DNA of 64,000 bases from Jannaschia rubra (GTDB taxonomy: Bacteria > Pseudomonadota > Alphaproteobacteria > Rhodobacterales > Rhodobacteraceae), in NCBI RefSeq assembly GCF_001403735.1, contig NZ_CXPG01000014.1:258001-322000 (forward strand), read 5' to 3'. Each line of letters begins with the position of its first letter. The stretch's first letter is position 1. The notes under the pieces are model-generated. The model saw nothing but the letters and a program-made list of their open reading frames with translations, did no database searches and had not been told where the DNA came from. Made by a program: the position numbers and the translations under genes. Of this stretch, positions 1-64,000 are shown in pieces.

Positions 1-64
1 GCTGCGCTGGCGCGGGTCGGACCCGGGAGGCGCAGGACACCGCCGTCCATGGCCGGCGGCGGGG

Positions 65-448
65 ATGGCGGCGGTCTGGCTGCTCGGGCCGCTGGCCGCC
101 ATGGGCGCGCTGGAACGTGCGGGCGCGCATGGGGCCGACGTGCTGCGCGAGACGGATCGTCGGGAGGGCCGGGCCATCGCCTTCGATCGCGCCCGGCTCC
201 TCCCCGATGCGGACGGCACTGCCCGGCTGCACGTCTGGACGGGCGAGGCGCTGGACATCCACGGACTGGCCACGGATCCACCGGCGGGCACGGTGTCCGT
301 GCGTGGCCGCTTCACCGGGCCTGCCGCGCTGCGGGTCGAGGCGTTGCATGTCCACCGGGCGGGATGGCGCGATGCCATGTCGTACCTGGGCCTCGCGCTC
401 GCGATGCTGTGGTGGATGGCAGAAGGTTTCCGGCGCATGCGGCATTGA
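65..448 (+). CDS. hypothetical two-TM membrane protein (5' end uncertain)
   Basis: I do not recognise the family. The 127-residue product has a hydrophobic segment at the very N-terminus (WLLGPLAAMG), a soluble middle of about 80 residues rich in small, charged and aromatic residues, and a second hydrophobic segment near the C-terminus (YLGLALAMLWWMAEG) followed by a basic tail. This looks like a small protein with a domain held between two membrane anchors. The frame stays open to the left edge of the window, so the ATG at 65 may be internal and the gene may be 5'-truncated. It is convergent with the hexapeptide acyltransferase, only two bases away. Confidence 0.5.
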   Translation: MAAVWLLGPLAAMGALERAGAHGADVLRETDRREGRAIAFDRARLLPDADGTARLHVWTGEALDIHGLATDPPAGTVSVRGRFTGPAALRVEALHVHRAGWRDAMSYLGLALAMLWWMAEGFRRMRH

Positions 449-450
449 CG

Positions 451-1224
451 TCAACTCCGCTGTCCGATTTGCCGGGCGGGCACGCCGCCCACGATGGCGC
501 CGGGTGCGACATCCGACGTGACCACGGCCCCGGCCCCGAGTATCGCACCGTCGCCCACCCGCACCCCGTCGAGCACCTTGACCCCGGCGCCGACCCAGAC
601 GTCGCGGCCCAGAACGACAGGGCCCTTCGTCTCGAGCCCCTGCTCGACCATCGGACCGGCGCCGAGGGCGTGACGATACCGACCGCCCCCGAAATAGCAT
701 TGCCCCGCCACGATGGCGTGATCCCCGATCTCCAGGCCCGAGACAGCCGACAGCGTACATTGGCTGCCGATGGAGCAGTCGTTGCCGATGCGCAGATACC
801 CCTGCTTGACCACCAGCACCGTGTCGCGGGCGATCAGGGTGCGGTCGCCGATGGTGAAATCGGCCACCCCCCCAGTGCCCCGCGCATCCAGCGAACAGCC
901 GTCGTCGATGGACACATGGTCGCCCAGCGTCATCCAGCCGGGGCAACGCAGCGACAGGTTGCGGCCGAAGTTGACCCCCCGGCCCGCCGCGCGGAACAGC
1001 CCCGGAAAGAGCGCCTTGCGCAGGGCGAAACCCAGGGCGCCGCCGGTGCCGGCGGCGAAGATCATGGCCAGTTCGTAGTGCAGGAACGTGCCCCAGCCGC
1101 CTGTGCCGATGAAGAAGGCGCGATACTTGTCGACGGCCGACCCTGGCGCCGACAGCGAGGCGATCACGCGGTCCTTTTCGGGCCGCGGTGCCTTCGCGGT
1201 GGAAACGGGGTCGGGGGGAGTCAC
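451..1224 (-). CDS. hexapeptide-repeat (left-handed beta-helix) O-acetyltransferase
   Basis: The protein has 257 residues. The C-terminal two thirds carries isoleucine/valine-spaced hexapeptide repeats (GDRTLIARD, IGNDCSIGS, GDGAILGAGAVVT) and ends in the GGVPAR motif typical of the LbH/CysE-like acetyltransferases (WcaF, NodL and others). These proteins move an acetyl group from acetyl-CoA to a sugar hydroxyl. I start it at the GTG at 1224, because that codon overlaps the stop of the upstream acyltransferase as GTGA. The frame runs open about 40 codons further upstream, but only inside the neighbour's coding sequence. Coupling to a membrane acyltransferase and an EPS locus suggests polymer decoration; the exact acceptor cannot be read from sequence. 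Confidence 0.82.
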   Translation of the reverse strand: MTPPDPVSTAKAPRPEKDRVIASLSAPGSAVDKYRAFFIGTGGWGTFLHYELAMIFAAGTGGALGFALRKALFPGLFRAAGRGVNFGRNLSLRCPGWMTLGDHVSIDDGCSLDARGTGGVADFTIGDRTLIARDTVLVVKQGYLRIGNDCSIGSQCTLSAVSGLEIGDHAIVAGQCYFGGGRYRHALGAGPMVEQGLETKGPVVLGRDVWVGAGVKVLDGVRVGDGAILGAGAVVTSDVAPGAIVGGVPARQIGQRS

Positions 1225-2354
1225 TGAATGGTCTCCAGTTCGCGCAAGGCCCAAATGAACTGCGGCGCCAGCGTGTAGGCCGCGGTTTCGGTCAGGTGAT
1301 TGGTATCGCGGAACAAGGGCGTTCCGTCCAGAAACAGATCGCAATTCCGGTTATCGCAGAGCAATCGGTCGATGCGAACGCCAAGAAGGTCGTAGTCCTC
1401 CACCAGGCGGTCATAGCCTTCGATCACCCCGGCCGCGCGTCTGTCGAACCCTTCGCGCGAGATGCTCAGGTCCTCCGGGTCGCTACCGCGCACCGGGGTC
1501 CGGGCTGCGGCTTCGGGGACGGTTTGCTCGGCCTCGGGCGGGGGGTAGACCAGCATCACCTGCTTGCCCGCGCCCCGAAGGCGCCGGATCGCTTTTTCCA
1601 ACCGGTCCAGGAAGAACGCCGTCCGGTCTGCGTCATACGACAGCGCGCCCGAGCGCGGCCCGATCAGAAGAAGGCCCCCCGCCATGACGCTTTCGCGCAG
1701 GGCGCGCCGGTGCGGCAGGGGCCAGGACTTGAGAGCCGGGAGGGCGCCGACGCCCATCTCCCACGCGCGCCAGGGCAGCCGGTAATAGGCTGCGGTGGGC
1801 ATGAGGGTCGTCGTGGCCGCGCTGAGCGCGAAGGACGCGGCGGTCAGCCCCCCCACCCAGAGGATCGCCTGCCGGTTCAGGGCTGCAAGCGCCATCAGGA
1901 TGAGCGGCACGAAGATGAAGAATTGCTCCTCGATGGGGAGCGACCAGGTGTGCAGGAGCGGCTTGGTATAGGCGGCGGCGTCGAGATACCCCACTTTGAG
2001 CAAGAACAGCACATTCGACGCGAAGAAGGTCGCGGCGGCGGCGCTTTGCCCCGCATCGCGCAGGTGGTGGGGCAGGAAAAGCGCCATGGCCGCTGCGAGG
2101 CTCGCCACGATCACCACGAAGAGCGCGGGCAGGATGCGCCGGATGCGCCGCTCATAGAACCCGGCGAGCGAGAACGTCCCCTCCCCCAGTTCGCGCCGGA
2201 TGATCGACGTGATAAGGAACCCCGAGATCACGAAGAAGACGTCCACCGCGACGAAACCGCCCGGCGCCCAGGGCGCGCCGAAACGGAAGGCCACGACCGG
2301 CAGCACCGCTACCGCCCGGAGGCCGTCGATCTCGGGGCGGTACCTAAGGGACAT
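1221..2354 (-). CDS. OafA/YrhL-type acyltransferase 3 fused to SGNH remnant, internally deleted
   Basis: The N-terminus (YRPEIDGLRAVAVLPVV, then VDVFFVISGFLI, RRIRRILPAL and the TWSLPIEEQFF block) is textbook acyltransferase family 3, an integral membrane O-acyltransferase of cell-surface glycans. Full-length proteins of this type have about 10 membrane helices followed by a periplasmic SGNH domain, about 620-650 residues. Here there are only 377. At about residue 232 (near base 1658) the membrane part stops after LLLIG and the sequence jumps in frame into the C-terminal half of an SGNH domain. That part keeps a DTNHLT (Asp-His) block but has no GDS serine block. The late helices and the catalytic serine region are therefore missing. 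I start it at the ATG at 2354 (MSLRYRPEID), which overlaps the upstream gene by 11 bases. It is either a functional mini-acyltransferase or a decaying gene. Confidence 0.78.
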   Translation of the reverse strand: MSLRYRPEIDGLRAVAVLPVVAFRFGAPWAPGGFVAVDVFFVISGFLITSIIRRELGEGTFSLAGFYERRIRRILPALFVVIVASLAAAMALFLPHHLRDAGQSAAAATFFASNVLFLLKVGYLDAAAYTKPLLHTWSLPIEEQFFIFVPLILMALAALNRQAILWVGGLTAASFALSAATTTLMPTAAYYRLPWRAWEMGVGALPALKSWPLPHRRALRESVMAGGLLLIGPRSGALSYDADRTAFFLDRLEKAIRRLRGAGKQVMLVYPPPEAEQTVPEAAARTPVRGSDPEDLSISREGFDRRAAGVIEGYDRLVEDYDLLGVRIDRLLCDNRNCDLFLDGTPLFRDTNHLTETAAYTLAPQFIWALRELETIQ

Positions 2355-3366
2355 CGCCGCCTTCCCGCGGGTGTGCGCCCTTTCGGATGGCATAGACCGC
2401 ACCCCCGATCAGGCCCGCGGCAAGGATCACGGCGAATTCCGTCCAGGCGAAGGCCAGGGCCATCGACTCGTCCACGCCCCAGAGACCCAGAAGGAAGATG
2501 AACACGACTTCGCGTACGCCGATGCCGTTGATCGTGAAAGGGGCCATCATGGCGAAGATGGCGATGGGCACGATGGCGTAGAAGGCGCCGTAGGGCACGC
2601 CCAGCCCGAGCGCCTGAGACAGTACCCAGTAGAAGGTGACGACGTTGACCTGCAGCAGGATCGACAGCCCGAGGCAGGGACCCACGATGCCCCTGGCCCC
2701 GTCGAAGGCGCGCATCCCATCGACGATGCGGCGCAGGCGGGCGGGCGAACGGGCGGGCAGCGGGATCTGCCCCGGCAGCATCAGGAGGGCCAGCCCGCCG
2801 CCCACGATGGCGAGCGCGATGCCCGTCGTCAGCCAGAGACCCGGCAACCCCTCGACCACGCGGCGCATCGACACCGCCGCGACGGCCGCGAAGCCGATGA
2901 GCGTCAGCAGGCCGAACAGGCGGTCCACCACCAGCGACAGCGCCGTGAACCCCGGCGTCGCTCCGGCGCGCCAGGCGTCATAACTGCGGATCGCGTCGCC
3001 ACCCACGACCGAGGGCAGGAACTGGCGGAAGAAGAAGGCCGACACGGTTGACGTCCAGAGATAGCGGAATCCCGGAGTTACCCCGCGCACGGCCAGGAGG
3101 CGCTGCCAGCGCAGCGCGACGATCGCCGCCCCCAGGACCTGCATCGCCACGGCAAGGACGAGGAGAAGTGGATCGGCCTTCGACATGACAGCCCAGACCG
3201 CGGCGAGGTCGGCCGACATCACGATCCAAAAGAGAAGCCCCGCGCAGATCGCGATTTTCAGCGATCGAAAGACCACGGCACGTCGTATGCGCCCGGGCGA
3301 CACGCCGCCCGGGCGGCGGTTCGCTACCGGTCCAGGTGAAGCGTCATTCGTAATTTGACCGTCCAT
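2344..3366 (-). CDS. LPG-synthase-TM/UPF0104-family flippase-like membrane protein
   Basis: The 340-residue protein has about eight hydrophobic segments and the signature FLPSVVGGDAIRSYDAW at about residues 116-132. That motif marks the lysylphosphatidylglycerol-synthase transmembrane family (PF03706, AglD/UPF0104). Members occur in cell-envelope and polysaccharide loci and are thought to act as lipid or lipid-linked sugar translocases, or as accessory proteins; the biochemical role of most is unknown. A short basic cytoplasmic N-terminus precedes the first helix. It is the first gene of a three-gene minus-strand run with the two acyltransferases downstream, so it may belong to the same decoration module. 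Confidence 0.75.
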   Translation of the reverse strand: MDGQITNDASPGPVANRRPGGVSPGRIRRAVVFRSLKIAICAGLLFWIVMSADLAAVWAVMSKADPLLLVLAVAMQVLGAAIVALRWQRLLAVRGVTPGFRYLWTSTVSAFFFRQFLPSVVGGDAIRSYDAWRAGATPGFTALSLVVDRLFGLLTLIGFAAVAAVSMRRVVEGLPGLWLTTGIALAIVGGGLALLMLPGQIPLPARSPARLRRIVDGMRAFDGARGIVGPCLGLSILLQVNVVTFYWVLSQALGLGVPYGAFYAIVPIAIFAMMAPFTINGIGVREVVFIFLLGLWGVDESMALAFAWTEFAVILAAGLIGGAVYAIRKGAHPREGGDVP

Positions 3367-3477
3367 GCCCTACCCTTCCGCAGAAAACGGCCCATATAGA
3401 TATGACGTAACGTAAATAATCCGCCTATTGCCAATTTTTCGTGTAAACCGTACCGGCCTGCCCGAGGACTGGAACGA

Positions 3478-3711
3478 ATGATCAGATACATCGCCTGCGG
3501 ATACGGATCGGCTGCCGTTTGCGCATTTCTGTTGGAAGCCGGCATCGACGGGTCGATCTGGATCCCGCTGCTGGCATTCTGGTTGGGCGGGGCAATCATC
3601 ACGTTGGCGGTCGCCTGGGTTTCCGTCTTTCCCCCGGGCCGTGGCTCACTCGCTGCCGATCAGGCGGTGCGGCGCCGGCGTCCCGGCACGGGACTGGCCG
3701 ACGGACCGTAG
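3478..3711 (+). CDS. small two-TM membrane protein, unknown function
   Basis: The 77-residue protein has two hydrophobic stretches (about residues 3-20 and 27-51) followed by an Arg-rich tail. An AGGA-like ribosome site (GAGGAC) lies 9-10 bases before the ATG. The upstream 110 bases are AT-richer than the surroundings and separate it from a divergent gene, as expected for a promoter. It ends one base before the convergent exoY. I recognise no family. The plausible start signal and membrane pattern favour a real gene, but a chance frame is not excluded. Confidence 0.45.
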   Translation: MIRYIACGYGSAAVCAFLLEAGIDGSIWIPLLAFWLGGAIITLAVAWVSVFPPGRGSLAADQAVRRRRPGTGLADGP

Positions 3712-3712
3712 A

Positions 3713-4393
3713 TCAATAGGCGCCCGGCGCCCGTCCACGCAGCACGATCAGGGCAGTTCGCATGATGATCGCCAGATCCTGGGACAGGGTCCAGTTGCGG
3801 ACATAGTCGCTGTCTTCACGCACCCGGGCGTCATAGGTCCCGTCCGACCGGGCACCGATCTGCCAGGGCCCCGTCAGACCGGGACGAACCGACAGATAGA
3901 GCGACCGGGCCGGGCCATAGCGCCGCAACTCGTCCTCCACCACAGGGCGGGGCCCCACGAGGCTCATCTGTCCCGTCAGCACGTTCCAGAGCTGCGGCAA
4001 CTCGTCCAGGCTCGTGGCCCGCAGGACATGCCCGATCCCCTTCAAAATACGCGGGTCGTTACGGAGCTTCTGGCTCTCGGCCCACTCCTCGCGCGCATCG
4101 GGATCGTCCCGCAAAAGGCGCGCCAACTGGACGTCGGCGTCGCGGACCATGGTGCGGAACTTGAGGCAGCCGAAGGGTATCCCGTCGCGACCGATGCGCT
4201 GATGGGCATAGACGACGCCCCCGCCATCACGCCACGCGATGAGCATCGCGATCAACGCCATCAGCGGCGCGAGAAGGATCAGCAGCGCGGACGCGACGAA
4301 CACGTCGATACTGCGCTTTACCGCGCGCTTGCCGGGCGACGTGACGGGAATGGCGGAAACGGCCTCCGCTCCGGCCTTGGATATATCGATCAT
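3713..4393 (-). CDS. exoY: ExoY-like undecaprenyl-phosphate sugar-1-phosphate transferase
   Basis: This is the initiating enzyme of EPS assembly. It moves a hexose-1-phosphate (galactose in succinoglycan) from a UDP-sugar to undecaprenyl phosphate at the inner membrane. The 226-residue product has the bacterial sugar transferase plan: KRSIDV then one membrane helix (about residues 26-53), CLKFRTM (76-82), TSLDELPQLWNVL (about 127-139) and SLVGPRP (144-150). It lacks the multi-helix N-terminal half of WbaP/WcaJ, so it is an ExoY-sized short form. I chose the ATG at 4393, preceded by a G-rich ribosome site; a GTG at 4420 lacks one. A possible CtrA site lies about 100 bases upstream. Confidence 0.88.
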   Translation of the reverse strand: MIDISKAGAEAVSAIPVTSPGKRAVKRSIDVFVASALLILLAPLMALIAMLIAWRDGGGVVYAHQRIGRDGIPFGCLKFRTMVRDADVQLARLLRDDPDAREEWAESQKLRNDPRILKGIGHVLRATSLDELPQLWNVLTGQMSLVGPRPVVEDELRRYGPARSLYLSVRPGLTGPWQIGARSDGTYDARVREDSDYVRNWTLSQDLAIIMRTALIVLRGRAPGAY

Positions 4394-4652
4394 CTGCCCC
4401 CCCGGGTCGAAACAACTCACTATTATGGGTCGGCCGGGGCAGGCTCATCCTGCCTCCGATCGACGTGGCCGCAACCGCGACACCCACGCAACATTAATAA
4501 ACCATTAACGGTTCCATGTCCCGCTACAACGGTGGAATTCCATACTTTAAACAATTTTGACGGTTTGACAGGACGTTACAGTGGGAATCAGGCAACAGTG
4601 CCCGATTCGTTCTGACGTTAGGTCATCCTCTTTTTTCTAAGCGGCTATCCGC
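4394..4652. other. intergenic region upstream of exoY
   Basis: This 259-base region is clearly AT-richer than its flanks, especially 4485-4640. It presumably holds the exoY promoter and contains a TTAA-N7-TTAAC element. A small hairpin at 4640-4653 overlaps the end of the downstream glycosyltransferase, but it is followed by an A-tract, not a T-tract, in the sense needed. I find no convincing open reading frame in it. Confidence 0.5.
4494..4509 (-). promoter_or_regulatory. candidate CtrA-binding site upstream of exoY
   Basis: The bases read TTAA, seven bases, TTAAC, an exact match to the full alphaproteobacterial CtrA consensus TTAA-N7-TTAAC. It lies about 100 bases upstream of the exoY start in an AT-rich promoter region. 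CtrA is known to control motility, gene transfer agents and envelope functions in this group. Binding here is inferred from the motif alone. Confidence 0.42.
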
Positions 4653-5612
4653 TCATGCCCTGAAATCGCCCGAGATCCGGCGACGAATCGCCTCGCCGAC
4701 CTGCCGAAACAGGCGGGTCGTCGCCGATGGACGATGGCGCAGGATCGACAGTGCGGCGCCCGGCTTGCGGGCGCGAAGATAGGTCAACACCGCCTCCGTC
4801 GCGGCCATATCGTCGAGCCGCCGACGCCGTGTCCGCATCAGGGTCCTTGCGCGGTCCGACAAGTCGAGACGCCGCGCGAAGGCTAGGTCGGCCACGGCCA
4901 GGGCGCGCGCATGCTGCGGGTCGAGCCGGGCCGAGATCGTCCCGGCCGACCGTCTATAGAGGTATCCGGCCTCGGGCATGACCCATAGCCGACCCCCCGA
5001 CGCCAGAAGCGCCGCGATCAGGTGGAAATCCTCGCCGTTGCGCAGCGTGGTATCGTATCGCAGGCCGAGCCGGTCGACGGAGGCGCGACGCAGGACGGGT
5101 TTGAGATAGCCAGGCGACGGCACGCCGGGGCGGGCCTGGCATCCCTCCAGAAACCGCTCCAGCCCCCAGAGTTGGGGCGTCTGCAGAGCCAGGGGTGCCA
5201 GATGGGTCGTGCCGATGGGCTGCCCGGCGGGGTCGACGGGCTGAAAGTCGTCGAAGACTGCATCCGCACCCTGCGCCTCGCCGAAGGCGATCATCCGGGC
5301 CAGCCGGTCGGGCTCCATCCGGTCATCGGCGTCCAGCACCGCGATCCATTCGCCCTGCGCCACGTCCAGCGCGGCGTTCCGCGCCGCCGCCGGTCCGCCG
5401 TTCCGTTCCAGCCGCAGGACGCGGACGCGGTCGTCGTCGCGCGCGAGACGCTTCGCCGCCTCGAACGTGCCGTCGCCCGAAGCATCATCCACGATCACGA
5501 CCTCGCAGGTCACGCCGGTCTGGGACAGCGCGCTTTGCACGCTGGCCGGCAGGACATCGCGGGCCCTGAAGGCCGCGACGATCACCGTTGCCTTGATCCC
5601 GTCGCCCGACAT
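4653..5612 (-). CDS. GT2 family glycosyltransferase (ExoO-like)
   Basis: The 319-residue cytosolic GT-A enzyme has the nucleotide-binding VDDASGDGT (residues 41-49), NGGPAAARNAAL, and the metal-binding DADD (94-97), with an acidic GEDFHL block in the acceptor half. It transfers a sugar from a nucleotide donor to the lipid-linked repeat unit. I start it at the ATG at 5612 (MSGDGIKATVIVAAF). The frame extends upstream, but only as a shadow of the divergent exoK gene. It closely resembles the GT2 gene at 6438-7394 on the other strand (both contain WIAVLDADDRMEP), so the pair looks like an inverted duplication around exoK. The donor sugar is unknown. Confidence 0.85.
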   Translation of the reverse strand: MSGDGIKATVIVAAFRARDVLPASVQSALSQTGVTCEVVIVDDASGDGTFEAAKRLARDDDRVRVLRLERNGGPAAARNAALDVAQGEWIAVLDADDRMEPDRLARMIAFGEAQGADAVFDDFQPVDPAGQPIGTTHLAPLALQTPQLWGLERFLEGCQARPGVPSPGYLKPVLRRASVDRLGLRYDTTLRNGEDFHLIAALLASGGRLWVMPEAGYLYRRSAGTISARLDPQHARALAVADLAFARRLDLSDRARTLMRTRRRRLDDMAATEAVLTYLRARKPGAALSILRHRPSATTRLFRQVGEAIRRRISGDFRA

Positions 5613-5646
5613 AGGCTGCACCCCGCATTCCAAGGAAGGTAACGCC

Positions 5647-6441
5647 ATGTTCTCGAATGTCCCGGTCGGGGTCCAGCGTGCAGTTGCGGGGGTGGCCCTG
5701 GCGACTGGCGTGGCCCTGGCGGCGCAGGCCGAGCCGGAGGGCGCCTTCCTGTCAAGGTTCGACACGCAGGACCGTCTGGGCGAAGGGTGGCAGGTCAGCC
5801 ATTTCACCATCCGCACCGACGATTTCCGCACCGCCTGGACGCGGGACGCGATCGCATGGACGGCCGAAGGCCTGACACTGTCCCTCCTCCCCGCGCCGGA
5901 GGAGGCCGAAACCCCGTTCCACGGCGCCGAGGTGCAGCGTGTCCGCCGCACCCATTACGGCCGCTACGAAGTCGAGATGACGGCGGCGCGGGGAATGGGC
6001 GTCATCTCCAGCCTGTTCACCTATACCGGCCCCTATTACGGCGACCCGCAGGACGAGATCGATTTCGAGTTCCTGGGCCGCGACACCACCAAGGTCTGGG
6101 TCACGCGCTTCGCCAAGGGCGAGCGGCTGCCCGGCCAATGGCTCGACCTGGGCTTCGATGCGGCCGATGGCCCGCATCTCTATGCCTTCGACTGGCTGCC
6201 GGACCGTATCGTCTGGTACGTCGACGGCGAGGAGTTCTTCCGCGTCGAGGGCGAGGACTACACCCTGCCCGACATTCCCGGCCGGATCATGTTCAACGTC
6301 TGGGCCGGTGGCCCGGCGCAAGCCGACTGGTCCGGCGTGGCCCCCGAGGACATGGAGGCGCAGGCCGAATACCGCTGCATCTCCTACCGTCCGCCGGAGT
6401 CGTCGGCGCCCATGTGTTCCGATCCGGTGCCAGGCGGATGA
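5647..6441 (+). CDS. exoK: GH16 endo-beta-glycanase, ExoK-like, Sec-secreted
   Basis: The 264-residue protein has a Sec signal peptide (cleavage probably after LAAQA, about residue 28) and a single glycoside hydrolase 16 domain. The catalytic motif DEIDFEFLGRD places the nucleophile and acid/base glutamates at about 137 and 141, with WYVDGEEF and an NVWAGG block further on. In Sinorhizobium, ExoK trims nascent succinoglycan, and by analogy this enzyme should cut the locus's own polymer in the periplasm or outside. I start it at the ATG at 5647, behind a strong AAGGAAGG site. Its stop overlaps the next GT2 start (ATGA). Confidence 0.88.
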   Translation: MFSNVPVGVQRAVAGVALATGVALAAQAEPEGAFLSRFDTQDRLGEGWQVSHFTIRTDDFRTAWTRDAIAWTAEGLTLSLLPAPEEAETPFHGAEVQRVRRTHYGRYEVEMTAARGMGVISSLFTYTGPYYGDPQDEIDFEFLGRDTTKVWVTRFAKGERLPGQWLDLGFDAADGPHLYAFDWLPDRIVWYVDGEEFFRVEGEDYTLPDIPGRIMFNVWAGGPAQADWSGVAPEDMEAQAEYRCISYRPPESSAPMCSDPVPGG

Positions 6442-7394
6442 CAGAGGTGCCGCAGGCCGCGGTCGTCATCGCGGCGTGGAACGCGGGTGCCACCATCGAC
6501 CGGGCCATCGACTCGGCGCTGGCGCAGACCGTGCCTGTCGAGGTTCTGGTGGTCGACGACGCTTCCGACGACGATACCGCCGCGCGGGCCATGGCCCACG
6601 GCGACCCCCGCCTGCGCGTGCTGCGCCAGCCGCGCAACATGGGACCATCCGCCGCGCGCAACCGCGCCATCGACGAAAGCCGCGCGCCCTGGATCGCCGT
6701 GCTGGACGCCGACGACCGGATGGAACCGGAGCGCCTGGCCCGCATGACAGTCACCGCACGCGACACCGGTGCCGATTTCCTGGCCGACGACCTGTGGAAG
6801 CAGCCCGAGGGCGCGCCCGAGGCGGAGCGGAGCAGGTTGCTGTCGGACGAGAGCATCGGGACCGTTCCCGTGGACGCGGCCGCCTTCATCCGCGCGAACC
6901 TGTCCGCCCGGCACGGCGGGCGGCGGGAGATGGGGTTCCTGAAGCCGTTGATGTCGCGCGCGTTCCTCGACCATCACGATCTGCGCTACGATCCCGGCAT
7001 CCGGCTGGGCGAGGATTTCGTCCTCTATGCCCGCGCCCTGCTGGCGGGTGCGCGCTTCGTGCTGACCGACCCGATGGGATATGTCGCGCATGTCCGGCCC
7101 GGATCGCTCTCGGGTCAGCACCCGACCGAGGCGCATGGCCATCTGGTCGCCGCAGACCGGGCGATGCTGGCGCTGCCCGGTCTCGATGCACCGACCCGTG
7201 CGGCCCTGCGCGCGCATATGATGGAGCAGCACAAGAAATGGGCCTGGCGACGGATGATCGACGCCGTCCGCGCCTCCGACCCGCGCGCCGCTGCCGCCTG
7301 TTTCCGCGCGCCGCCGCAGGTGGGTGTCGACCTGATCGGGCGACTGGGGCGCGAGGTCGGGCGCAGGCTCCTGTCGCGGCGCGGGGCGCAATGA
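6438..7394 (+). CDS. exoO: GT2 family glycosyltransferase (ExoO-like)
   Basis: The 318-residue GT-A fold enzyme has VDDASDDD (39-46), GPSAARNRAID and a DADD metal site (90-93), plus GEDFVLY in the acceptor region. It is translationally coupled at both ends by four-base overlaps: to exoK upstream and to the GT-B gene downstream. The exoK-exoO linkage is also found in the Sinorhizobium exo cluster, where ExoO adds a late glucose to the octasaccharide. Assignment as ExoO rests on this synteny and general similarity, not on proven specificity. It is paralogous to the inverted copy at 4653-5612. Confidence 0.8.
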   Translation: MTEVPQAAVVIAAWNAGATIDRAIDSALAQTVPVEVLVVDDASDDDTAARAMAHGDPRLRVLRQPRNMGPSAARNRAIDESRAPWIAVLDADDRMEPERLARMTVTARDTGADFLADDLWKQPEGAPEAERSRLLSDESIGTVPVDAAAFIRANLSARHGGRREMGFLKPLMSRAFLDHHDLRYDPGIRLGEDFVLYARALLAGARFVLTDPMGYVAHVRPGSLSGQHPTEAHGHLVAADRAMLALPGLDAPTRAALRAHMMEQHKKWAWRRMIDAVRASDPRAAAACFRAPPQVGVDLIGRLGREVGRRLLSRRGAQ

Positions 7395-8542
7395 GCGGGA
7401 CGTTCGACGCCTTGGTGGTGGCCGATCCGCGCTTTTCCGGCGGCAGCACCTCGGCGCTGGTGGCGGACGTCGCCGCGATGGCGGGGCTGGGGATGCGGCT
7501 TGGCCTTCTGTTCGTGCGCTCGGCCTATCTGGACGACGCGCGCGACCCGGTGAACCCGGCCGCTGTCGCGCTCTGCGATCTGGATGGCGTGACGCCGCTG
7601 GCCCCCGGCGCCACGGCAGAGGCACCGCTGGCGTTCCTGCATCACCCTCTGGTCTTCGCCCGCGGGATCGAGGAGCGCGCGCATCTGACCGCGAGCCGCA
7701 GCGTGATGATCGCCCACCACACGCCGTTCCGCGCCGACGGGTCGCTGGAATACGACCCGCTCGTGGCCATTCGCCGGGCAAAGGCGGCACTGGGCCTTTC
7801 GGCGTGGATCGCGCCGGTCTCGCCCACCGTCCGCGCGCAGATGGCGGCCTTCGCGCCCCTTTTGCGGCAGACCGGCGACGACTGGCCCAACATCTTCGAC
7901 CCCGCCGACTGGCCGGTGACGCGCCTGCCCTTCGACGGCGGCCCGGTCACGATCGGACGCCACGGCCGGGCCGACCCGCTGAAGTTTCCCGCGGCCGGGC
8001 CCGAGATCGACGCCGCCCTGCCCGCCGGTCCGGATATCTGCGTGCGCGTCATGGGCTGCCCGGCCGAGGCGCTGGCGGCCGCGGGGGCCCACCCGGAGGA
8101 CTGGGAGGTGCTGCCCTTCGGCGCGGAGCCTGTGGCCGATTTCCTCAACACGCTCGACGTGTTCACCTATCACTACCACCCCGCCCTGACCGAAGCCTTC
8201 GGGCGCACGGTGGTGGAAGCCACGCTCTGCGGCCGGCCCTGCCTGCTCGACCCACGGCTGGAGGCGACCTTCGGCGATCTGGCGCAATACTGCGCTCCTG
8301 CCGGTGTGGCCGACGCCGTGCGCCGTCTTGCCGCCGACCCCGCCGCGACCCGCCTGCGGGCCGATGCGATACGCGACCGGGTGATCGCCCGCTACGGCGC
8401 GGAGGGCGTGGCCGCCCGCCTCGACCGGCTGCGCCGCGATCCCGGTTGCGCGTCGCGGACGGGTGGGGCAGTCGGGCCCCTGACGCTGGCCCGCAAGATG
8501 GCCGGACACTGGCGGCGGCGTCTGGCCGGCGCCGACGGATGA
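7391..8542 (+). CDS. GT-B fold glycosyltransferase (GT4-like)
   Basis: The protein has 383 residues. The C-terminal half carries the GT4-type donor region (DVFTYHYHPALTEAFGRTVVEA, shortened here to the E-x7-E core ALTEAFGRTVVEA) followed by GRPCLLDP and repeated AADP/ATRLRADAI helices. The N-terminal half has GGSTSAL and AHHTPFRADG, as in an acceptor-binding Rossmann lobe. It probably adds a sugar to the lipid-linked EPS intermediate. It starts at the ATG at 7391, overlapping the previous stop (ATGA), so it is the third gene of the exoK-exoO operon. A basic C-terminal tail (KMAGHWRRRL) may attach it to the membrane. Confidence 0.78.
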   Translation: MSGTFDALVVADPRFSGGSTSALVADVAAMAGLGMRLGLLFVRSAYLDDARDPVNPAAVALCDLDGVTPLAPGATAEAPLAFLHHPLVFARGIEERAHLTASRSVMIAHHTPFRADGSLEYDPLVAIRRAKAALGLSAWIAPVSPTVRAQMAAFAPLLRQTGDDWPNIFDPADWPVTRLPFDGGPVTIGRHGRADPLKFPAAGPEIDAALPAGPDICVRVMGCPAEALAAAGAHPEDWEVLPFGAEPVADFLNTLDVFTYHYHPALTEAFGRTVVEATLCGRPCLLDPRLEATFGDLAQYCAPAGVADAVRRLAADPAATRLRADAIRDRVIARYGAEGVAARLDRLRRDPGCASRTGGAVGPLTLARKMAGHWRRRLAGADG

Positions 8543-8553
8543 CGGAGCCTTGA

Positions 8554-9450
8554 ATGTCCCCCCTTCCCCGAATGTCACGCGTCGCCTTGCGATGGGCCAT
8601 GCCCCGTCTGCGCCACCTGCCGTCCCGGCCGAGCGAGCCCCTGTTCGTCATCGGATCAGGTCGCAGCGGCAACACACTGGTTCGCCGGGTTCTCATGGCC
8701 TCGGGCCAGATCTACATCCCGCCCGAAACCTATGTGCTGGGCGACATCATCGAAGGCTGGCCCCAGTCGGCTTTGCTGCCTTGGCGGGAACGGGTCTGGC
8801 TGTTTTGCGCGCACTTCGAGAAACACCCTCACTTCGATACCTTCGACCTGCCGAACCTCAACGCTTTCGCGGCCGAGGCGGAAGCGATGGAAGACCGCCG
8901 CCTGCGCCCCCTGATCGACGCGCTGTTCCACTTTCTGACGCGCGCGGCCGGGTCGGAGGCGCCACGTTGGGGTGACAAGACGCCTTGGAACGCATTTCAC
9001 CTGCCCGCCATCGGCCAGACCTTTCCGCGCGCGCAATACCTCTGGCTGATTCGAGACGGGCGCGACGTGGCACGGTCCTACGCGAAAGCCGGGCTGTTGC
9101 GAGACTTTGCGGCCGGTGCGCAGCGTTGGATCACGAACAACCAGGCCTGCGAGGCCTTCGGCCGCTGGACACCGAACCTGCGCCCATTGCGATATGAGGC
9201 GCTGGTGCAGGACCCGGAGCGCGAGATGGCCGGCGTCTTCGACTGGGCCGGACTTGAATTCGACCCCGCCATGCTGGAGGCCCCCGTCGGCCCCATGGGC
9301 GACGTCGAACGCGAGGCGCATCACGCGAACGTCACCGCACCCATTTCGGATACTTCCGTCGGGCGTTGGCGCGACGACGTCTCGGAGGAGGATCTGGCGG
9401 CAGCGCCGGAAGATTTCGCCGCCATGCTGGCGCGCTTCGGCTATGACTGA
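8554..9450 (+). CDS. sulfotransferase family protein
   Basis: The 298-residue protein carries a sulfotransferase 5'-phosphosulfate-binding loop, GSGRSGNT (residues 34-41), followed by a helix, and a 3'-phosphate-binding block LIRDGRDVARSY at about 167-178, the two hallmark PAPS sites. The family moves sulfate from PAPS to a hydroxyl or amine. A GGAG ribosome site sits 6-7 bases before the ATG, and it follows the glycosyltransferase by 11 bases, so it is likely cotranscribed with the exoK operon. It is one of six sulfotransferase-like genes in this window. Acceptor unknown; the polysaccharide is the obvious candidate. Confidence 0.82.
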   Translation: MSPLPRMSRVALRWAMPRLRHLPSRPSEPLFVIGSGRSGNTLVRRVLMASGQIYIPPETYVLGDIIEGWPQSALLPWRERVWLFCAHFEKHPHFDTFDLPNLNAFAAEAEAMEDRRLRPLIDALFHFLTRAAGSEAPRWGDKTPWNAFHLPAIGQTFPRAQYLWLIRDGRDVARSYAKAGLLRDFAAGAQRWITNNQACEAFGRWTPNLRPLRYEALVQDPEREMAGVFDWAGLEFDPAMLEAPVGPMGDVEREAHHANVTAPISDTSVGRWRDDVSEEDLAAAPEDFAAMLARFGYD

Positions 9451-10601
9451 AGGTCGAGCTGCGGAGCGATCCTGTCGTCGATGAACTTCAGCAGCTTGCG
9501 GCGATAGGCCTCGGGGCTGAACTCCTCCGCAACCCGCTGGGCCGCCGCGGTCGCCAGCCGGTCGCGCAGCGCGCCGTCGGCCAGCAATTCGGAAAGCCCC
9601 CGCGCCATGTCCACCTCGTCCGGCGCGACCAGCATGGCTATGTCGTCGTCCAGCACCTGCGTATGCGTCGGCAGCCGGGTCGCGAGCAATGGTCTGCCAC
9701 TGTCGAGATAGGAATAGACCTTCATCGGCGTGTTGCGCCCCTGCGTTCGGGGAGAGGCGACGACGGTGGCCTGACGCAGGTAATCCCCGATCCGCTCCAC
9801 CGGGCGGGGGCCGAGGAACGTGACGCGGTCGCCCGCGCCGAGATCGCGCGCCAGATCGCGGTGCGCCGCGATATGCGCCTCGGTGCCGCCGATGACGACG
9901 AGCCGTCCTTCGGCTCCCCCGGCCACGGCACGGGCGAACCCCCGGATCAGAAGGTCCACTCCCTGATAGCCCTCCAGATTGCCGACATACATCACCACGG
10001 GTTCGGGAAACAGGCAGTCGTCGGGCATGGGCCCCGGCTCCGCGATCAGTGTCACGTCTTCCAGCGTCTGCACCGGCAGGCCGGGGGCATAGCCCTCGAC
10101 CGTCTCCTGCAGGGCGCGGCAGCAGGTGATGGCGCCGATGCTGGCACGGGCGGCGCGGGCCTCGACCGCCGCGATGGCGCGGCGGATCCGGGGGGGCAGG
10201 CCGAACTTGTCGTCCATCTGCTCGGGGATCGAGCTGTCCATGTCATAGACGTAGGGCACGCCGAACAGGGGTTTCAGCGCCATGGCGATGAAGGCCGCTT
10301 CCTCGACCGCGATGATGAGGTCGTAGCGGTCGCGACGGAGGCGGCGGATCGCGGCGGCCATCATCCCCGCATCGGCCACGACCTTCTTGCCCGAGAAGCC
10401 GGGCGGCATGTTCCGCGTTCCGGGCAGCGCAGGAACCCGGAAGATGCGGCAGCCGTCGATCTGCGGATCCTCGCCCTCGGCCAGCACCAAGGCGTCGCAG
10501 GCATGGCCCGCGCCGGTAAGCACTTGCAACAGGGCGCGCACCGCGATGGGTGTGCCGCGCGGCACGAAGAACGGCTGGGGCGCGAGGACGAGGATCCTCA
10601 T
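9441..10601 (-). CDS. GT4 family glycosyltransferase
   Basis: The 386-residue GT-B enzyme opens with MRILVLAPQPFFVPRGTP, the N-terminal loop of GT4 enzymes. Its C-terminal donor domain has VVMYVGNLEGYQGVD, VTFLGPRP and TQGRNTPMKVYSYLDSGRP, followed by ATRLPTHTQVL. The usual E-x7-E is replaced by the N-x-P-x-K-x-Y-x-Y-L-x-S-G-x-P form seen in several GT4 subfamilies. Four bases overlap the methyltransferase downstream of its start (10598-10601). The 3' end overlaps the convergent sulfotransferase by 10 bases. Confidence 0.82.
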   Translation of the reverse strand: MRILVLAPQPFFVPRGTPIAVRALLQVLTGAGHACDALVLAEGEDPQIDGCRIFRVPALPGTRNMPPGFSGKKVVADAGMMAAAIRRLRRDRYDLIIAVEEAAFIAMALKPLFGVPYVYDMDSSIPEQMDDKFGLPPRIRRAIAAVEARAARASIGAITCCRALQETVEGYAPGLPVQTLEDVTLIAEPGPMPDDCLFPEPVVMYVGNLEGYQGVDLLIRGFARAVAGGAEGRLVVIGGTEAHIAAHRDLARDLGAGDRVTFLGPRPVERIGDYLRQATVVASPRTQGRNTPMKVYSYLDSGRPLLATRLPTHTQVLDDDIAMLVAPDEVDMARGLSELLADGALRDRLATAAAQRVAEEFSPEAYRRKLLKFIDDRIAPQLDLQS

Positions 10602-11335
10602 GCGCGCCGGACCGCCCGCAGGATCACCGGGTTGCCGATCCGGGGCGCCAGCGGCCGCAGCACCCGTTCGGCCACGGCCGAGAGGGGGGCCTTGTGCACC
10701 ATCCTGTGCAGCGCCATGGGCAGCACGAACTGGCCCACGTGGGCGTCGGCGTCGAACCCGTGGCGGGCCAGCACCTCCGTCACCTCGTCCCGCCCGATCA
10801 GGCGATAGCGGCGGGTGCCGCGCTCGACCAGCCGCTTGGCGCCGAACAGGCGTTGACCCAGCCGGCCGCCGGCACCGTCAAGGGGGAAATCGACGATCAC
10901 CGTGTCGCGCGCCATGCGGCAGAGCTCGGCCAGATATTTGGGCCAGTCGGCGACATGCGCCATCATCCGCATCGACACGACGGCATCGAAGCTGCGGTCG
11001 GCAAAGGGCGCGGCCATCAGATCGCCGGATGTGACCTTGAAGGAGCCCCGCGCCGCCGACAGCCTTGCGCCGGCATTTGCCCCGCTGATGAGGACGGTGA
11101 CATCATGGCCCGCACGCGCCAGCGGCGGCGCCACCTGCGCGTGGCCGCCGCCCATGTCGAGGACGCTTGCCACCGGCCGGCCATCCAGCAGGGACAGTAT
11201 GGCGTCGGTCTGCATCCGAAGCATCCATTCGCCCGTAGGACCCGCGAAGCGCCGGGCATAGAGGTCGGTGGATGCGGCGGCGTCCGCCTCCTCCCGAGGG
11301 TGGGCGAATTGCGCGGCTATGGGTTCGTGAGCCAT
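10598..11335 (-). CDS. class I SAM-dependent methyltransferase
   Basis: The 245-residue protein has the Rossmann methyltransferase motif I as VLDMGGGHAQVAPPLARAG (slightly unusual GGGH core), an acidic motif II region, and the PFADRSFDAVVSM block typical of Methyltransf_11. It probably methylates a sugar or lipid-linked sugar. I start it at the ATG at 11335 (MAHEPIAAQF). It is coupled to the GT4 gene by an ATGA overlap, which ties it to the EPS pathway. The substrate atom (O or N) cannot be told from sequence. Confidence 0.8.
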   Translation of the reverse strand: MAHEPIAAQFAHPREEADAAASTDLYARRFAGPTGEWMLRMQTDAILSLLDGRPVASVLDMGGGHAQVAPPLARAGHDVTVLISGANAGARLSAARGSFKVTSGDLMAAPFADRSFDAVVSMRMMAHVADWPKYLAELCRMARDTVIVDFPLDGAGGRLGQRLFGAKRLVERGTRRYRLIGRDEVTEVLARHGFDADAHVGQFVLPMALHRMVHKAPLSAVAERVLRPLAPRIGNPVILRAVRRA

Positions 11336-11493
11336 CCAAAGGGTCCGAGTCCGTGAAATCTCTGCTTCTGAGAACGAATCGGACGCTAGCACGGTTTCAC
11401 GCCCGTCGTGTGGCCTTTGCAGGGCCTTGACGTGGACAGCCCCTCGGCCCTACGCCCCATCTGCCCTGCGCCTGTCGCGCCGTCCGGAGGCGC
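11336..11493. promoter_or_regulatory. divergent intergenic region, methyltransferase / flippase
   Basis: These 158 bases separate two divergent EPS genes and should contain promoters for both. I see no palindrome or recognisable regulator site that I can support, and no open frame with a start signal. Confidence 0.35.
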
Positions 11494-12915
11494 ATGAGCA
11501 AGACCTTCCTCATCAACGTCGGATCGCTGAGCGCGTCGCGTCTGTTCCTGGCCGCGTCACAGGTTCTGGTCCTGCCCTTCGTGGCGCGTTTCCTGTCGCC
11601 CGCCGACTTCGGGGACATGGCCCTCGCCATGGGCGTCGTGGTCTTTGCGCAACTGCTGAGCGATGCGGGTCTGGGCCGGTCGCTCATCCGCCAGCCGAAA
11701 CTGGATCCGGCGGAATGGAACAGCGTGTTCTGGATGCTTGCAGGCGTCGGCGCGGCGCTGATGCTGGTGCTGGTCGCCGTGGCGCCGGTCTGGGCCGCGC
11801 TGTTCGACCGGGCGCGGCTGCTGCCGCTGGTGGCGACGCTCGCGGTGCTTCCGCTTCTGGGGGCGCTCGCGGCCGTGCCCACCGCGCGGATGGAACGCGA
11901 CGACCGGTTCCCCGCGCTGTCGCTGATGCGGACGGTCGCGGGGCTGGCGGGCATCGCCGTGGTGCTGGTGTCGGCGGCGATGGGGGCGGGGGTCTGGGCG
12001 CTGGTGGCGCAACAGGTCGTGCTGGCCGCCACGCAGACCGCGATGGCCGCGGCGATGAGCCGGTTCCGCCCCGGTGCGCCGCGTGGCTTCACTCCGCTGG
12101 GCCATCACCTGCGGTTCGCGGCCGACAACATCGGCACCTCGCTTCTGTTCACCGGCCAGACGCAGGCGCCGGTTATGATTTTGGGCTACATCCTGGGGGC
12201 CGCGCCGCTGGGCCTGTTCTCGATGGCGCAGCGGTTCCTCACGCTGCCGCGCACGGGGCTGGGCGGGCCGATCGCGCAGGTGGTCTTCGTTCGGATGGCC
12301 GCACGACAGGCCGACCCAGGCGCGGTGGCGGACCTCTATCTGGCAAGCTGCCGGGTGCTCGCGTTCCTCGTGATCGTGCCGCTCGCCGTGCTTGCGGGCG
12401 CGGGCGAGACCCTGTTCCCCTTCCTCCTGTCGGACCGCTGGGCCGCGGTTGCGCCCGTCTTCGCGCTGGCCGCGCCCGGCATCGCCATCGAGATCGCCAC
12501 CTCCACCGCCGGGGTTATGTTCCAGGCCCTCGACCGGACGCGGCTCAGGCTGCGGATGGCGGTGGAGCGCATGGTGCTGCGCACGCTCGCCGTGGCCGCC
12601 GCGGCGCCCTTCGGGCTGGAGGCGGTGGCGCTGGCCATCACGCTGTTCTCGCTCGCCTACACCCCGCGCTACCTGGCCTGGGCCAACCGCGCCGCGCCGA
12701 TCGCCCAGACGGCGATCTGGCGCGCGATGGCCGCACCCGCGGCTGCGGGCGGCCTTGCCTGGGGCGCGCTCTGGATCGCCGCCGGGCGCCTCGACGGGGC
12801 CCAGACCCTGGCGGCGACCGTTGCCGTGCTGGCGCTGGCCTGGAGTGTGCTGGTCCTGTTGGACAGGCGGAACCTCAGGGCGGCGATGAGCGCGCTGAAG
12901 GGCGGCTTTTCCTGA
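11494..12915 (+). CDS. MOP-family polysaccharide flippase (Wzx/ExoT-like)
   Basis: The 473-residue, strongly hydrophobic protein has about 12-14 predicted helices. The N-terminus is typical of the polysaccharide transport family (LFLAASQVLVLPFVARFLSP, then FGDMALAM), and the middle has APVMILGYILGAAPLGLFSMAQRF. Such proteins flip undecaprenyl-linked repeat units to the periplasm for a Wzy-type polymerase, and an ExoQ-like polymerase is encoded 6.5 kb downstream. The family is WzxC/ExoT-like by general pattern. It is monocistronic or first in its unit, with a 173-base gap after it. Confidence 0.86.
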   Translation: MSKTFLINVGSLSASRLFLAASQVLVLPFVARFLSPADFGDMALAMGVVVFAQLLSDAGLGRSLIRQPKLDPAEWNSVFWMLAGVGAALMLVLVAVAPVWAALFDRARLLPLVATLAVLPLLGALAAVPTARMERDDRFPALSLMRTVAGLAGIAVVLVSAAMGAGVWALVAQQVVLAATQTAMAAAMSRFRPGAPRGFTPLGHHLRFAADNIGTSLLFTGQTQAPVMILGYILGAAPLGLFSMAQRFLTLPRTGLGGPIAQVVFVRMAARQADPGAVADLYLASCRVLAFLVIVPLAVLAGAGETLFPFLLSDRWAAVAPVFALAAPGIAIEIATSTAGVMFQALDRTRLRLRMAVERMVLRTLAVAAAAPFGLEAVALAITLFSLAYTPRYLAWANRAAPIAQTAIWRAMAAPAAAGGLAWGALWIAAGRLDGAQTLAATVAVLALAWSVLVLLDRRNLRAAMSALKGGFS

Positions 12916-12956
12916 CCTTCGCTTCCCGTTCGGTGAACTTCCTGTTGCCTAGCGAT

Positions 12957-12974
12957 CGTTAATCTGTGTTAACG
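12957..12974. promoter_or_regulatory. perfect inverted repeat CGTTAA-N6-TTAACG
   Basis: Two 6-base arms separated by 6 bases lie 115-132 bases upstream of the GH16-SGNH-RTX gene. They read CGTTAA, TCTGTG, TTAACG. It looks like an operator for a dimeric regulator. The two TTAA cores are one base closer than the CtrA full-site spacing, so a CtrA site is possible but not a clean match. Confidence 0.4.
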
Positions 12975-13088
12975 TTTTCGCCTGTCGACCGTTGTTCCCG
13001 GCTATTTCCGTCGGGGCGAGCTGTCGCGTGAACTGACGACCGGCGCCCTGTTTCCAAGGGTTGTGCCGACCCTGGGGGGGGATTTCGC

Positions 13089-16000
13089 ATGGCCTACCGC
13101 ATCGACGATTCGTTCGACACGTTCGACACGGACTTCTGGAACCTTTCGGATTTCGCGCTTGCGGGCCGCATCTATCAGGCTGCCTGGAACGCGGACCACG
13201 TGGAGCTGGCGCCGGGCACGGTCACGCTGCGCCTGACGGGCGACGACAAGGACGGCAAGCCGTTCACCGGTGCCGAGATCCAGTCGTCCGAGAGTTTCGG
13301 CTACGGCTCCTACGAGATGCGGATGCAGCCCTCGGGCGAGGCCGGAGTGGTCTCGGCCTTTTTTCTGTTCACGTCGGACTATTTCGGCGCCACCCGCCAG
13401 AACGAGATCGACTTCGAGTTCCTCGGTCGCGACAGCACCGAGGTCCGGCTCAACTATTTCTACGGCTCCCAGAAGCTCGCCGCAGCGGGGCCCGTCATCG
13501 TCGATCTGGGCTTCGATGCCTCGGCCGGAATGCATGACTACCGCATCGAATGGATGCCCGACGGCATCCGCTGGTTCGTGGACGACCGCCTGGTGCACGA
13601 GGTCGCGGCCGACGGCGCCCCCGTGCCCCAGCCCGACGAAGACATGCTGGTCTATGGCGCCATCTGGACCGGCGGCGAGCGTCTGGAAAACTGGCACGGA
13701 CCGATCGACGCGGACGTGAACACCACGGCGGTCTACGACGCCTTCTCCTACACTGAAGCGCAGATCGACCTTCCCGTCGACGCGAGTGGTGCCGTCACCT
13801 TCGCGGGCACCGAGGACGCCTTGGTGATCGACATGGATCAAGGCACCTGGGCCCGCGCCGCGCGGGTGCTCGCCATCGGCGATTCCCTGACCGAAGGGTT
13901 CGTCAACGTGGGCGATCCGAACGAGGACCCGGCGGACCGCGACGGCTATCGCAGCGAATTGTTCGACGGCATCGTCGCGGCGGGCGGCTGGTTCGACTAC
14001 GTCGGTTTCCGCCAGACCGGGCCGTCCGGAATGATTGACCGCGACCACAGCGCGGTGGGCGGCAAGGCCCTGCGGGAGATCGTGGCGAGCAACGGATCGG
14101 CGGGCGCGGCGGACCTATCCGACAACCTCGACGCCTTCGCGCCCGATGTCGTGCTGCTGATGGCAGGGACCAACGACTACAACAACAACGCGGAGCAGTT
14201 CTTCTCGAACCGTCATCCCGCGATCATGTCCAACATGAACAAGGCCATCGACCAGTTTTTGGCGATGGAAGGCAGCGCAGATGCCTGGCTGGTGATCTCG
14301 ACCATTGCACCCAAGATCCGCCAGGGCATCCCGGAGGAGTTCGCGACCTTCATCAACGAGGGCTATTCCACCGTGGGCGGGCAGCGCGAGGCGGGCGACG
14401 CGGGCAACGGCACCTTCGTTCCCGGTCTGCGCGCGCTGGTCGAGGGGCGCGGACTGTCCAACGTCGTCCTGTTCGACAACCCGCTCGACGCGGGCGACCT
14501 GTCGCCGGACGAGGTCCATTTCACCGACGCCGCCTATACCGAATACGCCGATGCGCTGTCGTCGTTCCTGCAGAGCCGGATCGGCCTGGAGGCCGGCACG
14601 CTGGACGGTGACGGAGAGTTCATGCAGGTCACCGGCCGCGTCGTGGGCGGCGAAGCGGGTGACCGCATCATCGGCAGCGCCGGCAGCGACGTGATCGAGG
14701 GGGGCGCCGGGTCTGATTACATCGACGGGCGCGGGGGGGCCGACACCATCGTCTATCGCGCCACCGCGCTGGACGGAAATCCCGACGTTCTGGCCGGGTT
14801 CAAACCCGGGCAAGGCGACCGTATCGACCTGTCGGGCATAGCCTCCGACTTCGGGTGGAGCGTGGCGCAGACGCTGTCGAACCTGGTACTGACCGATGTC
14901 GCCGCGGGCGTTCGGCTGGCCATGACGACCGGCTCGGGAGTGGTCGACTTCGCCACGGTGCTGGGTCAGACGGCGTCCGGCATCGCCGGCGCGATCACGG
15001 TGCAACCGCAAGCCTCCGCCGACGACGACGGCAACCTGGCGCTCAGCGCGCCAGACGCGACCATCACGGGGGATGAGGCGGCGTCGGTCGCGTTGGTCCT
15101 CTCGGGTCTCGACGCCGATGCGATTGCCGTGATCCGCGTCACGGACGGCACGACGGTCCTGACGCGCACGGCCGGGTCCGACGGCACCTATCTCTTCGAC
15201 ATCAGCGGCCTTCTGGAGGGGTCCATCGCCACCTCGGTCACGGCGACCGACGCCGGGGGGGCGAGCCTGACCCTTCCGGGCGATACGCTGTCGCTGTTCG
15301 GCGATGTGCCCGACACCTCGGCCGACGAGGACGGCAACCTGGCGCTGGGCGCGCCCGATCTGTCCATCGACGCGGATGAGGTCGGCGCGGTGGTCTTCGC
15401 CGTCTCGGGCATCGACGCGGATGCCAGTGCCGTCGTCACCGTCACCGATGGCAGCGCCACCGTCACCTCCGCCGCGCTCGACGCCGACGGCAGCGTGACG
15501 CTGGACCTGTCGGGTCTGGGCGACGGGACGCTGAGCAGTTCCGTCACCGCGACCGACGCAAAAGGCAACACCGCGACCGTCGCCGGGCCGGGTCTGACGC
15601 TCGACACGGCCCCATCGACCGACCCGGGCGATCCGACCGATCCGACCGATCCGGGTACGCCCACCGACCCCGACACTCAGATCGTGGGCACTTCGGGCGA
15701 AGACATCCTGAAGGCGGGTGCCCAGGCCACGACGCTCCTCGGGCTGGGCGGGGGCGACAAGCTGTTCGGCGGATCGGGCGATGACGTCCTGATCGGCGGT
15801 GCGGGGGCCGACGTCCTTCGCGGCGGCGAAGGCGCCGACACCTTCGTCTTCACCATGGACGACGTGCTGACGCCCGGCGATGACCTGAAGGATTTCGACC
15901 TGTCCCAGGGCGACCGGCTGGAGTTCCGTGACATCCTCTCCGGTTTCGACGGCAGCGACCTGTCGGGCCATATCCGCATCGTCAACCAAGGCACGCTGGG

Positions 16001-16961
16001 CCGGATCGAGATCGACGCCGACGGCGGCGGCGACGACTTCGCCATGCTGGCCTATATCCGGAACGGACGCGGTCTGGATGCGGCGCAGATGCTGGTCGAT
16101 GGTGGACTGATCGTGACGGCAGCGGGGGAGGTGCCCGACACCGGAGGAGGAACGCCCGACACCTCGGCCGACGAGGACGGCAACCTGGCGCTGGGCGCGC
16201 CCGACCTGTCCATCGATGCGGATGAGGTCGGCGCGGTGGTCTTTGCCGTCTCGGGCATCGACGCGGATGCCAGTGCCGTCGTCACCGTCACCGATGGCAG
16301 CGCCACCGTCACCTCCGCCGCGCTCGACGCCGACGGCAGCGTGACGCTGGACCTGTCGGGTCTGGGCGACGGCACGCTGAGCAGTTCCGTCACCGCGACC
16401 GACGCAAAAGGCAACACCGCCACCGTCGCCGGGCCGGGTCTGACGCTCGACACGGCCCCATCGACCGACCCGGGCGATCCGACCGATCCGGGTGCGCCCA
16501 CCGACCCCGACACTCAGATCGTGGGCACTTCGGGCGAAGACATCCTGAAGGCGGGTGCCCAGGCCACGACGCTCCTCGGGCTGGGCGGGGGCGACAAGCT
16601 GTTCGGCGGATCGGGCGATGACGTCCTGATCGGCGGTGCGGGGGCCGACGTCCTTCGCGGCGGCGAAGGCGCCGACACCTTCGTCTTCACCATGGACGAC
16701 GTGCTGACGCCCGGCGATGACCTGAAGGATTTCGACCTGTCCCAGGGCGACCGGCTGGAGTTCCGCGACATCCTCTCCGGTTTCGACGGCAGCGACCTGT
16801 CGGGCCATATCCGCATCGTCAACCAAGGCACGCTGGGCCGGATCGAGATCGACGCCGACGGCGGCGGCGACGACTTCGCCGTGCTGGCCTATATCCGGAA
16901 CGGACGCGGTCTGGATGCGGCGCAGTTGTGGGCGGACGGCGACATCCTCATTACGGGCTGA
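13089..16961 (+). CDS. secreted GH16 glycanase - SGNH hydrolase - RTX fusion protein
   Basis: The 1290-residue multidomain enzyme has, in order: (1) GH16, about 1-240, with EIDFEFLGRD catalytic Glu at 106 and 110; (2) SGNH/GDSL hydrolase, about 250-510, with GDSLTEG (Ser266), GTND (360-363) and DEVH (474-477); (3) a glycine/aspartate RTX calcium-binding block at about 525-640; (4) Ig-like modules and two more RTX/C-terminal target blocks made by a tandem duplication. No Sec signal is present. The RTX tails imply type I secretion, but no transporter is encoded in the window. GH16-RTX proteins (ExsH) cut succinoglycan; the added SGNH domain suggests simultaneous removal of ester groups. It overlaps the convergent glpD by 11 bases. 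Confidence 0.85.
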   Translation: MAYRIDDSFDTFDTDFWNLSDFALAGRIYQAAWNADHVELAPGTVTLRLTGDDKDGKPFTGAEIQSSESFGYGSYEMRMQPSGEAGVVSAFFLFTSDYFGATRQNEIDFEFLGRDSTEVRLNYFYGSQKLAAAGPVIVDLGFDASAGMHDYRIEWMPDGIRWFVDDRLVHEVAADGAPVPQPDEDMLVYGAIWTGGERLENWHGPIDADVNTTAVYDAFSYTEAQIDLPVDASGAVTFAGTEDALVIDMDQGTWARAARVLAIGDSLTEGFVNVGDPNEDPADRDGYRSELFDGIVAAGGWFDYVGFRQTGPSGMIDRDHSAVGGKALREIVASNGSAGAADLSDNLDAFAPDVVLLMAGTNDYNNNAEQFFSNRHPAIMSNMNKAIDQFLAMEGSADAWLVISTIAPKIRQGIPEEFATFINEGYSTVGGQREAGDAGNGTFVPGLRALVEGRGLSNVVLFDNPLDAGDLSPDEVHFTDAAYTEYADALSSFLQSRIGLEAGTLDGDGEFMQVTGRVVGGEAGDRIIGSAGSDVIEGGAGSDYIDGRGGADTIVYRATALDGNPDVLAGFKPGQGDRIDLSGIASDFGWSVAQTLSNLVLTDVAAGVRLAMTTGSGVVDFATVLGQTASGIAGAITVQPQASADDDGNLALSAPDATITGDEAASVALVLSGLDADAIAVIRVTDGTTVLTRTAGSDGTYLFDISGLLEGSIATSVTATDAGGASLTLPGDTLSLFGDVPDTSADEDGNLALGAPDLSIDADEVGAVVFAVSGIDADASAVVTVTDGSATVTSAALDADGSVTLDLSGLGDGTLSSSVTATDAKGNTATVAGPGLTLDTAPSTDPGDPTDPTDPGTPTDPDTQIVGTSGEDILKAGAQATTLLGLGGGDKLFGGSGDDVLIGGAGADVLRGGEGADTFVFTMDDVLTPGDDLKDFDLSQGDRLEFRDILSGFDGSDLSGHIRIVNQGTLGRIEIDADGGGDDFAMLAYIRNGRGLDAAQMLVDGGLIVTAAGEVPDTGGGTPDTSADEDGNLALGAPDLSIDADEVGAVVFAVSGIDADASAVVTVTDGSATVTSAALDADGSVTLDLSGLGDGTLSSSVTATDAKGNTATVAGPGLTLDTAPSTDPGDPTDPGAPTDPDTQIVGTSGEDILKAGAQATTLLGLGGGDKLFGGSGDDVLIGGAGADVLRGGEGADTFVFTMDDVLTPGDDLKDFDLSQGDRLEFRDILSGFDGSDLSGHIRIVNQGTLGRIEIDADGGGDDFAVLAYIRNGRGLDAAQLWADGDILITG
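15309..16088 (+). repeat. tandem repeat copy A (Ig-like + RTX module)
   Basis: This is the first of two nearly identical copies inside the GH16-SGNH-RTX gene, residues 741-1000. Each copy encodes one Ig-like module, a DPT/DPG linker, an RTX block and the C-terminal target domain. The period between copies is 846 bases. Confidence 0.92.
16155..16925 (+). repeat. tandem repeat copy B (Ig-like + RTX module)
   Basis: This is the second copy, starting at residue 1023. Against copy A I count about eight base substitutions and one 9-base deletion in the DPT linker, so roughly 99 percent identity. A recent duplication or gene conversion is implied. Confidence 0.92.
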
Positions 16962-18441
16962 CGCGCACCGCCGCCACTTCGACCGCGCGGCGCTCCGCGT
17001 CCCAGCCCCGGATACGGGCCGCGATATCCGCGGTCCGTTCCAGCAGGTTCCGACCCTCCGACCCCGCAAGCTGACCGGTTTCGGCCAGGGTCGTGCGCCG
17101 CAAAAGCACGTCCGACAGCGTCTGGGCCATCTCGTCGTCGAAGGCGGTGCGAACCCGGTCGGCCAAGCCATGTTCATCCGCCGGATCGAAGACGGCCAGG
17201 CCCGGATCGGGCAGGTCTTCGGCAAAGCTTCGTCCATCCGCCCGGCCGCGCCCGATCTGGGACGCGGCGCAATCGACGGCCCTTTCGGCGATCAGTCGGG
17301 CAGTCGTGTACTTGACCCCCATGACGCTGATGAGGCCCTTCGGGCCGCCGGCCTGCGAATGGTCGATCAACGTCCCGCGCGTCTGGCGCCGGGGGCCGCC
17401 GGGGCCGTCATCGACGTCGGCGGGAATGAGGCCCTGGTAGGCCCAGAGGACGTTACCCGGCACCAGGGCGGGGCTGGCGGCCGCGATCTCGGCCAGGAAG
17501 GCGGCAATATCGGCCGGATCGCGGGGATCGGTGCCTCCCGCCTCATGCGTGCCGATGATTGTGCGCCCCTGCCAGGGCGTCAGGAAATACATCCGCCCAC
17601 CGCGCGCGACCACGGCGTCGGACCGGCTGCGGCTGACGATGCCGATGGCCTGCGTGTCGGCGGGCCGGTCGGTGACGATGTTCGTCGCACGTGCGAAGCC
17701 CGGAAAGCCGCGCGGCGCGTTCGGAAGGACGGGAGCGGTCAGGCCGGATGTCGCGGCTCCCGCGCAGCAGAGCGTGACGCGGGCGTGGACCTCGCCGTCC
17801 TGCCCGGTCAGGCGGTCGCGCAGCCGGGCGCCGGTTACCGCATCACCCATGCGGATCAGGGCGACGGCATCCATGTGGTTGGCGGCGCGCAGGCCCGCAT
17901 CGACCCCGGCCCGCAGGCACGCGAGATGCAGCCGGTTCGCGTCGATGATTTGTCCGTCGCGCCAGACACCGCCCCCGGTCAGCCCGTCGGGCGCCAGGTC
18001 GCCAAGGCGCATGCGGGCGGCCTTTTGTCCGATCACGCCGCCGCCGCCATAGTCCGGTCCGCGCAACCCGGTGGATGCGACTCGGTAGATCGCCGCGGCG
18101 GCAGCAAAGGCCTCCGGGCCCTTCACGCCATGGCCGAACAGCGGGATCACGAAGTCGAGCGGGCGGATCAGGCCGGGCGCGGCCCGCTGCCAGAAGGCGC
18201 GTTCCCGGGCCGACGCACGCATCCGGCCGATATCGAGATGCTGCACATAGCGGATGCCGCCGTGCATGATCTTGAGGGAGTTATGCGATGCCTCGCCGCC
18301 GAAATCGCCCCGGTCGACCAGCACCGTCGCGAGACCGCGCAGCGCCGCATCCCGCGCGGCCATCAATCCGTAGATGCCTCCACCGATCACCAGGACGTCG
18401 ACGGGTTCGGCCGTCAGGTCGGAGAGGGTCGCGCGCTTCAT
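16951..18441 (-). CDS. glpD: GlpD-like FAD-dependent glycerol-3-phosphate dehydrogenase
   Basis: The 496-residue flavoprotein has the dinucleotide-binding VLVIGGGIYGLMAARDAALRG (about 16-36), the LVDRGDFGGEASHNS loop and HGGIRYVQH typical of aerobic glycerol-3-phosphate dehydrogenase (DAO superfamily). The C-terminal half has YFLTPWQGRTIIGTHE and GVKYTTAR. The enzyme oxidises sn-glycerol-3-phosphate to DHAP and feeds electrons to quinone. I start it at the ATG at 18441, coupled (ATGA) to the hydrolase upstream. Its place inside an EPS cluster beside an HxH hydrolase is unusual for glpD, so a specialised substrate is possible. Confidence 0.78.
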   Translation of the reverse strand: MKRATLSDLTAEPVDVLVIGGGIYGLMAARDAALRGLATVLVDRGDFGGEASHNSLKIMHGGIRYVQHLDIGRMRASARERAFWQRAAPGLIRPLDFVIPLFGHGVKGPEAFAAAAAIYRVASTGLRGPDYGGGGVIGQKAARMRLGDLAPDGLTGGGVWRDGQIIDANRLHLACLRAGVDAGLRAANHMDAVALIRMGDAVTGARLRDRLTGQDGEVHARVTLCCAGAATSGLTAPVLPNAPRGFPGFARATNIVTDRPADTQAIGIVSRSRSDAVVARGGRMYFLTPWQGRTIIGTHEAGGTDPRDPADIAAFLAEIAAASPALVPGNVLWAYQGLIPADVDDGPGGPRRQTRGTLIDHSQAGGPKGLISVMGVKYTTARLIAERAVDCAASQIGRGRADGRSFAEDLPDPGLAVFDPADEHGLADRVRTAFDDEMAQTLSDVLLRRTTLAETGQLAGSEGRNLLERTADIAARIRGWDAERRAVEVAAVRVSP

Positions 18442-19220
18442 CTCCGAGCCGTCCGCCGGAGCGTCATCTGTTCCGCCAGAACCGCCAGCGTGCCGCGGCG
18501 ATCGCCGAATACGGTCGGCTGGCTCTCCAGCGTCATCAGCCTGCGAGCGAGATCGGTCGCCGGACGCTCCGGGTCGAGAAGGCCGGGCAGTAGGAAGCCG
18601 AAACGGCCCACGTCCTCCTCGCTGTCGGGAACCGGAAGGGGGTCGGTACCCGGCAGGACAGGTGCCGCATCGAACAGCCGGGGGCGCGGCCAGGCTGGCG
18701 GCCGTCCCGCGTTGTCGCCGAGCAGAACGCCGGGCATGCCATGGCCGACCAGTTCCGCCACACGCCCGCCACGGCGGCCCAGCCATTTGCCAAGGCCCCA
18801 GGGCAGAATGGCGGGCGTGCCCTGCGACCGCAGGGCCTGCAGGATTTCAGCCACCGGACGCCCGTCCGAGAACCGGACCCGCGTGGCCGATGCGAGCACT
18901 TCGATCCCCTCGACGCTGACGATCTGGCGCCCGGCGATCAGGGTCAGTTCCCGCCCGGCGCCATCCGCGGCAATCAGCGCGGCCGGGTCCTGCGGCAGCC
19001 TGCGGGTATGCCAGCCACCCAGGGCCATCCTGCCGGACGCAAGCGCACCGAAGGCTCCGTCCCGCGACGTCTCGGTCAGCAGCAGGCAGAAGGCCACGGC
19101 CCCCGGCGCCGCATGGCGCATGTTGCGATGCGCGGCGTCGAAGACGCGCGCGGCCTCCATGCCGGGATAGAGGTGGACATGGCCGTCCACCGCCGTCTCG
19201 TCGCCCGTCGTCGGTTCCAT
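18438..19220 (-). CDS. HxH-motif hydrolase-like protein, unknown specificity
   Basis: The 260-residue protein starts METTGD-like at the ATG at 19220, behind a clear AGGGGG ribosome site, and soon shows VDGHVHLYPG. That His-x-His pair on a first beta-strand is the metal-binding opening of amidohydrolase and PHP-type hydrolases. Later blocks (LPWGLGKWLGRRGG, GVLLGDN, LPVPDSEEDVGRFGF) look conserved, but I cannot link them to a characterised family. The four-base overlap with glpD implies a shared pathway. A role such as releasing or handling a glycerol- or phosphate-linked compound is speculation. Confidence 0.6.
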   Translation of the reverse strand: MEPTTGDETAVDGHVHLYPGMEAARVFDAAHRNMRHAAPGAVAFCLLLTETSRDGAFGALASGRMALGGWHTRRLPQDPAALIAADGAGRELTLIAGRQIVSVEGIEVLASATRVRFSDGRPVAEILQALRSQGTPAILPWGLGKWLGRRGGRVAELVGHGMPGVLLGDNAGRPPAWPRPRLFDAAPVLPGTDPLPVPDSEEDVGRFGFLLPGLLDPERPATDLARRLMTLESQPTVFGDRRGTLAVLAEQMTLRRTARR

Positions 19221-19367
19221 CCCGCCCCCTCGTCCGGCATCGGCCTTTCCGGTCGATCCGCCGCACCATGTGGCCGACCCGACGGGCACGTCAATTGTCG
19301 GCGCCGTCGAAATGCTGTGGAATCCGGCGATCAAAGAGTATCAGGTGGGCGCAACGAAAGGTGGACC

Positions 19368-20618
19368 ATGTACGCAAGCCATGATGGACGGCCGACCGGC
19401 CTGCAACTGCGGATAACTCCGCAGCGGCGAGACTTCATCGTGCTGTCGTTGTGGTTCGGCGTGACCTTCGTGCAGTTTCCCGGCGATCAGCTGCTGCTCT
19501 ATCCGCTGGCGGCCTACTACGCGCTGACGATCTGGCGCGACCAGCGGGCGATCCTGCCCCTGGTGTCCCGGGGATGGATCGTGCTGGTCTTTCCCCTTTG
19601 GTGCCTGCTCTCGGTCGCTTGGGCGGTCGAGCCGGTGGAGGCGCTCAAGCATGCGGTATACCTGTCGCTGACCATGCTGATCTGCTTCCAGGTCGCCTCC
19701 AGCCTGACGCCGCGGCAGATCATGCAATCAGTCCTGCTGGCCACGGGCGTGATCGGAGTCATCAACATCCTCTACGCCTTCGGACCGGGCGAGATCGACC
19801 GCGGCATCTTCACTCAAAAGAACACCATGGGAAAGAACATGGTCGTCCTGTGGATTGCGGCATTGGCGACCTGTCTCGATCCCGGGGCTCCGAGGATATG
19901 GCGATTGGTGGCGGCCGGCCTGGCGGGCATCGCAGCGGTGATGGCGGTGCTGAGCGATTCAGCGACCGCGGTGCTTCTGGTGCTGGCGTCATCGATGATT
20001 CTCCTGACGGGGGCGGTGATCCTCCGCGGCGGGCTGTTTCGCGCCAGTCGCCTTGCCACTGCCTTCTTCCTGTTGGCCGCGCTGGCCGGCACGGCCATGG
20101 TGGTGCTGCCAACGCTGACCGCCGATCCGGTCGCCGTCGTCCTAGACCGATTCGGCAAGGACACGACGCTGACCGGGCGCACCGTTCTGTGGGACTATGC
20201 CGAGGACCAGATCGCCGAACACCCGGTGCTCGGCGTCGGCGCGGGGGGCTTCTGGCGCTATCAGGCCTCGCCGCTGGTGCGGAAGATCTACTTCGATTTC
20301 TACAAGGCGCCGGGCGACGTCTTCAATTTCCACAACAGCTACTATGAGATCGCCATTCATCAGGGGCTCGTCGGCCTCGCGCTGGCGGTCATGGGCACGC
20401 TCTGGGCGGTCGTGATCCTGACGCGGGCCACGGTGCGGCTCGGGACGATGCCGCTGATCTACTTCTTCACGCACATGCTCGTCGTGCTGGTGCGGAGCTT
20501 CACGGAGGCCGACTTTCTGAGGCCGTTCGTGATCTTCCACATCATCTTCTGGATCGGTGCCCTGGCCGCCTGCCACGGCATGATGCGGCGGGATGTCGCA
20601 AGTGCAAGAGAAACGTAA
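19368..20618 (+). CDS. exoQ: ExoQ/Wzy-type polysaccharide polymerase (O-antigen ligase family)
   Basis: The 416-residue membrane protein has about 10-11 helices and the Wzy_C signature region: GRTVLWDYAEDQIAEHPVLG, then GVGAGGFW, and after a periplasmic loop FNFHNSYYEIAIHQG. The NFHNSY motif is conserved in ExoQ-like polymerases and O-antigen ligases. It polymerises flipped repeat units in the periplasm together with the ExoP co-polymerase. AAAGGTGG precedes the ATG at 19368. An A/T-flanked hairpin downstream may be its terminator. Confidence 0.82.
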   Translation: MYASHDGRPTGLQLRITPQRRDFIVLSLWFGVTFVQFPGDQLLLYPLAAYYALTIWRDQRAILPLVSRGWIVLVFPLWCLLSVAWAVEPVEALKHAVYLSLTMLICFQVASSLTPRQIMQSVLLATGVIGVINILYAFGPGEIDRGIFTQKNTMGKNMVVLWIAALATCLDPGAPRIWRLVAAGLAGIAAVMAVLSDSATAVLLVLASSMILLTGAVILRGGLFRASRLATAFFLLAALAGTAMVVLPTLTADPVAVVLDRFGKDTTLTGRTVLWDYAEDQIAEHPVLGVGAGGFWRYQASPLVRKIYFDFYKAPGDVFNFHNSYYEIAIHQGLVGLALAVMGTLWAVVILTRATVRLGTMPLIYFFTHMLVVLVRSFTEADFLRPFVIFHIIFWIGALAACHGMMRRDVASARET

Positions 20619-20663
20619 CGTCCGACGCACCAATCCTGCGGTAATTCACCGATGACCAACCGC

Positions 20664-20688
20664 AAAACGGGCATAATGTCGCCGTTTT
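20664..20688 (+). terminator. candidate Rho-independent terminator after exoQ
   Basis: The arms AAAACGG and CCGTTTT pair across an 11-base loop, leaving a T-tract in the plus sense and an A-tract before it. It sits 45 bases after the exoQ stop, and its symmetry would also allow termination in the other direction. Confidence 0.45.
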
Positions 20689-20881
20689 CCGCGCCTAGGC
20701 CTGAAATCCGCCCAAACCGTTTGTGATGGGCGAAACACGAGGATAGGCGGGAGGCCCACACACAACCACAACATCAAGCACGGCATACCCGAGACGATTC
20801 CAACGTCCGTTCCGACGGATTGCGACCCGCCGCTTGTCAACGGTCCCAGTCCGAATCGACACGACACGTAATCTTCTGCCT

Positions 20882-20897
20882 TTAACCCTTCGGTAAC
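20882..20897 (+). promoter_or_regulatory. candidate CtrA-like site upstream of the G8-RTX gene
   Basis: TTAA, seven bases, GTAAC: one mismatch from the CtrA full site TTAA-N7-TTAAC. It lies about 100 bases before the ATG at 20997. Support is the motif and position only. Confidence 0.3.
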
Positions 20898-20996
20898 CCT
20901 GAGGGTCTAGGCCCCATCACGCCGCACATTCGTGCGGATCAAGTCTGCCCGGTTCGTCACACCGGTCCCGACCCCGCACCGCGGTGGCCGGTCCTG

Positions 20997-23900
20997 ATGC
21001 TGTCGGCCCACAAAGCGAAGGATATTCCGCCCGTGAATGCGCACCACACCGATGCCGCCGACTCATTGCTGAAGGCGGCAAAAGCGACACACGTTGCCGT
21101 CAGAGATGGAAACTGGTCCGACCCTGACACATGGCAAGGCGGCCGCGTCCCTGACGCCGGGTCACTTATACACATTCCCTCCGACGTTTCAATCACATAT
21201 GACGTGAAAACCTCTCCTGCGTTCGGCACGCTTCGCCTGGACGGGACGCTGTCGTGGACGCATGCCCACGATACCGAGATGCTGATCGAGACCGTGGTGA
21301 CGAGCGCCGGATCCCTCCTTGAAATCGGGACCGCGGATGACCCGCTACCCGCGCATATCACCGCTGACGTGGTGTTCCGCGACACCCCACTGAACATGAA
21401 GGCCGACCCTGCGCTGCTGAGCCACGGGCTCGTGGCCCACGGGAAGGTCAGCATCGAAGGCGCCGAGAAGGAGAGCTTCCTGACGCTCGAGGATGCCGCG
21501 CGCGCCGGGGACACCAAGATCACGGCCGAGGGCGACCTCGGCAACTGGACCGTCGGCGACACGATCCTGATCGTCGGCACGGAATACGTGGGCGAGGACC
21601 GCAACGGTGTCCTTCAGACGCAGGACGAAGAACGCACCATCGTCGCCATCGACGGCGACACGATCACCTTCGACCGCCCGCTCGACCACGACCACACGAC
21701 GCCGTCGGGCATGAAGGTCGACACTTACGTCGGCAACCTCTCGCGCAACGTGACCTTCAGCTCCGAAAACCCGGAGGGCACGCGCGGCCACTTCATGATG
21801 CACAACGGCGAGAGCGACGGCGCGGGCGATCCCGCCAACTCCGTTCGCTACGCCGCCTTCGACGAGATGGGCCGGACAGACAAGAGCCAGGACATCAGCG
21901 CCTCGAACCCGGAGGGTCGCTATCCCCTGCACCTGCACATGACCGGAGAAGGCGTCGGCGTCTCGACCTCCGTGCTGGAGGGGAACGCCGTCACCGGCGG
22001 TCCGGGCTGGGGCATCGTCCAGCATTCGAGCCGCGCGCTGATCAACGACAACATCGTCTTCGACATCACCGGTGGCGGCATCGTCTCGGAAACCGGCAAC
22101 GAGACCGGTGCCTGGATGCGCAACCTCGTCAGCAGCGTGACGGGCTATGATGAGCCCAACAAGAACGGCGACGGCAACCAGGGTGCCGCCTACGAGAACC
22201 AGTCGCGCGTGATCGTCCAGCAGGACAACATTGCCGCCAACTCGAAGCTGGGCTGGAACTTCTCCGGACAGGAGGATTTCGCCGAGGACCAGAACCGCAA
22301 CGGCGCGCCTCGGGATGGCGCCCACCGCAAGATGTTCGAGCGCGAGCAGGTCAAGTTCGACCCCTCGCCCTTCGACGTGGCGCTCGACCATGAGGAGCCG
22401 CCGATCGTCGACTTCACCGGCAACACCGTCATCGGATCGGAAGAGGCGTTCCGCGTCTATCACCGCCAGTTCTCGGACGACACCGACACGATGAGCGTGA
22501 TCCGCGACTTCACCGTCTGGGGCGGCCAGAACGGCGTCAACCTCAAGAACTATTCGTCGAACTACGAGTTCATCGACTCGACGATCCAGGGAAGCGGCGA
22601 AGGCTTCCGGGTCGAACGCAAGACTTCCGCAGTCGTCTTCAACGACGTGGAGTTCCGCGACTTCGGCACGGGGTGGCACAGCTATGGCGTGAACCACGAA
22701 TCGTTCCTGGTCGACGTCGATTTCGTCAATGTGCGGAACGAGTTCAAGATCGAAGACCTCATGGTCAACATCAAGAGCGGCGCCCAGAAGCAGAAGCTGG
22801 TCGACTACTACCGTGAGAAGTACGGCATCGACTACAATAACCCGAAGCCCGGCGTCATCGACAGCTCCAAGCTCAAGAAGGTCGACAAGGTGACCTTCGT
22901 TGCCGACCGGGACGCCGACCTGAAGGTGGGTGCGGGCGATTCGCGACTGGAGATCAAGGGAAAGATCTACGATTCCCTGGGCGAGCGGACGTTCAACGAG
23001 TACGTCGTCGCCAAGACGCCCGCGGGCAACACCGGCTCCAAGGAGTTCGACGGCATCGACCTGCGTTTCGGCAGCAAGGCGGCCGGACTTCAGATCGACT
23101 ACACCTTCGACGAGTTCCTGGCCGTACACGGGACCTTCCAGAAGGCCGACGGAACCTGGGTGTCACCGGTCGTCAACTGGATCACGGACCGCCTGACGGC
23201 CGAACAGCATCCCGTCATCATCGAGATCGAGCTCGTCGGTCTGGACAGGCAAAAGCTCCAGGAATACCGGCTCGACAGCTATCCGAACCCCGGAATCGAC
23301 AACAAGGGGTTCGACTACGGCTTCGGTGATCTGGGCGCCGACAAGCCTGGCCACGACAAGGGCGACCATGACGACGGCGGTCACAACAGCGGCGGTCACG
23401 ACGGCGGAAAGGATGAGGGCGAAGGTCAGATGCCCGATCCGAAGCCGCAGCCCGTTCCCGAGCCGGAACCGAAGCCAGAACCCAAGCCCGAACCCAAGCC
23501 CCAGCCGGAACCCATTCCCGAGCCCGAACCCGAGCCCGCGCCGACCCCGGGCAAGACGCCCATGCCCATGCCCGACGGCGATGTCGTGCGCGGCAACGGA
23601 ACCCTGCGGGGTAGCGATAACGGCGACCTGCTGGAGGGTGGATCGCGCAAGGACGTTCTTTATGGAAACGACGGCGACGATACCCTCATCGGGAACGCCG
23701 GGGCCAACAAGCTCTATGGTGGCGAGGGGGCGGACCGGTTCGTGTTCAACGACGCCTCGCTGGACGGCATCCGGGACGACGTGAAGGACTTCGACGTCTC
23801 CGAAGGCGACATGCTGGTGTTCCAGGGCATCGTGCCCGGCGCCCATGGCGACCTCAACGACTGGCTTCGGATCGAGAAGAGCGGAACGCTCGGCATCCTT

Positions 23901-24014
23901 CAGTACGACGAGACCGGAACCGGAAAGTCGTTCGAGGATATCGCGGTGATCCGCGACGGTCGGGGCCTGACGATCGAATCGCTGATCGGCTCCGACTCCA
24001 TCGACATCCTTTGA
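20997..24014 (+). CDS. G8-domain / CEMIP-like right-handed beta-helix protein with RTX tail
   Basis: The 1005-residue protein begins with a G8 domain (about 30-165, NWSDPDTWQGGRVPDAG). Residues about 180-600 form a repetitive beta-helix-like region containing RYPLHLHMTGE at 308-318, close to the motif in vertebrate CEMIP/TMEM2 hyaluronan-degrading proteins. A Pro-Glu-Lys linker and a C-terminal RTX block (about 855-1005: GGEGADRFVF) with a type I target-like end follow. No signal peptide is present, so type I secretion is likely. It probably binds or cleaves an acidic polysaccharide. The ATG at 20997 has a weak ribosome site; a GTG at 21033 has AAGGA 10 bases upstream and is an alternative start. 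Confidence 0.75.
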   Translation: MLSAHKAKDIPPVNAHHTDAADSLLKAAKATHVAVRDGNWSDPDTWQGGRVPDAGSLIHIPSDVSITYDVKTSPAFGTLRLDGTLSWTHAHDTEMLIETVVTSAGSLLEIGTADDPLPAHITADVVFRDTPLNMKADPALLSHGLVAHGKVSIEGAEKESFLTLEDAARAGDTKITAEGDLGNWTVGDTILIVGTEYVGEDRNGVLQTQDEERTIVAIDGDTITFDRPLDHDHTTPSGMKVDTYVGNLSRNVTFSSENPEGTRGHFMMHNGESDGAGDPANSVRYAAFDEMGRTDKSQDISASNPEGRYPLHLHMTGEGVGVSTSVLEGNAVTGGPGWGIVQHSSRALINDNIVFDITGGGIVSETGNETGAWMRNLVSSVTGYDEPNKNGDGNQGAAYENQSRVIVQQDNIAANSKLGWNFSGQEDFAEDQNRNGAPRDGAHRKMFEREQVKFDPSPFDVALDHEEPPIVDFTGNTVIGSEEAFRVYHRQFSDDTDTMSVIRDFTVWGGQNGVNLKNYSSNYEFIDSTIQGSGEGFRVERKTSAVVFNDVEFRDFGTGWHSYGVNHESFLVDVDFVNVRNEFKIEDLMVNIKSGAQKQKLVDYYREKYGIDYNNPKPGVIDSSKLKKVDKVTFVADRDADLKVGAGDSRLEIKGKIYDSLGERTFNEYVVAKTPAGNTGSKEFDGIDLRFGSKAAGLQIDYTFDEFLAVHGTFQKADGTWVSPVVNWITDRLTAEQHPVIIEIELVGLDRQKLQEYRLDSYPNPGIDNKGFDYGFGDLGADKPGHDKGDHDDGGHNSGGHDGGKDEGEGQMPDPKPQPVPEPEPKPEPKPEPKPQPEPIPEPEPEPAPTPGKTPMPMPDGDVVRGNGTLRGSDNGDLLEGGSRKDVLYGNDGDDTLIGNAGANKLYGGEGADRFVFNDASLDGIRDDVKDFDVSEGDMLVFQGIVPGAHGDLNDWLRIEKSGTLGILQYDETGTGKSFEDIAVIRDGRGLTIESLIGSDSIDIL
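23431..23575 (+). repeat. Pro/Glu/Lys-rich linker repeat
   Basis: The DNA is a degenerate run of CCC-GAA-CCC-AAG-like 12-mers coding for PEPKPEPKP-type linker between the beta-helix and the RTX tail of the G8 protein. Such linkers are extended spacers and their repeat number is prone to change. Confidence 0.75.
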
Positions 24015-24021
24015 CCCACCA

Positions 24022-24047
24022 CGCCCCCGGTCGTCAGATCGGGGGCG
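24022..24047. terminator. hairpin between convergent G8-RTX and GT2 genes
   Basis: Eight-base arms CGCCCCCG and CGGGGGCG enclose a 10-base loop, 8 bases after the G8 gene stop. A short T-run follows in the plus sense. The stop codon of the convergent glycosyltransferase sits in the loop, so the element could serve both genes. Confidence 0.5.
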
Positions 24048-25233
24048 ACCCTTTCAGAAAGGCCGCGGCAGGCAACTCGTCGCGTTCGACCATCGCGGAC
24101 GGAGCCTTGCCTTCACCGCTCGGCCGCGTCAGCGCCGTCATCAACCGGCAGATTGCCAAGGCCTGCAACCAGCGGTGCGCCATGAGGGCCTCTCTCAGAC
24201 GCCAGCGCAGCCCCATACGCAGGCTGGCGGCGATGCCCGCACCGGCCGCGCTTCGTCCGGCCAACCCGGCCAGCCCACGACGGGTTTCTAGGCTCATCGC
24301 CTCCGCGATGCCGTGCTTTCCCGCCATCGCGCGACGGCAAATAGCGCGCTCGACCCCGCTCGGCGCCATGTCGGGCAGGATTTCGGCGGCGGCCATGAAA
24401 TCCGCGAGCGCGGCCGGCCAGTCCGTTCGCCGGGCATAGACGCACCCTCGCTGCAGAAGGGCTGCGCGCCGCACCAGGGACGGATCGTCGCCGTCGAACA
24501 TGGCCTCGTAGAACGACAGGGGGATACGATTGCGGAACGACGCGAAGATCTCGCGATCGACCGCCTTCCACACCGCGTCCGACTGATCGGCCGCGTGGCG
24601 CGCGGCGGCGGGCCCGCGGTCGCCGTCGTGTTTGCGCTGCAAGAACAGCGGCGCTTCGGTCACGACGATGGGGGCCGCCACGCCCAGCCGGACCACCATG
24701 TCGTAATCGATCGACCGGCGCAGATCCTCGCGGAAGGGTCCGACGCGATCATAGACCTCACGCCGGACCATCATCGCATTCTGAAACAGGAAGATGTCCT
24801 CGAGCAGGTGCCGGACCGGCGCGCCGCTCGACAGGTCCGGCCAGTAGCCCGGACCCTGCTCGATCCCCCCCTCACGGAACCGCCGGTAGGAGCCGCCGGC
24901 CGCGCCCGCGTCGGGATTGCGGTCGAGCATCCCGGCCAGCGTCGCCGCGGCTTCGGGCAGGGCAATGTCGTCATCGTCGCAGATCCAGATATAATCACCC
25001 CGCGCTTCGGCTATTGCTGCGTTCAAGGCGCGAGACTTGCCTCCATTTTCGGATGTGAAGACGCGCAAACCCTTGCCGGACTGCCGGAGGACCGATAGCG
25101 TTTCATCCGTCGAACCATCGTTCCAGACGATCGTTTCATCGACAGGTCGTGTCTGTCGGTTCAGTCCTTCGATGGTCTGACGCAGGAAGCCAGCGCGGTT
25201 GTAGGTGGGGATGATCGCCGTAATTAAGGGCAT
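24034..25233 (-). CDS. GT2 family glycosyltransferase
   Basis: The 399-residue protein starts MPLITAIIPTYNRAGFL at the ATG at 25233. The frame continues upstream only through antisense of exoF. GT-A motifs are WNDGSTDETL, NGGKSRALNAAI and the metal site ICDDDDIALP; the DDDD run is a strong acidic cluster. A YDMVVR block lies in the acceptor half. The last 150 residues are helix-rich and basic, longer than a minimal GT2. Its start is only 6 bases from the divergent exoF start, so each promoter must lie inside the other gene. Confidence 0.83.
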   Translation of the reverse strand: MPLITAIIPTYNRAGFLRQTIEGLNRQTRPVDETIVWNDGSTDETLSVLRQSGKGLRVFTSENGGKSRALNAAIAEARGDYIWICDDDDIALPEAAATLAGMLDRNPDAGAAGGSYRRFREGGIEQGPGYWPDLSSGAPVRHLLEDIFLFQNAMMVRREVYDRVGPFREDLRRSIDYDMVVRLGVAAPIVVTEAPLFLQRKHDGDRGPAAARHAADQSDAVWKAVDREIFASFRNRIPLSFYEAMFDGDDPSLVRRAALLQRGCVYARRTDWPAALADFMAAAEILPDMAPSGVERAICRRAMAGKHGIAEAMSLETRRGLAGLAGRSAAGAGIAASLRMGLRWRLREALMAHRWLQALAICRLMTALTRPSGEGKAPSAMVERDELPAAAFLKGSPPI

Positions 25234-25239
25234 TTCCTG

Positions 25240-26508
25240 ATGCACTCCGCCTTCGGCCCAAAGCCTTCTACTCCGTTCCACGTCTGGCGCCGCGTCGCAA
25301 TCGCTGTCGGCATCGCGCTGCTGACGGTTCTGTCCGCCCTGCCCGGTCGCGCGCAGGACGGAGGCTACGTCCTCGGCGCCGGCGACACGCTGGACATCCG
25401 GGTCCTGGCCTGGAACTCGCTCGACCTCGAATTCGAACTTTACGACGGATTGGGCGGCACGTTCCGTATCGACGAGGACGGCAGCGTGGTGTTGCCGCTT
25501 CTGGGATCGGTCTCGGCCGGCGGGATGGGCATCGCGGCGCTGTCCGACCAGATCGGAAAGCGATATCAGCGTCGTCTGGGCTTGGCCGAAACGCCGAGTG
25601 CGTCGATTGAGGTCTCCGAATACCGACCGGTCTTCGTCCTGGGCGACGTGGCCCGGCCCGGACGCTACGAATACGAACCAGGCCTGACGGCAACGGGGGC
25701 GATGGCATTGGCAGGGGGCCTTTATCGCCCCGAGGACGGCGGTGGCTTCGGCGAGGCGATCCGCGCGACCGGCAGGCTCGACGAATTGTCCGGCGACCTG
25801 ACCCGGGAGCGAATGCGAACCGCCCGCCTGCGCGCCGAGGTCGACGGGGCGGAGGCCTTCGAGACGCCGGATCTGCCGCCCCATCCCGACGGCCCCGAAG
25901 CCGCACAAGCCCTCTACGAACATGAGGCGAGCCTGTTCGACGGCCGCCGGCAACAGGTGGACAGCGCGCTGGCCTCGATCGACGAGACGCGCGCGCTGCT
26001 CCGTACCGAGATCGCGGCTCTGGAGGAAAAGGGTGTCGGCATCGCCCGGCAACTCGACCTGGTGCGCGAATCGGTCGGCAACATGGAATCCCTGCGCGAA
26101 CGCGGACTGGCGCGATCGCCCACTCTGATCACACTGCAGCAGACGCTGATCGATCTGGAGGCGCGGGAACTCGACACCGAGACCGGCATCTTCCGCGCGC
26201 GACAGCAGTTGTCGGAACTCGACCGCGATGCCGGCGATCTGCGCGCGGGACGGCGGGTTCAGGTGCTTCAAGACCTGCAGACGTCCGAGGCAGAGATCGC
26301 CCGGCTGGAAAGCCGTCTGGAGACGACGGGCGAATATCTGACGGTCGCGCAGGCGCTGCTGGCTGCCTCCGCCTCGGAGGTGCGGGTCCGGCCCGAGTTC
26401 GTGATCCTGCGCGGTGCGGAGGCCCGCCGCATCGACGCCGACGGCACGACGCCGCTCGCCCCGCTCGACGTGCTGGAGGTCGAGACGACAGCGGTGGAAC
26501 CGGACTGA
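25240..26508 (+). CDS. exoF: ExoF-like polysaccharide export protein (periplasmic / outer membrane auxiliary)
   Basis: The 422-residue protein has a signal peptide (hydrophobic core AIAVGIALLTVLSAL, cleavage after GRAQ), a Poly_export domain (YVLGAGDTLDIRVLAW) and an SLBB-type segment (VFVLGDVARPGRYEY). A long Arg/Glu/Leu-rich coiled-coil region (about 210-375) then precedes a C-terminal beta domain. The size and coiled-coil insert match the ExoF branch rather than short Wza. It works with ExoP and ExoQ in export and chain-length control. It is the first gene of a plus-strand run leading to exoP. Confidence 0.86.
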   Translation: MHSAFGPKPSTPFHVWRRVAIAVGIALLTVLSALPGRAQDGGYVLGAGDTLDIRVLAWNSLDLEFELYDGLGGTFRIDEDGSVVLPLLGSVSAGGMGIAALSDQIGKRYQRRLGLAETPSASIEVSEYRPVFVLGDVARPGRYEYEPGLTATGAMALAGGLYRPEDGGGFGEAIRATGRLDELSGDLTRERMRTARLRAEVDGAEAFETPDLPPHPDGPEAAQALYEHEASLFDGRRQQVDSALASIDETRALLRTEIAALEEKGVGIARQLDLVRESVGNMESLRERGLARSPTLITLQQTLIDLEARELDTETGIFRARQQLSELDRDAGDLRAGRRVQVLQDLQTSEAEIARLESRLETTGEYLTVAQALLAASASEVRVRPEFVILRGAEARRIDADGTTPLAPLDVLEVETTAVEPD

Positions 26509-26635
26509 GAGGGTCGGGAACATCACAAGAAATCCGTGCCGACGTAGCGTGACCTGTGCTATTCGTAAGAAACGATCGTCCGCCCGCCCGGGCCGCACCC
26601 CCGAACGGAGACCGACGCCAGATGGTCCGATTACC

Positions 26636-27537
<902 letters not shown>

Positions 27538-27541
<4 letters not shown>

Positions 27542-28563
27542 CCAATCAGGACCGCACCGTCAGGCAATCCGCGCCCGCCGAGATGCTGTCCGTGGTGGTT
27601 GCCACGGATGCCTCGGGTGGCGTCGATACGATGCTGGCCGCCTGTCGTCCGGCACTCGACGCGATGGGCCCGTCACACGAGGTCGTCGCCATCGTCGACG
27701 GCAGGCATGCGGATCAGGTCGCGGCGCTTCAACGACTGGCCCGCGACTGGCCTGCGCTCAAGGTCATCGGCCAGCGCCCCTGGGGGGGCGAGGACGCGGC
27801 GCTCGCCACGGCTATCCGCCGCACGCAGGGCGACCTGATCCTGATACTGCCCGGCTGGCTTCAGGTGAACCCGGACGACCTTCCCCTGTTGCTCCGGGGC
27901 CTGGGCGACGATGACATGGTGTCGGCCGTCCGCTCCGACCGCGCGGGCAGCGCATGGGAAAGCTTCCGCGGCGGACTGTTTGCCCGCATCCTGCGCCGTC
28001 TGTTCGGGGCCGCGCCGTCCGACCCGTTCTGCAGGGTCCGTCTCGTCCGCCGCGCCGCGCTCGACGACGTGGCGAGCTTCGGCGTCCGTCAGCACTTCCT
28101 GCCGGTCATCGCCGCGCAACGCGGCCATTCCACCTCCGAGGTTCCGGTGCGCCCGGCGACGGAGGCGAGCGACGAGGGCCGCTACGTCTTCAAGCCGCTG
28201 GGCCACCTGCGCGCGTTCTTCGATGCGCTGACGCTCTATGTGGTCCTGACGTTCCTGCGGCGACCTTTGCGTTTCTTCGGCGCCATCGGCCTGCCGATCT
28301 TCCTGCTGGGTACGCTCGCGACGTTGGTCCTGATGGCCCAGCGACTGTTCGGAGACACCGCCCTGGCCGACCGGCCGGCGCTGATCTTCGCGGTCCTGAT
28401 GGTCGTGCTGGGGATCCAGATCATCGCCATCGGCCTGGTCGGAGAGATCATCATCTTCGCCGGCGCCCGGCGGATGAAGCAGTACGAGGTGGCCGAAATC
28501 ATCACGACCGCGCCTCGCGTCGAGCCCGTCCCCTCCAGCATTGCGCAGGCCGGGGATGCCTGA
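27538..28563 (+). CDS. degenerate GT2-like protein with two C-terminal membrane helices
   Basis: The 341-residue protein has the same layout as the preceding DPM1-like enzyme: a GT2-like N-terminal domain and two TM helices (about 240-310). The catalytic motifs have changed. Where the neighbour has VDDGSRDDT, this has IVDGRHADQ, and where it has MDGDLQNDP this has LPGWLQVNP, so the DxD metal site is absent. It is probably a non-catalytic partner or regulator of the active enzyme, though a different chemistry is possible. It is coupled by four-base overlap upstream and an 8-base overlap with the SDR gene downstream, so it is under translation, not an obvious pseudogene. Confidence 0.75.
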
Positions 28564-29581
28564 TCCGGTCCGCCCCTTCCTCGTGACGGGTGCCGCCGGG
28601 TTCGTCGGCCGGCACCTGTTGGAGCATCTGAACGCCCGCGGCATCCCCGTGCGCGCCATGGTACGCCGCCCCGAACAGACCGCCGACCTGCAGGCGCTGA
28701 CGACCGACGTGGTCGTGGCAGACCTGGAACGCCCCGAGACGCTGCGCGAGGCTACGCGCGGCTGCGCCGGCGTCTATCATATCGCCGCCGTCTTCCGGCA
28801 GCAGGACGTGACCGACGAGACCTTCCGCGCGATCAACGCCGAAGGCGTCCGCCACATGCTGGACGCCGCCATTGCCGAAGGCGTGCCGCGTTTCGTCCAC
28901 TGTTCCACCAACGGCGTTCACAGTAATATCGACATCCCCCCCGCCGACGAGGACTATCCTTTCAACCCCGGCGATATCTATCAGGTGACCAAGGCCGAGG
29001 GCGAGAAGATCGCCATGGACTATTTCCGCGCGGGCCGCATCGACGGCGTGATCCTGCGGCCGACGATGATCTACGGTCCCGGCGACCGGCGAACCCTCAA
29101 GCTGTTCCGTATGATCGCGCGGCGGCGGTTCTTCTATGTCGGTCGGGGCGAGGCGCTGACGCATTGGGTCGACGTACGCGACCTGTCGCGGGCCTTCGAG
29201 CTGGCGATGGATGCGACCGACGTGACCGCGGAGGCATTCCTGATCGGCGGCCGCCGTTACATGACCCTGGCCGAGAACGCGCAGGAGATCGCGGCGCAGC
29301 TCGGCGTGCCGGAACCGCGCCTGCGCCTGCCCGTGGCGCCGATGATGGCGCTGGCCCATGCGACGGAAATCGTCTGTAAGCCCTTCGGGATCGAACCGCC
29401 CCTGTTCCGGCGGCGCGTTGCCTTCTTCGTCAAGAACAGGGCCTATGACATATCGAAGGCGCAACGTATCCTGGGATATGAACCGCAACAGGATTTTGCG
29501 GGCGAGGTGCGCGACATCATCGCCGACTACCGCCGGACCGGCGATCTGCCGCCCGCGCCCGCCGATTGGAAAGCCGCGTGA
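28556..29581 (+). CDS. NAD(P)-dependent epimerase/dehydratase (extended SDR)
   Basis: The 341-residue protein has the nucleotide-binding VTGAAGFVGRHLLEHL near its start, an active-site YQVTK, and ILRPTMIYGPGDRR further on, the normal extended SDR fold used for nucleotide-sugar epimerases, dehydratases and dihydroflavonol-reductase-like enzymes. It probably prepares a sugar nucleotide or lipid-linked sugar used by the adjacent DPM-like pair. I start it at the ATG at 28556; a TTG at 28541 is less likely. It stops directly against exoP, with no spacer between stop and ATG. Confidence 0.8.
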   Translation: MPDPVRPFLVTGAAGFVGRHLLEHLNARGIPVRAMVRRPEQTADLQALTTDVVVADLERPETLREATRGCAGVYHIAAVFRQQDVTDETFRAINAEGVRHMLDAAIAEGVPRFVHCSTNGVHSNIDIPPADEDYPFNPGDIYQVTKAEGEKIAMDYFRAGRIDGVILRPTMIYGPGDRRTLKLFRMIARRRFFYVGRGEALTHWVDVRDLSRAFELAMDATDVTAEAFLIGGRRYMTLAENAQEIAAQLGVPEPRLRLPVAPMMALAHATEIVCKPFGIEPPLFRRRVAFFVKNRAYDISKAQRILGYEPQQDFAGEVRDIIADYRRTGDLPPAPADWKAA

Positions 29582-31834
29582 ATGAATGACATCTCTACCG
29601 GGAACAGAACGATGATCCAGCCCGCCGGCGGCGAGACCGGGCCCGAGACGCGCAGCCAGGACGTCGTGCTCGACTTCGGGCGCATCCTGGCCATCATCCG
29701 CCGCAGCTGGTGGCTGATCGGCGGGCTGGGGCTCGCGGGCGCCATCGTCGCGGCCATCGCGGTGCTTCAGGTGACGCCGACCTATCAGTCGGGCGCCGAG
29801 CTTCTGTTGGGACAGAAGGCGCGGCTCGACGATGCGATGGGTGCCCTGTTCCAAGATCTGCGGCTCGACGATGCGGCAATCTCGGGCGAGGTGGCGATCA
29901 TCACTTCCGGGCGTCTGCTGTCGGAAGCGACGGAGCGTCTGGACCTTCAGTCCCACCCGGAGTTCAACCCCGACCTGCGCCCGCCCGAAGACGAACCGGG
30001 CCTACTGTCGCGCATTGCGGATGGGGCGGTGAATTTGCTCAAGCGCGCCATGGGCCTCGGCACCGGGGATGAGCCCGATGGGCTGACCGGACCCGGCGGA
30101 TCGCCCGTCCGCGACGCCGCCATGACCGGGAAGACCGCCCTGGGCGAACAGGCCGATTACGTCGATCAACTGCGCCAGGGGCTCAGCGTACGTCAGGTCG
30201 GACGCTCGAACCTCGTGTCGATCCATTACCTCTCGACAGACCGGATGCTGGCGGCGGCCGTGCCGAACGCCTTGATCGACATCTACCTCGAGGACCAGAT
30301 CGACCGCCGGTTCGCCGTGTTGAGCCGTGCGACGAGCGGTCTCGAGTCGCGGCTCAACACCATGCGCGACCGGGTGGAATCGTCGGAACGCGCGACCATC
30401 GACTACCGTACGCGGAACCTGTCGGACGGCTTCGGTAGCCGGGTCCAGCTCGACCAGCAGCTGTCGGACCTGTCGGTGAGGCTCAGCGCCGCCTCCGCCG
30501 AATACGCGGAGCTCGCCTCCGAGTTGCGGGGGCTGAACACGCTGATCGACGATCAGGGAGCCATCGCCACGGCAGGCCTGTTCGCCTCGCCGACCATCGA
30601 CACCCTCCGCGTCGAACTCTCGGACCTGCGCCGCCGCGAGGACCGCCTGCGCGAGCAGTTCGGCAGCGACATCCCCCAGCTTGCCGACACCGTCCGCGAG
30701 ATCGAGCGGCTGGAAGCCGCCCTGTCGGAAGAAGTGCTGACCCTGCGCGACGACAAGGCCAAGCTGGTCGACATCGCCGGTGCGCGGCGTCAGGCGCTGG
30801 CCAACGAGCTTTCGGAACTGGAGCAGCGCGCCATCGCCCTCGCTGACCGCGAGGTGCGCCTGGCCCAGCTGGAGCGGGAGCAGAGCGCGGCGCAGCTGGT
30901 CTACGAGACCTTCCTCGACCGCTTCAACCAGACCCGCGACGTGGGCGACCTGCAGGAAAGCGACGCGCAGGTCATCGACTACGCCAGTCCGCCCCCTGCG
31001 CCCGTGGCGCCCAACAAGAAGCTCGCGGTGGCCCTCGGCGGCTTCGCCGGCGCGTTCCTCGGCCTTGCTCTGGCCTTCGGACATGCGGTGGTCGACACGC
31101 GGCTTCGCACGCTCGACGGGGTGCAGCGGCTCATGCGCGGGGCGGACACCATCCTGATGCCGCGGGTGTCGTCCTTCTGGCGGCGCGGCGACCCGCTGCA
31201 CACGGCGCTGCGCAACCCGCAGTCCGCCGTGGCCGAGAGCCTTCGGACGCTGCGAAGTTCGCTCATGATGGCAGCACCGGCGTCCGGCGGTTTCGTCGTG
31301 ACCTTCGTGTCGACGCGGCCCGGTGCGGGCAAGACCACCACGGCGGTCAACCTCGGGCGGCTGTTCGCCAAGATGGGCAAATCCTGCGTTCTCGTCGACG
31401 CCGACCAGCGGCGCGGCAATATCGCGGCTCTGCTCAAGCTGCCGCTCGATCCCGACCTCATCGACGTGATCGAGGGGGAGGCGACGCTGGACGAAGCGCT
31501 ACACGAAGACAGCCAGACGGGGATGCACATCCTGACCACCCGTCTCGACGCACCGGATCCGGCAGGCATCCTGTTGTCACGCAAGATGACCGACCTGATC
31601 GGGACCCTGAAGCAGCGCTTCGACGTCGTGATCGTCGATACCGCTCCGCTGCTGCCGGTGGCCGATGCCCTGCCGGTCGTGCGGCTGGCCGACCAGGTGG
31701 TGATGATGGTCCCCTACGGCAGCAAAGCCGACGACGTGGCGACGGGCCGCAGGATGCTGGACCGCGCGGGCCGGCCGCCGAGCTGCGCCGTCATGTCCTT
31801 CGCTCCGGCCAACACGATCTCGAGCTACTACTGA
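29582..31834 (+). CDS. exoP: ExoP-like Wzc-family co-polymerase / tyrosine kinase
   Basis: The 750-residue protein has a Wzz domain with a helix at about 40-62, a long periplasmic coiled coil (about 240-450), a second helix at about 476-496, and a cytosolic BY-kinase domain. The kinase has Walker A PGAGKTTT (Lys584), Walker A' VLVDADQRRG and Walker B VVIVDTAP. The C-terminus ends in only SSYY rather than a long tyrosine cluster. It sets polymer length and couples polymerisation to export with ExoF and ExoQ. An alternative start is the ATG at 29612, with a slightly better ribosome site. Confidence 0.87.
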   Translation: MNDISTGNRTMIQPAGGETGPETRSQDVVLDFGRILAIIRRSWWLIGGLGLAGAIVAAIAVLQVTPTYQSGAELLLGQKARLDDAMGALFQDLRLDDAAISGEVAIITSGRLLSEATERLDLQSHPEFNPDLRPPEDEPGLLSRIADGAVNLLKRAMGLGTGDEPDGLTGPGGSPVRDAAMTGKTALGEQADYVDQLRQGLSVRQVGRSNLVSIHYLSTDRMLAAAVPNALIDIYLEDQIDRRFAVLSRATSGLESRLNTMRDRVESSERATIDYRTRNLSDGFGSRVQLDQQLSDLSVRLSAASAEYAELASELRGLNTLIDDQGAIATAGLFASPTIDTLRVELSDLRRREDRLREQFGSDIPQLADTVREIERLEAALSEEVLTLRDDKAKLVDIAGARRQALANELSELEQRAIALADREVRLAQLEREQSAAQLVYETFLDRFNQTRDVGDLQESDAQVIDYASPPPAPVAPNKKLAVALGGFAGAFLGLALAFGHAVVDTRLRTLDGVQRLMRGADTILMPRVSSFWRRGDPLHTALRNPQSAVAESLRTLRSSLMMAAPASGGFVVTFVSTRPGAGKTTTAVNLGRLFAKMGKSCVLVDADQRRGNIAALLKLPLDPDLIDVIEGEATLDEALHEDSQTGMHILTTRLDAPDPAGILLSRKMTDLIGTLKQRFDVVIVDTAPLLPVADALPVVRLADQVVMMVPYGSKADDVATGRRMLDRAGRPPSCAVMSFAPANTISSYY

Positions 31835-31897
31835 GGGTGTGCCGCGCGGGCCTCCTCGGCTTCGAAACAAGGAGACGACCGCCCCGGGAGACACCCC

Positions 31898-32587
31898 ATG
31901 AGCCTGGCCACGAACATCGCGGGGGGTCTGCTGGCGCTGGCCCCCGCCGGCCTCCGCACCCGCCTGAAGGAGGAGGCCGAGCTGCATTACTGGCGACGTG
32001 TCCTGCGGAAATCGGGCGGCACATTCTACAATGGGCACTTCCGGTCGCGCTTCACCGACCTGTTCGACCTGTCGATGGATCATTTCGCAGGCAAGCGGAT
32101 GCTGGATCTGGGGTGCGGGCCGCTGGGCAGTCTCGAATGGGCCGATATGGCAGCGGACCGTGTGGGCGTCGATCCCCTCGCCGATCGCTATGTGGCGCTG
32201 AATGGGGGCACTCAGGCAATGCGCTATGTCCGGTCGGGTTGCGAAACTCTGCCCTTCGGCCACGCGGCTTTCCATGTGGTGTCGATGTTCAACGCGCTCG
32301 ACCATGTGGAGGATGTGGAGGCTTCGGTCGCCGAGATGCAGCGCGTGCTTGCGCCCGGCGGGGATCTTCTGCTGATCGTCGAGATCGACCATCCGGCCAC
32401 CGTGACCGAGCCGCATCGCCTGCGCGAGGATCTACTCCGCACCTTCAACCGCTGCCTGGTCAGGGACAGCCGCGTCTTCGCCATCCGCGACGACCACGAC
32501 GTCTATCGCAGCCTGCGCGACGCCCGGCCCCGGAGGCGCGCGGGCGACCCGGCCATCCTGTGCGCGCGGCTGCAACGGCAGGCCTGA
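31898..32587 (+). CDS. class I SAM-dependent methyltransferase
   Basis: The 229-residue protein has motif I MLDLGCGPLGSLEW, an acidic residue at the end of strand 2 (VGVDPLA), and a post-motif block VSMFNALDHVEDVEA and VLAPGGDLLL, all typical of Methyltransf_11 enzymes. It follows exoP by 63 bases on the same strand and probably methylates a sugar or polysaccharide precursor. It ends 3 bases from the convergent exoM-like gene. Confidence 0.8.
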   Translation: MSLATNIAGGLLALAPAGLRTRLKEEAELHYWRRVLRKSGGTFYNGHFRSRFTDLFDLSMDHFAGKRMLDLGCGPLGSLEWADMAADRVGVDPLADRYVALNGGTQAMRYVRSGCETLPFGHAAFHVVSMFNALDHVEDVEASVAEMQRVLAPGGDLLLIVEIDHPATVTEPHRLREDLLRTFNRCLVRDSRVFAIRDDHDVYRSLRDARPRRRAGDPAILCARLQRQA

Positions 32588-32590
32588 CCG

Positions 32591-33475
32591 TCAGTCGCCG
32601 CCATAGATCGCCGGTTGCCGCATGCGCAGACAGCCTGCGACCACGCCGACATGCAACGCGCCGCGCAGGAGCCAGGCCGTCCGGCGGGGCACCGACCAAG
32701 CCGTCACCGCCGCAGCCCCGCCGCAGATCAGCGCCTTGCCTACGGCCGCCGTCGCCAGTCCGGCCCGGCCTGTGCGCCCCGTGACCGAGGCCGCATAGCT
32801 CTGCCCGGATCGGAACCGGCGCCGGGCCAGCCAGCCGAGCGACAGGCGGGCCGGGGGCACGGCTTCGTGTACTTCGGCCGCCTCGCAGATCTCGAACCGG
32901 GCACCGGCGCGGTGCAGATCGAAGAAGAAGGCCGTGTCCTCGCCGCCCGACGTCCCGCGACCCAGGTCGAACCGCTGGGCCGTCCAAGGCGTGTTGCCCC
33001 ACCGCAAAAGGGCGTTGCAGGTATGCCCCGTCCGCACCACGCCGCCCCGGCGTTCCGGGCGGTTCGAGTGCAGGTCGCGCAGGCGCATCCATTCCGGCGC
33101 CTCCGGGCCGTAGCGGGCGACGGCAGGGCCGAAAACGGCGTCGGCGCCCGTCTGCCGCGCGCAGGCGAGGAGGCACGAGAGCCAACCGGCGGGCGCGATT
33201 TCATCGTCGTCGATGAAGGCGATCCAGTCGGCATCGCCCGCCGCCTCCAGCCCTGCGTTCCGTGCGATGGAGATGTTGCGCGCCGGCGCATGGACGTAAG
33301 TGACGGCAGTGCCGGCGTCTTCGACCGCCGCACGACCCGACGGCGTGTCGTCGTTGTCCGCCACCACGATCCGCATTTCCACCCCATCGGGCAACGACTG
33401 CGCGGCGAGCGACCGCAGGGTGACGGTCACCTCCGGGCGGCGGAAGGTGCACATGACGATGGCGATCCGGGTCAT
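32591..33475 (-). CDS. exoM: ExoM-like GT2 glycosyltransferase
   Basis: The 294-residue protein starts MTRIAIVMCTFRRPEVT at the ATG at 33475, a close match to the opening of ExoM (beta-1,4-glucosyltransferase of succinoglycan). It has VADNDDTPSG, ARNISIARNAGLEAA and the metal site FIDDDEIAP, and then GGEDTAFFFDLHRAG in the acceptor region. A four-base overlap couples it to exoA, the same pairing as in rhizobial exo clusters. The specific sugar is inferred from homology. Confidence 0.8.
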   Translation of the reverse strand: MTRIAIVMCTFRRPEVTVTLRSLAAQSLPDGVEMRIVVADNDDTPSGRAAVEDAGTAVTYVHAPARNISIARNAGLEAAGDADWIAFIDDDEIAPAGWLSCLLACARQTGADAVFGPAVARYGPEAPEWMRLRDLHSNRPERRGGVVRTGHTCNALLRWGNTPWTAQRFDLGRGTSGGEDTAFFFDLHRAGARFEICEAAEVHEAVPPARLSLGWLARRRFRSGQSYAASVTGRTGRAGLATAAVGKALICGGAAAVTAWSVPRRTAWLLRGALHVGVVAGCLRMRQPAIYGGD

Positions 33476-34476
33476 CGCCGCGCCGCCATCTGCCGCAGGA
33501 AACCCGCGCCCCAGGCGTTGTGCATGATCCCGAGCACAGGCCCCGCCCAAAGTCCGCAAGGTCCCCGAAGCGCCACCGCCCCCGCGCAGGAGATACCCGC
33601 CAGCAACAGCAGGTAGAGACCCGGCAGGATCAGGGCCCAGGGCCAGAAGGGCGCGATCAGCAGACATGCCGCCAGCACGATCAGGTTCAGCACCGGGATG
33701 AGCTGGCGCGCGCGCGGTCGCATGCCGTGCTTGCGGATCGTCCGCGCCCGCCCGCGACCATAGCGCCAATACTGCGACCAGAGCGCCCCCGCCGTCGGCC
33801 GGACCACGTAGTCGGTCCGCAAGCCGGCATCGAGCCAGACCCGCCCCCCCGCCAGACCCAGACGGTGATCGTATTCGGCATCCTCATTGTGGCTGAAAGT
33901 CGCATCGTAGCCGCCGATCCGGCGGAACCAGTCCAGCCGGAACCCGGCGTGATGCCCGTGATCGACCCAGCGCGACCTGCGTCCGCCGCGGTGGGCCGAT
34001 CCGCCGGAACCGAGCGGCGTGTCCACGACCCAGGCGCTCGCCCGCTGGAAACACCCCTGCCCCGTCGCGTCGAGGACGCCCGCCACCGAGGCCGCCTCCG
34101 GCCGCGCGGCCAGCGCCTGCGCAACCTGACGGACGTAGCCGGCCGGATAGACCGCATGGGCGTCGCAGCGCACGAGATACCGCCTTCGGTCGCCCGCCCG
34201 GTCCACGGCGGCGTTGATCCCGGCCGATTGCAGGCGGCCCGGATTGTCGATGAGGCGGACACTTGGATGCGTGCGGGCCAGATCGGCGACGATGTCCCGG
34301 GTGGCATCCGTGCTGCCACCGTCGGCCACGACGATGGCGACGCCGGCCATGAACGCGCCATCCCCGATGAGCGACGCGAGACAGGCGCGGATGTGCGCGG
34401 CCTCGTTCAAGGTGGGGACGACCACCAGAACGTCGTCGGGCGAGATGTCCGGGTCGATTGTCGAAGGGGATGTCAT
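33472..34476 (-). CDS. exoA: ExoA-like GT2 glycosyltransferase (membrane-anchored)
   Basis: The 334-residue protein has VVVPTLNEAAHI, ADGGSTDATRDIVADLA, LVRCDAHAVYP (metal site in the D-A-H form typical of ExoA) and SHNEDAEYDHRL, and then two or three C-terminal membrane helices. This is the ExoA layout, a beta-1,3-glucosyltransferase that extends the lipid-linked galactose in succinoglycan synthesis. I start it at the ATG at 34476; a TTG at 34497 is also in frame. It is the first gene of an exoA-exoM unit. Confidence 0.85.
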   Translation of the reverse strand: MTSPSTIDPDISPDDVLVVVPTLNEAAHIRACLASLIGDGAFMAGVAIVVADGGSTDATRDIVADLARTHPSVRLIDNPGRLQSAGINAAVDRAGDRRRYLVRCDAHAVYPAGYVRQVAQALAARPEAASVAGVLDATGQGCFQRASAWVVDTPLGSGGSAHRGGRRSRWVDHGHHAGFRLDWFRRIGGYDATFSHNEDAEYDHRLGLAGGRVWLDAGLRTDYVVRPTAGALWSQYWRYGRGRARTIRKHGMRPRARQLIPVLNLIVLAACLLIAPFWPWALILPGLYLLLLAGISCAGAVALRGPCGLWAGPVLGIMHNAWGAGFLRQMAARR

Positions 34477-34544
34477 CGGCCTGCCGGTCTGCTGCAAGAC
34501 GGCAGACTAGCGGTAGAGGTGGGGGGCGCCAAGCGTTCGCGCGC

Positions 34545-35294
34545 TCAATCCGCCGTTGCAGTCAGGAAGGACACACCCGCCTGCAACAGCACGCCCACCG
34601 TCAGCCGATCCGTGATCCAGGCCCCGCTGTCGAGCGCCACACGGCCGCCCCGGGCCTCCGGTTGCTCGACGATGGTATGGCCGTGAACGACCCATAGCCC
34701 GTCCTGGCGCGGGGTCCGCAGAAACGCAGGATGACCCCATAGGAACGCCGCTTCCTCCTGCGCCTCGGGTGGCAGATCCGGATCGAGCCCGGCATGCACG
34801 AAGATCAGGTTGCCGCTGCGCCAGAGGGTGGGCAACCCTTCGAGCCAGTCGATCGTGCCGGACGCCATCGCCTTGCGCAGCGCGCGGGCCGTCGTCGCCA
34901 TTGCGCCCGGAGCCGTCGGATCGGCGGGAGGGACGACCCCGAAGCTCGCCAGCGTCTGAACGCCGCCGTTGCCGAGCCAGCGACGTCCATAGCGGTCGGG
35001 ATCGTGAAGGAAATCGAGCATCATCCGTTCATGATTACCCATCAGCGTCACCACCGAACCGGGGAGCGCGCGCAGGGTGGCCAGCACCTCGGCCGCGTGG
35101 TCGCCCCGGTCGATATAGTCGCCCAGAAACACCAGCGTTCCGGCATCGTCGTGGCGCGCGCGGTCAGCGGCGATCAGGTCAAGCGCCTCCTCGAGCAGAT
35201 CATGACGCCCGTGGATGTCGCCGACGGCATAGATGCGACCCTCAGGCCGCGGAGCACCCTGGGTGCGGGTCGGCCTGCGCGCAAGGCGGGACAT
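34545..35294 (-). CDS. PPP-family metallophosphoesterase
   Basis: The 249-residue protein carries all the metal and catalytic blocks of the PPP/calcineurin family: GDIHGRHD, GDYIDRGD, LMGNHERMM, FVHAGLDP and VVHGHT. Bacterial relatives are protein Ser/Thr phosphatases or symmetrical dinucleotide hydrolases (PrpA/ApaH-like). I start it at the ATG at 35294 (MSRLARRPTR). It sits between the sulfolipid operon and exoA on the same strand, with gaps of 171 and 68 bases, so it may be independent. A role in EPS or BY-kinase signalling is conceivable but not shown. Confidence 0.83.
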   Translation of the reverse strand: MSRLARRPTRTQGAPRPEGRIYAVGDIHGRHDLLEEALDLIAADRARHDDAGTLVFLGDYIDRGDHAAEVLATLRALPGSVVTLMGNHERMMLDFLHDPDRYGRRWLGNGGVQTLASFGVVPPADPTAPGAMATTARALRKAMASGTIDWLEGLPTLWRSGNLIFVHAGLDPDLPPEAQEEAAFLWGHPAFLRTPRQDGLWVVHGHTIVEQPEARGGRVALDSGAWITDRLTVGVLLQAGVSFLTATAD

Positions 35295-35465
35295 GAGTCC
35301 GCGCAGTATCACGGCCGGAAGTGAAGCGTGGGAACGCAGCCGAATGATGATGCCGTGATGATGATATCGAACATCCTTCCCAGGCCTGCGGATCGCCGCG
35401 CCGGATGGCATGGGGCCGATTCTGACCCTAACGGGGGTGTTTGTCCATGTTTCGATGCGAAGAAT

Positions 35466-36284
35466 TCACCGGATCATCATGCGGATCGCATCGCTCAGGC
35501 CATGCAATCCGCGCGGCGTCCATCCCATCGTGTGCAGGCGTCCGCAGTCCATCGCGCTGACCGACGCGGGGTCGCCCGGCGGCGGCAGATGCCCCGTTCG
35601 ACCCGAGACCGCCGCATAGGTCGCCAACAGATCACGCCGGTCGAGAAGGATGTCCGACACGTTGAGGACCTCGGGAATGTCCCGGTCGAGGGCCAGAGCG
35701 ACCGCCGCGCCCAGGTCGTCTCCATGCACCTCCGTCGCCACGCGGGGCGCGATGGAACGCCCGGCGGCGAAATCCGCGAACAGGCCGGCCCATTTGTGGT
35801 CGCGCCCCGGCGGGGGCGGGCCATAAATACCGGTCGCCCGAAGGCTGACGCCCCGTCGGCTGGCCACCTCGCCTTCGGTCGCCAGCTTCAGACGTCCGTA
35901 GAGCGTATCGGGCAAAGGGAGCATATCCTCCACCAGCGTCGTGCCGGGCCGGTCGCCATAGACCGCGCGCGAGGACAGGAACACGATCCGGGCATCGCCC
36001 ATGCCGTCGAACAGATGGCGCGCCCCGTCGCCGTTCAGCCGCAGGAACCGCTCCGGGTCGTCCCCCTCACCCCCACGATACCGGCCCGGAACGTGATCGA
36101 AGGCGCAGTGCACCAGCGCGTCGCAGACAAGGCGCGGCCGGTCGCCCAATGCCCAGTTCACATGCTCCCAATCCGCCGACGCAGGCCGGCGCCCCAGGGT
36201 GATGATGTCGTGACCGAGGCCTGCCAGATGCGCGGCGATCGGATAGCCGGCGAGCCCCGTGGCACCCGTCACCGCGACGCGCAT
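35466..36284 (-). CDS. sqdC: SqdC-like SDR, sulfolipid biosynthesis
   Basis: The 272-residue NAD(P)-binding protein has TGATGLAGYPIAAHLAG at the N-terminus, FLSSRAVYG, and an YGRLK active site, and the IYGPPP region of extended SDRs. It is third in the order sqdB-sqdD-sqdC, as in the Rhodobacter sphaeroides sulfolipid operon. There, loss of SqdC leads to accumulation of sulfoquinovosyl-dihydroxyacetone, consistent with a reductase. Its start overlaps the preceding gene by 16 bases. The symbol rests on synteny plus family. Confidence 0.7.
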   Translation of the reverse strand: MRVAVTGATGLAGYPIAAHLAGLGHDIITLGRRPASADWEHVNWALGDRPRLVCDALVHCAFDHVPGRYRGGEGDDPERFLRLNGDGARHLFDGMGDARIVFLSSRAVYGDRPGTTLVEDMLPLPDTLYGRLKLATEGEVASRRGVSLRATGIYGPPPPGRDHKWAGLFADFAAGRSIAPRVATEVHGDDLGAAVALALDRDIPEVLNVSDILLDRRDLLATYAAVSGRTGHLPPPGDPASVSAMDCGRLHTMGWTPRGLHGLSDAIRMMIR

Positions 36285-37075
36285 GGGTCCGGCAGGGTCG
36301 CGGGATCAGGCGGGGTGCCTTGTTCGTATGCACGCCAGAGGTCGATCAGCGGGCGCAGGCGGTCCGATTTCGCATGGTCCTGCCAGGGCTTCTCGTACTG
36401 GTAATGCAGCACATGGATGGCCTTCCACGACCAGAGGCCGGGCAGGTTGAACCAGACGTATTGCAGCATGTTCATCGTCACCGGCAGCCCGTGCCAGTCG
36501 GGAAAGAAGTCCTGCAGGAAGGTCTGATCGGTCCGCCGCCAGAACGCGCCCGGCGCGTCGAGGCGCGCCGTCATCGCGTCGAAAGTCTCCTGTGACGGGC
36601 GCGCGGTGAAGACGCCGGAGTTCAGGCGGTGGAAGTCCGACAGGCTCTCATAGACGTTCGGGGTCGCGCAGAACTCCGGGTAGTCGAACAGACGGTCGAT
36701 GTTGCGCAGCACCAGCGTGTCGGCGTCGAGGAACACCACCCGGTCGTATGGCAACTGCCATAGCCGCAGCTTGGCGAAATTGTCGAGCGGCGTGTGGAAG
36801 GAGGGCTTGTCGCCCTTGGTGAAGGGCGCGGCGCCATGCAGCCGGTCGCGGGCGTGCGCCGCATTGAAGGCGTCGGATGTGGGCAGCAGGTCGACGGGCA
36901 CCAGCGTCGCCCCCAGCGTCGCCAGCCGGTCCAGCGCGGCGGGCCCCACCCCGCCGGTGTGCAGGACGACACGATCGGCCGTCGTGCCGCTGCGTGCCAG
37001 CGACGACAGCAGGACACAGGCGCCCCGCGCGAAGTCGTCGTTCGTCACCAGCGTGACGTAGGCCCGGCGCCCCAA
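36269..37075 (-). CDS. sqdD: SqdD-like GT8 glycosyltransferase, sulfolipid biosynthesis
   Basis: The 268-residue protein of the glycogenin/GT8 family has VTLVTNDDFARGA at the N-terminus, LPYDRVVFLDADTLVLRN (DxD metal site), NSGVFTARPS and HVLHYQYEKPW. R. sphaeroides SqdD is a glycogenin-like transferase that moves sulfoquinovose from UDP-sulfoquinovose to an acceptor. The gene begins with an unusual TTG at 37075 after a GAGG ribosome site, 9 bases past sqdB, and overlaps sqdC at its end. Confidence 0.78.
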   Translation of the reverse strand: MGRRAYVTLVTNDDFARGACVLLSSLARSGTTADRVVLHTGGVGPAALDRLATLGATLVPVDLLPTSDAFNAAHARDRLHGAAPFTKGDKPSFHTPLDNFAKLRLWQLPYDRVVFLDADTLVLRNIDRLFDYPEFCATPNVYESLSDFHRLNSGVFTARPSQETFDAMTARLDAPGAFWRRTDQTFLQDFFPDWHGLPVTMNMLQYVWFNLPGLWSWKAIHVLHYQYEKPWQDHAKSDRLRPLIDLWRAYEQGTPPDPATLPDPCASR

Positions 37076-37084
37076 GGTGCCGCC

Positions 37085-38302
37085 TCAGGAGACGGAGCGG
37101 AGCGCCCGCCCCTCCGGGTCGCGCTCGACCTGGGCGCCCAACTCCTTCGTCCAGGCCGACACCGCGGGCACCCGGCTCCGGTCGATGCGATGGGCGAAAC
37201 GGCGGGCGACGTCGACGACCTCCTCCAGCAGGCCATCGGCCAGGGTCGTGGGTTCCAGCCCCAGGGCGAGGAACTGGTCGTTCTTCACGATCAGGTCGTT
37301 CTCGGCCGCTTCCTTGCGCGGGTTGGGCAGGTTGGCGACCTTGGCGCCGGTCAGCCCGGCCACCAGCCGCGCGAGGTCGCCCACGCGGTGCGTCTCGGTC
37401 ATCTGGTTGAAGATGCGGACCCGGTCGCCTGCCCGCGGCGCGTCCGACAGCGCAAGTTCGATGCAGCGGACGCTGTCGCGGATGTGGATGAAGGCCCGCG
37501 TCTGGCCGCCGGTGCCGTGCACGGTCAGCGGATGGCCGATGGCCGCCTGGATCAGGAAACGGTTGAGGACGGTGCCGTAGTCGCCGTCATAGTCGAAACG
37601 GTTGACCAATTGGTCATGCCGCTGCGTCTGCGCCGTGTGAGTGCCCCAGACAATGCCCTGGTGCAGGTCCGTGATCCTGAGCCCGTCGTTCTGGGCATAG
37701 AACTGGAACATGATCTGATCGAGCGACTTCGTCATGTGATAGACCGATCCGGGACGAGTGGGATACAGGATCTCCTGCGTCTTCTTTCCCGTCGGCGTGT
37801 CGATCTCGACGTCGAGATATCCTTCGGGGATCGGCGCGCCGATGCTGGAATAGCCGTAGACCCCCATGGTGCCCAGATGCACCAGATGCGCGTCGATGCC
37901 CGTCTCGACCAGTGCGGCCAGCAGGTTGTGCGTGGCGCCCGTGTTGTTCCGGACTGTGTAGACCTTGTGGCGGTCGGTCTTCATCGAATAGGGCGCCGCG
38001 CGCTGTTCGGCCAGGTGGACGATGGCGTCGGGCCGGTGGTCGGCCAGCCAGCCCTTCAGCCGCTCGTAGTCGGTGGCAAGGTCCAGCAGGTGGAAATGGA
38101 TCGTGCGCCCCGTCACCTCGCGCCAGATGCGACAGCGTTCCTGGATCGAGTCCATCGGCGTCAACGACTGGACCCCCAGTTCGGTGTCGATCCAGCGCCG
38201 CGACAGGTTGTCGATGATGTGGACCTCGTGGCCCGCCTCGCTCAGGTGCAGCGTCGTGGGCCAGCCGCAGAAGCCGTCCCCGCCCAGTATCGCGATCTTC
38301 AT
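37085..38302 (-). CDS. sqdB: UDP-sulfoquinovose synthase
   Basis: The 405-residue SDR makes UDP-sulfoquinovose from UDP-glucose and sulfite, the head-group donor for the sulfolipid SQDG. The N-terminus is diagnostic of the SQD1/SqdB family: GGDGFCGWPTTLHLS, then IIDNLSRRWIDTELG and VQSLTP. The catalytic site YHMTK and HLGTMGVYGYS also fit, as does the near-standard length. It is the first gene of an sqdB-D-C operon. The divergent region upstream (38303-38484) should hold its promoter. Confidence 0.95.
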   Translation of the reverse strand: MKIAILGGDGFCGWPTTLHLSEAGHEVHIIDNLSRRWIDTELGVQSLTPMDSIQERCRIWREVTGRTIHFHLLDLATDYERLKGWLADHRPDAIVHLAEQRAAPYSMKTDRHKVYTVRNNTGATHNLLAALVETGIDAHLVHLGTMGVYGYSSIGAPIPEGYLDVEIDTPTGKKTQEILYPTRPGSVYHMTKSLDQIMFQFYAQNDGLRITDLHQGIVWGTHTAQTQRHDQLVNRFDYDGDYGTVLNRFLIQAAIGHPLTVHGTGGQTRAFIHIRDSVRCIELALSDAPRAGDRVRIFNQMTETHRVGDLARLVAGLTGAKVANLPNPRKEAAENDLIVKNDQFLALGLEPTTLADGLLEEVVDVARRFAHRIDRSRVPAVSAWTKELGAQVERDPEGRALRSVS

Positions 38303-38431
38303 GGATGCCCCTCCCCCCGGAAAACGTCGCGGGATTCATGACCATCCCCCGTGCGTCAGGACAAGTCCCCCTGTGCCCGTTGCGCCACCTCCCGCGAGGT
38401 TTTGCCGGGGCGATGGCGGCTTCCACTCGTC

Positions 38432-38459
38432 TTGCGGGGCAGAAATGGCACAATATACG
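38432..38459 (+). promoter_or_regulatory. candidate sigma-70-type promoter for the deacetylase operon
   Basis: TTGCGG and TATACG hexamers are separated by 16 bases, in the 182-base divergent region between sqdB and the PIG-L deacetylase. The -10 region is the most AT-rich spot there. The distance to the ATG at 38485 leaves a short leader. Confidence 0.28.
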
Positions 38460-38484
38460 GGCATCTGAATTCAGCGGGCGGCGC

Positions 38485-39336
38485 ATGGGCACGTCAGGAA
38501 TGAAACATATTTGGCCCCGGCTGGAGCGGCAGTCGATGCTATGGCTCTGGCGGCGGATCTCCGCACGCTCGCGCGACCGTACGACCGCGATGTCCACCGG
38601 CACCTGCCTGATCCTGGCCCCCCACCCAGATGATGAAACCTTGGGCTGCGGTGGCCTGATCCTGCACAAGCGGGCGGCGGGGGCGCGCGTCGATGTGGTG
38701 GTCGTCACCGACGGCGCGGCTACTCATGGCGCCGATGGCGCCAGTACCTTGACACCGACGGCTACCGTCGTCCTGCGCGAACGGGAGACCGTTGCGGCCT
38801 GCGACGTGCTGGGCGTGTCGCGTGATCGGCTGGACTTCCTGAAATTCCCCGATGGCGACCTCGCCGCGCATGAGGACCGCCTCCGGGAGCGGCTGGCCGA
38901 ACTCGTAGCCGATCTGGCCCCGGCCGAAATCTACGTCTGCGCCTTGTCCGATGGTCACCGCGACCACCGCGCCCTGGCACGGGTCGTCCGGGCGCTGCAC
39001 GGGGCGGGGCAATTAGGCGGGGCACAGCTCTGGGAATACCCTATCTGGTTCTGGGACTTCCGGTCCTGGCGGCCCGCAGGCGCCAGCAACAAGGGCGGAT
39101 TCGTCGCCGGCGTGCGCGCGGCCTTGACTGCCGCAGGGCAGGTCGATGCGGTGCATGTCTCGCTTGCGGGTCTGCGCGACCGCAAGAAGGCAGCGCTCAA
39201 CTGTCATCGCTCACAAGTCGGCCTTCTGGAGGAGGAGCCGGGCTGGATCGGCCTCCAGCAGCAGTTTCTCGACTTCTTCCTGCGCGACCGGGAGGTGTTC
39301 TTCCGTGTCTTGCCTGACGCGGGCGCCGACCCGTGA
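38485..39336 (+). CDS. PIG-L/LmbE-family N-deacetylase
   Basis: The 283-residue protein has the zinc-binding LAPHPDDETLGCGG motif (His and Asp ligands) and the later SDGHRDHRALA His block of the PIG-L/LmbE/MshB family, zinc enzymes that remove N-acetyl groups from GlcNAc-type sugars. A short basic, aromatic N-terminus (MLWLWRRI) precedes the domain. I start it at the ATG at 38485. It overlaps the formyltransferase by GTGA, which suggests sequential action: deacetylate, then formylate the free amine. Confidence 0.82.
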   Translation: MGTSGMKHIWPRLERQSMLWLWRRISARSRDRTTAMSTGTCLILAPHPDDETLGCGGLILHKRAAGARVDVVVVTDGAATHGADGASTLTPTATVVLRERETVAACDVLGVSRDRLDFLKFPDGDLAAHEDRLRERLAELVADLAPAEIYVCALSDGHRDHRALARVVRALHGAGQLGGAQLWEYPIWFWDFRSWRPAGASNKGGFVAGVRAALTAAGQVDAVHVSLAGLRDRKKAALNCHRSQVGLLEEEPGWIGLQQQFLDFFLRDREVFFRVLPDAGADP

Positions 39337-40127
39337 CCGGCGCACCGTCGGGCGTGGCCCTGATCACGTTCGATACGGCCTATGGGCATCACATGGCCCA
39401 ACGCCTGTCGCAGGCCCTGGCCGATGGGGACGACCCCCTGCGCGCGATCCTCGCCGTGCGGACAAAAACCCCGAAACCCGCACAGCGCCGAGTGCCGGGT
39501 CTGCACCGCCTGCGCCGGCTCGTGTCGCTGCGCGACCGGATGGCCCACCGCGCCTGGCAGTTGCAGCGCCGCGCCGACGCGGCCTTCGCCCGCGCGGCCG
39601 GTCCGGTTCCCGCCTGGCCCTCGGGATGCGCCCTGCGGCCCTGTTCGCGTGGTCAGGTCAACGATGCCGCCACCCTGCGCTGGATGCGGGAGCGCAACGT
39701 CCGGCTCCTCGTGCTGGCGGGCGCGCCGATCCTGCGCGCGCCGATGATCGGGATCGCGCCCCTGGGCGTCCTCAACGTCCACAGCTCCCTCCTGCCGCAT
39801 TATCGCGGCACGCGGGCCGAGTTCTGGCAGGTCCACAACGGCGATACCGATCGAGCCGGGTTGACGGTCCATTTCGTCGACACGGGGGTCGATTCCGGCG
39901 ACATCGTGCTGCAGGTGCCCCAGCGCGCGGCACCGGGCGACGACCCCTGGCTGATGCGGAGCCGGAACCAGCTCAATGCGCTCGACGCGCTGCCTCGGGC
40001 GGTGCGCGCGGTGCTGGCGGGCACGGCGACGCGCAGGCCGCAGATACCCACGCGCGAACGCGCCTACAGGTTCTCGGATATCACGCCCCAGGCCACGCGC
40101 AGGGTGATCGCGCGTGTCCGACGCTGA
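39333..40127 (+). CDS. formyltransferase-family protein (putative sugar N-formyltransferase)
   Basis: The 264-residue protein has the Fmt/GART-type core: LNVHSSLLPHYRG (catalytic Asn and His), then TVHFVDTGVDSGDIV (catalytic Asp). It lacks the C-terminal tRNA-binding domain of methionyl-tRNA formyltransferase, as do the sugar N-formyltransferases (WbtJ/VioF type), which use N10-formyltetrahydrofolate on amino sugars. It begins with a GTG overlapping the deacetylase stop. It ends 4 bases from a convergent sulfotransferase. The sugar substrate is inferred from the pairing. Confidence 0.78.
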   Translation: MTGAPSGVALITFDTAYGHHMAQRLSQALADGDDPLRAILAVRTKTPKPAQRRVPGLHRLRRLVSLRDRMAHRAWQLQRRADAAFARAAGPVPAWPSGCALRPCSRGQVNDAATLRWMRERNVRLLVLAGAPILRAPMIGIAPLGVLNVHSSLLPHYRGTRAEFWQVHNGDTDRAGLTVHFVDTGVDSGDIVLQVPQRAAPGDDPWLMRSRNQLNALDALPRAVRAVLAGTATRRPQIPTRERAYRFSDITPQATRRVIARVRR

Positions 40128-40131
40128 AGTC

Positions 40132-41112
40132 TCAGCCCTCGAAACCCTTCCAGACCCTCGACAGATTGCGCCCCAGAAGGTCGGACAGGCCGGCGTTCCG
40201 GGCCGACAGGTGCTGCGTCAGATAGGCGGCGGTGTCGGCCCGCATCGGCGGCGGCCGAACGGCCGTCAGAAGACGCGGGTTGACGCGGTGGAACCAGTTG
40301 TACTCCAGCTTGTTGCCGATCTTCTGGCGCAGGCCGGAGCGCTTGCCCATGTGGTTGCGATAGCGCCCCGCCACGATTCGCCGCCCGATCCGATTGGCCA
40401 TGCGGTGCAGGCGCGGCTTCTGGGGATAGGTGCTGCGGTTGAACCAGGTCTGCGCGTCCGACAGGGTCATGCGGGGCACGCCCAGGTAGTCGGTCACGTC
40501 GTCGATGGACCCCTGCTTGTCGCGGGTGAAATCCTCGAAGACCTGCACCTTGACCTGATCGCGCCCGAAGCTCGCCAGATAGCGGCGCAGGTGCGGCGCA
40601 TAAGTGGAGCCGAGGATGATCGAGCTATGCTCCGTCAGCGCCTCCTCGAAGGAACAGGCGAGCCGCGCGGTGCGGATCAGGTGCCAGTACTGCGAATAGG
40701 CCCGCTGCACGGGATCGCGCAGCAGGAAGATCATCTTGACCTCGGGCAGGAGCGAATGGATGCGCTCAGGCGCCGCAGCCGAGAACAGATAGGTCGTCGA
40801 ATCCTCGCCCACCGCCTGCGCGTCGCGGAAGGGCGCGAACCGCGACGCATACCATTCCAGGCTCTGCGGTGCGGTTTCCCGGACGTCGAACCATTCGAGC
40901 CGGCCGTCCTCGACGAAGAGGAAATCGGGATGGACGATGGGGTCGTCGGCGTCGAAGAAGGCAATCTCGTTGTCGGGCAGACCGATGTCGGGGTGTTGGC
41001 CCAGAATGAAATGCAGCGACGTCGTCCCGCATTTCGGCGCGCCGCCGATGATGAAGTCGGGAAGCCGAACCCCGTGGTCCCCGGACAGGTCGTGCATGGT
41101 CGCCATCTCCAT
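40132..41112 (-). CDS. sulfotransferase
   Basis: The 326-residue protein has a classic PAPS 5'-loop GGAPKCGTTS (about 23-32) and the 3'-phosphate-binding block FLLRDPVQRAYSQYWH, with GEDSTTYLF between them. That is the heparan-sulfate-sulfotransferase-like arrangement (Sulfotransfer_1/NodH type). It moves sulfate from PAPS, probably onto a sugar hydroxyl. I start it at the ATG at 41112; an ATG at 41106 and a TTG at 41166 are alternatives. It is divergent from a second sulfotransferase across 190 bases. Confidence 0.86.
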   Translation of the reverse strand: MEMATMHDLSGDHGVRLPDFIIGGAPKCGTTSLHFILGQHPDIGLPDNEIAFFDADDPIVHPDFLFVEDGRLEWFDVRETAPQSLEWYASRFAPFRDAQAVGEDSTTYLFSAAAPERIHSLLPEVKMIFLLRDPVQRAYSQYWHLIRTARLACSFEEALTEHSSIILGSTYAPHLRRYLASFGRDQVKVQVFEDFTRDKQGSIDDVTDYLGVPRMTLSDAQTWFNRSTYPQKPRLHRMANRIGRRIVAGRYRNHMGKRSGLRQKIGNKLEYNWFHRVNPRLLTAVRPPPMRADTAAYLTQHLSARNAGLSDLLGRNLSRVWKGFEG

Positions 41113-41302
41113 GGAAAACTCTGTCTTTTCGATGTCGGGCCAGGCATGAGCGGGTCCGTCATGCAATCGTCGGGATACCTTTCCGCACTGCTTGGCCGTT
41201 CGCCGTCAAATGAATCGCGCCGAGCCCGTGCGAATCCATGGAGCCGCCGGTCCGACACCGTTAGGGTAGGCGCAAATCCGATGGATGTTCGCGAGGGAGC
41301 CG
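41113..41302. promoter_or_regulatory. divergent intergenic region between two sulfotransferase genes
   Basis: The region is 190 bases long and must hold promoters for both directions. A GAGGGAG ribosome site at its right end serves the ATG at 41303. I see no clear regulator palindrome. Confidence 0.4.
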
Positions 41303-42196
41303 ATGACCGGACCGTTTGAGCCGATACATGCCGACCCGGCCGCGCCTGTCCGCGCGGGTCTGGTGAACCTGCTGGGCATCGGGGCGCAGAAATGCGCCTC
41401 GTCCTGGCTTCACGCCGTCGCGGCCTCGCACCCCGAAATCGGTGTGGCCGATCCGAAGGAGGTCGATTTCTTCAGCTATCGTTTCGACCACGGCTATCGC
41501 TGGTACGAGGAGCATTTCCGTCGCTCCGCCGACAGGCCGGTGCGGTTCGAGAATTCGCCGTCCTACTTCCACGACCCCCGCGCGCCCGGCCGCGTCCATG
41601 CCTACAACCCCGACATGCGGATCGTGCTGCTGCTGCGCGACCCGGTCAGACGCGCCATGTCGAACCACGTCCACGAGATCATCAAGGGCCACATCCCCAC
41701 CCTGCCGTTCGAGGATGGGCTGGCCAACAACCCCGCCTATGTCGAACAGGGCCGCTATGGCACCCATCTCGTCCGTTGGCACGACGTCTTCGGTCCCGAC
41801 CGGATGCTGGTGATGTTCGCCGAAGACGTATCGGCGGACCCTTCGGCGGCAGCCAGGCGGCTGTTCGAATTCGCCGCAGTGGACGCGGATTTCGACAGTC
41901 CCATCCTGCGCGAGCGGCGCAACGACAGCGACAGGGCCCGCCTGCCGGCCTTGCGCGCGGGGCTTCGCGCGGGCGGCGACTGGCTGCGCCGGCAGGGGAT
42001 GGAGCCGCTCCTGGCACGGGTGAAGCGGACCGGGCCCATCGACTTCCTACTGCGCGCCAACCGGGTCGAGATCCGCGACGAGATCCCGCCCATGCGCCCC
42101 GAGACGGCGGAGATGCTGGTTCATACCTTCGCGCCCGAGATGGCGGAGCTCAAGCGCATCCTCGGGCGGGAGACCCTGCCGTGGGAGGGGCGATGA
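41303..42196 (+). CDS. sulfotransferase
   Basis: The 297-residue protein has the 5'-loop GIGAQKCASSW (25-35), the motif KEVDFFS typical of the family's lid, and the 3'-phosphate block VLLLRDPVRRAMSNHVHE. GRYGTHLVRW and the C-terminal MRPETAEMLV are also family-like (Sulfotransfer_1/heparan type). I chose the ATG at 41303, just behind GAGGGAG, over an ATG at 41285. It is coupled by ATGA to exoL, so it likely sulfates an EPS intermediate or product. Confidence 0.85.
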   Translation: MTGPFEPIHADPAAPVRAGLVNLLGIGAQKCASSWLHAVAASHPEIGVADPKEVDFFSYRFDHGYRWYEEHFRRSADRPVRFENSPSYFHDPRAPGRVHAYNPDMRIVLLLRDPVRRAMSNHVHEIIKGHIPTLPFEDGLANNPAYVEQGRYGTHLVRWHDVFGPDRMLVMFAEDVSADPSAAARRLFEFAAVDADFDSPILRERRNDSDRARLPALRAGLRAGGDWLRRQGMEPLLARVKRTGPIDFLLRANRVEIRDEIPPMRPETAEMLVHTFAPEMAELKRILGRETLPWEGR

Positions 42197-43311
42197 CCCG
42201 CAGGCGGTTGCTCGTCTTCGGGTTCGACGCGGCCGAGGCAGCGCAGCGGCGACGCATCCGGGCCTATCTCGACTGCGGCTTCGACGTTCTGGGCTTCACC
42301 ATGCGCCGCGCGAACATGACGCATGACGCGGCCCCCTTCTGGGACAACGTTGATCTGGGCCTGACCCGCAACGCGGCCATGGGCCAGCGCCTGAGTGCCC
42401 TTGCCCGCGCGCTGCCGATCCTGTGGCGCAACCGGAGGCGGATGCGGGGCGCGGAGACGATCGTGGCACGCAACCTCGACATGCTGGTCCTCGGGGCAGC
42501 CGCGCAGGCAATGGTGCGGCCGCGCCCGCGGTTGATCTACGAATGCCTCGACATCCACGGCCTGATGACCGGCTCCGGCCCCGCTTCCCGCGCCGCGCGG
42601 GGGCTGGAACGCCGGCTTCTGTCGCGGGTCTCGGCCCTCGTCGTGTCCTCACCCGCGTTCCAGCGGGAGTACTTCGGCCCCGTGCAGGGATGGACCGGCG
42701 ACACCCGGCTGGTCGAGAACAAGCTCTGGACGGGCCCGGATGGCCCCGCGCGGCCGTCGCCTGACGTCACGCCCCGCACCGGCCCCATCGTGCTCGGCTG
42801 GGTCGGAACGCTGCGCTGCCCGCAGAGCCTCGACCTTCTGGCGCAGGTGGCGGCGCGGATGGGCGACCGGGTGCGGATCAGGATGCACGGCATCGTCCAC
42901 CATCACGCCCTTCCCGACTTCGACGCGACGCTCGCCGCGCATCCCAACCTGTCGTTCCATGGCGCCTATGCCTATCCGGGCGGGTTGGAGGAGATCTATC
43001 GCGACTGCGACGTCGTCTGGGCGCAGGATCTCTGGCAGTGGGGGACCAATTCGACCTGGCTTCTTCCCAACCGCATCTATGAGGCCGGGTTCTTCGGCTG
43101 CCCATCCATCGCCGTGGCCGGCACCGAGACGGGGCGCCGGGTCGAGGCGGGGCTGGGCTGGACGATCCCCGCGCCCGAGGCAGACGCGCTGGTGGACCTG
43201 CTGACACGGCTCGACCGTCCCGCACTCGACGACCGCCGCCGGGCGATCCTGCGGATGCCCGCCTCCCACTTCCGCCAGAGCGCGGAGGAGATCGGCGCCT
43301 CAGTGACCTAG
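42193..43311 (+). CDS. exoL: ExoL-like glycosyltransferase (GT-B)
   Basis: The 372-residue protein has RPRLIYECLDIHGLMTG, LERRLLSRVSALVVSSPAFQREYF and LVENKLW, a set I associate with ExoL (beta-1,4-glucosyltransferase step of succinoglycan). The C-terminal donor lobe has LGWVGTLRCPQSL and FHGAYAYPGGLEEIY, and ends with NRIYEAGFFGCPSIAV. It is translationally coupled to the upstream sulfotransferase and overlaps the convergent epimerase by four bases. The name rests on recalled family motifs, so treat the sugar specificity as likely, not certain. Confidence 0.75.
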   Translation: MTRRRLLVFGFDAAEAAQRRRIRAYLDCGFDVLGFTMRRANMTHDAAPFWDNVDLGLTRNAAMGQRLSALARALPILWRNRRRMRGAETIVARNLDMLVLGAAAQAMVRPRPRLIYECLDIHGLMTGSGPASRAARGLERRLLSRVSALVVSSPAFQREYFGPVQGWTGDTRLVENKLWTGPDGPARPSPDVTPRTGPIVLGWVGTLRCPQSLDLLAQVAARMGDRVRIRMHGIVHHHALPDFDATLAAHPNLSFHGAYAYPGGLEEIYRDCDVVWAQDLWQWGTNSTWLLPNRIYEAGFFGCPSIAVAGTETGRRVEAGLGWTIPAPEADALVDLLTRLDRPALDDRRRAILRMPASHFRQSAEEIGASVT

Positions 43312-44231
43312 GTCAGCGCGGTCTGTTCCCGCACCCAGTCCCAGGTCTCGGCGATGCCGTCCTCCAGCGCCATTTCGGGCTGCCAGCCAAAGGTCCGCCG
43401 AGCCTTGCCGCTGTCGAGCACGATACGCGGCACGTCGAAATCGCGTCCCGGTTGGCGTACCGGATCGAGCCTGCGTCCCGTGACGCGGGCCACGATGTCC
43501 AGGATCTCGGCGACCGATGTTCCCCGCCCGCTGCCGGCGTTGAAGACGCCGGTCGTCGGCCGCTCCAGCGCCGCCACGCAGAGCGCAGCCATATCGCGAA
43601 CATGGAGGTAGTCGCGCACCACGCTGCCATCGCCCCAGACCTCGATCGGCGCGTTGCGGGACAGACGCCAGAGAAGGGTCCCGATGATCCCCTGCACGCC
43701 GGTGCGCCCCTGCCGCGGGCCGTATGGGTTCGCGGCGCGCAGCACCGCGTAGTCCAGCCCGTGAAGCCGGTGGTCCATGTGAAGGTATTTCTCGATGGCG
43801 ACCTTGACGATGCCATAGGACGTCACCGGCCGCAGGGGGTGATCCTCGCCCACCGGGTCGGTTTCGGGGACGCCATAGACCGTGCCGCCGGAAGACAGAT
43901 AGACCATCCGCCGCACGCCCGCCTCGCGCATCACCTGAAGCAGCCGGACGGTCCCGATGAGGTTGCCGGCGATGTCCCCCTCGGGGTCGAGGTTCGACGT
44001 CGCGGGAACCGTCGTGCTGGCGAGATGGACCACGGCGTCCATGCCGGACAGGCTGCGAGCTAGCACGTCGGCCTCGGCCATGTCCCCGATGACGTAGTCC
44101 ACCCCGTCCACCGGCGCACGAAACGCCTCCGGCCGCCGGCTCAGCACCCGCACTTCCCCGCCTGCGGAAACGAGGCTGTCCACCACATGCGACCCGATGA
44201 AGCCGCAGCCGCCGATGACGAGGGTTTTCAA
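43308..44231 (-). CDS. NAD-dependent sugar epimerase/dehydratase (GalE-like SDR)
   Basis: The 307-residue protein has VIGGCGFIGSHVVDSL, the catalytic region YLSSGGTVYG, SYGIVK (YxxxK) and RAANPYGPRQ, the pattern of GalE/UDP-glucose 4-epimerase-like extended SDRs. It probably supplies a nucleotide sugar for the locus. It is on the minus strand after an Stf0-type sulfotransferase with a 25-base gap. It could equally be a dehydratase or 4-reductase. Confidence 0.8.
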   Translation of the reverse strand: MKTLVIGGCGFIGSHVVDSLVSAGGEVRVLSRRPEAFRAPVDGVDYVIGDMAEADVLARSLSGMDAVVHLASTTVPATSNLDPEGDIAGNLIGTVRLLQVMREAGVRRMVYLSSGGTVYGVPETDPVGEDHPLRPVTSYGIVKVAIEKYLHMDHRLHGLDYAVLRAANPYGPRQGRTGVQGIIGTLLWRLSRNAPIEVWGDGSVVRDYLHVRDMAALCVAALERPTTGVFNAGSGRGTSVAEILDIVARVTGRRLDPVRQPGRDFDVPRIVLDSGKARRTFGWQPEMALEDGIAETWDWVREQTALT

Positions 44232-44256
44232 GGGGCGACCTCCCGGTCCGAAAGGG

Positions 44257-44976
44257 TCATGTCAGGCTGAAGAGGTCCGCGAGGAACCTCCGTCTCATCG
44301 CCTCGTTGCGCTGGCTAGGCATCTTCGAGAGGTTTCTGTCCTTGTCCGGCGAACCCACACGCAATCCGCGATCCCTCGCCCAGGCCATCAGATCGCCTTG
44401 GTCGTAGTCTTCATAGGTAATGACCTTGGCGTTAATGGACGCTTCCCGAAACAGTTCCGACCAGAAAAGGGTCTGGCCCTGTATCGAATGCCACTCGGTC
44501 AGAAGCTGTTCGAAATCGTATTCCACCTCCGGGACCGCCGTCGCGTGGCCTTCGAGACGGGAGGCGCCCGGAACGAACCCCGTGTTCCGGCGGACGACAT
44601 GATAGACCCCGCTGCGGCGCGCTAGAAAATGGCTGATGGCCTGCGCCACCGTGTCCCGGCGGCGGACCCACAGCCAGTCGGCATCACGGAACGCCGATCG
44701 AAAGAATGGAAAGGGTCCTTGTGACAGCGGAGCCGTGAAGGCGGAAAGGCGGCAGTCGATCGTTCGCATCTGGTTGGCCATGACCTTGACCGCCAGGATC
44801 CCGTTGCGGGAGGCCGTTTCCCGCAGGTTATCGAGTGCCCTTCTCCAGTCCCTGTCTTCCTCCAGCGTCCACGGCAAGAAATGCTCTTCGGGCCGGCCGA
44901 GGCCCAATCGCTCCATGTCCTCGCAGACCATCGTCGATCCGCTTCTCTGGGTGGCGCAGACGACGATCGTTCTCAT
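44257..44976 (-). CDS. Stf0-type sulfotransferase
   Basis: The 239-residue protein has VVCATQRSGSTMVCEDM (5'-phosphosulfate loop TQRSGST) and the Stf0-specific LGRPEEHFLPW block, with WVRRRDTVAQAISHFLARR as the 3'-phosphate site. Stf0 of mycobacteria sulfates trehalose at the 2-position. This is the family, not the proven substrate. It is coupled by a four-base overlap to the neighbouring sulfotransferase-like gene at 44973-46046, so the two are probably made together. Confidence 0.84.
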   Translation of the reverse strand: MRTIVVCATQRSGSTMVCEDMERLGLGRPEEHFLPWTLEEDRDWRRALDNLRETASRNGILAVKVMANQMRTIDCRLSAFTAPLSQGPFPFFRSAFRDADWLWVRRRDTVAQAISHFLARRSGVYHVVRRNTGFVPGASRLEGHATAVPEVEYDFEQLLTEWHSIQGQTLFWSELFREASINAKVITYEDYDQGDLMAWARDRGLRVGSPDKDRNLSKMPSQRNEAMRRRFLADLFSLT

Positions 44977-46046
44977 GTCGGCACCTCCGATCCGGCGCTT
45001 GCCGCAGTCGCCAGGTCGCGCAGCAGGCCCGAAATGGGGTCGGCCGGGTCGAGGTTGCCGAGCGTGGCCGACAGTATCTGTGCCGCGCGGGCGTTGATCC
45101 CGCCATCGGTCGCCGTCGTGTAGGATTCGCCGTCAACGGACGGCGTGACGAAATGGCGATCATGGAATCGCGCCGCATCGGTCAGCTCCATGTCGCCGAA
45201 AGTGGACAGGAGCGCGATGTTCTCTCCCCGGTATCGCCGCTCGATGTGCCGGATCGTCTCTTGGTCGAGCATCCGGATGTTCACGGAGCGATACTCGGCC
45301 GGCACGGCGTCAACGATGGCACTATAGGTCTGGTTGACGTCCCGGCCTTCCATCAGATGCGGGTTCGACCGGAGGACATGGAGGATCGAATGGTCGAAGC
45401 TCGCATTCTCATGCAGCGGTGTCCCGGGCAGGATGTCATCCGCCCCGAACGACGAAAAGAAGTCTGACTCGGGGCGCCCGCCCAGGAGGACCTCGGGGAT
45501 GAGGGGGGTGACGCGCACCCGGCTTTCGGGAAGGGCGGATTGCCAGGCCTTCGCCTTTGCAAAGAAGTTCGGCTCACCGGAATGGAGACAGTTTTCCACG
45601 AAGGTCGTCAGGGGCTTGCCCCTTGGTATCTCGAACTGCTTCCAGGCCGAAACGATCCAGGCCGCTTGCGGGCGAAAGTAGAGCCGCACCTCGACTTCGA
45701 AAATGTCGTCGAGCCCCAGAAACAGACGCGGACAGTCCCGTCCGGCCAGGTTCTCGGCACTCAGGATCAGGGTCTCGGGAACCGTCGGGAGGTCGCCGTG
45801 CGGCGCATCGGCAACGACCTCCGCAATCTGCGCGCTCAGTAGCGCACCAGTCTTTCGTGCCGCCTCGACATGCCAGATCGGCATACCGACCGCCGTGGCG
45901 GGATCGATGTTCATGTTCCGGTCGAAGCAGTATATTCCGCGCTCCGCCAGCGGCTGCCTCTCCTGCGACAGGGCGACCTGGATGGAGGTGCTGGCGCACT
46001 TCGGGAACCCGGCGTGAAGGATGATCCTGGGCGTCCTCCGGCTCAT
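44973..46046 (-). CDS. sulfotransferase-like protein
   Basis: The 357-residue protein opens with IILHAGFPKCASTSIQVAL, a PAPS 5'-loop variant (PKCASTS), and continues with a Rossmann-like alternation. The downstream RDPV-type 3' block is less clear (YFRPQAAWIVSAWKQF), so catalytic activity is less certain than for the others. It starts at the ATG at 46046, overlapping the large GT stop by ATGA, and itself overlaps the Stf0 gene. It is the middle of a four-gene coupled run 51768-44257. Confidence 0.72.
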   Translation of the reverse strand: MSRRTPRIILHAGFPKCASTSIQVALSQERQPLAERGIYCFDRNMNIDPATAVGMPIWHVEAARKTGALLSAQIAEVVADAPHGDLPTVPETLILSAENLAGRDCPRLFLGLDDIFEVEVRLYFRPQAAWIVSAWKQFEIPRGKPLTTFVENCLHSGEPNFFAKAKAWQSALPESRVRVTPLIPEVLLGGRPESDFFSSFGADDILPGTPLHENASFDHSILHVLRSNPHLMEGRDVNQTYSAIVDAVPAEYRSVNIRMLDQETIRHIERRYRGENIALLSTFGDMELTDAARFHDRHFVTPSVDGESYTTATDGGINARAAQILSATLGNLDPADPISGLLRDLATAASAGSEVPT

Positions 46047-49000
46047 CCTGCCGCCCGCCGCCACGTCCGCGCCCCCAGGTCGTCGTAGAGCGCGGCATAC
46101 CTGTCGACCATCTTCGCCAGCGTGAAATCCTCCTCGAACCTGGCGCGGGCGCGGGCGCCCATCGTGGTTCGCAGGTCGGGGTCGAGAAGGCGCCGGGTGG
46201 CGGAGAGCAGGGCCCCGGTGTCGATGCCGCTGTCGGTCAGGGGCACCAGCAGGCCGCCTGCCTCCGGGCCGGTGCCGACGATGGCGGGGATCTCTCCGAT
46301 GGTGCTGGCGACGACGGGCAGCGACTTCGCCATCATCTCGAGCAGGACAAGGGGCAGGGACTCGCCCACGAAGTAGCTTGGCAGAAGGCCGATGTCGGCC
46401 ACGGCGAGGTAGTCCTGAAGGTTCGCGACCTGCCCCATCAGATGCACATGGTCGGCTGCGCGGGCCTCGACCTCGGCCGCCATGGCGCCTTCGCCGATCA
46501 GCATGAGGTCGACGGCATGGCCTTCGGCATTCATCGCCTCGGTCAGATCGACCGCCTCGGCCCAACCCTTGGACGGAAGCGCGCGCGAGGCGAGGCAGAG
46601 CACCACCGCGTCGGGCCGGAGCCCCAGCGTCGCGCGGTCGAGCGGGGGTGCCGCGACATCCTCGGCCATGCCGTTGGGAATTCGCAGCAGGGTCTCGGGT
46701 CGGCCGTGACGATCGAAGACGGCCAGGTTCTTGGCAGCAGTATGGACCCAGGCGTTCGCACGCGCCTTCATCCGGTCCAGCCGGGCGGCGAAATCGGGCA
46801 CCACGGTCGGATGGGCCAGCAGCGTCTCGTGACAGCCGTGCATGGTGATGACCCAGGGCAGCGCGTCGGGAAGGTCGGCGGCGCAGCTTTCGACCATGGC
46901 GTCGGACCACCAGATGCTCGACTGGATGACGTCGACGTCGTGGCGGGCGACGATCTCCGGCAGGGTCGCGCCGGGGTCGCCCGCGGTCACGAACATGACG
47001 CCCGGATCGATCTTCGACACGACGGCCGGATGCGCGGGCTGGTTGGCCACGTCGAACAGGATCGCGATGCCGCCCCGCCGGACCCATTCGTTGGCGAGCG
47101 AGATGGAGAATACCTGCCCCCCGCCTGGCGAAAGGTCGGGCGCCACCACCAGAAGCGTGGGCATCGCCTTGGCCTGCGGACCGGGGTCCGGCAGGGCCTG
47201 CGGATCGGTCACGCCGAACCGCTCGACGTCCTGCGCAAGGAAGCGGGCGATGCGGGCCTTTGCGTCCGGCCCGCGGCGATAGTGTTGCCCAAGATAGGCC
47301 CGCACCTGCGCCAGTTCCTCGAAATAGCCGGTGGACCCTTCCATCCGGTGCGTCACGGTCCGGTCGTGGCGGCGGTGAAAGTTCATCGCAGCCGCCGAAA
47401 AGCCGACCCGTCCGCCCCGCATCGCGCGGACATAGAAGAACCAGTCGCCGCACAGCCGCATCCGGGTGACGCGATCGACGAAATCGGCGTCCGGCACGAA
47501 GCGGCGCAACAGCACCGCGCTGGCGTTCGGAATGGTGTTGGCGATGCCCAGCCCCCCGTTCGCCTCCTCATGGTCGGTGGCGACGAAATCGGCGTCCCAC
47601 CGGCCGGGGGCGATGCGGTCGAGGTAGATGGGGCGGTAGTCGCCGATCACCGATCCGTCGGCCCGCACCGGCACAGACGCACAGGACGCCAGCCGCATGT
47701 TGCGGTCGTCGAACATCGGGACGAGCGTCGCCAGAAGGTCGGGGGTGCAATGATCGTCCGCCTCGGCCAGCCAGACCACGTCGGCCTGCGCCATTTCCAT
47801 CCCGCGCAGCCATTGCGCGAAGGGCGAGCCCGAGTTGCGCTCGCCCAGAACGACGCGAGTGCCCGGCCGGGTCTCGGCGAAGTCCTCCAGCAGCGCGGCC
47901 GAGCCATCGGACGAGGCATCGTCCAGCAGGATGACCTCGAAATCCTGGAAGGTCTGGCCCGCGATGCTCCGCAACCGTTCGGGCAGATAGGCTTCGTAGT
48001 TGTAGTTCGGGACCACCACGCTCACCTCGGGCGCCAGCCCGGCGACCCGGCGCAGATGGTCGAGCAGCCTGGGCCCGGCCGTGGCGACGGTATGGCCGCG
48101 CGCGACCTGGGCCTGCCCCGCGGCACCGGCGGCCCGGCGGGCCTCCGCGTCCGCGGCATAGGCGGCAACCGCGGCCGCCATCGCCTCCGTGTCCATGAAG
48201 GGGACGGCCACGCCGCTGCCCGACGTCACGAAACCGGCGATGCCCCCCGCGCCCTCGAAACAGACGATAGGCACCGCAGCCTGCGCGGCATAGAGCGCGA
48301 CGAGGGGGAACGGGTCCTCTTCGGACGGCAGAAGGAAGACGTCCGCCCCGGCAAGGCGGGCGGGCACGTCGGCCTCGTATCCGGTGAAACGCACGAGGTG
48401 TTCGATGCCCCGGTCGCGGACCATCTGCCGGCAGGCCTTCTCGTCGGGACCGCCGCCCAGCCAGACGAAGCGGGCCTCCACCCCCATGTCGCGCAGACGC
48501 TCCGCCGTCTCGACGAACTTGTCGGGCGACTTGCGCCAGTGCAGCGTGCCGCATCCCATGACCAGAAACGCGTCTTCCGGCACGTCGAGCGCGAAGCGCG
48601 CGGCGCGGCGACGGGCGAGGGCGATGTCGGGATCGAACTCTGACCCATTCTCCACAAAGCTCGCCGCGGCGGTCAGGCGGGTGGGGTCGAAGCCGTGACC
48701 GTCGCGCAGCGCCGCCGCCACCTCCGGCCCGCCGGCGATGACGTGGTCCGCGCGGTCGCGGATCAGGTCGATCTGGCCGGGAAACAGCGCCAGAACCCGG
48801 TCCAGCTCGTGCAGGAAGGCGACGCTGGGCGTGGGTTTCGTCCAGTAGCGATAGAAGTTTCCGCTGGCGACAGAGTTGACCAGGATCGCGCGCACGTCAT
48901 CCCCGGCCCAGGCGGCGAGCGCCTCGGCCCGGTCTTCCTCCGCATGATCGGACAGCACGATCAAGGGGGCCACCTTCTCAAAGGCGGAGCGCAGGTTGCC

Positions 49001-49993
49001 ACCGCCCATGGCGACGATGCCCACCGAGAATCGCGTCGACCTTTGAAGCCACTCCGCGAGGATCCTGACGACGCGCGGCGCGCCGCCTACCTCCGTTTCA
49101 TGCGTCACGAGGAGGATGCGCCCCCGCTGCCCCGCTTCGGTCAGGTCGGGCATCGCGACAGGGGGCGCGGCGGCGGTAAGCATTCGGTAGAGCGGCGCCT
49201 GGTCCGCCCCCTCCTCCGGCGTCGGTCCGGACTGCACATCGGGGTGCGGCGCAAGCCCCTCGCGCCACCCGTGATCGAGGTAGTGCGACAGCGGCTCGAT
49301 ATCCCGCGCCACGGTGTCGAGATGGCGATCCTGATACCAGCCTGCATCGAACAGCGGATGGGGCGACCGGCCTTCTTTCCAGCCGGTCTCGACATAGTGC
49401 CGCCATGCGTCGCAGCCATCGATGTCGGCATATCGGCGACGGTACCACTCCGCATCGAACAGGGGATGCGGGCTGCGGCCTTCGCGCCAGCCGGTCTGGA
49501 GGTAGTAGCCGAACGGCTCCACATCCGCCAACCGAAGATCGGGATGACGGTCGAGATACCACTCGAGATCGAACAGGGGGGCGGGCCGGCAGCCCGATTT
49601 CCAACCCTCCCGCAGGTAGTGCAGCCAAGGGTCCGCATCGGCGGCCAGAACCTCCGCGTGCCGCATCAGGTACCAGGCCGGATCGAACAGAGGATGGGGC
49701 GACAGCACCGCCCGCCAGCCGCGCGACAGATAGTGGCTCAACGCCTCCTTACCGTCGATGTCCTCACCCGGCAGGCCGGCAGCGACCTGCGCTGCATACC
49801 ACTCGGCGTCGAACACCGGATGCGGCGCGCGTCGTTCCCGCCAGCCGTCGGACAGGTAGTGCGCCAGCGGATCAAGGCCGCCATCCCGGACGTCCGCGTA
49901 TCTGTCGAGATACCAGTCACCCCGGAACAGCGCCTTCGCCACGTCGGACATGCCACCCGGCACCGCCAGCGGCGACCGGTCGGGGCCGGTCAT
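46043..49993 (-). CDS. trimodular glycosyltransferase (GT4-GT2-GT4) with N-terminal WY repeats
   Basis: The 1316-residue protein has, in order: six tandem repeats of about 36-40 residues (about 15-255), each F-D-x-x-W-Y ... H-Y-L/V-x-x-G-W-x-E-x-x-x-P-x-P; a GT4 domain (about 290-640, LLVTHETEVGGAPRV, YVG-like GCGTLHWRKSP and PSEEDPFPLV); a GT2 domain (about 655-885, VVPNYNYEAYLPERL, DDASSDGSA and AEADDHC); and a second GT4 (about 945-1300, VVAPDLSPGGGQVFS and ESLPLVLLEMMAKSLPV). One polypeptide could therefore add several sugars in sequence. It overlaps the coiled-coil sulfotransferase upstream and the sulfotransferase-like gene downstream by ATGA. Confidence 0.85.
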   Translation of the reverse strand: MTGPDRSPLAVPGGMSDVAKALFRGDWYLDRYADVRDGGLDPLAHYLSDGWRERRAPHPVFDAEWYAAQVAAGLPGEDIDGKEALSHYLSRGWRAVLSPHPLFDPAWYLMRHAEVLAADADPWLHYLREGWKSGCRPAPLFDLEWYLDRHPDLRLADVEPFGYYLQTGWREGRSPHPLFDAEWYRRRYADIDGCDAWRHYVETGWKEGRSPHPLFDAGWYQDRHLDTVARDIEPLSHYLDHGWREGLAPHPDVQSGPTPEEGADQAPLYRMLTAAAPPVAMPDLTEAGQRGRILLVTHETEVGGAPRVVRILAEWLQRSTRFSVGIVAMGGGNLRSAFEKVAPLIVLSDHAEEDRAEALAAWAGDDVRAILVNSVASGNFYRYWTKPTPSVAFLHELDRVLALFPGQIDLIRDRADHVIAGGPEVAAALRDGHGFDPTRLTAAASFVENGSEFDPDIALARRRAARFALDVPEDAFLVMGCGTLHWRKSPDKFVETAERLRDMGVEARFVWLGGGPDEKACRQMVRDRGIEHLVRFTGYEADVPARLAGADVFLLPSEEDPFPLVALYAAQAAVPIVCFEGAGGIAGFVTSGSGVAVPFMDTEAMAAAVAAYAADAEARRAAGAAGQAQVARGHTVATAGPRLLDHLRRVAGLAPEVSVVVPNYNYEAYLPERLRSIAGQTFQDFEVILLDDASSDGSAALLEDFAETRPGTRVVLGERNSGSPFAQWLRGMEMAQADVVWLAEADDHCTPDLLATLVPMFDDRNMRLASCASVPVRADGSVIGDYRPIYLDRIAPGRWDADFVATDHEEANGGLGIANTIPNASAVLLRRFVPDADFVDRVTRMRLCGDWFFYVRAMRGGRVGFSAAAMNFHRRHDRTVTHRMEGSTGYFEELAQVRAYLGQHYRRGPDAKARIARFLAQDVERFGVTDPQALPDPGPQAKAMPTLLVVAPDLSPGGGQVFSISLANEWVRRGGIAILFDVANQPAHPAVVSKIDPGVMFVTAGDPGATLPEIVARHDVDVIQSSIWWSDAMVESCAADLPDALPWVITMHGCHETLLAHPTVVPDFAARLDRMKARANAWVHTAAKNLAVFDRHGRPETLLRIPNGMAEDVAAPPLDRATLGLRPDAVVLCLASRALPSKGWAEAVDLTEAMNAEGHAVDLMLIGEGAMAAEVEARAADHVHLMGQVANLQDYLAVADIGLLPSYFVGESLPLVLLEMMAKSLPVVASTIGEIPAIVGTGPEAGGLLVPLTDSGIDTGALLSATRRLLDPDLRTTMGARARARFEEDFTLAKMVDRYAALYDDLGARTWRRAAG
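49117..49957 (-). repeat. six degenerate protein repeats (W-Y / G-W motif)
   Basis: The N-terminal repeats of the large glycosyltransferase are each about 36-40 residues, with conserved WY, HYL and GW-x-E-x-x-x-P-H-P positions. They probably form a helical scaffold or a carbohydrate- or protein-binding surface. Nucleotide identity between units is moderate, so this is an old repeat, not a recent expansion. Boundaries are approximate. Confidence 0.7.
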
Positions 49994-51768
49994 TTGGGCC
50001 GATCCGGCTGCGACCGGAACCAGGTGGCGAGGCGGCGCAGCGGCGCCGTGACCCGCCAGGACCTGCTTTCGAGGATCGCGCGGTAGCGGGCGTGCAGCGC
50101 CGCGTTCCGTCGCCGCTGGTCCTCCTCCGCGCGCGCGGCGCGGCGACGCTGCGCGGCGTTGTCCAGCGTTTCCTGACGTGCCGTGGCCAGGTCGCGCTCC
50201 AACTGCTCCGCGCGGGTCTCATGCTCCGCACGGGCCCGGCCCAGCCGGTCCTCCAGTTCACGTCGGCCCGCGGCATCGGCCTGTGCCTTCTGGCGAGCGG
50301 CCGACAGGTCGGCTTCCAAAGCCGCGATCCGGGCCTTGTTCGTCGTCTCGCGCTTCGCAACCTCCCGCGTGGCTTCCCCCGCGCGGGTCACGTCGGCTTC
50401 GAGCGCGGCAATCCGCGCGTCCATCCCCACACGCGTCCGGGCCAGCGTTTCCGCAAGCTCCCGCCGCATCCGTTCCTCCGTCCGCGCCCGGTCGAGCCGC
50501 GCATCGCGCGCCACCTGCCCGACCTCGGCGGCGAGCCTGTCGCGTTCGGCCGTCAGCGCGGCAAGCGAGACTTCCAGATCTGCCACGCGGGCCGCGTTCT
50601 CGGCGTTCTGGCGCCCGACGTCCTCGGTCTCGTGCTGGCGCTGGATCAGAGCGCTTTCGATCTGGGCCTTCTCGTGGCGCAGGGTCTCTGCCGCACGGGT
50701 TGCGGCCTCGGCCTCCTCGGCGTGCCGCTGCCTCAGGGTGGCGACCGTCTCGCGCAGTCCGGCCGTCTCCTTCTCCGCCGCTGCACCTCTGGCTTCGCCT
50801 TCTTCGGCGCGGCGCTCCAGTTCCGCCAGCGTCTCGGCCTGCCGGGCCCCTTCCGCGGTCAGGCGTGCGGCTTCTCCACTGGCCTTGCGCGCGGTGCGGA
50901 TCAGGCCGCCGAACATCGGCGCGGCGGCGTTGAAATCCGCTCGGATGCCGTCGAGCGTCTCGCGGTCGCCGGGGGCTTCGCCTTCGTCGGCCCAGCGTTC
51001 CAGGATCGCATAGGTATCGCGCACCCAGGACGACAGGAACGGATCGCCGATCACGCGATGAGGGTCGGTGCGGTGGTTCCTCAGATCGGTGCTGAGGAAC
51101 TCGTCGACCTCGGTCGCGACCGTCTCGGACCAGCGCGGAAATGAAACGCCGAGCGCTTCCTGCACGGCGAGCATCGTCGCGCCCCAGTTGCCGAGCAGCC
51201 GGTCATAGCTGATGACATGCCGCTTGAGCCCCCGAGACCCATTCTCGGCATCGAGCACGTGACGGAGCCAGAGCAGCAGACCATAGGCGAAGGGCCATCC
51301 CTCCCGATGCTCGAGCGAGGCGGCGACCTCCACCGGATTTCGGTGGATCAGCAGGCACGCAGGCTCGATCCCCGCATCGTCCAGCAAGCGCCGCCAGAAC
51401 GGCATCAGCCGACAGATGCGCGGGTCCTTCATGACGGGGAGGCCGGAGTCGCCGAATTCCTCGTCCAGCACACTCAAGCCTCTTGGCAGAAACTCCTCGG
51501 CCCGATGCGAGCCGATCCAGCCGGGGTTGAACGCCTGCCAATCGTCCCAGGACGATCCGGCCGAGGCCAGCACCGCGTCGTTCAACTGGCAGATCGGGAT
51601 CGATTCGTAGTATCCCTTCCGGTTGTCGGGGTTGGCGGGCATCAGCGTCCGCGGCAGGTCACAGCCGAGAAGGCCCATCACCCCCGAAGTGGCAGAGGTT
51701 CCCGACCGGTGCATGCCGAGACAGAGAATGGCGGTGCGCTGGTCGGGGGGGGAATCGGATCGGGGCAT
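49990..51768 (-). CDS. sulfotransferase with long C-terminal coiled coil
   Basis: The 592-residue protein has an N-terminal sulfotransferase domain (AILCLGMHRSGTSATSGV, then RKGYYES, with a later HRNPVEVAASL block). From about 310 to 570 it is an Ala/Glu/Arg-rich coiled coil, followed by the C-terminal motif ILESRSWRVTAPLRRLA. That SWR-x-T-x-P-L-R motif recurs at the end of many glycosyltransferase- and sulfotransferase-associated coiled-coil proteins. I start it at the ATG at 51768. Overlaps with the triple GT imply a complex, perhaps with the coiled coil as scaffold. Confidence 0.8.
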   Translation of the reverse strand: MPRSDSPPDQRTAILCLGMHRSGTSATSGVMGLLGCDLPRTLMPANPDNRKGYYESIPICQLNDAVLASAGSSWDDWQAFNPGWIGSHRAEEFLPRGLSVLDEEFGDSGLPVMKDPRICRLMPFWRRLLDDAGIEPACLLIHRNPVEVAASLEHREGWPFAYGLLLWLRHVLDAENGSRGLKRHVISYDRLLGNWGATMLAVQEALGVSFPRWSETVATEVDEFLSTDLRNHRTDPHRVIGDPFLSSWVRDTYAILERWADEGEAPGDRETLDGIRADFNAAAPMFGGLIRTARKASGEAARLTAEGARQAETLAELERRAEEGEARGAAAEKETAGLRETVATLRQRHAEEAEAATRAAETLRHEKAQIESALIQRQHETEDVGRQNAENAARVADLEVSLAALTAERDRLAAEVGQVARDARLDRARTEERMRRELAETLARTRVGMDARIAALEADVTRAGEATREVAKRETTNKARIAALEADLSAARQKAQADAAGRRELEDRLGRARAEHETRAEQLERDLATARQETLDNAAQRRRAARAEEDQRRRNAALHARYRAILESRSWRVTAPLRRLATWFRSQPDRPK

Positions 51769-51864
51769 GGGGCGGCAATAGTCCTCGGGCGGCAACCAAA
51801 TGGGGGCAATGCCGCCGATAGGACAACCGGCGCCGACAATCAACGAGCGCGCGCGCCCGTCACG

Positions 51865-52086
51865 TCAGGATTCGGCGTCGGCCCGGTCCATCAGGTTCGA
51901 GATGTGGCGCGAGAACACCCACGTCGCCGGCAGGCCCAGGATCGCGCCTCCGATCACCGACCAGACGGGCGGCATCGCCGGCCAGCCGATCCACGTCCCG
52001 ATAAGCGAGGCGAAGAACAGGTTGATCCCCATCGCCCCCGCCCCGAACGGATAGAGGATCAGCATGAGCCGGGTCATCCGGGTCAT
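51865..52086 (-). CDS. small membrane protein after norD
   Basis: The 73-residue protein has two hydrophobic segments (about 6-28 and 37-60), with basic N- and acidic C-termini. Its start overlaps the preceding small gene by ATGA, so it belongs to the nor transcript. It is the last gene of the norCBQD run. I do not recognise a family; an accessory subunit or assembly protein of NO reductase is likely from position only. Confidence 0.62.
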   Translation of the reverse strand: MTRMTRLMLILYPFGAGAMGINLFFASLIGTWIGWPAMPPVWSVIGGAILGLPATWVFSRHISNLMDRADAES

Positions 52087-52262
52087 GGCTTGCGCCGCAC
52101 CATTAGATGCACGGCGACCATCGCCACGAGGAACGACAGGCTCGCCAGGGCGAACCAGAACTCGGCCGTGGCGGATTGCGCCGCCGGGACCGGTCGGTCG
52201 AAGGCTTCCGCGAGAACCGCGCCCGGCAGCAGGATGAACAGGGTGGAAAGCAGGCTGCGCAT
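52083..52262 (-). CDS. small NorF-like membrane protein (59 residues)
   Basis: I read this short gene from the sequence: ATG at 52262 one base past the norD stop, ending in a TGA that overlaps the next ATG. The product starts MRSLLSTLFILLPGAVLAEA, like a signal or first helix, continues SATAEFWFALASLSFLVAMV as a second helix and ends in MVRRKP. Position and size fit norF-type genes in norCBQDEF operons of Paracoccus and relatives; sequence proof is lacking. No norE-like cytochrome-oxidase-III gene is present here. Confidence 0.6.
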   Translation of the reverse strand: MRSLLSTLFILLPGAVLAEAFDRPVPAAQSATAEFWFALASLSFLVAMVAVHLMVRRKP

Positions 52263-52263
52263 G

Positions 52264-54144
52264 TCAGACCTCCGTCGTCAGGGTTCGATAGATTTCAGGC
52301 AACGCGCGCGTCAGACGCGCGGGGTGAGGCAGAAGGTGGAATCCGCCGCGTCCGAAGATGCGGGCGAACCAGTCCTGTCCGTCTTCGTCGACGATCACAC
52401 CGTGGACGGTCTGGCCGGCGCGGCGCGCTTCGATCACAGCCATGCGGCTGTCCTCGATGCCGTGGCGGCCCTCGTAGTGGTCGAGATCGTTGGGCTTGCC
52501 GTCGGTCAGCACGATGAGGAGCCGCCGTGCGGCGCTTTCCTCGGCCAGGCGCATGCTGGCATGGCGGATCGCCGCGCCCAGCCGGGTATAATGGGCGGGC
52601 TTCAGCGCTCCGATGTTGTCGAGCACCGGCTGGCCCAGCGGATCGTCGAACCGCTTGCACGTCGTCAGGAACACCCGGTCGCGCCGCAGGGACGAGAACC
52701 CCCAGATGCCCAGCCGGTCGCCCGCCGCATCGATGCCCCCCACCAGCGCGCCCAGCGCATCACGCGCCACGTCGATGACGCAGGTGTCGCCCATCGCAGC
52801 CTCGGTCGAGCGGGAGGTGTCGATGAGGAAGGCGACCGAAAGGTCGCGTTCGGTCTGGCGGGCCGACCGCCAGACGCGGTCGCTGCCCTGCCCGGTCGCG
52901 GCCAGATCGGCTTGCGCCGCGATCAGCGCATCGAGATCGAGCTCCGTCCCGTCGAGCTGGCGCGGTTGCAGGATGCGGCGGGGATGCAGCGCCTCGAACT
53001 GGCGGCGCACCTCTCGCATGCGCCGGGGATCGGGCTGGAAATGCACCCCCCGTTCCGGCGTGGCATCGGCCTCCAGCACCCGGACGTGATCGTCCATGTA
53101 GCTGCGGCTCCGGTGGTTCCACTCGGGATAGGTATGCACCCCGGCCAGACGTTCGTGGTCCGCGTCGGCAGGCGACAGGTCCAGATGCAGGCGCAGGCGC
53201 GTCGCGGCCCGCTTGTCGTTGCGCGACAGCGAGATGTTGTCCTGATCTTCCGCTGCCTTCTGGGCGTTCTCGTCGTCATCGTCGTCGACGTTTCGATTGA
53301 TGTTGAGCGACTCGACCCAACTGAGGATCGACTCGAAGCGGTGGATGATGAGGCTGTCCTTGCGGTTCGCCTGATCGAGATGGCGTCGCAGGCCCAGCTT
53401 GCGCGTGGTGGTGGCGACCGCATCGGGCGCCGGGGCATCGTCGCCGTCCTCCTCGCCCGCCGCGGAGCCTTGGCCGGGCTGCGAAAGTTGCAGCCAGATG
53501 GGCACGGGCGCAAAGGGCAAATGGCCACGCGCATGGGTGTTCTGGAGGGGCTCCGGCGTTTCGCCTGCCAGGGCGGCCCGCAGCGCGCGTTCCGCTGCAG
53601 CTTCGGCCGGTGGCAGCATGACGCGCGGCCGGCTCGCCAGCACGCGGGCAACCATCTCGGCATGACGCTCGCGCAGGCCCGGGCAGGCCTCCAGCGCGCG
53701 CCGGCTCAGTTCGGCGTTGGCGGTGATCTGGACAGTATCGTCAGCCCTATCGGGCAGTTCGTCCACTTCGCAGCAGGCCGCCATCGCCGTCAGCCACAGG
53801 TAGGCCGCACGGTTCAGGGCCGGGTCGTCGAAGCGGTCGAAGACGGGCGGCAACCACAGGCATTCGCCGTCGAAGGCCGCGCGGAACAGCGTCTCGCGCC
53901 CGGTGCCCAGACGGCGGCGGACCGACCGGCGATGCAGGGCCGGGCTGGGCACCGCCTCGCGCAGTTCGACGCCGTCGCGGCCGCCGAGCGCGCGAAACAG
54001 CACAGCAAGACTGGGCCGGACCGAGGCGAGGGCGATGCCCGCCTCGGGGAAGGACGTATCGGCGCCGAGCCCCTCGACCATGTCGTGCCAGACGCCGCCG
54101 ACGGCTTCCTCGGGGTCCATCAGGTCGAGAGGTCGGAGCGCCAT
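52264..54144 (-). CDS. norD: NorD, VWA-domain NO-reductase activation protein
   Basis: The 626-residue protein has an N-terminal helical region, an acidic low-complexity linker (NRNVDDDDDENAQ at about 290) and a C-terminal von Willebrand A domain. The MIDAS motif is VAFLIDTSRST (about 440) with TDGKPND further on. NorD works with the NorQ ATPase to insert or activate the metal cofactors of NorBC, much as CbbO works with CbbQ. I start it at the ATG at 54144, 4 bases after norQ. Confidence 0.92.
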   Translation of the reverse strand: MALRPLDLMDPEEAVGGVWHDMVEGLGADTSFPEAGIALASVRPSLAVLFRALGGRDGVELREAVPSPALHRRSVRRRLGTGRETLFRAAFDGECLWLPPVFDRFDDPALNRAAYLWLTAMAACCEVDELPDRADDTVQITANAELSRRALEACPGLRERHAEMVARVLASRPRVMLPPAEAAAERALRAALAGETPEPLQNTHARGHLPFAPVPIWLQLSQPGQGSAAGEEDGDDAPAPDAVATTTRKLGLRRHLDQANRKDSLIIHRFESILSWVESLNINRNVDDDDDENAQKAAEDQDNISLSRNDKRAATRLRLHLDLSPADADHERLAGVHTYPEWNHRSRSYMDDHVRVLEADATPERGVHFQPDPRRMREVRRQFEALHPRRILQPRQLDGTELDLDALIAAQADLAATGQGSDRVWRSARQTERDLSVAFLIDTSRSTEAAMGDTCVIDVARDALGALVGGIDAAGDRLGIWGFSSLRRDRVFLTTCKRFDDPLGQPVLDNIGALKPAHYTRLGAAIRHASMRLAEESAARRLLIVLTDGKPNDLDHYEGRHGIEDSRMAVIEARRAGQTVHGVIVDEDGQDWFARIFGRGGFHLLPHPARLTRALPEIYRTLTTEV

Positions 54145-54148
54145 GGCC

Positions 54149-54958
54149 TCAGCCCCAGGTCGTCGCGACGAGATCGCGCAGCGCCGTGCGCACGTCCTCG
54201 TCATCGGTCAGGGGCTCGATCACCGCGGCCTCGATCGCCCGGTCCAGACCCATGCCGCCAGCCACGAGGGTTGCGGCGTAGATCAGCAAACGGGTCGACA
54301 CGCCTTCCTCCAGGTCCATGCCCGACAGCGACCGTATGCGGCCGGCAAGCCGGATCATCGGTGCCACCCGCACGGCGTCGAGCCCGCTTTCCGTGGCGAC
54401 CACCGCGGTCTCCGTCTCGGGGTCGGGGAAGTCGAAGCTGGCCGCGAGGAATCGCTGCCGCGTGGACGGCTTCATCCGCTTCAGCACGTTCTGGTAGCCG
54501 GGGTTGTAGCTTGCCACCAACATGAAGCCCGGAGGGGCCTTCAGCTCCTCGCCCGTCCGGTCGATCATCAGGGTGCGGCGGTCGTCGGTCAGCGGGTGCA
54601 GCACGACGGCCACGTCCTTGCGGGCCTCCACCACCTCGTCGAGATAGCAGATCGCCCCCTCGCGCACGGCCCGCGTCAGCGGCCCGTCCACCCATTCGGT
54701 CGCGCCACCACGCAGAAGATACCGGCCGATCAGGTCGGCGGCGCTCAGGTCGTCGTGGCAGGCAACGGTATAGAGCCTCTGCCCCAGCCGCGCCGCCATG
54801 TGTTCGACGAAGCGGGTCTTGCCGCAGCCGGTCGGCCCCTTCAGAAGAAGGGGCAGACCGTTCTTGTGGGCCATCTCGAACAGGGTGCATTCGTCGCCTG
54901 TCGGACGGTAGTGCGGGATGTCCTGAACCGGAGCCCGTGCTTGCGTCATCGCGTTCAT
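54149..54958 (-). CDS. norQ: NorQ, MoxR-type AAA+ ATPase
   Basis: The 269-residue protein has Walker A LKGPTGCGKTRF, Walker B AICYLDEVVEA and sensor 1 LVASYNPGY, with the arginine-finger stretch MKPSTRQRF of the CbbQ/NirQ/NorQ/GpvN family. It chaperones assembly of NO reductase together with NorD. It starts one base after the norB stop, so the genes are tightly coupled. Confidence 0.94.
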   Translation of the reverse strand: MNAMTQARAPVQDIPHYRPTGDECTLFEMAHKNGLPLLLKGPTGCGKTRFVEHMAARLGQRLYTVACHDDLSAADLIGRYLLRGGATEWVDGPLTRAVREGAICYLDEVVEARKDVAVVLHPLTDDRRTLMIDRTGEELKAPPGFMLVASYNPGYQNVLKRMKPSTRQRFLAASFDFPDPETETAVVATESGLDAVRVAPMIRLAGRIRSLSGMDLEEGVSTRLLIYAATLVAGGMGLDRAIEAAVIEPLTDDEDVRTALRDLVATTWG

Positions 54959-54959
54959 A

Positions 54960-56330
54960 TCACTCTCCCGGAAGGGGTTGGGACACGGTGGGCGCGGGGT
55001 TCGCCGGCCCGGCGGAGATCACCTCCCGCTTGCGGACGACGAAGGTCGCATAGATGAACAGCAGAGCCCCGGCGACCACGAAGATGCCCGACACCCAGCG
55101 CATGACGTAGAACAGCGCCAGATCGTCCTGCACGACCATGTAGTACTCGCCCAGCACGCGTTGCATGTGCGTCTGGATCGTGCCCGCGAAGGTCAGCGTG
55201 AAGGTCATGAACGCCATCCCGCCAGTCATCAGCCAGAAGCTCGCCATGTTGAGGACCTGGTTGTAGGGCTCGCGGTTGCGAAGGATCGGCATGGCGTAGG
55301 TGATGATGGCCAGGTTGATCGCCACGTAGGCACCGTAGAACGCCAGGTGACCGTGGGCCGCGGTGATCTGCGTGCCGTGGCTGTAGTAGTTCACGCCGTG
55401 CATGTTGTGCAGGACGCCCCAGACACCCGCGCCGAAGAAGGCGATCGTGGCCGAGCCAAGGGACCACAGGAGAGCGGCCTTGTTGGGGTGGTTCCGCCGG
55501 CCCTTCCAGACCATGACGAAGGCGAACGACATCATCAGGAAGAACGGCGTGATTTCCAGCGCGCCGAAGATCGACCCGATCCACTGCCAGTAACCGGGCG
55601 TGCCGATCCAGTAGAAGTGGTGGCCGGTTCCCAGGATGCCGGTGAACAGCGCCGTCGCCACGATGACGTAGAGCCATTTCTCGATGACTTCGCGGTCCAC
55701 GCCCGTCAGCTTGAGCAGGATGAACGCCAGAACCGCGGCCATCACGAGCTCCCACGTGCCCTCGACCCACAGGTGGATGACGAACCACCAGTACATCTTG
55801 TCGAGGCTCAGGTTCGACGGGTTGATCAGCGCGAAGATCCACAGAAGAGACAGCAGCCACAGGCCGGTCAGAAGGACGCCCGTGATGGCCGTCTTGCGCC
55901 CCGCGAGGACCGTCATCGACACGTTGATGAGGAAGATCACCGCGGCGACGAGGATACCCAGCCGCACCCAGAGCGGCTGTTCGAGAAACTCGCGACCGCC
56001 ATGGATCTTGAAGCCGTAGCCGATGACCGCGCCCAGCGTGCCGACGACCAGGATCGCGAGCTGGAGATAGGCCAGCTTGGTCGACCAGATCTCGCGCTCG
56101 CTTTCCTCGGGGATGAGGAAATAGGTCGCCCCGAAGAAGCCCAGCAGAAGCCAGACGATCAGCGCGTTGGTGTGGAGCATCCGGATGATGTGGAAGGGAA
56201 AGACCTCGGACAGGAAGTTCGGCTGGACATAGACCCAGCCTGCCGTCAGGCCGCCGAGGACCTGGATCGCGAACAGGCCCATCGCGCACACGAAGTATGC
56301 GTAGGCCACCTTTTGGGATTGGTATTTCAT
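54960..56330 (-). CDS. norB: nitric oxide reductase large subunit (cNor)
   Basis: The 456-residue, 12-helix heme-copper oxidase relative reduces 2 NO to N2O in the inner membrane. The ligands are visible: His in RMLHTNALIVW for heme b, HLWVEGTWEL for the non-heme iron (His and Glu), GTGHHFYWIG for two further iron histidines, and AAHGHLAFYGAY for the heme b3 and b pair. It lies 10 bases downstream of norC. Confidence 0.97.
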   Translation of the reverse strand: MKYQSQKVAYAYFVCAMGLFAIQVLGGLTAGWVYVQPNFLSEVFPFHIIRMLHTNALIVWLLLGFFGATYFLIPEESEREIWSTKLAYLQLAILVVGTLGAVIGYGFKIHGGREFLEQPLWVRLGILVAAVIFLINVSMTVLAGRKTAITGVLLTGLWLLSLLWIFALINPSNLSLDKMYWWFVIHLWVEGTWELVMAAVLAFILLKLTGVDREVIEKWLYVIVATALFTGILGTGHHFYWIGTPGYWQWIGSIFGALEITPFFLMMSFAFVMVWKGRRNHPNKAALLWSLGSATIAFFGAGVWGVLHNMHGVNYYSHGTQITAAHGHLAFYGAYVAINLAIITYAMPILRNREPYNQVLNMASFWLMTGGMAFMTFTLTFAGTIQTHMQRVLGEYYMVVQDDLALFYVMRWVSGIFVVAGALLFIYATFVVRKREVISAGPANPAPTVSQPLPGE

Positions 56331-56340
56331 CTCTGTCTCC

Positions 56341-56793
56341 TCAGCCTGCCTCGTGAGGCGGCCAGTCCTGGCGTCGCGTCTGGTTGGCCCAGCGCAGGAA
56401 TTCGGCGAGACCGCGCTTGTCTTCCTCGGTCAGCTCGAAATAGGGCATCTGGCGGCGGCCCTCGATGCCCGAAGGCTGCGCCTCGATCCAGCCGTCCATC
56501 ACTTCGTAGGCGGCCTCGGGGTCGTCCTGGACGCCCCAGCGGGTCATCACGTTGCCCAGCTCCGGCGCGAAATAGGCGCCTTCCCCGTGCAGCGTGTGGC
56601 AGTTGATGCAGCTGTTGCGCTCCCAGACCTCCTTGCCGTGGATCACGGACTCGGTCAGGGGCATGCCCGCCGTCGACACGTTCACGATGTAGCGATGGCT
56701 TTGCACGGTCAGCACGACAAAAATCACGACGAAGAAAATCGTTCCGCCGTAAAAGATGTTGCGTGCCCGCGACTTGGTAAGGATTTCGGCCAT
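56341..56793 (-). CDS. norC: nitric oxide reductase cytochrome c subunit
   Basis: The 150-residue protein has one N-terminal membrane anchor (about 13-33), a CINCH heme c site in NSCINCHTLHGEGAYFAP and a candidate axial Met in GRRQMPYFEL. It passes electrons from pseudoazurin or cytochrome c to NorB on the periplasmic side. I start it at the ATG at 56793, behind a perfect AAAGGAGG site. An NNR-type box lies 61 bases upstream. Confidence 0.96.
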   Translation of the reverse strand: MAEILTKSRARNIFYGGTIFFVVIFVVLTVQSHRYIVNVSTAGMPLTESVIHGKEVWERNSCINCHTLHGEGAYFAPELGNVMTRWGVQDDPEAAYEVMDGWIEAQPSGIEGRRQMPYFELTEEDKRGLAEFLRWANQTRRQDWPPHEAG

Positions 56794-56853
56794 CCGCGGG
56801 CCTCCTTTCGGGTTAATGTCGGTCTTGGTTACTCCCCCTCTCGGCCCAGTAGT

Positions 56854-56867
56854 TTGCGATTCTGCAA
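56854..56867. promoter_or_regulatory. NNR/FNR-type box upstream of norC and the DUF1858 gene
   Basis: The bases read TTGCG ATTC TGCAA, a 14-base near-palindrome of the TTG-N8-CAA type bound by NnrR/NNR/Dnr regulators. It sits 61 bases from the norC start and 55 from the divergent DUF1858 start, so one box could activate both. The likely regulator is encoded 250 bases away. Confidence 0.72.
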
Positions 56868-56921
56868 AGAACAAGCCGATGGTCGGGGTGATCCTTCGGG
56901 TCAGGTAACCGGAGACATCCC

Positions 56922-57137
56922 ATGTCGCTGCCCCGTATCGACGACCCAGACCTGCCGCTCGACGAACTCATGACGGCATGGCCACAGACCGTTCCGGTCT
57001 TTTTGTCGCATCGCATGCTGTGCGTGGGCTGCATGATCAATCCATTCCACACCATCGTGGATGCCTGCGCGGAATACGGACTGGATGAGGCGGCTTTCCT
57101 GGAAGAATTGCGCGCCGCGGTCAGCGGTTCGCCATAG
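56922..57137 (+). CDS. DUF1858 domain protein
   Basis: The 71-residue protein matches the DUF1858 pattern: LMTAWPQTVPVFLSHRM, then the CVGC pair, then NPFHTIVDACAEYGL and a final EELRAAV. These small helical CxxC proteins are linked to hydrid-cluster, NO and redox-stress genes, but have no proven activity. GGAG precedes the ATG. It shares the NNR box with norC and overlaps the regulator gene at its 3' end by 17 bases, so it is probably induced by NO. Confidence 0.82.
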   Translation: MSLPRIDDPDLPLDELMTAWPQTVPVFLSHRMLCVGCMINPFHTIVDACAEYGLDEAAFLEELRAAVSGSP

Positions 57138-57822
57138 CTTCCGACAGAAGGACCAGCTGATGCGGCTCGCGCACGGTGATGTGCTTGCGCCGGCTTTCGA
57201 CGATGCCCCGCTTTTCCCATGCGCTCAACATCCGGCTGACGGTGTGCAGCGTCGTGCCGGTCATCTCGGACAGGTCCTGACGCGTCACGGGAAAGCCCAC
57301 CTCGATCCCGTCGCCCGTGCGGCGCCCGGTCTGGTTGACGAGCCGCAGCAGCGCGCTGGCGACCCGCTGCTCGACCTGCTGGGTCGCCATGGCGACGGTG
57401 TTGTCATTCATCTCGCCCATGCGCCGGCCGATGGTCGCATAGGTCTCGGTCGCGAATCCGTCGAACCGCTCGGCGAAATCCGACCAGAGTTTCGTCGGCC
57501 ACCAGAGAACGAGCGATTCCGCCGCCGCCACCGAGGTCGCCGGATAGGACGTGCGACCGAGCGCTCTGGCGAAGCCGAACAGCTGTCCGGGCGCGAGGTG
57601 CAGCAGGGTGACGTGTTCCCCCTCCGGCGTGACGCGGACGACGCGCAGGAAGCCGTCGAGCAGCAGGAAGAACCGCGTAGCCTCATCGCCCTCATGGAAG
57701 ATGACGTGGCCCGGCTCGACGCGCAGGGTCGTCGCCTGATCCAGGATCGACCGGATCTGCGGCCGGTCCAGGCGTAGAAAGGGCGGCAGCCCCGTCAGAA
57801 GGCTTTCATCAAGCTTCGGCAC
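57121..57822 (-). CDS. nnrR: Crp/Fnr-family denitrification regulator (NnrR/Dnr-like)
   Basis: The 233-residue protein has a cyclic-nucleotide-binding-like domain (VIFHEGDEATRFFLLLDGFLRV) and a C-terminal HTH_Crp domain with the recognition region VTRQDLSEMTGTTLHTVSR. The Fnr cysteines are absent, so it is not an oxygen-sensing iron-sulfur Fnr; NO-sensing Dnr/NnrR proteins look like this. I use the GTG at 57822 after a G-rich ribosome site; a GTG at 57852 is in frame but has none. Boxes next to its own gene and norC fit its role. Confidence 0.85.
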   Translation of the reverse strand: MPKLDESLLTGLPPFLRLDRPQIRSILDQATTLRVEPGHVIFHEGDEATRFFLLLDGFLRVVRVTPEGEHVTLLHLAPGQLFGFARALGRTSYPATSVAAAESLVLWWPTKLWSDFAERFDGFATETYATIGRRMGEMNDNTVAMATQQVEQRVASALLRLVNQTGRRTGDGIEVGFPVTRQDLSEMTGTTLHTVSRMLSAWEKRGIVESRRKHITVREPHQLVLLSEAMANR

Positions 57823-57884
57823 GTCGTTCCCCCATCGCCCCTTAATTCGCACGGTCAGCCACTGGGCAGCGATCGCACGAAAAT

Positions 57885-57898
57885 TTGTTCTGGCGCAA
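57885..57898. promoter_or_regulatory. NNR/FNR-type box upstream of the pseudoazurin-nirK operon
   Basis: The bases read TTGTT CTGG CGCAA, a TTG-N8-CAA site with one strong half (CGCAA). It ends 62 bases before the pseudoazurin ATG, nearly the same spacing as the norC box, and lies in the divergent space beside nnrR, so autoregulation is possible. Confidence 0.62.
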
Positions 57899-57960
57899 AG
57901 ATCACCTCATCGCGGCTTGGTAGGTTCCGGTCAACGACATTTCCACGGAAAGGAAACCGG

Positions 57961-58395
57961 ATGTCCCGCACCTTCAGCACCGCCCTGGCCTTCGCGCTGG
58001 CCATGACCGGAACGGCGGCCTTCGCCGAGACGGTCGAGGTCCTGATGCTCAACCGCGGCGAGGAGGGCACCATGGTGTTCGAGCCTTCCTTCCTTCGAGT
58101 CGAGCCTGGCGACACCGTCAAGTTCGTCGCAACCGACAGGGGCCACAACGCTGAATCCATCCTCGACATGATCCCGGAGGGGGCCGACGCCTTCAAGGGC
58201 AAGATCAACGAGGAGATCGAGGTGACCCTCGATGTGCCTGGCGTCTACGCCATCAAGTGCCAGCCCCACTACGCCATGGGCATGGTGATGACGATCGCCG
58301 TGGGCGAGGACGTCGAGGTACCCCCCAGCTACATGGAAGGCCGCATTCCGCCCAAGTCGCAGGAACGTCTGGCCGAACAGTTCGAGAACCTCTGA
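57961..58395 (+). CDS. paz: pseudoazurin (periplasmic type 1 copper protein)
   Basis: The 144-residue protein has a signal peptide (cleavage after AAFA) and a cupredoxin fold. Copper ligands are visible: His in DRGHNAES, then Cys, His and Met in IKCQPHYAMGM. It is the small blue-copper electron donor to copper nitrite reductase and often to NO reductase. AAAGGAAA precedes the ATG. The next gene is nirK after 68 bases. Confidence 0.95.
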   Translation: MSRTFSTALAFALAMTGTAAFAETVEVLMLNRGEEGTMVFEPSFLRVEPGDTVKFVATDRGHNAESILDMIPEGADAFKGKINEEIEVTLDVPGVYAIKCQPHYAMGMVMTIAVGEDVEVPPSYMEGRIPPKSQERLAEQFENL

Positions 58396-58463
58396 CCCGC
58401 TCCGGGTGCGCGGGACCGAAAGATCCGCCGCCCGCAGCAACGCTATCCTGAGGAGGATATGGA

Positions 58464-59687
58464 ATGACCAAGTTCATCAACCCGGGCCTCGCTCCCACCA
58501 GCCGCCGCAACGTCCTGCGCGGCTCGCTCCTGGCGGGGGCCGCGGCGATGACCGGCGGCATCGCCCATCAGGCGGCGGCAGCCATGCCGCACCGGATGTC
58601 GCCGCCCCGCGGGCGGATGCCCGAAGCCAAGTTCGTGCCGGTCCAGGCCGACGCGCAGGCCAACGCCAAGCCCGTCGACCTTTCGGGCTACACCCGCGTC
58701 AAGCAGGAGCTGGTGGCCCCGCCCTTCGCCCCCGAGCATGAGCAGGTGGCGACCGGCGATCCGAAGATCGTCGAGATCACGATGGACACGACCGAAGTCC
58801 TGATGGTCGTCGACGAGGATACGGGCGCCAGCGTCTGGGCCCTGACCTACAACGGCTCGGTCCCCGGCCCGCTCATCATCGTGCACGAGGGCGACTACGT
58901 CGAGCTGACGCTGCGCAACCCGGCTGACTCCCAGATGGAGCACAACATCGACTTCCACGCCTCGACCGGCGCCCTGGGCGGCGGTGGCCTGACCCACGTC
59001 TATCCGGGTGAGGAGACGGTGCTGCGCTGGAAAGCGACCAAGCCCGGCTGCTTCACCTATCACTGCGCCCCCGGTGGCGCGATGATCCCATATCACGTCT
59101 GCCACGGCATGAACGGCGCGATCATGGTGCTGCCCCGCGACGGCCTGAAGGACAAGGACGGCAACCAGCTGAAGTACGACAAGATCGCCTACATCGGCGA
59201 GCAGGACTACTACCTGCCGCGGGACGAGAACGGCGACTTCAAGCAGTATGCCGTCGCCGGCGAGGACTATGCCGACAGCCTGGACGCGATGGCCACGCTG
59301 ACGCCCACGCACTGCGTCTTCAACGGCGCCGTGGGTGCCCTGACCGGTCCGGGCGCGCTGCGCTTCAACGTGGGCGAGACGGTGCTGATGATCCACAATC
59401 AGTGCAACCTCGACTCCCGGCCGCACCTGATCGGCGGGCATGGTGACTATGTCTGGGAATCGTCCTTCAGCGACGCGCCGATGACCGGCATGGAGACCTG
59501 GTTCGTCCGCGGCGGCAGTGCGGTTGCGGCGATGTACACCTTCGAACAGCCAGGGGTCTACGCCTACGTCAACCACAACCTGATCATCGGTGCGATGCTC
59601 GGCGCGACGGCCCACTTCGTGGTCGAAGGCGAATGGGACAATGCCCTGATGGAGCAGGTCGTCGCCCCGCGGTCGTTCGAGACCTGA
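58464..59687 (+). CDS. nirK: copper-containing nitrite reductase NirK
   Basis: The 407-residue protein reduces nitrite to NO in the periplasm. A Tat-type leader ([15 protein letters not shown]) precedes two cupredoxin domains. Type 1 and type 2 copper ligands are visible in MEHNIDFHA (with the catalytic Asp), FTYHCAP, and [13 protein letters not shown]; the second-domain catalytic and ligand histidines are in IGGHGDYVW and VNHNLI. GAGGAGG lies before the ATG. It is probably cotranscribed with pseudoazurin from the NNR-controlled promoter. The loop HVCHGMNG has an extra Cys compared with many NirKs. Confidence 0.96.
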
Positions 59688-59709
59688 GAACCCCACCGGA
59701 GGACAGATC

Positions 59710-60483
59710 ATGAAAACCCCCGCCGCGAAATCCTTCCGCCTTCAGGCCGCCCTGGCCGCGACGGTGCTGGCCGCGGCGGGGACCATCGGGGGGGCCGTGC
59801 TGCTGACGCGCGGCCCCGCCGGCGACCTTTCGCTGCTGCCCGACACCGTTCCGGTCGCGGTGACCCTCGCCGAAAGCGACGGACCCCGCCCGCTCTGGGT
59901 GCAGCGCGACGAAGTGACCGTGGCCCAGTGGAACGCCTGCTTCGACGCCGGCGGCTGCGGCTTCGGCCTTCCGGTACGATCGGGCAGCGACGCAGCGACG
60001 ACGCCGGCAACGGGCCTCAGCTATCCCGATACCCAGCAGTACACCGCCTGGATCAGCGACCGGACGGGCCACCCCTTCCGCCTGCCCGATCTGGCCGAAT
60101 GGGAGGTGCTCGCGGCCTCCGTCCTGCATGACGACCCCGACCCGATCTTCACCGACCCGAACATGTCGTGGGCTTCGTCCTATCTGCTCGACGGTCGGCA
60201 GGACCGCGTTCTGCGGCCCAGCGGCGCCTTCTCGACCTCGGCGGATGGCGTGCGCGACCTGGACGGATCGGTCTGGGAATGGACCACCGATTGCTATGCC
60301 GGCAGCGCCGGGGAAGTCGATCCCGACCGCTGCCCCGCATTCTGGGTCGGCGGGGAACATCTGTCGGCAATCCCCTTCCTCGAACGCGACCCCGCGCGCG
60401 GCGGTTGCGCCGTGGGCGCCCCGCCCGCCCACCTGGGCATGCGGCTGGTCACCGACCGTGAGCCGCCGACGCCGCGCAGCTGA
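59710..60483 (+). CDS. nirV: NirV, formylglycine-generating-enzyme-like protein
   Basis: The 257-residue protein has an N-terminal membrane anchor or signal (about 10-32) and an FGE-sulfatase-like domain with VQRDEVTVAQWNACFDAGGC, FRLPDLAEWE, DGSVWEWTTDCY and GMRLVTDRE. It lacks the full cysteine pair of active formylglycine-generating enzymes as far as I can see. NirV follows nirK in many denitrifiers, and its role is unclear. GGAGGA lies before the ATG. Confidence 0.9.
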   Translation: MKTPAAKSFRLQAALAATVLAAAGTIGGAVLLTRGPAGDLSLLPDTVPVAVTLAESDGPRPLWVQRDEVTVAQWNACFDAGGCGFGLPVRSGSDAATTPATGLSYPDTQQYTAWISDRTGHPFRLPDLAEWEVLAASVLHDDPDPIFTDPNMSWASSYLLDGRQDRVLRPSGAFSTSADGVRDLDGSVWEWTTDCYAGSAGEVDPDRCPAFWVGGEHLSAIPFLERDPARGGCAVGAPPAHLGMRLVTDREPPTPRS

Positions 60484-60490
60484 GCGCGCC

Positions 60491-60511
60491 CGCCGCCGTC
60501 ATTCGGCGGCG
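60491..60511. terminator. hairpin between convergent nirV and amidohydrolase genes
   Basis: Eight-base arms CGCCGCCG and CGGCGGCG enclose a 5-base loop, starting 8 bases after the nirV stop and spanning the stop of the opposite gene. There is no T-tract, so it may only stall or stabilise transcripts. Confidence 0.42.
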
Positions 60512-61914
60512 ATGGGCGGCTTTGTCTCGGCCGGGATCGGGCAGGCATAGGGATGCTCGGCCAGATGCTCGGCATGGGCCTTCTTCGCCGCCGCCCGCAG
60601 CCTTTCGTCACGGATCGCCGCCCGCGCCGTCGCCGCCATGACCTTGGCCGCGTGCAGCATCCCCTTGTGCGCTGCGGGCGTCTTGCCCTGCGCGGTCTGT
60701 TGCCAGGTATGCAACGGCGTCCCCACGGCGCAGGTGGCGACCCGGGCCTGCACGGTGGGCACCGCCCAGCTGACGTCGCCCACGTCGGTGGAGCCCATGC
60801 CCCCCATGAACGGGCGATCGAGCGGCGCCACGAAATCGCACAGCGGCAGGTCGTAGTCGGGCTTCATCGCCAGACGCTCGAAGGTGTCGGCGATGTCCTC
60901 GCGCGACAGCGTCTTGCGTATGTCGCGGGCGAAGGCCGCGTCGTCCGCGTCGAAGGGCACCGGCCCCAGCGCGTCGAACTCGGCCTGCATGGCCTCCGAC
61001 AGGGGGCGGTTGGCGATCAGGTTCGAGACGGCCGAGAACACGCGCGACGTCACCGCGGTTCCCGACATCAGGGCCGCGCCGTCCGCGATGTTCCGCACCC
61101 GTTCGACCAGCGACTGCAGGCCCTGAAGGTCGGGGCTGCGGATCAGTTGCCGCACCGTGGCCTTGGCCTGAACCACGTTCGGCGCCTCGCCCCCCGCGTC
61201 GATGTAGGCGTAATGCACGCGCGCCGCGTCGGGCATGTGTTCGCGCAGGTAGTTGACGCCGATGTTCATCAACTCGACCGAATCGAGCGCCGACCGGCCC
61301 AGCTCGGGCGCCCCCGCCGCATGCGACGCCTTGCCGGTGAAGGTGAAGTCGATGCGGGTGTTCGCAAGCGACCGCATGTCGTCTACGGCGTTGAAGCTGG
61401 CGGGGTGCCAGGTGATCGCGATGTCCACGTCGTCGAACTGTCCGTCGCGCACCATGTAGGTCTTGGCCGCGCCGCCTTCCTCGGCTGGGCAGCCGTAGTA
61501 GCGGACGCGGCCCTCCAACCCCTCGGCCTCCAGCCAGTCCTTCACGGCGGTGGCGGCGGACAGGGCGGCCGACCCCAGAAGGTTGTGACCGCAGCCGTGT
61601 CCGTAGCCTGCGGCGTCGATCCGCTTCGGCTCCGCCAGACCCGGTTCCTGGCTCAACCCCGGCAGGGCGTCGTATTCCCCCAGGATCGCGATGATCGGAC
61701 CGCCCTGGCCCGCCTCGCCCATGACGGCCGTGGGAATGCCTGCGACGTTTTCTGTCACGCGGAAGCCCTGTTCGCGCAGCATCTCGGTATGCGCGGCGCA
61801 GGAACGCGTTTCGGTATAGGCCACCTCGGGCGTGTCGAAGACGCGGTCGGCCAGCCCGATGAAGGCCTCGCGTCGGGCGTCGACCAGCGACCAGATCGGG
61901 TTCTCGTTCTTCAT
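60499..61914 (-). CDS. M20 family amidohydrolase (AbgB-like)
   Basis: The 471-residue zinc enzyme has the metal and catalytic blocks AAGYGHGCGHNLLG, YGCPAEEGGAA and ITWHPASF of the M20D/AbgB family, which cleaves amide bonds such as p-aminobenzoyl-glutamate or other aminoacyl amides. Residues about 185-300 form the dimerisation domain (FTGKASHAAGAPELG). The ATG at 61914 overlaps the ABC ATPase stop, so hydrolase and transporter are one operon; the transporter probably imports its peptide-like substrate. Confidence 0.88.
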   Translation of the reverse strand: MKNENPIWSLVDARREAFIGLADRVFDTPEVAYTETRSCAAHTEMLREQGFRVTENVAGIPTAVMGEAGQGGPIIAILGEYDALPGLSQEPGLAEPKRIDAAGYGHGCGHNLLGSAALSAATAVKDWLEAEGLEGRVRYYGCPAEEGGAAKTYMVRDGQFDDVDIAITWHPASFNAVDDMRSLANTRIDFTFTGKASHAAGAPELGRSALDSVELMNIGVNYLREHMPDAARVHYAYIDAGGEAPNVVQAKATVRQLIRSPDLQGLQSLVERVRNIADGAALMSGTAVTSRVFSAVSNLIANRPLSEAMQAEFDALGPVPFDADDAAFARDIRKTLSREDIADTFERLAMKPDYDLPLCDFVAPLDRPFMGGMGSTDVGDVSWAVPTVQARVATCAVGTPLHTWQQTAQGKTPAAHKGMLHAAKVMAATARAAIRDERLRAAAKKAHAEHLAEHPYACPIPAETKPPIAAE

Positions 61915-62960
61915 GGGCGGTCTCCTTCCATGGCTTCGGTCGTCGCCGCAGGTCGGCGGACGGGTTCGTCGTTGAGGTGACAGGCCGACAGACGCCCGGG
62001 CGCGATTTCCCTCAACGTCGGCACCTCGACCCGGCAGCGGTCGTGCGCGTGGGGGCAGCGGGGGTGGAAGTGGCACCCCGGCGGGGGCCGGAGCGGCGAC
62101 GGGATCTCTCCTTCGATCGCCGAATAGATGCGCTTGCCCGTCTCGAAGGTCGGAATCTCGGCCACCAGCGCCTGCGTATAGGGGTGGTTCGGCCGCGCCA
62201 TCAGGTCCGTCGCCTCCCCCAGTTCGACCAGCCGGCCCAGATACATGACGGCGATCCGGTCCGAGATGTGTTCCACGACGCCCAGATCGTGACTGATGAA
62301 CAGGTAGGTGAGGTTCAGCTCCTCCCGCAGGCGGATGAACAGGTTGAGCACCTGCGCCTGGATCGACACGTCGAGCGCGGCCACGGATTCGTCGCAGACG
62401 AGGAAATCGGGCTTGACGGCAAGGGCGCGGGCGATGCCGATGCGTGCCCGCTGGCCGCCCGAGAACTGGTGCGGATACCGCTTGCCCGTCATCGGGTCGA
62501 GACCCACCTGCTCCAGGATCTCCTCGACATAGGCGGCGACCTCGCGGCGGGGCACGATGCCGTGGACGCGCGGCGCCTCGCCCACGATCTCGCGCACGCG
62601 CAGACGGGGGTTGAGCGACGACATGGGGTCCTGGAACACCATCTGGATCTTGAGGGCGGCGTCCCGCGCCTCGGCCCCGTCCAGCCCCGCCACGTCCCGC
62701 CCGCGATAGAGGATGCGGCCGTCGCTCGGGTCCAGAAGCCCGGCCACCATCCGGCCCAGGGTGGACTTGCCACAGCCGGATTCGCCGACCAGCCCCAGCA
62801 CCTCGCCCGGCCGGACGCGCAGCGTGACGCCGTCGACGGCATGGACGGTCTGCGGCGCGATGTCCGCGCCCAGCTTGCGCGCCGTCCGCTCGGCGATGTC
62901 CAGCTCCTTCACGAACCGGCGCGAAACGTCCTCGATCTCGATGATGCAGGGCTCGGTCAC
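61911..62960 (-). CDS. peptide/nickel-type ABC transporter ATP-binding protein (OppF/DppF-like)
   Basis: The 349-residue protein has Walker A GESGCGKST, signature FSGGQRARI, Walker B FLVCDESVAALD and the C-terminal oligo_HPY region with four cysteines (GCHFHPRCPHAHDRC). It energises dipeptide/oligopeptide or related uptake with the adjacent ATPase. It starts with a GTG at 62960 overlapping the upstream stop (GTGA). Confidence 0.93.
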   Translation of the reverse strand: MTEPCIIEIEDVSRRFVKELDIAERTARKLGADIAPQTVHAVDGVTLRVRPGEVLGLVGESGCGKSTLGRMVAGLLDPSDGRILYRGRDVAGLDGAEARDAALKIQMVFQDPMSSLNPRLRVREIVGEAPRVHGIVPRREVAAYVEEILEQVGLDPMTGKRYPHQFSGGQRARIGIARALAVKPDFLVCDESVAALDVSIQAQVLNLFIRLREELNLTYLFISHDLGVVEHISDRIAVMYLGRLVELGEATDLMARPNHPYTQALVAEIPTFETGKRIYSAIEGEIPSPLRPPPGCHFHPRCPHAHDRCRVEVPTLREIAPGRLSACHLNDEPVRRPAATTEAMEGDRP

Positions 62961-63946
62961 GTCGTGGGAACCTCGATGCGGCTTTCGGTGTGGGGGTGGA
63001 CACAGCGGACGCTGTGGCCCGGGCGGGCGGCCTCCAGCGGTGGCTCCGGCGTGCAGGCATCGTCGGCACGAGGGCAGCGGGGGCGGAACTTGCACCCCGA
63101 CGGCAGCTTCAGGAGCGACGGCGTCATCCCCTTGATCTGCGACAGCAGCGCGCCGTGGCGCTTGCCGTGGGGCACGCTCTCGATCAGGCCGCGGGTATAG
63201 GGGTGCATCGGCGCCGCGATGATGCGCGACGTCGGCCCTTCCTCGATGATGCGGCCCGCGTACATGACCGCCAGCCGATCGGCGAGGCCCGAGACGACGG
63301 CCAGATCGTGCGTGATCCAGATGAGCGCCGTGCCCGCCTCGGCACAGAGTGTCTGCACTTCCGACAGGATCTGAGCCTGGATCGTGACGTCGAGCGCGGT
63401 CGTCGGCTCGTCCGCGATGATGAGGTCGGGCTTGTGCAGCATGGCGATGGCGATGGCCACGCGCTGCCGCATCCCGCCCGAGAACTGGTGCGGATAGGAT
63501 TGCAGCCGCTCGTCCGGCGACGAGATGCCCACCGCCACCAGCGCCTCGCGCGAGCGGCGGAGCGCCTCGTCGCGCGACACGTCGACATGGGCGCGGACCG
63601 TCTCGATCATCTGCGTGTCGATCCGCAGGACCGGGTTCAGCGTCATCATCGGATCCTGGAAGATCATGGCGATCCGCTTGCCGCGCAGGTGGCGCAACGC
63701 GCCCTCGCCTCCGGCCACCAGATCCTGCCCGTCGAACAGGATCTGACCCGAGACGACTCGGCCCGGCGGATCGACCAGCCCCAGGATCGAGAAGCCGGTG
63801 ACCGATTTGCCCGACCCGGATTCCCCCACCAGCCCCAGGATCTCGCCCCGGTCGACCGACAGGCTGACGCCGTCGACGGCGCGTGCCACCCCGTCGCGGG
63901 TGAAGAAATGCGTGTGCAGGTCACGGACCTCGAGAAGCCTGCTCAT
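62957..63946 (-). CDS. peptide/nickel-type ABC transporter ATP-binding protein (OppD/DppD-like)
   Basis: The 329-residue protein has Walker [10 protein letters not shown], signature FSGGMRQRV, Walker [13 protein letters not shown], a switch His ([10 protein letters not shown]) and the oligo_HPY C-terminus with GCKFRPRCP. It is paired with the OppF-like subunit downstream and overlaps the permease stop upstream (ATGA). Confidence 0.94.
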
Positions 63947-64000
63947 GTCGACAGCCGCGGGTTGAGGACGTCGCGCAGCCGGTCGCCGACGAGGTTGATG
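63943..64000 (-). CDS. ABC transporter permease, C-terminal fragment (DppC-like)
   Basis: Only the last 18 codons are inside the window. They read [18 protein letters not shown], the typical end of DppC/OppC-type permeases. The stop overlaps the ATP-binding protein start. The rest lies beyond the right edge. Confidence 0.72.
   Translation of the reverse strand, partial: INLVGDRLRDVLNPRLST

Follow-up and report, generated by a model that had tools for sequence, protein, structure and literature searches.

Six genes resembling those of PAPS-dependent sulfotransferases lie within 43 kb of the genome of Jannaschia rubra, in a window of 64,000 nucleotides (contig NZ_CXPG01000014.1, positions 258,001 to 322,000). 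Do they modify a single exopolysaccharide (EPS), as proposed in a preliminary description of this DNA, or do they serve separate systems? All six open reading frames (P1 to P6, Table 1) are present with the PAPS-loop motifs reported in that description, four on the minus strand (P2, P4, P5, P6) and two on the plus strand (P1, P3). An ATG further upstream, at 41285, is a possible start of P3.

Table 1. Features of the window (G012, genome of the same genus; G170, genome of another genus)
Feature	Position	Strand	Evidence
P1, sulfotransferase of the EPS core (Sulfotransfer_3)	8554..9450	+	Pfam 4.2e-27; 79% identical ortholog in G012
P2, sulfotransferase	40132..41112	-	Sulfotransfer_3 9.3e-17, Sulfotransfer_1 2.3e-14; 76% ortholog in G012
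P3, sulfotransferase	41303..42196	+	Sulfotransfer_1 2.1e-10; 76% ortholog in G012
P4, Stf0-type sulfotransferase of the cassette	44257..44976	-	Stf0 Pfam 1.4e-16; 48% ortholog in G170 cassette
P5, divergent sulfotransferase-like protein of the cassette	44973..46046	-	Family profile retrieves PDB 3rnl, 2.3e-12
P6, sulfotransferase domain, then long coiled coil	49990..51768	-	11/18 relatives match Sulfotransfer_3; model pLDDT 92.5
Priming sugar-phosphate transferase (WbaP/ExoY-like)	3713..4393	-	Bac_transf 7.3e-58; WbaP model 294.6 bits, below cut-off 403
Wzx-type flippase	11494..12915	+	Polysacc_synt_3 7.8e-59
Wzy-type polymerase	18741..20618	+	Wzy_C 7.4e-17; start uncertain, gene call begins 19440
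Wza-type export protein	25240..26508	+	Poly_export 1.4e-13
Wzc-type co-polymerase	29582..31834	+	Wzz 1.9e-09, GNVR 3.9e-10, AAA_31 1.4e-11
GH16 glycanase	5692..6441	+	Glyco_hydro_16 1.6e-31; nearest solved structures are beta-glucanases, 3o5s 2e-37
AT3-SGNH acyltransferase	1221..2354	-	SGNH 4.9e-21, Acyl_transf_3 1.8e-18
GT4-type glycosyltransferase, overlaps P3 by 4 bases	42193..43311	+	Weak Pfam glycosyltransferase matches below cut-off; 77% ortholog in G012
1316-aa glycosyltransferase of the cassette, GT4-/GT2-/GT4-type domains	46043..49993	-	Pfam; 55% identical homolog in G170
NAD-dependent epimerase/dehydratase of the cassette	43308..44231	-	Pfam 5.8e-54; 61% homolog in G170 cassette
sqdBDC-like operon: UDP-sulfoquinovose synthase, GT8, epimerase-like	35466..38302	-	SQD1 1qrr 6.3e-102; GT8 1.1e-10; epimerase 3.1e-14

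Curated families are matched above the Pfam cut-off by four of the six proteins (P1 to P4). P5 has no Pfam match at all and P6 has weak coiled-coil matches but none to a sulfotransferase; both were placed through family profiles and relatives. The two alignments comprised 21 and 17 of the retrieved relatives, and 42 of 68 loci entered the locus set, two of which were dropped (stops, shortness). A profile of P5 and its 21 relatives retrieves a solved sulfotransferase, while Sulfotransfer_3 is matched by only two of the 22 family members, against 11 of 18 in the P6 family. The 5' loop and the R-x7-S block, which starts at residue 107 to 167, are kept in all six proteins. Invariant columns of the P5 family are H11, G13, K16, Q23, S96 and R125, with S133 at 90% or above; those of the P6 family include S22, G23, T24, S25, R143 and S151. 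Residues 1 to 320 of P6 were modelled with a mean pLDDT of 92.5. The model of P5 (pLDDT 39.6) was unusable because only one eligible relative was available, and it was not taken as evidence. A lack of both PAPS-binding blocks in most of the six had been named as grounds for giving up the assignment; as both are found in all six by sequence, with structure usable for P6 only, it is retained. The six look like PAPS-type sulfotransferases, the putative activity resting on family membership and conserved residues. Chance motif matches were rejected because family profiles and residue conservation hold, and recent tandem duplication of one sulfotransferase because clear similarity is limited to P2 and P3 (27%, 5e-24).

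Six of the 14 sulfotransferase-like places detected in the genome fall inside this 43-kb stretch, a count that favours the window since its own proteins seeded the profiles of P5 and P6; random placement of 14 points put six into one such stretch in 0 of 20,000 trials. By the three Pfam families alone (E <= 0.001), four of nine places lie there. In a survey of 20 congeneric genomes, 20 of 89 Sulfotransfer_3 places are located within 20 kb of a Wza gene (expected at most 3.0) and 69 are not; five of 94 rows had been dropped from this count as second pieces of ORFs already counted. PAPS-synthesis genes, of which the preliminary description likewise saw none, were not found among the 46 of 54 called window genes scanned, and a source inside the window was rejected. 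The genome has a single APS kinase place, on another contig. A bifunctional Sat-CysC is encoded on contig 12 (1038.6 bits, cut-off 669), and PAPS would come from this enzyme.

The EPS core covers about 65-35294 and 38305-43311 and comprises the parts of a Wzx/Wzy system. Its genes 1-28 and 32-36 recur in G012 in two collinear blocks of 54-82% identity, which include the orthologs of P1 to P3 (76-79%). Block 32-36 is located there on the opposite side of gene 1, and two contig ends each carry a part of the core. This gene order suggests that P1 to P3 go with the Wzx/Wzy exopolysaccharide core. The cassette of P4 to P6 was not found at the G012 sites examined, though the core is present, and the sqdBDC-like operon was not found at the matching sites. 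This operon, overlooked in the preliminary description, lies between the two stretches of the core in the window. It was recognized as an sqdBDC-like sulfolipid operon by the synthase with its GT8 and epimerase-like neighbours, the synthase scoring 326.7 bits with the NCBIfam equivalog model, below the cut-off of 575. The nearest named records of the window SqdB are from Palleronia rufa (88%) and Roseivivax halodurans (86%), a comparison from which close records may be left out.

P6, the 1316-aa glycosyltransferase, P5, P4 and the epimerase form a cassette of five genes (43308-51768). Four-base overlaps with glycosyltransferase genes, pointed out earlier for several of the six, are confirmed for P3 with the GT4-type gene and for P5 and P6 with the large glycosyltransferase gene. 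P4 and P5 overlap one another by four bases; P1 and P2 overlap no glycosyltransferase gene. The same five genes, read from open frames, occur in the same order in G170 among unrelated genes (local GC 50%), and window-type EPS genes were not found around them. P5 is just 26% identical there over 146 residues, and the P6 loop has W in place of the usual R. Strong homologs of the cassette glycosyltransferase were detected in only six of 295 sampled genomes, the own genome included. P6-type neighbourhoods were inspected in seven of the 25 genomes with a match (own included) and in one more, a non-random choice by strong scores or gene context. A P6-type sulfotransferase and glycosyltransferase domains share one open reading frame in G066 and G120, natural fusions of the two activities predicted. 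Tentatively, and with the greater part of the probability against it, the cassette may represent a transferable build-and-sulfate unit with sulfotransferases tethered to a multi-domain glycosyltransferase, the coiled coil of P6 serving as linker and each sugar being sulfated upon its addition. If so, bacteria would have a glycan machine of a new type, which could serve as a drop-in source of sulfated glycans.

The region is apparently assembled from two separately inherited gene sets. P1 to P3 go with the core and P4 to P6 belong to a cassette that stands among unrelated genes elsewhere, so the proposal of one polymer with six sulfations is not supported as stated. A composite surface-polysaccharide locus is, with some reserve, the probable explanation: an EPS core with P1 to P3, and a laterally acquired cassette whose P4 to P6 would sulfate a glycan of its own. 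In the most likely scheme, P1, P2 and P3 place sulfate esters on the repeat unit while it is lipid-linked in the cytoplasm, a step that would precede flipping by Wzx and polymerization by Wzy. For the cassette, the likeliest role is to assemble a short glycan of its own and to sulfate it; this glycan would be a side branch or else a distinct surface glycan. Recruitment of the cassette into the same assembly line, with all six enzymes decorating one exopolysaccharide, is rather unlikely. It would explain the confinement of all six to a single 43-kb stretch and the proximity of P6-type genes to Wza or priming-transferase-like genes in G109 and G256, but not the cassette away from window-type EPS genes in G170, nor the G012 core without it at the sites examined.

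Doubtful as well is an EPS with little or no sulfate, some of the enzymes, mainly P4 to P6, acting instead on lipopolysaccharide, glycolipids or small glycosides. P4 resembles Stf0, a family whose named member is trehalose 2-sulfotransferase; P1 weakly matches the nodulation protein NoeE, and the cassette stands alone in G170. The collinearity of P1 to P3 with the core and the overlap of P3 with a glycosyltransferase gene argue against such acceptors. A sulfonate as the sulfur of the polymer, by incorporation of UDP-sulfoquinovose from the sqdBDC-like operon into the EPS, is very improbable despite the SQD1 homolog inside the region and a SqdB-like gene near a P6-type gene in G243. The order of synthase, GT8 and epimerase-like gene is presumably that of the sulfolipid operon, and the operon was not found at the matching G012 sites. 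There is hardly more reason to regard the motifs as remnants or as marks of moonlighting relatives devoid of sulfotransferase activity. P5 and P6 fall below Pfam detection and, as far as searched, no close relative has a known activity, yet the PAPS-contact motifs are the most conserved columns in both families and the genome harbors a dedicated PAPS source. The composite locus of core and acquired cassette is preferred to these readings.

The succinoglycan (exo) cluster of Sinorhizobium comprises a priming transferase, Wza/Wzc-, Wzy- and Wzx-type parts, a GH16 enzyme and an AT3 acyltransferase. All these parts are shared by the window, which differs in having six sulfotransferases and an AT3 domain fused to SGNH. 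The succinoglycan-type assembly suggested earlier fits only loosely, through the generic Wzx/Wzy parts, the glycanase and the acyltransferase; as already noted from the sequence, no ExoV-like pyruvyltransferase was matched, here among the 46 of 54 called genes scanned. Salipiger mucosus is presumably a member of the same family as J. rubra. The sulfate of its alphaproteobacterial EPS was measured at 0.9% w/w, a chemical result for which the available part of the source names no genes (PMC2953402). No sulfotransferase-bearing EPS cluster of this bacterial family was found in titles and abstracts of open-licence papers.

Similar in composition is the synechan (xss) cluster of Synechocystis PCC 6803, which likewise combines Wzx/Wzy proteins and glycosyltransferases with sulfotransferases from more than one subfamily. 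In the portion of the source available it has two sulfotransferases, compared with six in two modules here; unlike that cluster, the window includes an export protein, and its sulfated product is a predicted one (PMC8205485). Wzx, Wzy, co-polymerase, priming transferase, glycosyltransferases and at least two sulfotransferases stand together in the window, as in a synechan-type locus. The regulators XssQ, XssR and XssS are tied to cyanobacteria (PMC8205485), and no two-component or STAND-type match was obtained among the 46 of 54 called window genes. Polysaccharide clusters with sulfotransferases also occur in Vibrio sp. KMM 8419 (PMC11641403) and Cobetia marina KMM 1449 (PMC11766843), for both of which the sulfated polymer structure has been solved. 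In contrast to the window, these clusters are described as encoding ABC-transporter capsules and as carrying PAPS genes themselves; three sulfotransferase genes are named in the Vibrio cluster, one being assigned to the O-antigen part (PMC11641403). The wps-1 cluster of Actinoplanes missouriensis resembles the window in being of Wzx/Wzy type and in encoding a glycoside hydrolase and a methyltransferase along with sulfotransferases from different families. It differs in its actinobacterial host and its two sulfotransferases, and a sulfotransferase-glycosyltransferase cassette is not mentioned in the accessible text (PMC13390465).

Sulfate in alphaproteobacterial EPS and sulfotransferase-bearing clusters elsewhere are already in print. 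New here are the number of sulfotransferases, their two-module origin and the sulfotransferase-glycosyltransferase fusions in relatives. The six enzymes suggest that the organism produces sulfated sugar polymers of a type known from few bacteria. The locus provides candidate enzymes for EPS sulfation in a genus where sulfotransferase-bearing EPS loci recur, and new putative bacterial carbohydrate sulfotransferases, some of them fused to glycosyltransferases in relatives.

The surface-polysaccharide region spans bases 1 to ~52,000 of the window (bases 258001-322000 of contig 14; genome size 3.66 Mb). A codon-model gene call yielded 54 genes, of which 46 were covered by the Pfam scan. The polysaccharide machinery is complete; besides the tabulated components, the scan identified ~12 glycosyltransferases (GTs), two GH16 proteins and one AT3-SGNH acyltransferase. 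Most likely, the region has two origins: a core of Wzx/Wzy exopolysaccharide (EPS) genes with the sulfotransferase (ST)-like proteins P1-P3, and a cassette comprising P6, a 1316-aa three-domain GT, P5, P4 and an epimerase.

Features of the region and its flank (window coordinates)
Feature	Position	Basis
Priming transferase	3713-4393	Pfam scan
P1	8554-9450	
Wzx	11494-12915	Pfam scan
GH16/GDSL/Ig/RTX protein	13089-16961	
Wzy	18741-20618	Pfam scan
G8/CEMIP/RTX protein	20997-24014	
Wza	25240-26508	Pfam scan
Wzc	29582-31834	Pfam scan
sqdBDC-like operon	35466-38302	
SQD1 homolog	37085-38302	Arabidopsis SQD1 (1qrr), 6.3e-102
PIG-L deacetylase and formyltransferase genes	38305-40127	
P2	40132-41112	
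P3	41303-42196	
Epimerase	43308-44231	
P4	44257-44976	
P5	44973-46046	
Three-domain GT	46043-49993	
P6	49990-51768	
Denitrification-type genes	52264-59687	

In G012, a genome of the same genus, window genes 1-28 and 32-36 have counterparts (54-82% identity) in two collinear blocks that run over one contig end and the beginning of a second contig; relative to the window, block 32-36 is on the opposite side of gene 1. Identities of the orthologs of P1 (79%), P2 (76%) and P3 (76%) fall within the span seen for neighbouring genes. The examined G012 stretches yielded no counterpart of P4-P6, the three-domain GT or the sqd genes, and the cassette epimerase is represented there by a 30% paralog only. 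A further Sulfotransfer_3 gene adjoins a PIG-L gene in G012. G007 harbors an EPS locus of partial similarity, which carries a P2 homolog together with a P3-like gene. Its second locus contains five Sulfotransfer_3 places, four of them covered by a re-scan, and one Stf0 within 36 kb.

Four-base overlaps chain P6, the GT, P5 and P4; the epimerase follows 25 bases on. G170, from another genus (local GC 50%), contains all five genes with order and orientation preserved (GT 55%, epimerase 61%, P4 48%, P6 41% identity; P5 26% over 146 residues). ABC-transporter, dioxygenase, S-Me-THD-like, IMPDH and RACo-like genes flank this cassette, and no window-type EPS gene was detected across the surrounding 80 kb. 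The GC contents of P4 (61%) and P5 (64%) are below the window gene mean (68%, sd 2.8), which fits a lateral gain. A cassette-type GT adjoins a P5-type ST in G306, a P6-type relative is fused to GT2 in G120, and a single 1340-aa ORF in G066 (L280:7275-11294) combines a P6-type sulfotransferase and its coiled coil with GT2/GT4 domains. Cassette-like GTs lie close to seven of eight selected P6-type genes, G170 included, although the likeness outside G170 is weak (43-78 bits). GT- or epimerase-like ORFs within ~1.5 kb, some of them part of the ST's own ORF, were found at 12/29 P6-family and 3/29 P5-family loci. As counter-evidence, the loop of the G170 P6 has W replacing R, and among 295 sampled genomes strong cassette-GT homologs occur in just 6, one being the source genome itself. 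One ORF in G256 (L281:12863-14674) joins a sulfotransferase domain to an AlgX-like SGNH acetyltransferase domain.

Pfam cut-offs for sulfotransferases were passed by four of the six proteins (P1-P4), while P5 and P6 gave no such match on their own sequence. R-x7-S, the 3'-phosphate block, is present in all six. In the P5 family (relatives from other genera), R125 and the residues of the 5'-phosphosulfate loop are invariant and S133 nearly so; the family profile matched the sulfotransferase structure 3rnl (2.3e-12) and, with weak scores, further sulfotransferases. Sulfotransfer_3 was matched by just 2/22 members of this family and by 11/18 P6 family members. In the model of P6 residues 1-320, built from 41 sequences (pLDDT 92.5), the loop follows the first strand; R143 comes directly after a strand and S151 lies within the following helix. 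The six proteins are diverse, with clear likeness for the P2/P3 pair only (27%).

APS kinase is represented in the genome by one place on contig 12, whose gene scores as a bifunctional sulfate adenylyltransferase/APS kinase (Sat-CysC; 1038.6 bits, cut-off 669), and APS kinase is present in 19/20 genus genomes. About 10 kb from Sat-CysC (L154:6807-8525), a 700-aa Sulfotransfer_3 protein is encoded (L154:17024-19123), which, at a guess from its sequence, may carry TPR repeats. Long STs and APS kinase are <=17 kb apart in 14 of the 15 genus genomes having such a protein.

An sqdBDC-like operon separates the two ST sets; GT8 and epimerase-like genes (Pfam) follow downstream of its SQD1 homolog. 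With the gene order of the sqdBDC sulfolipid operon, it most plausibly serves sulfolipid synthesis, a sulfonate pathway distinct from PAPS; use of its product in the EPS is possible but improbable. Judged by SqdB, the closest named records belong to Rhodobacteraceae. G243 (L271) has an SqdB-like gene near a P6-type gene. The overlapping PIG-L and formyltransferase genes suggest deacetylation and formylation of an amino sugar, and the 1290-aa protein, which combines GH16, GDSL lipase-like, Ig-like and RTX parts, is possibly a secreted EPS-trimming enzyme. The EPS locus also encodes a large protein with G8, CEMIP-type beta-helix and RTX repeats (75% conserved in G012). The immediate neighbours of the cassette are denitrification-type genes, for a NorQ-type ATPase, a VWA protein, a Crp-type regulator and a copper oxidase.

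Across 20 genus genomes, 20 of 89 Sulfotransfer_3 places lie <=20 kb from a Wza gene (upper-bound expectation 3.0); the remaining 69 have none within that distance. P5-type genes occur in 19/20, P6-type genes in 5/20 and Stf0 in 5/20 genomes, own included each time. Thus, EPS loci with STs are a recurring feature of the genus, but most of its STs sit elsewhere or on broken contigs.

We infer ST activity, acceptors and polymer assignment for P1-P6. Cytoplasmic PAPS-using enzymes would most likely sulfate the lipid-linked repeat unit ahead of Wzx, in agreement with the general Wzx/Wzy scheme described for synechan (PMC8205485). P1-P3 would serve the core polymer, and the cassette would build and sulfate its own glycan or branch.

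The alphaproteobacterial EPS of Salipiger mucosus is reported to contain 0.9% w/w sulfate (PMC2953402), and ST-bearing clusters are described for Synechocystis (two STs; PMC8205485), Vibrio (three; PMC11641403), Cobetia (PMC11766843), Actinoplanes (two; PMC13390465) and Pontiella (one, with three in the genome). Since sulfated bacterial EPS and such clusters are already published, the novelty of the window is limited to its greater number of ST-like genes, its two modules and the ST-GT coupling.
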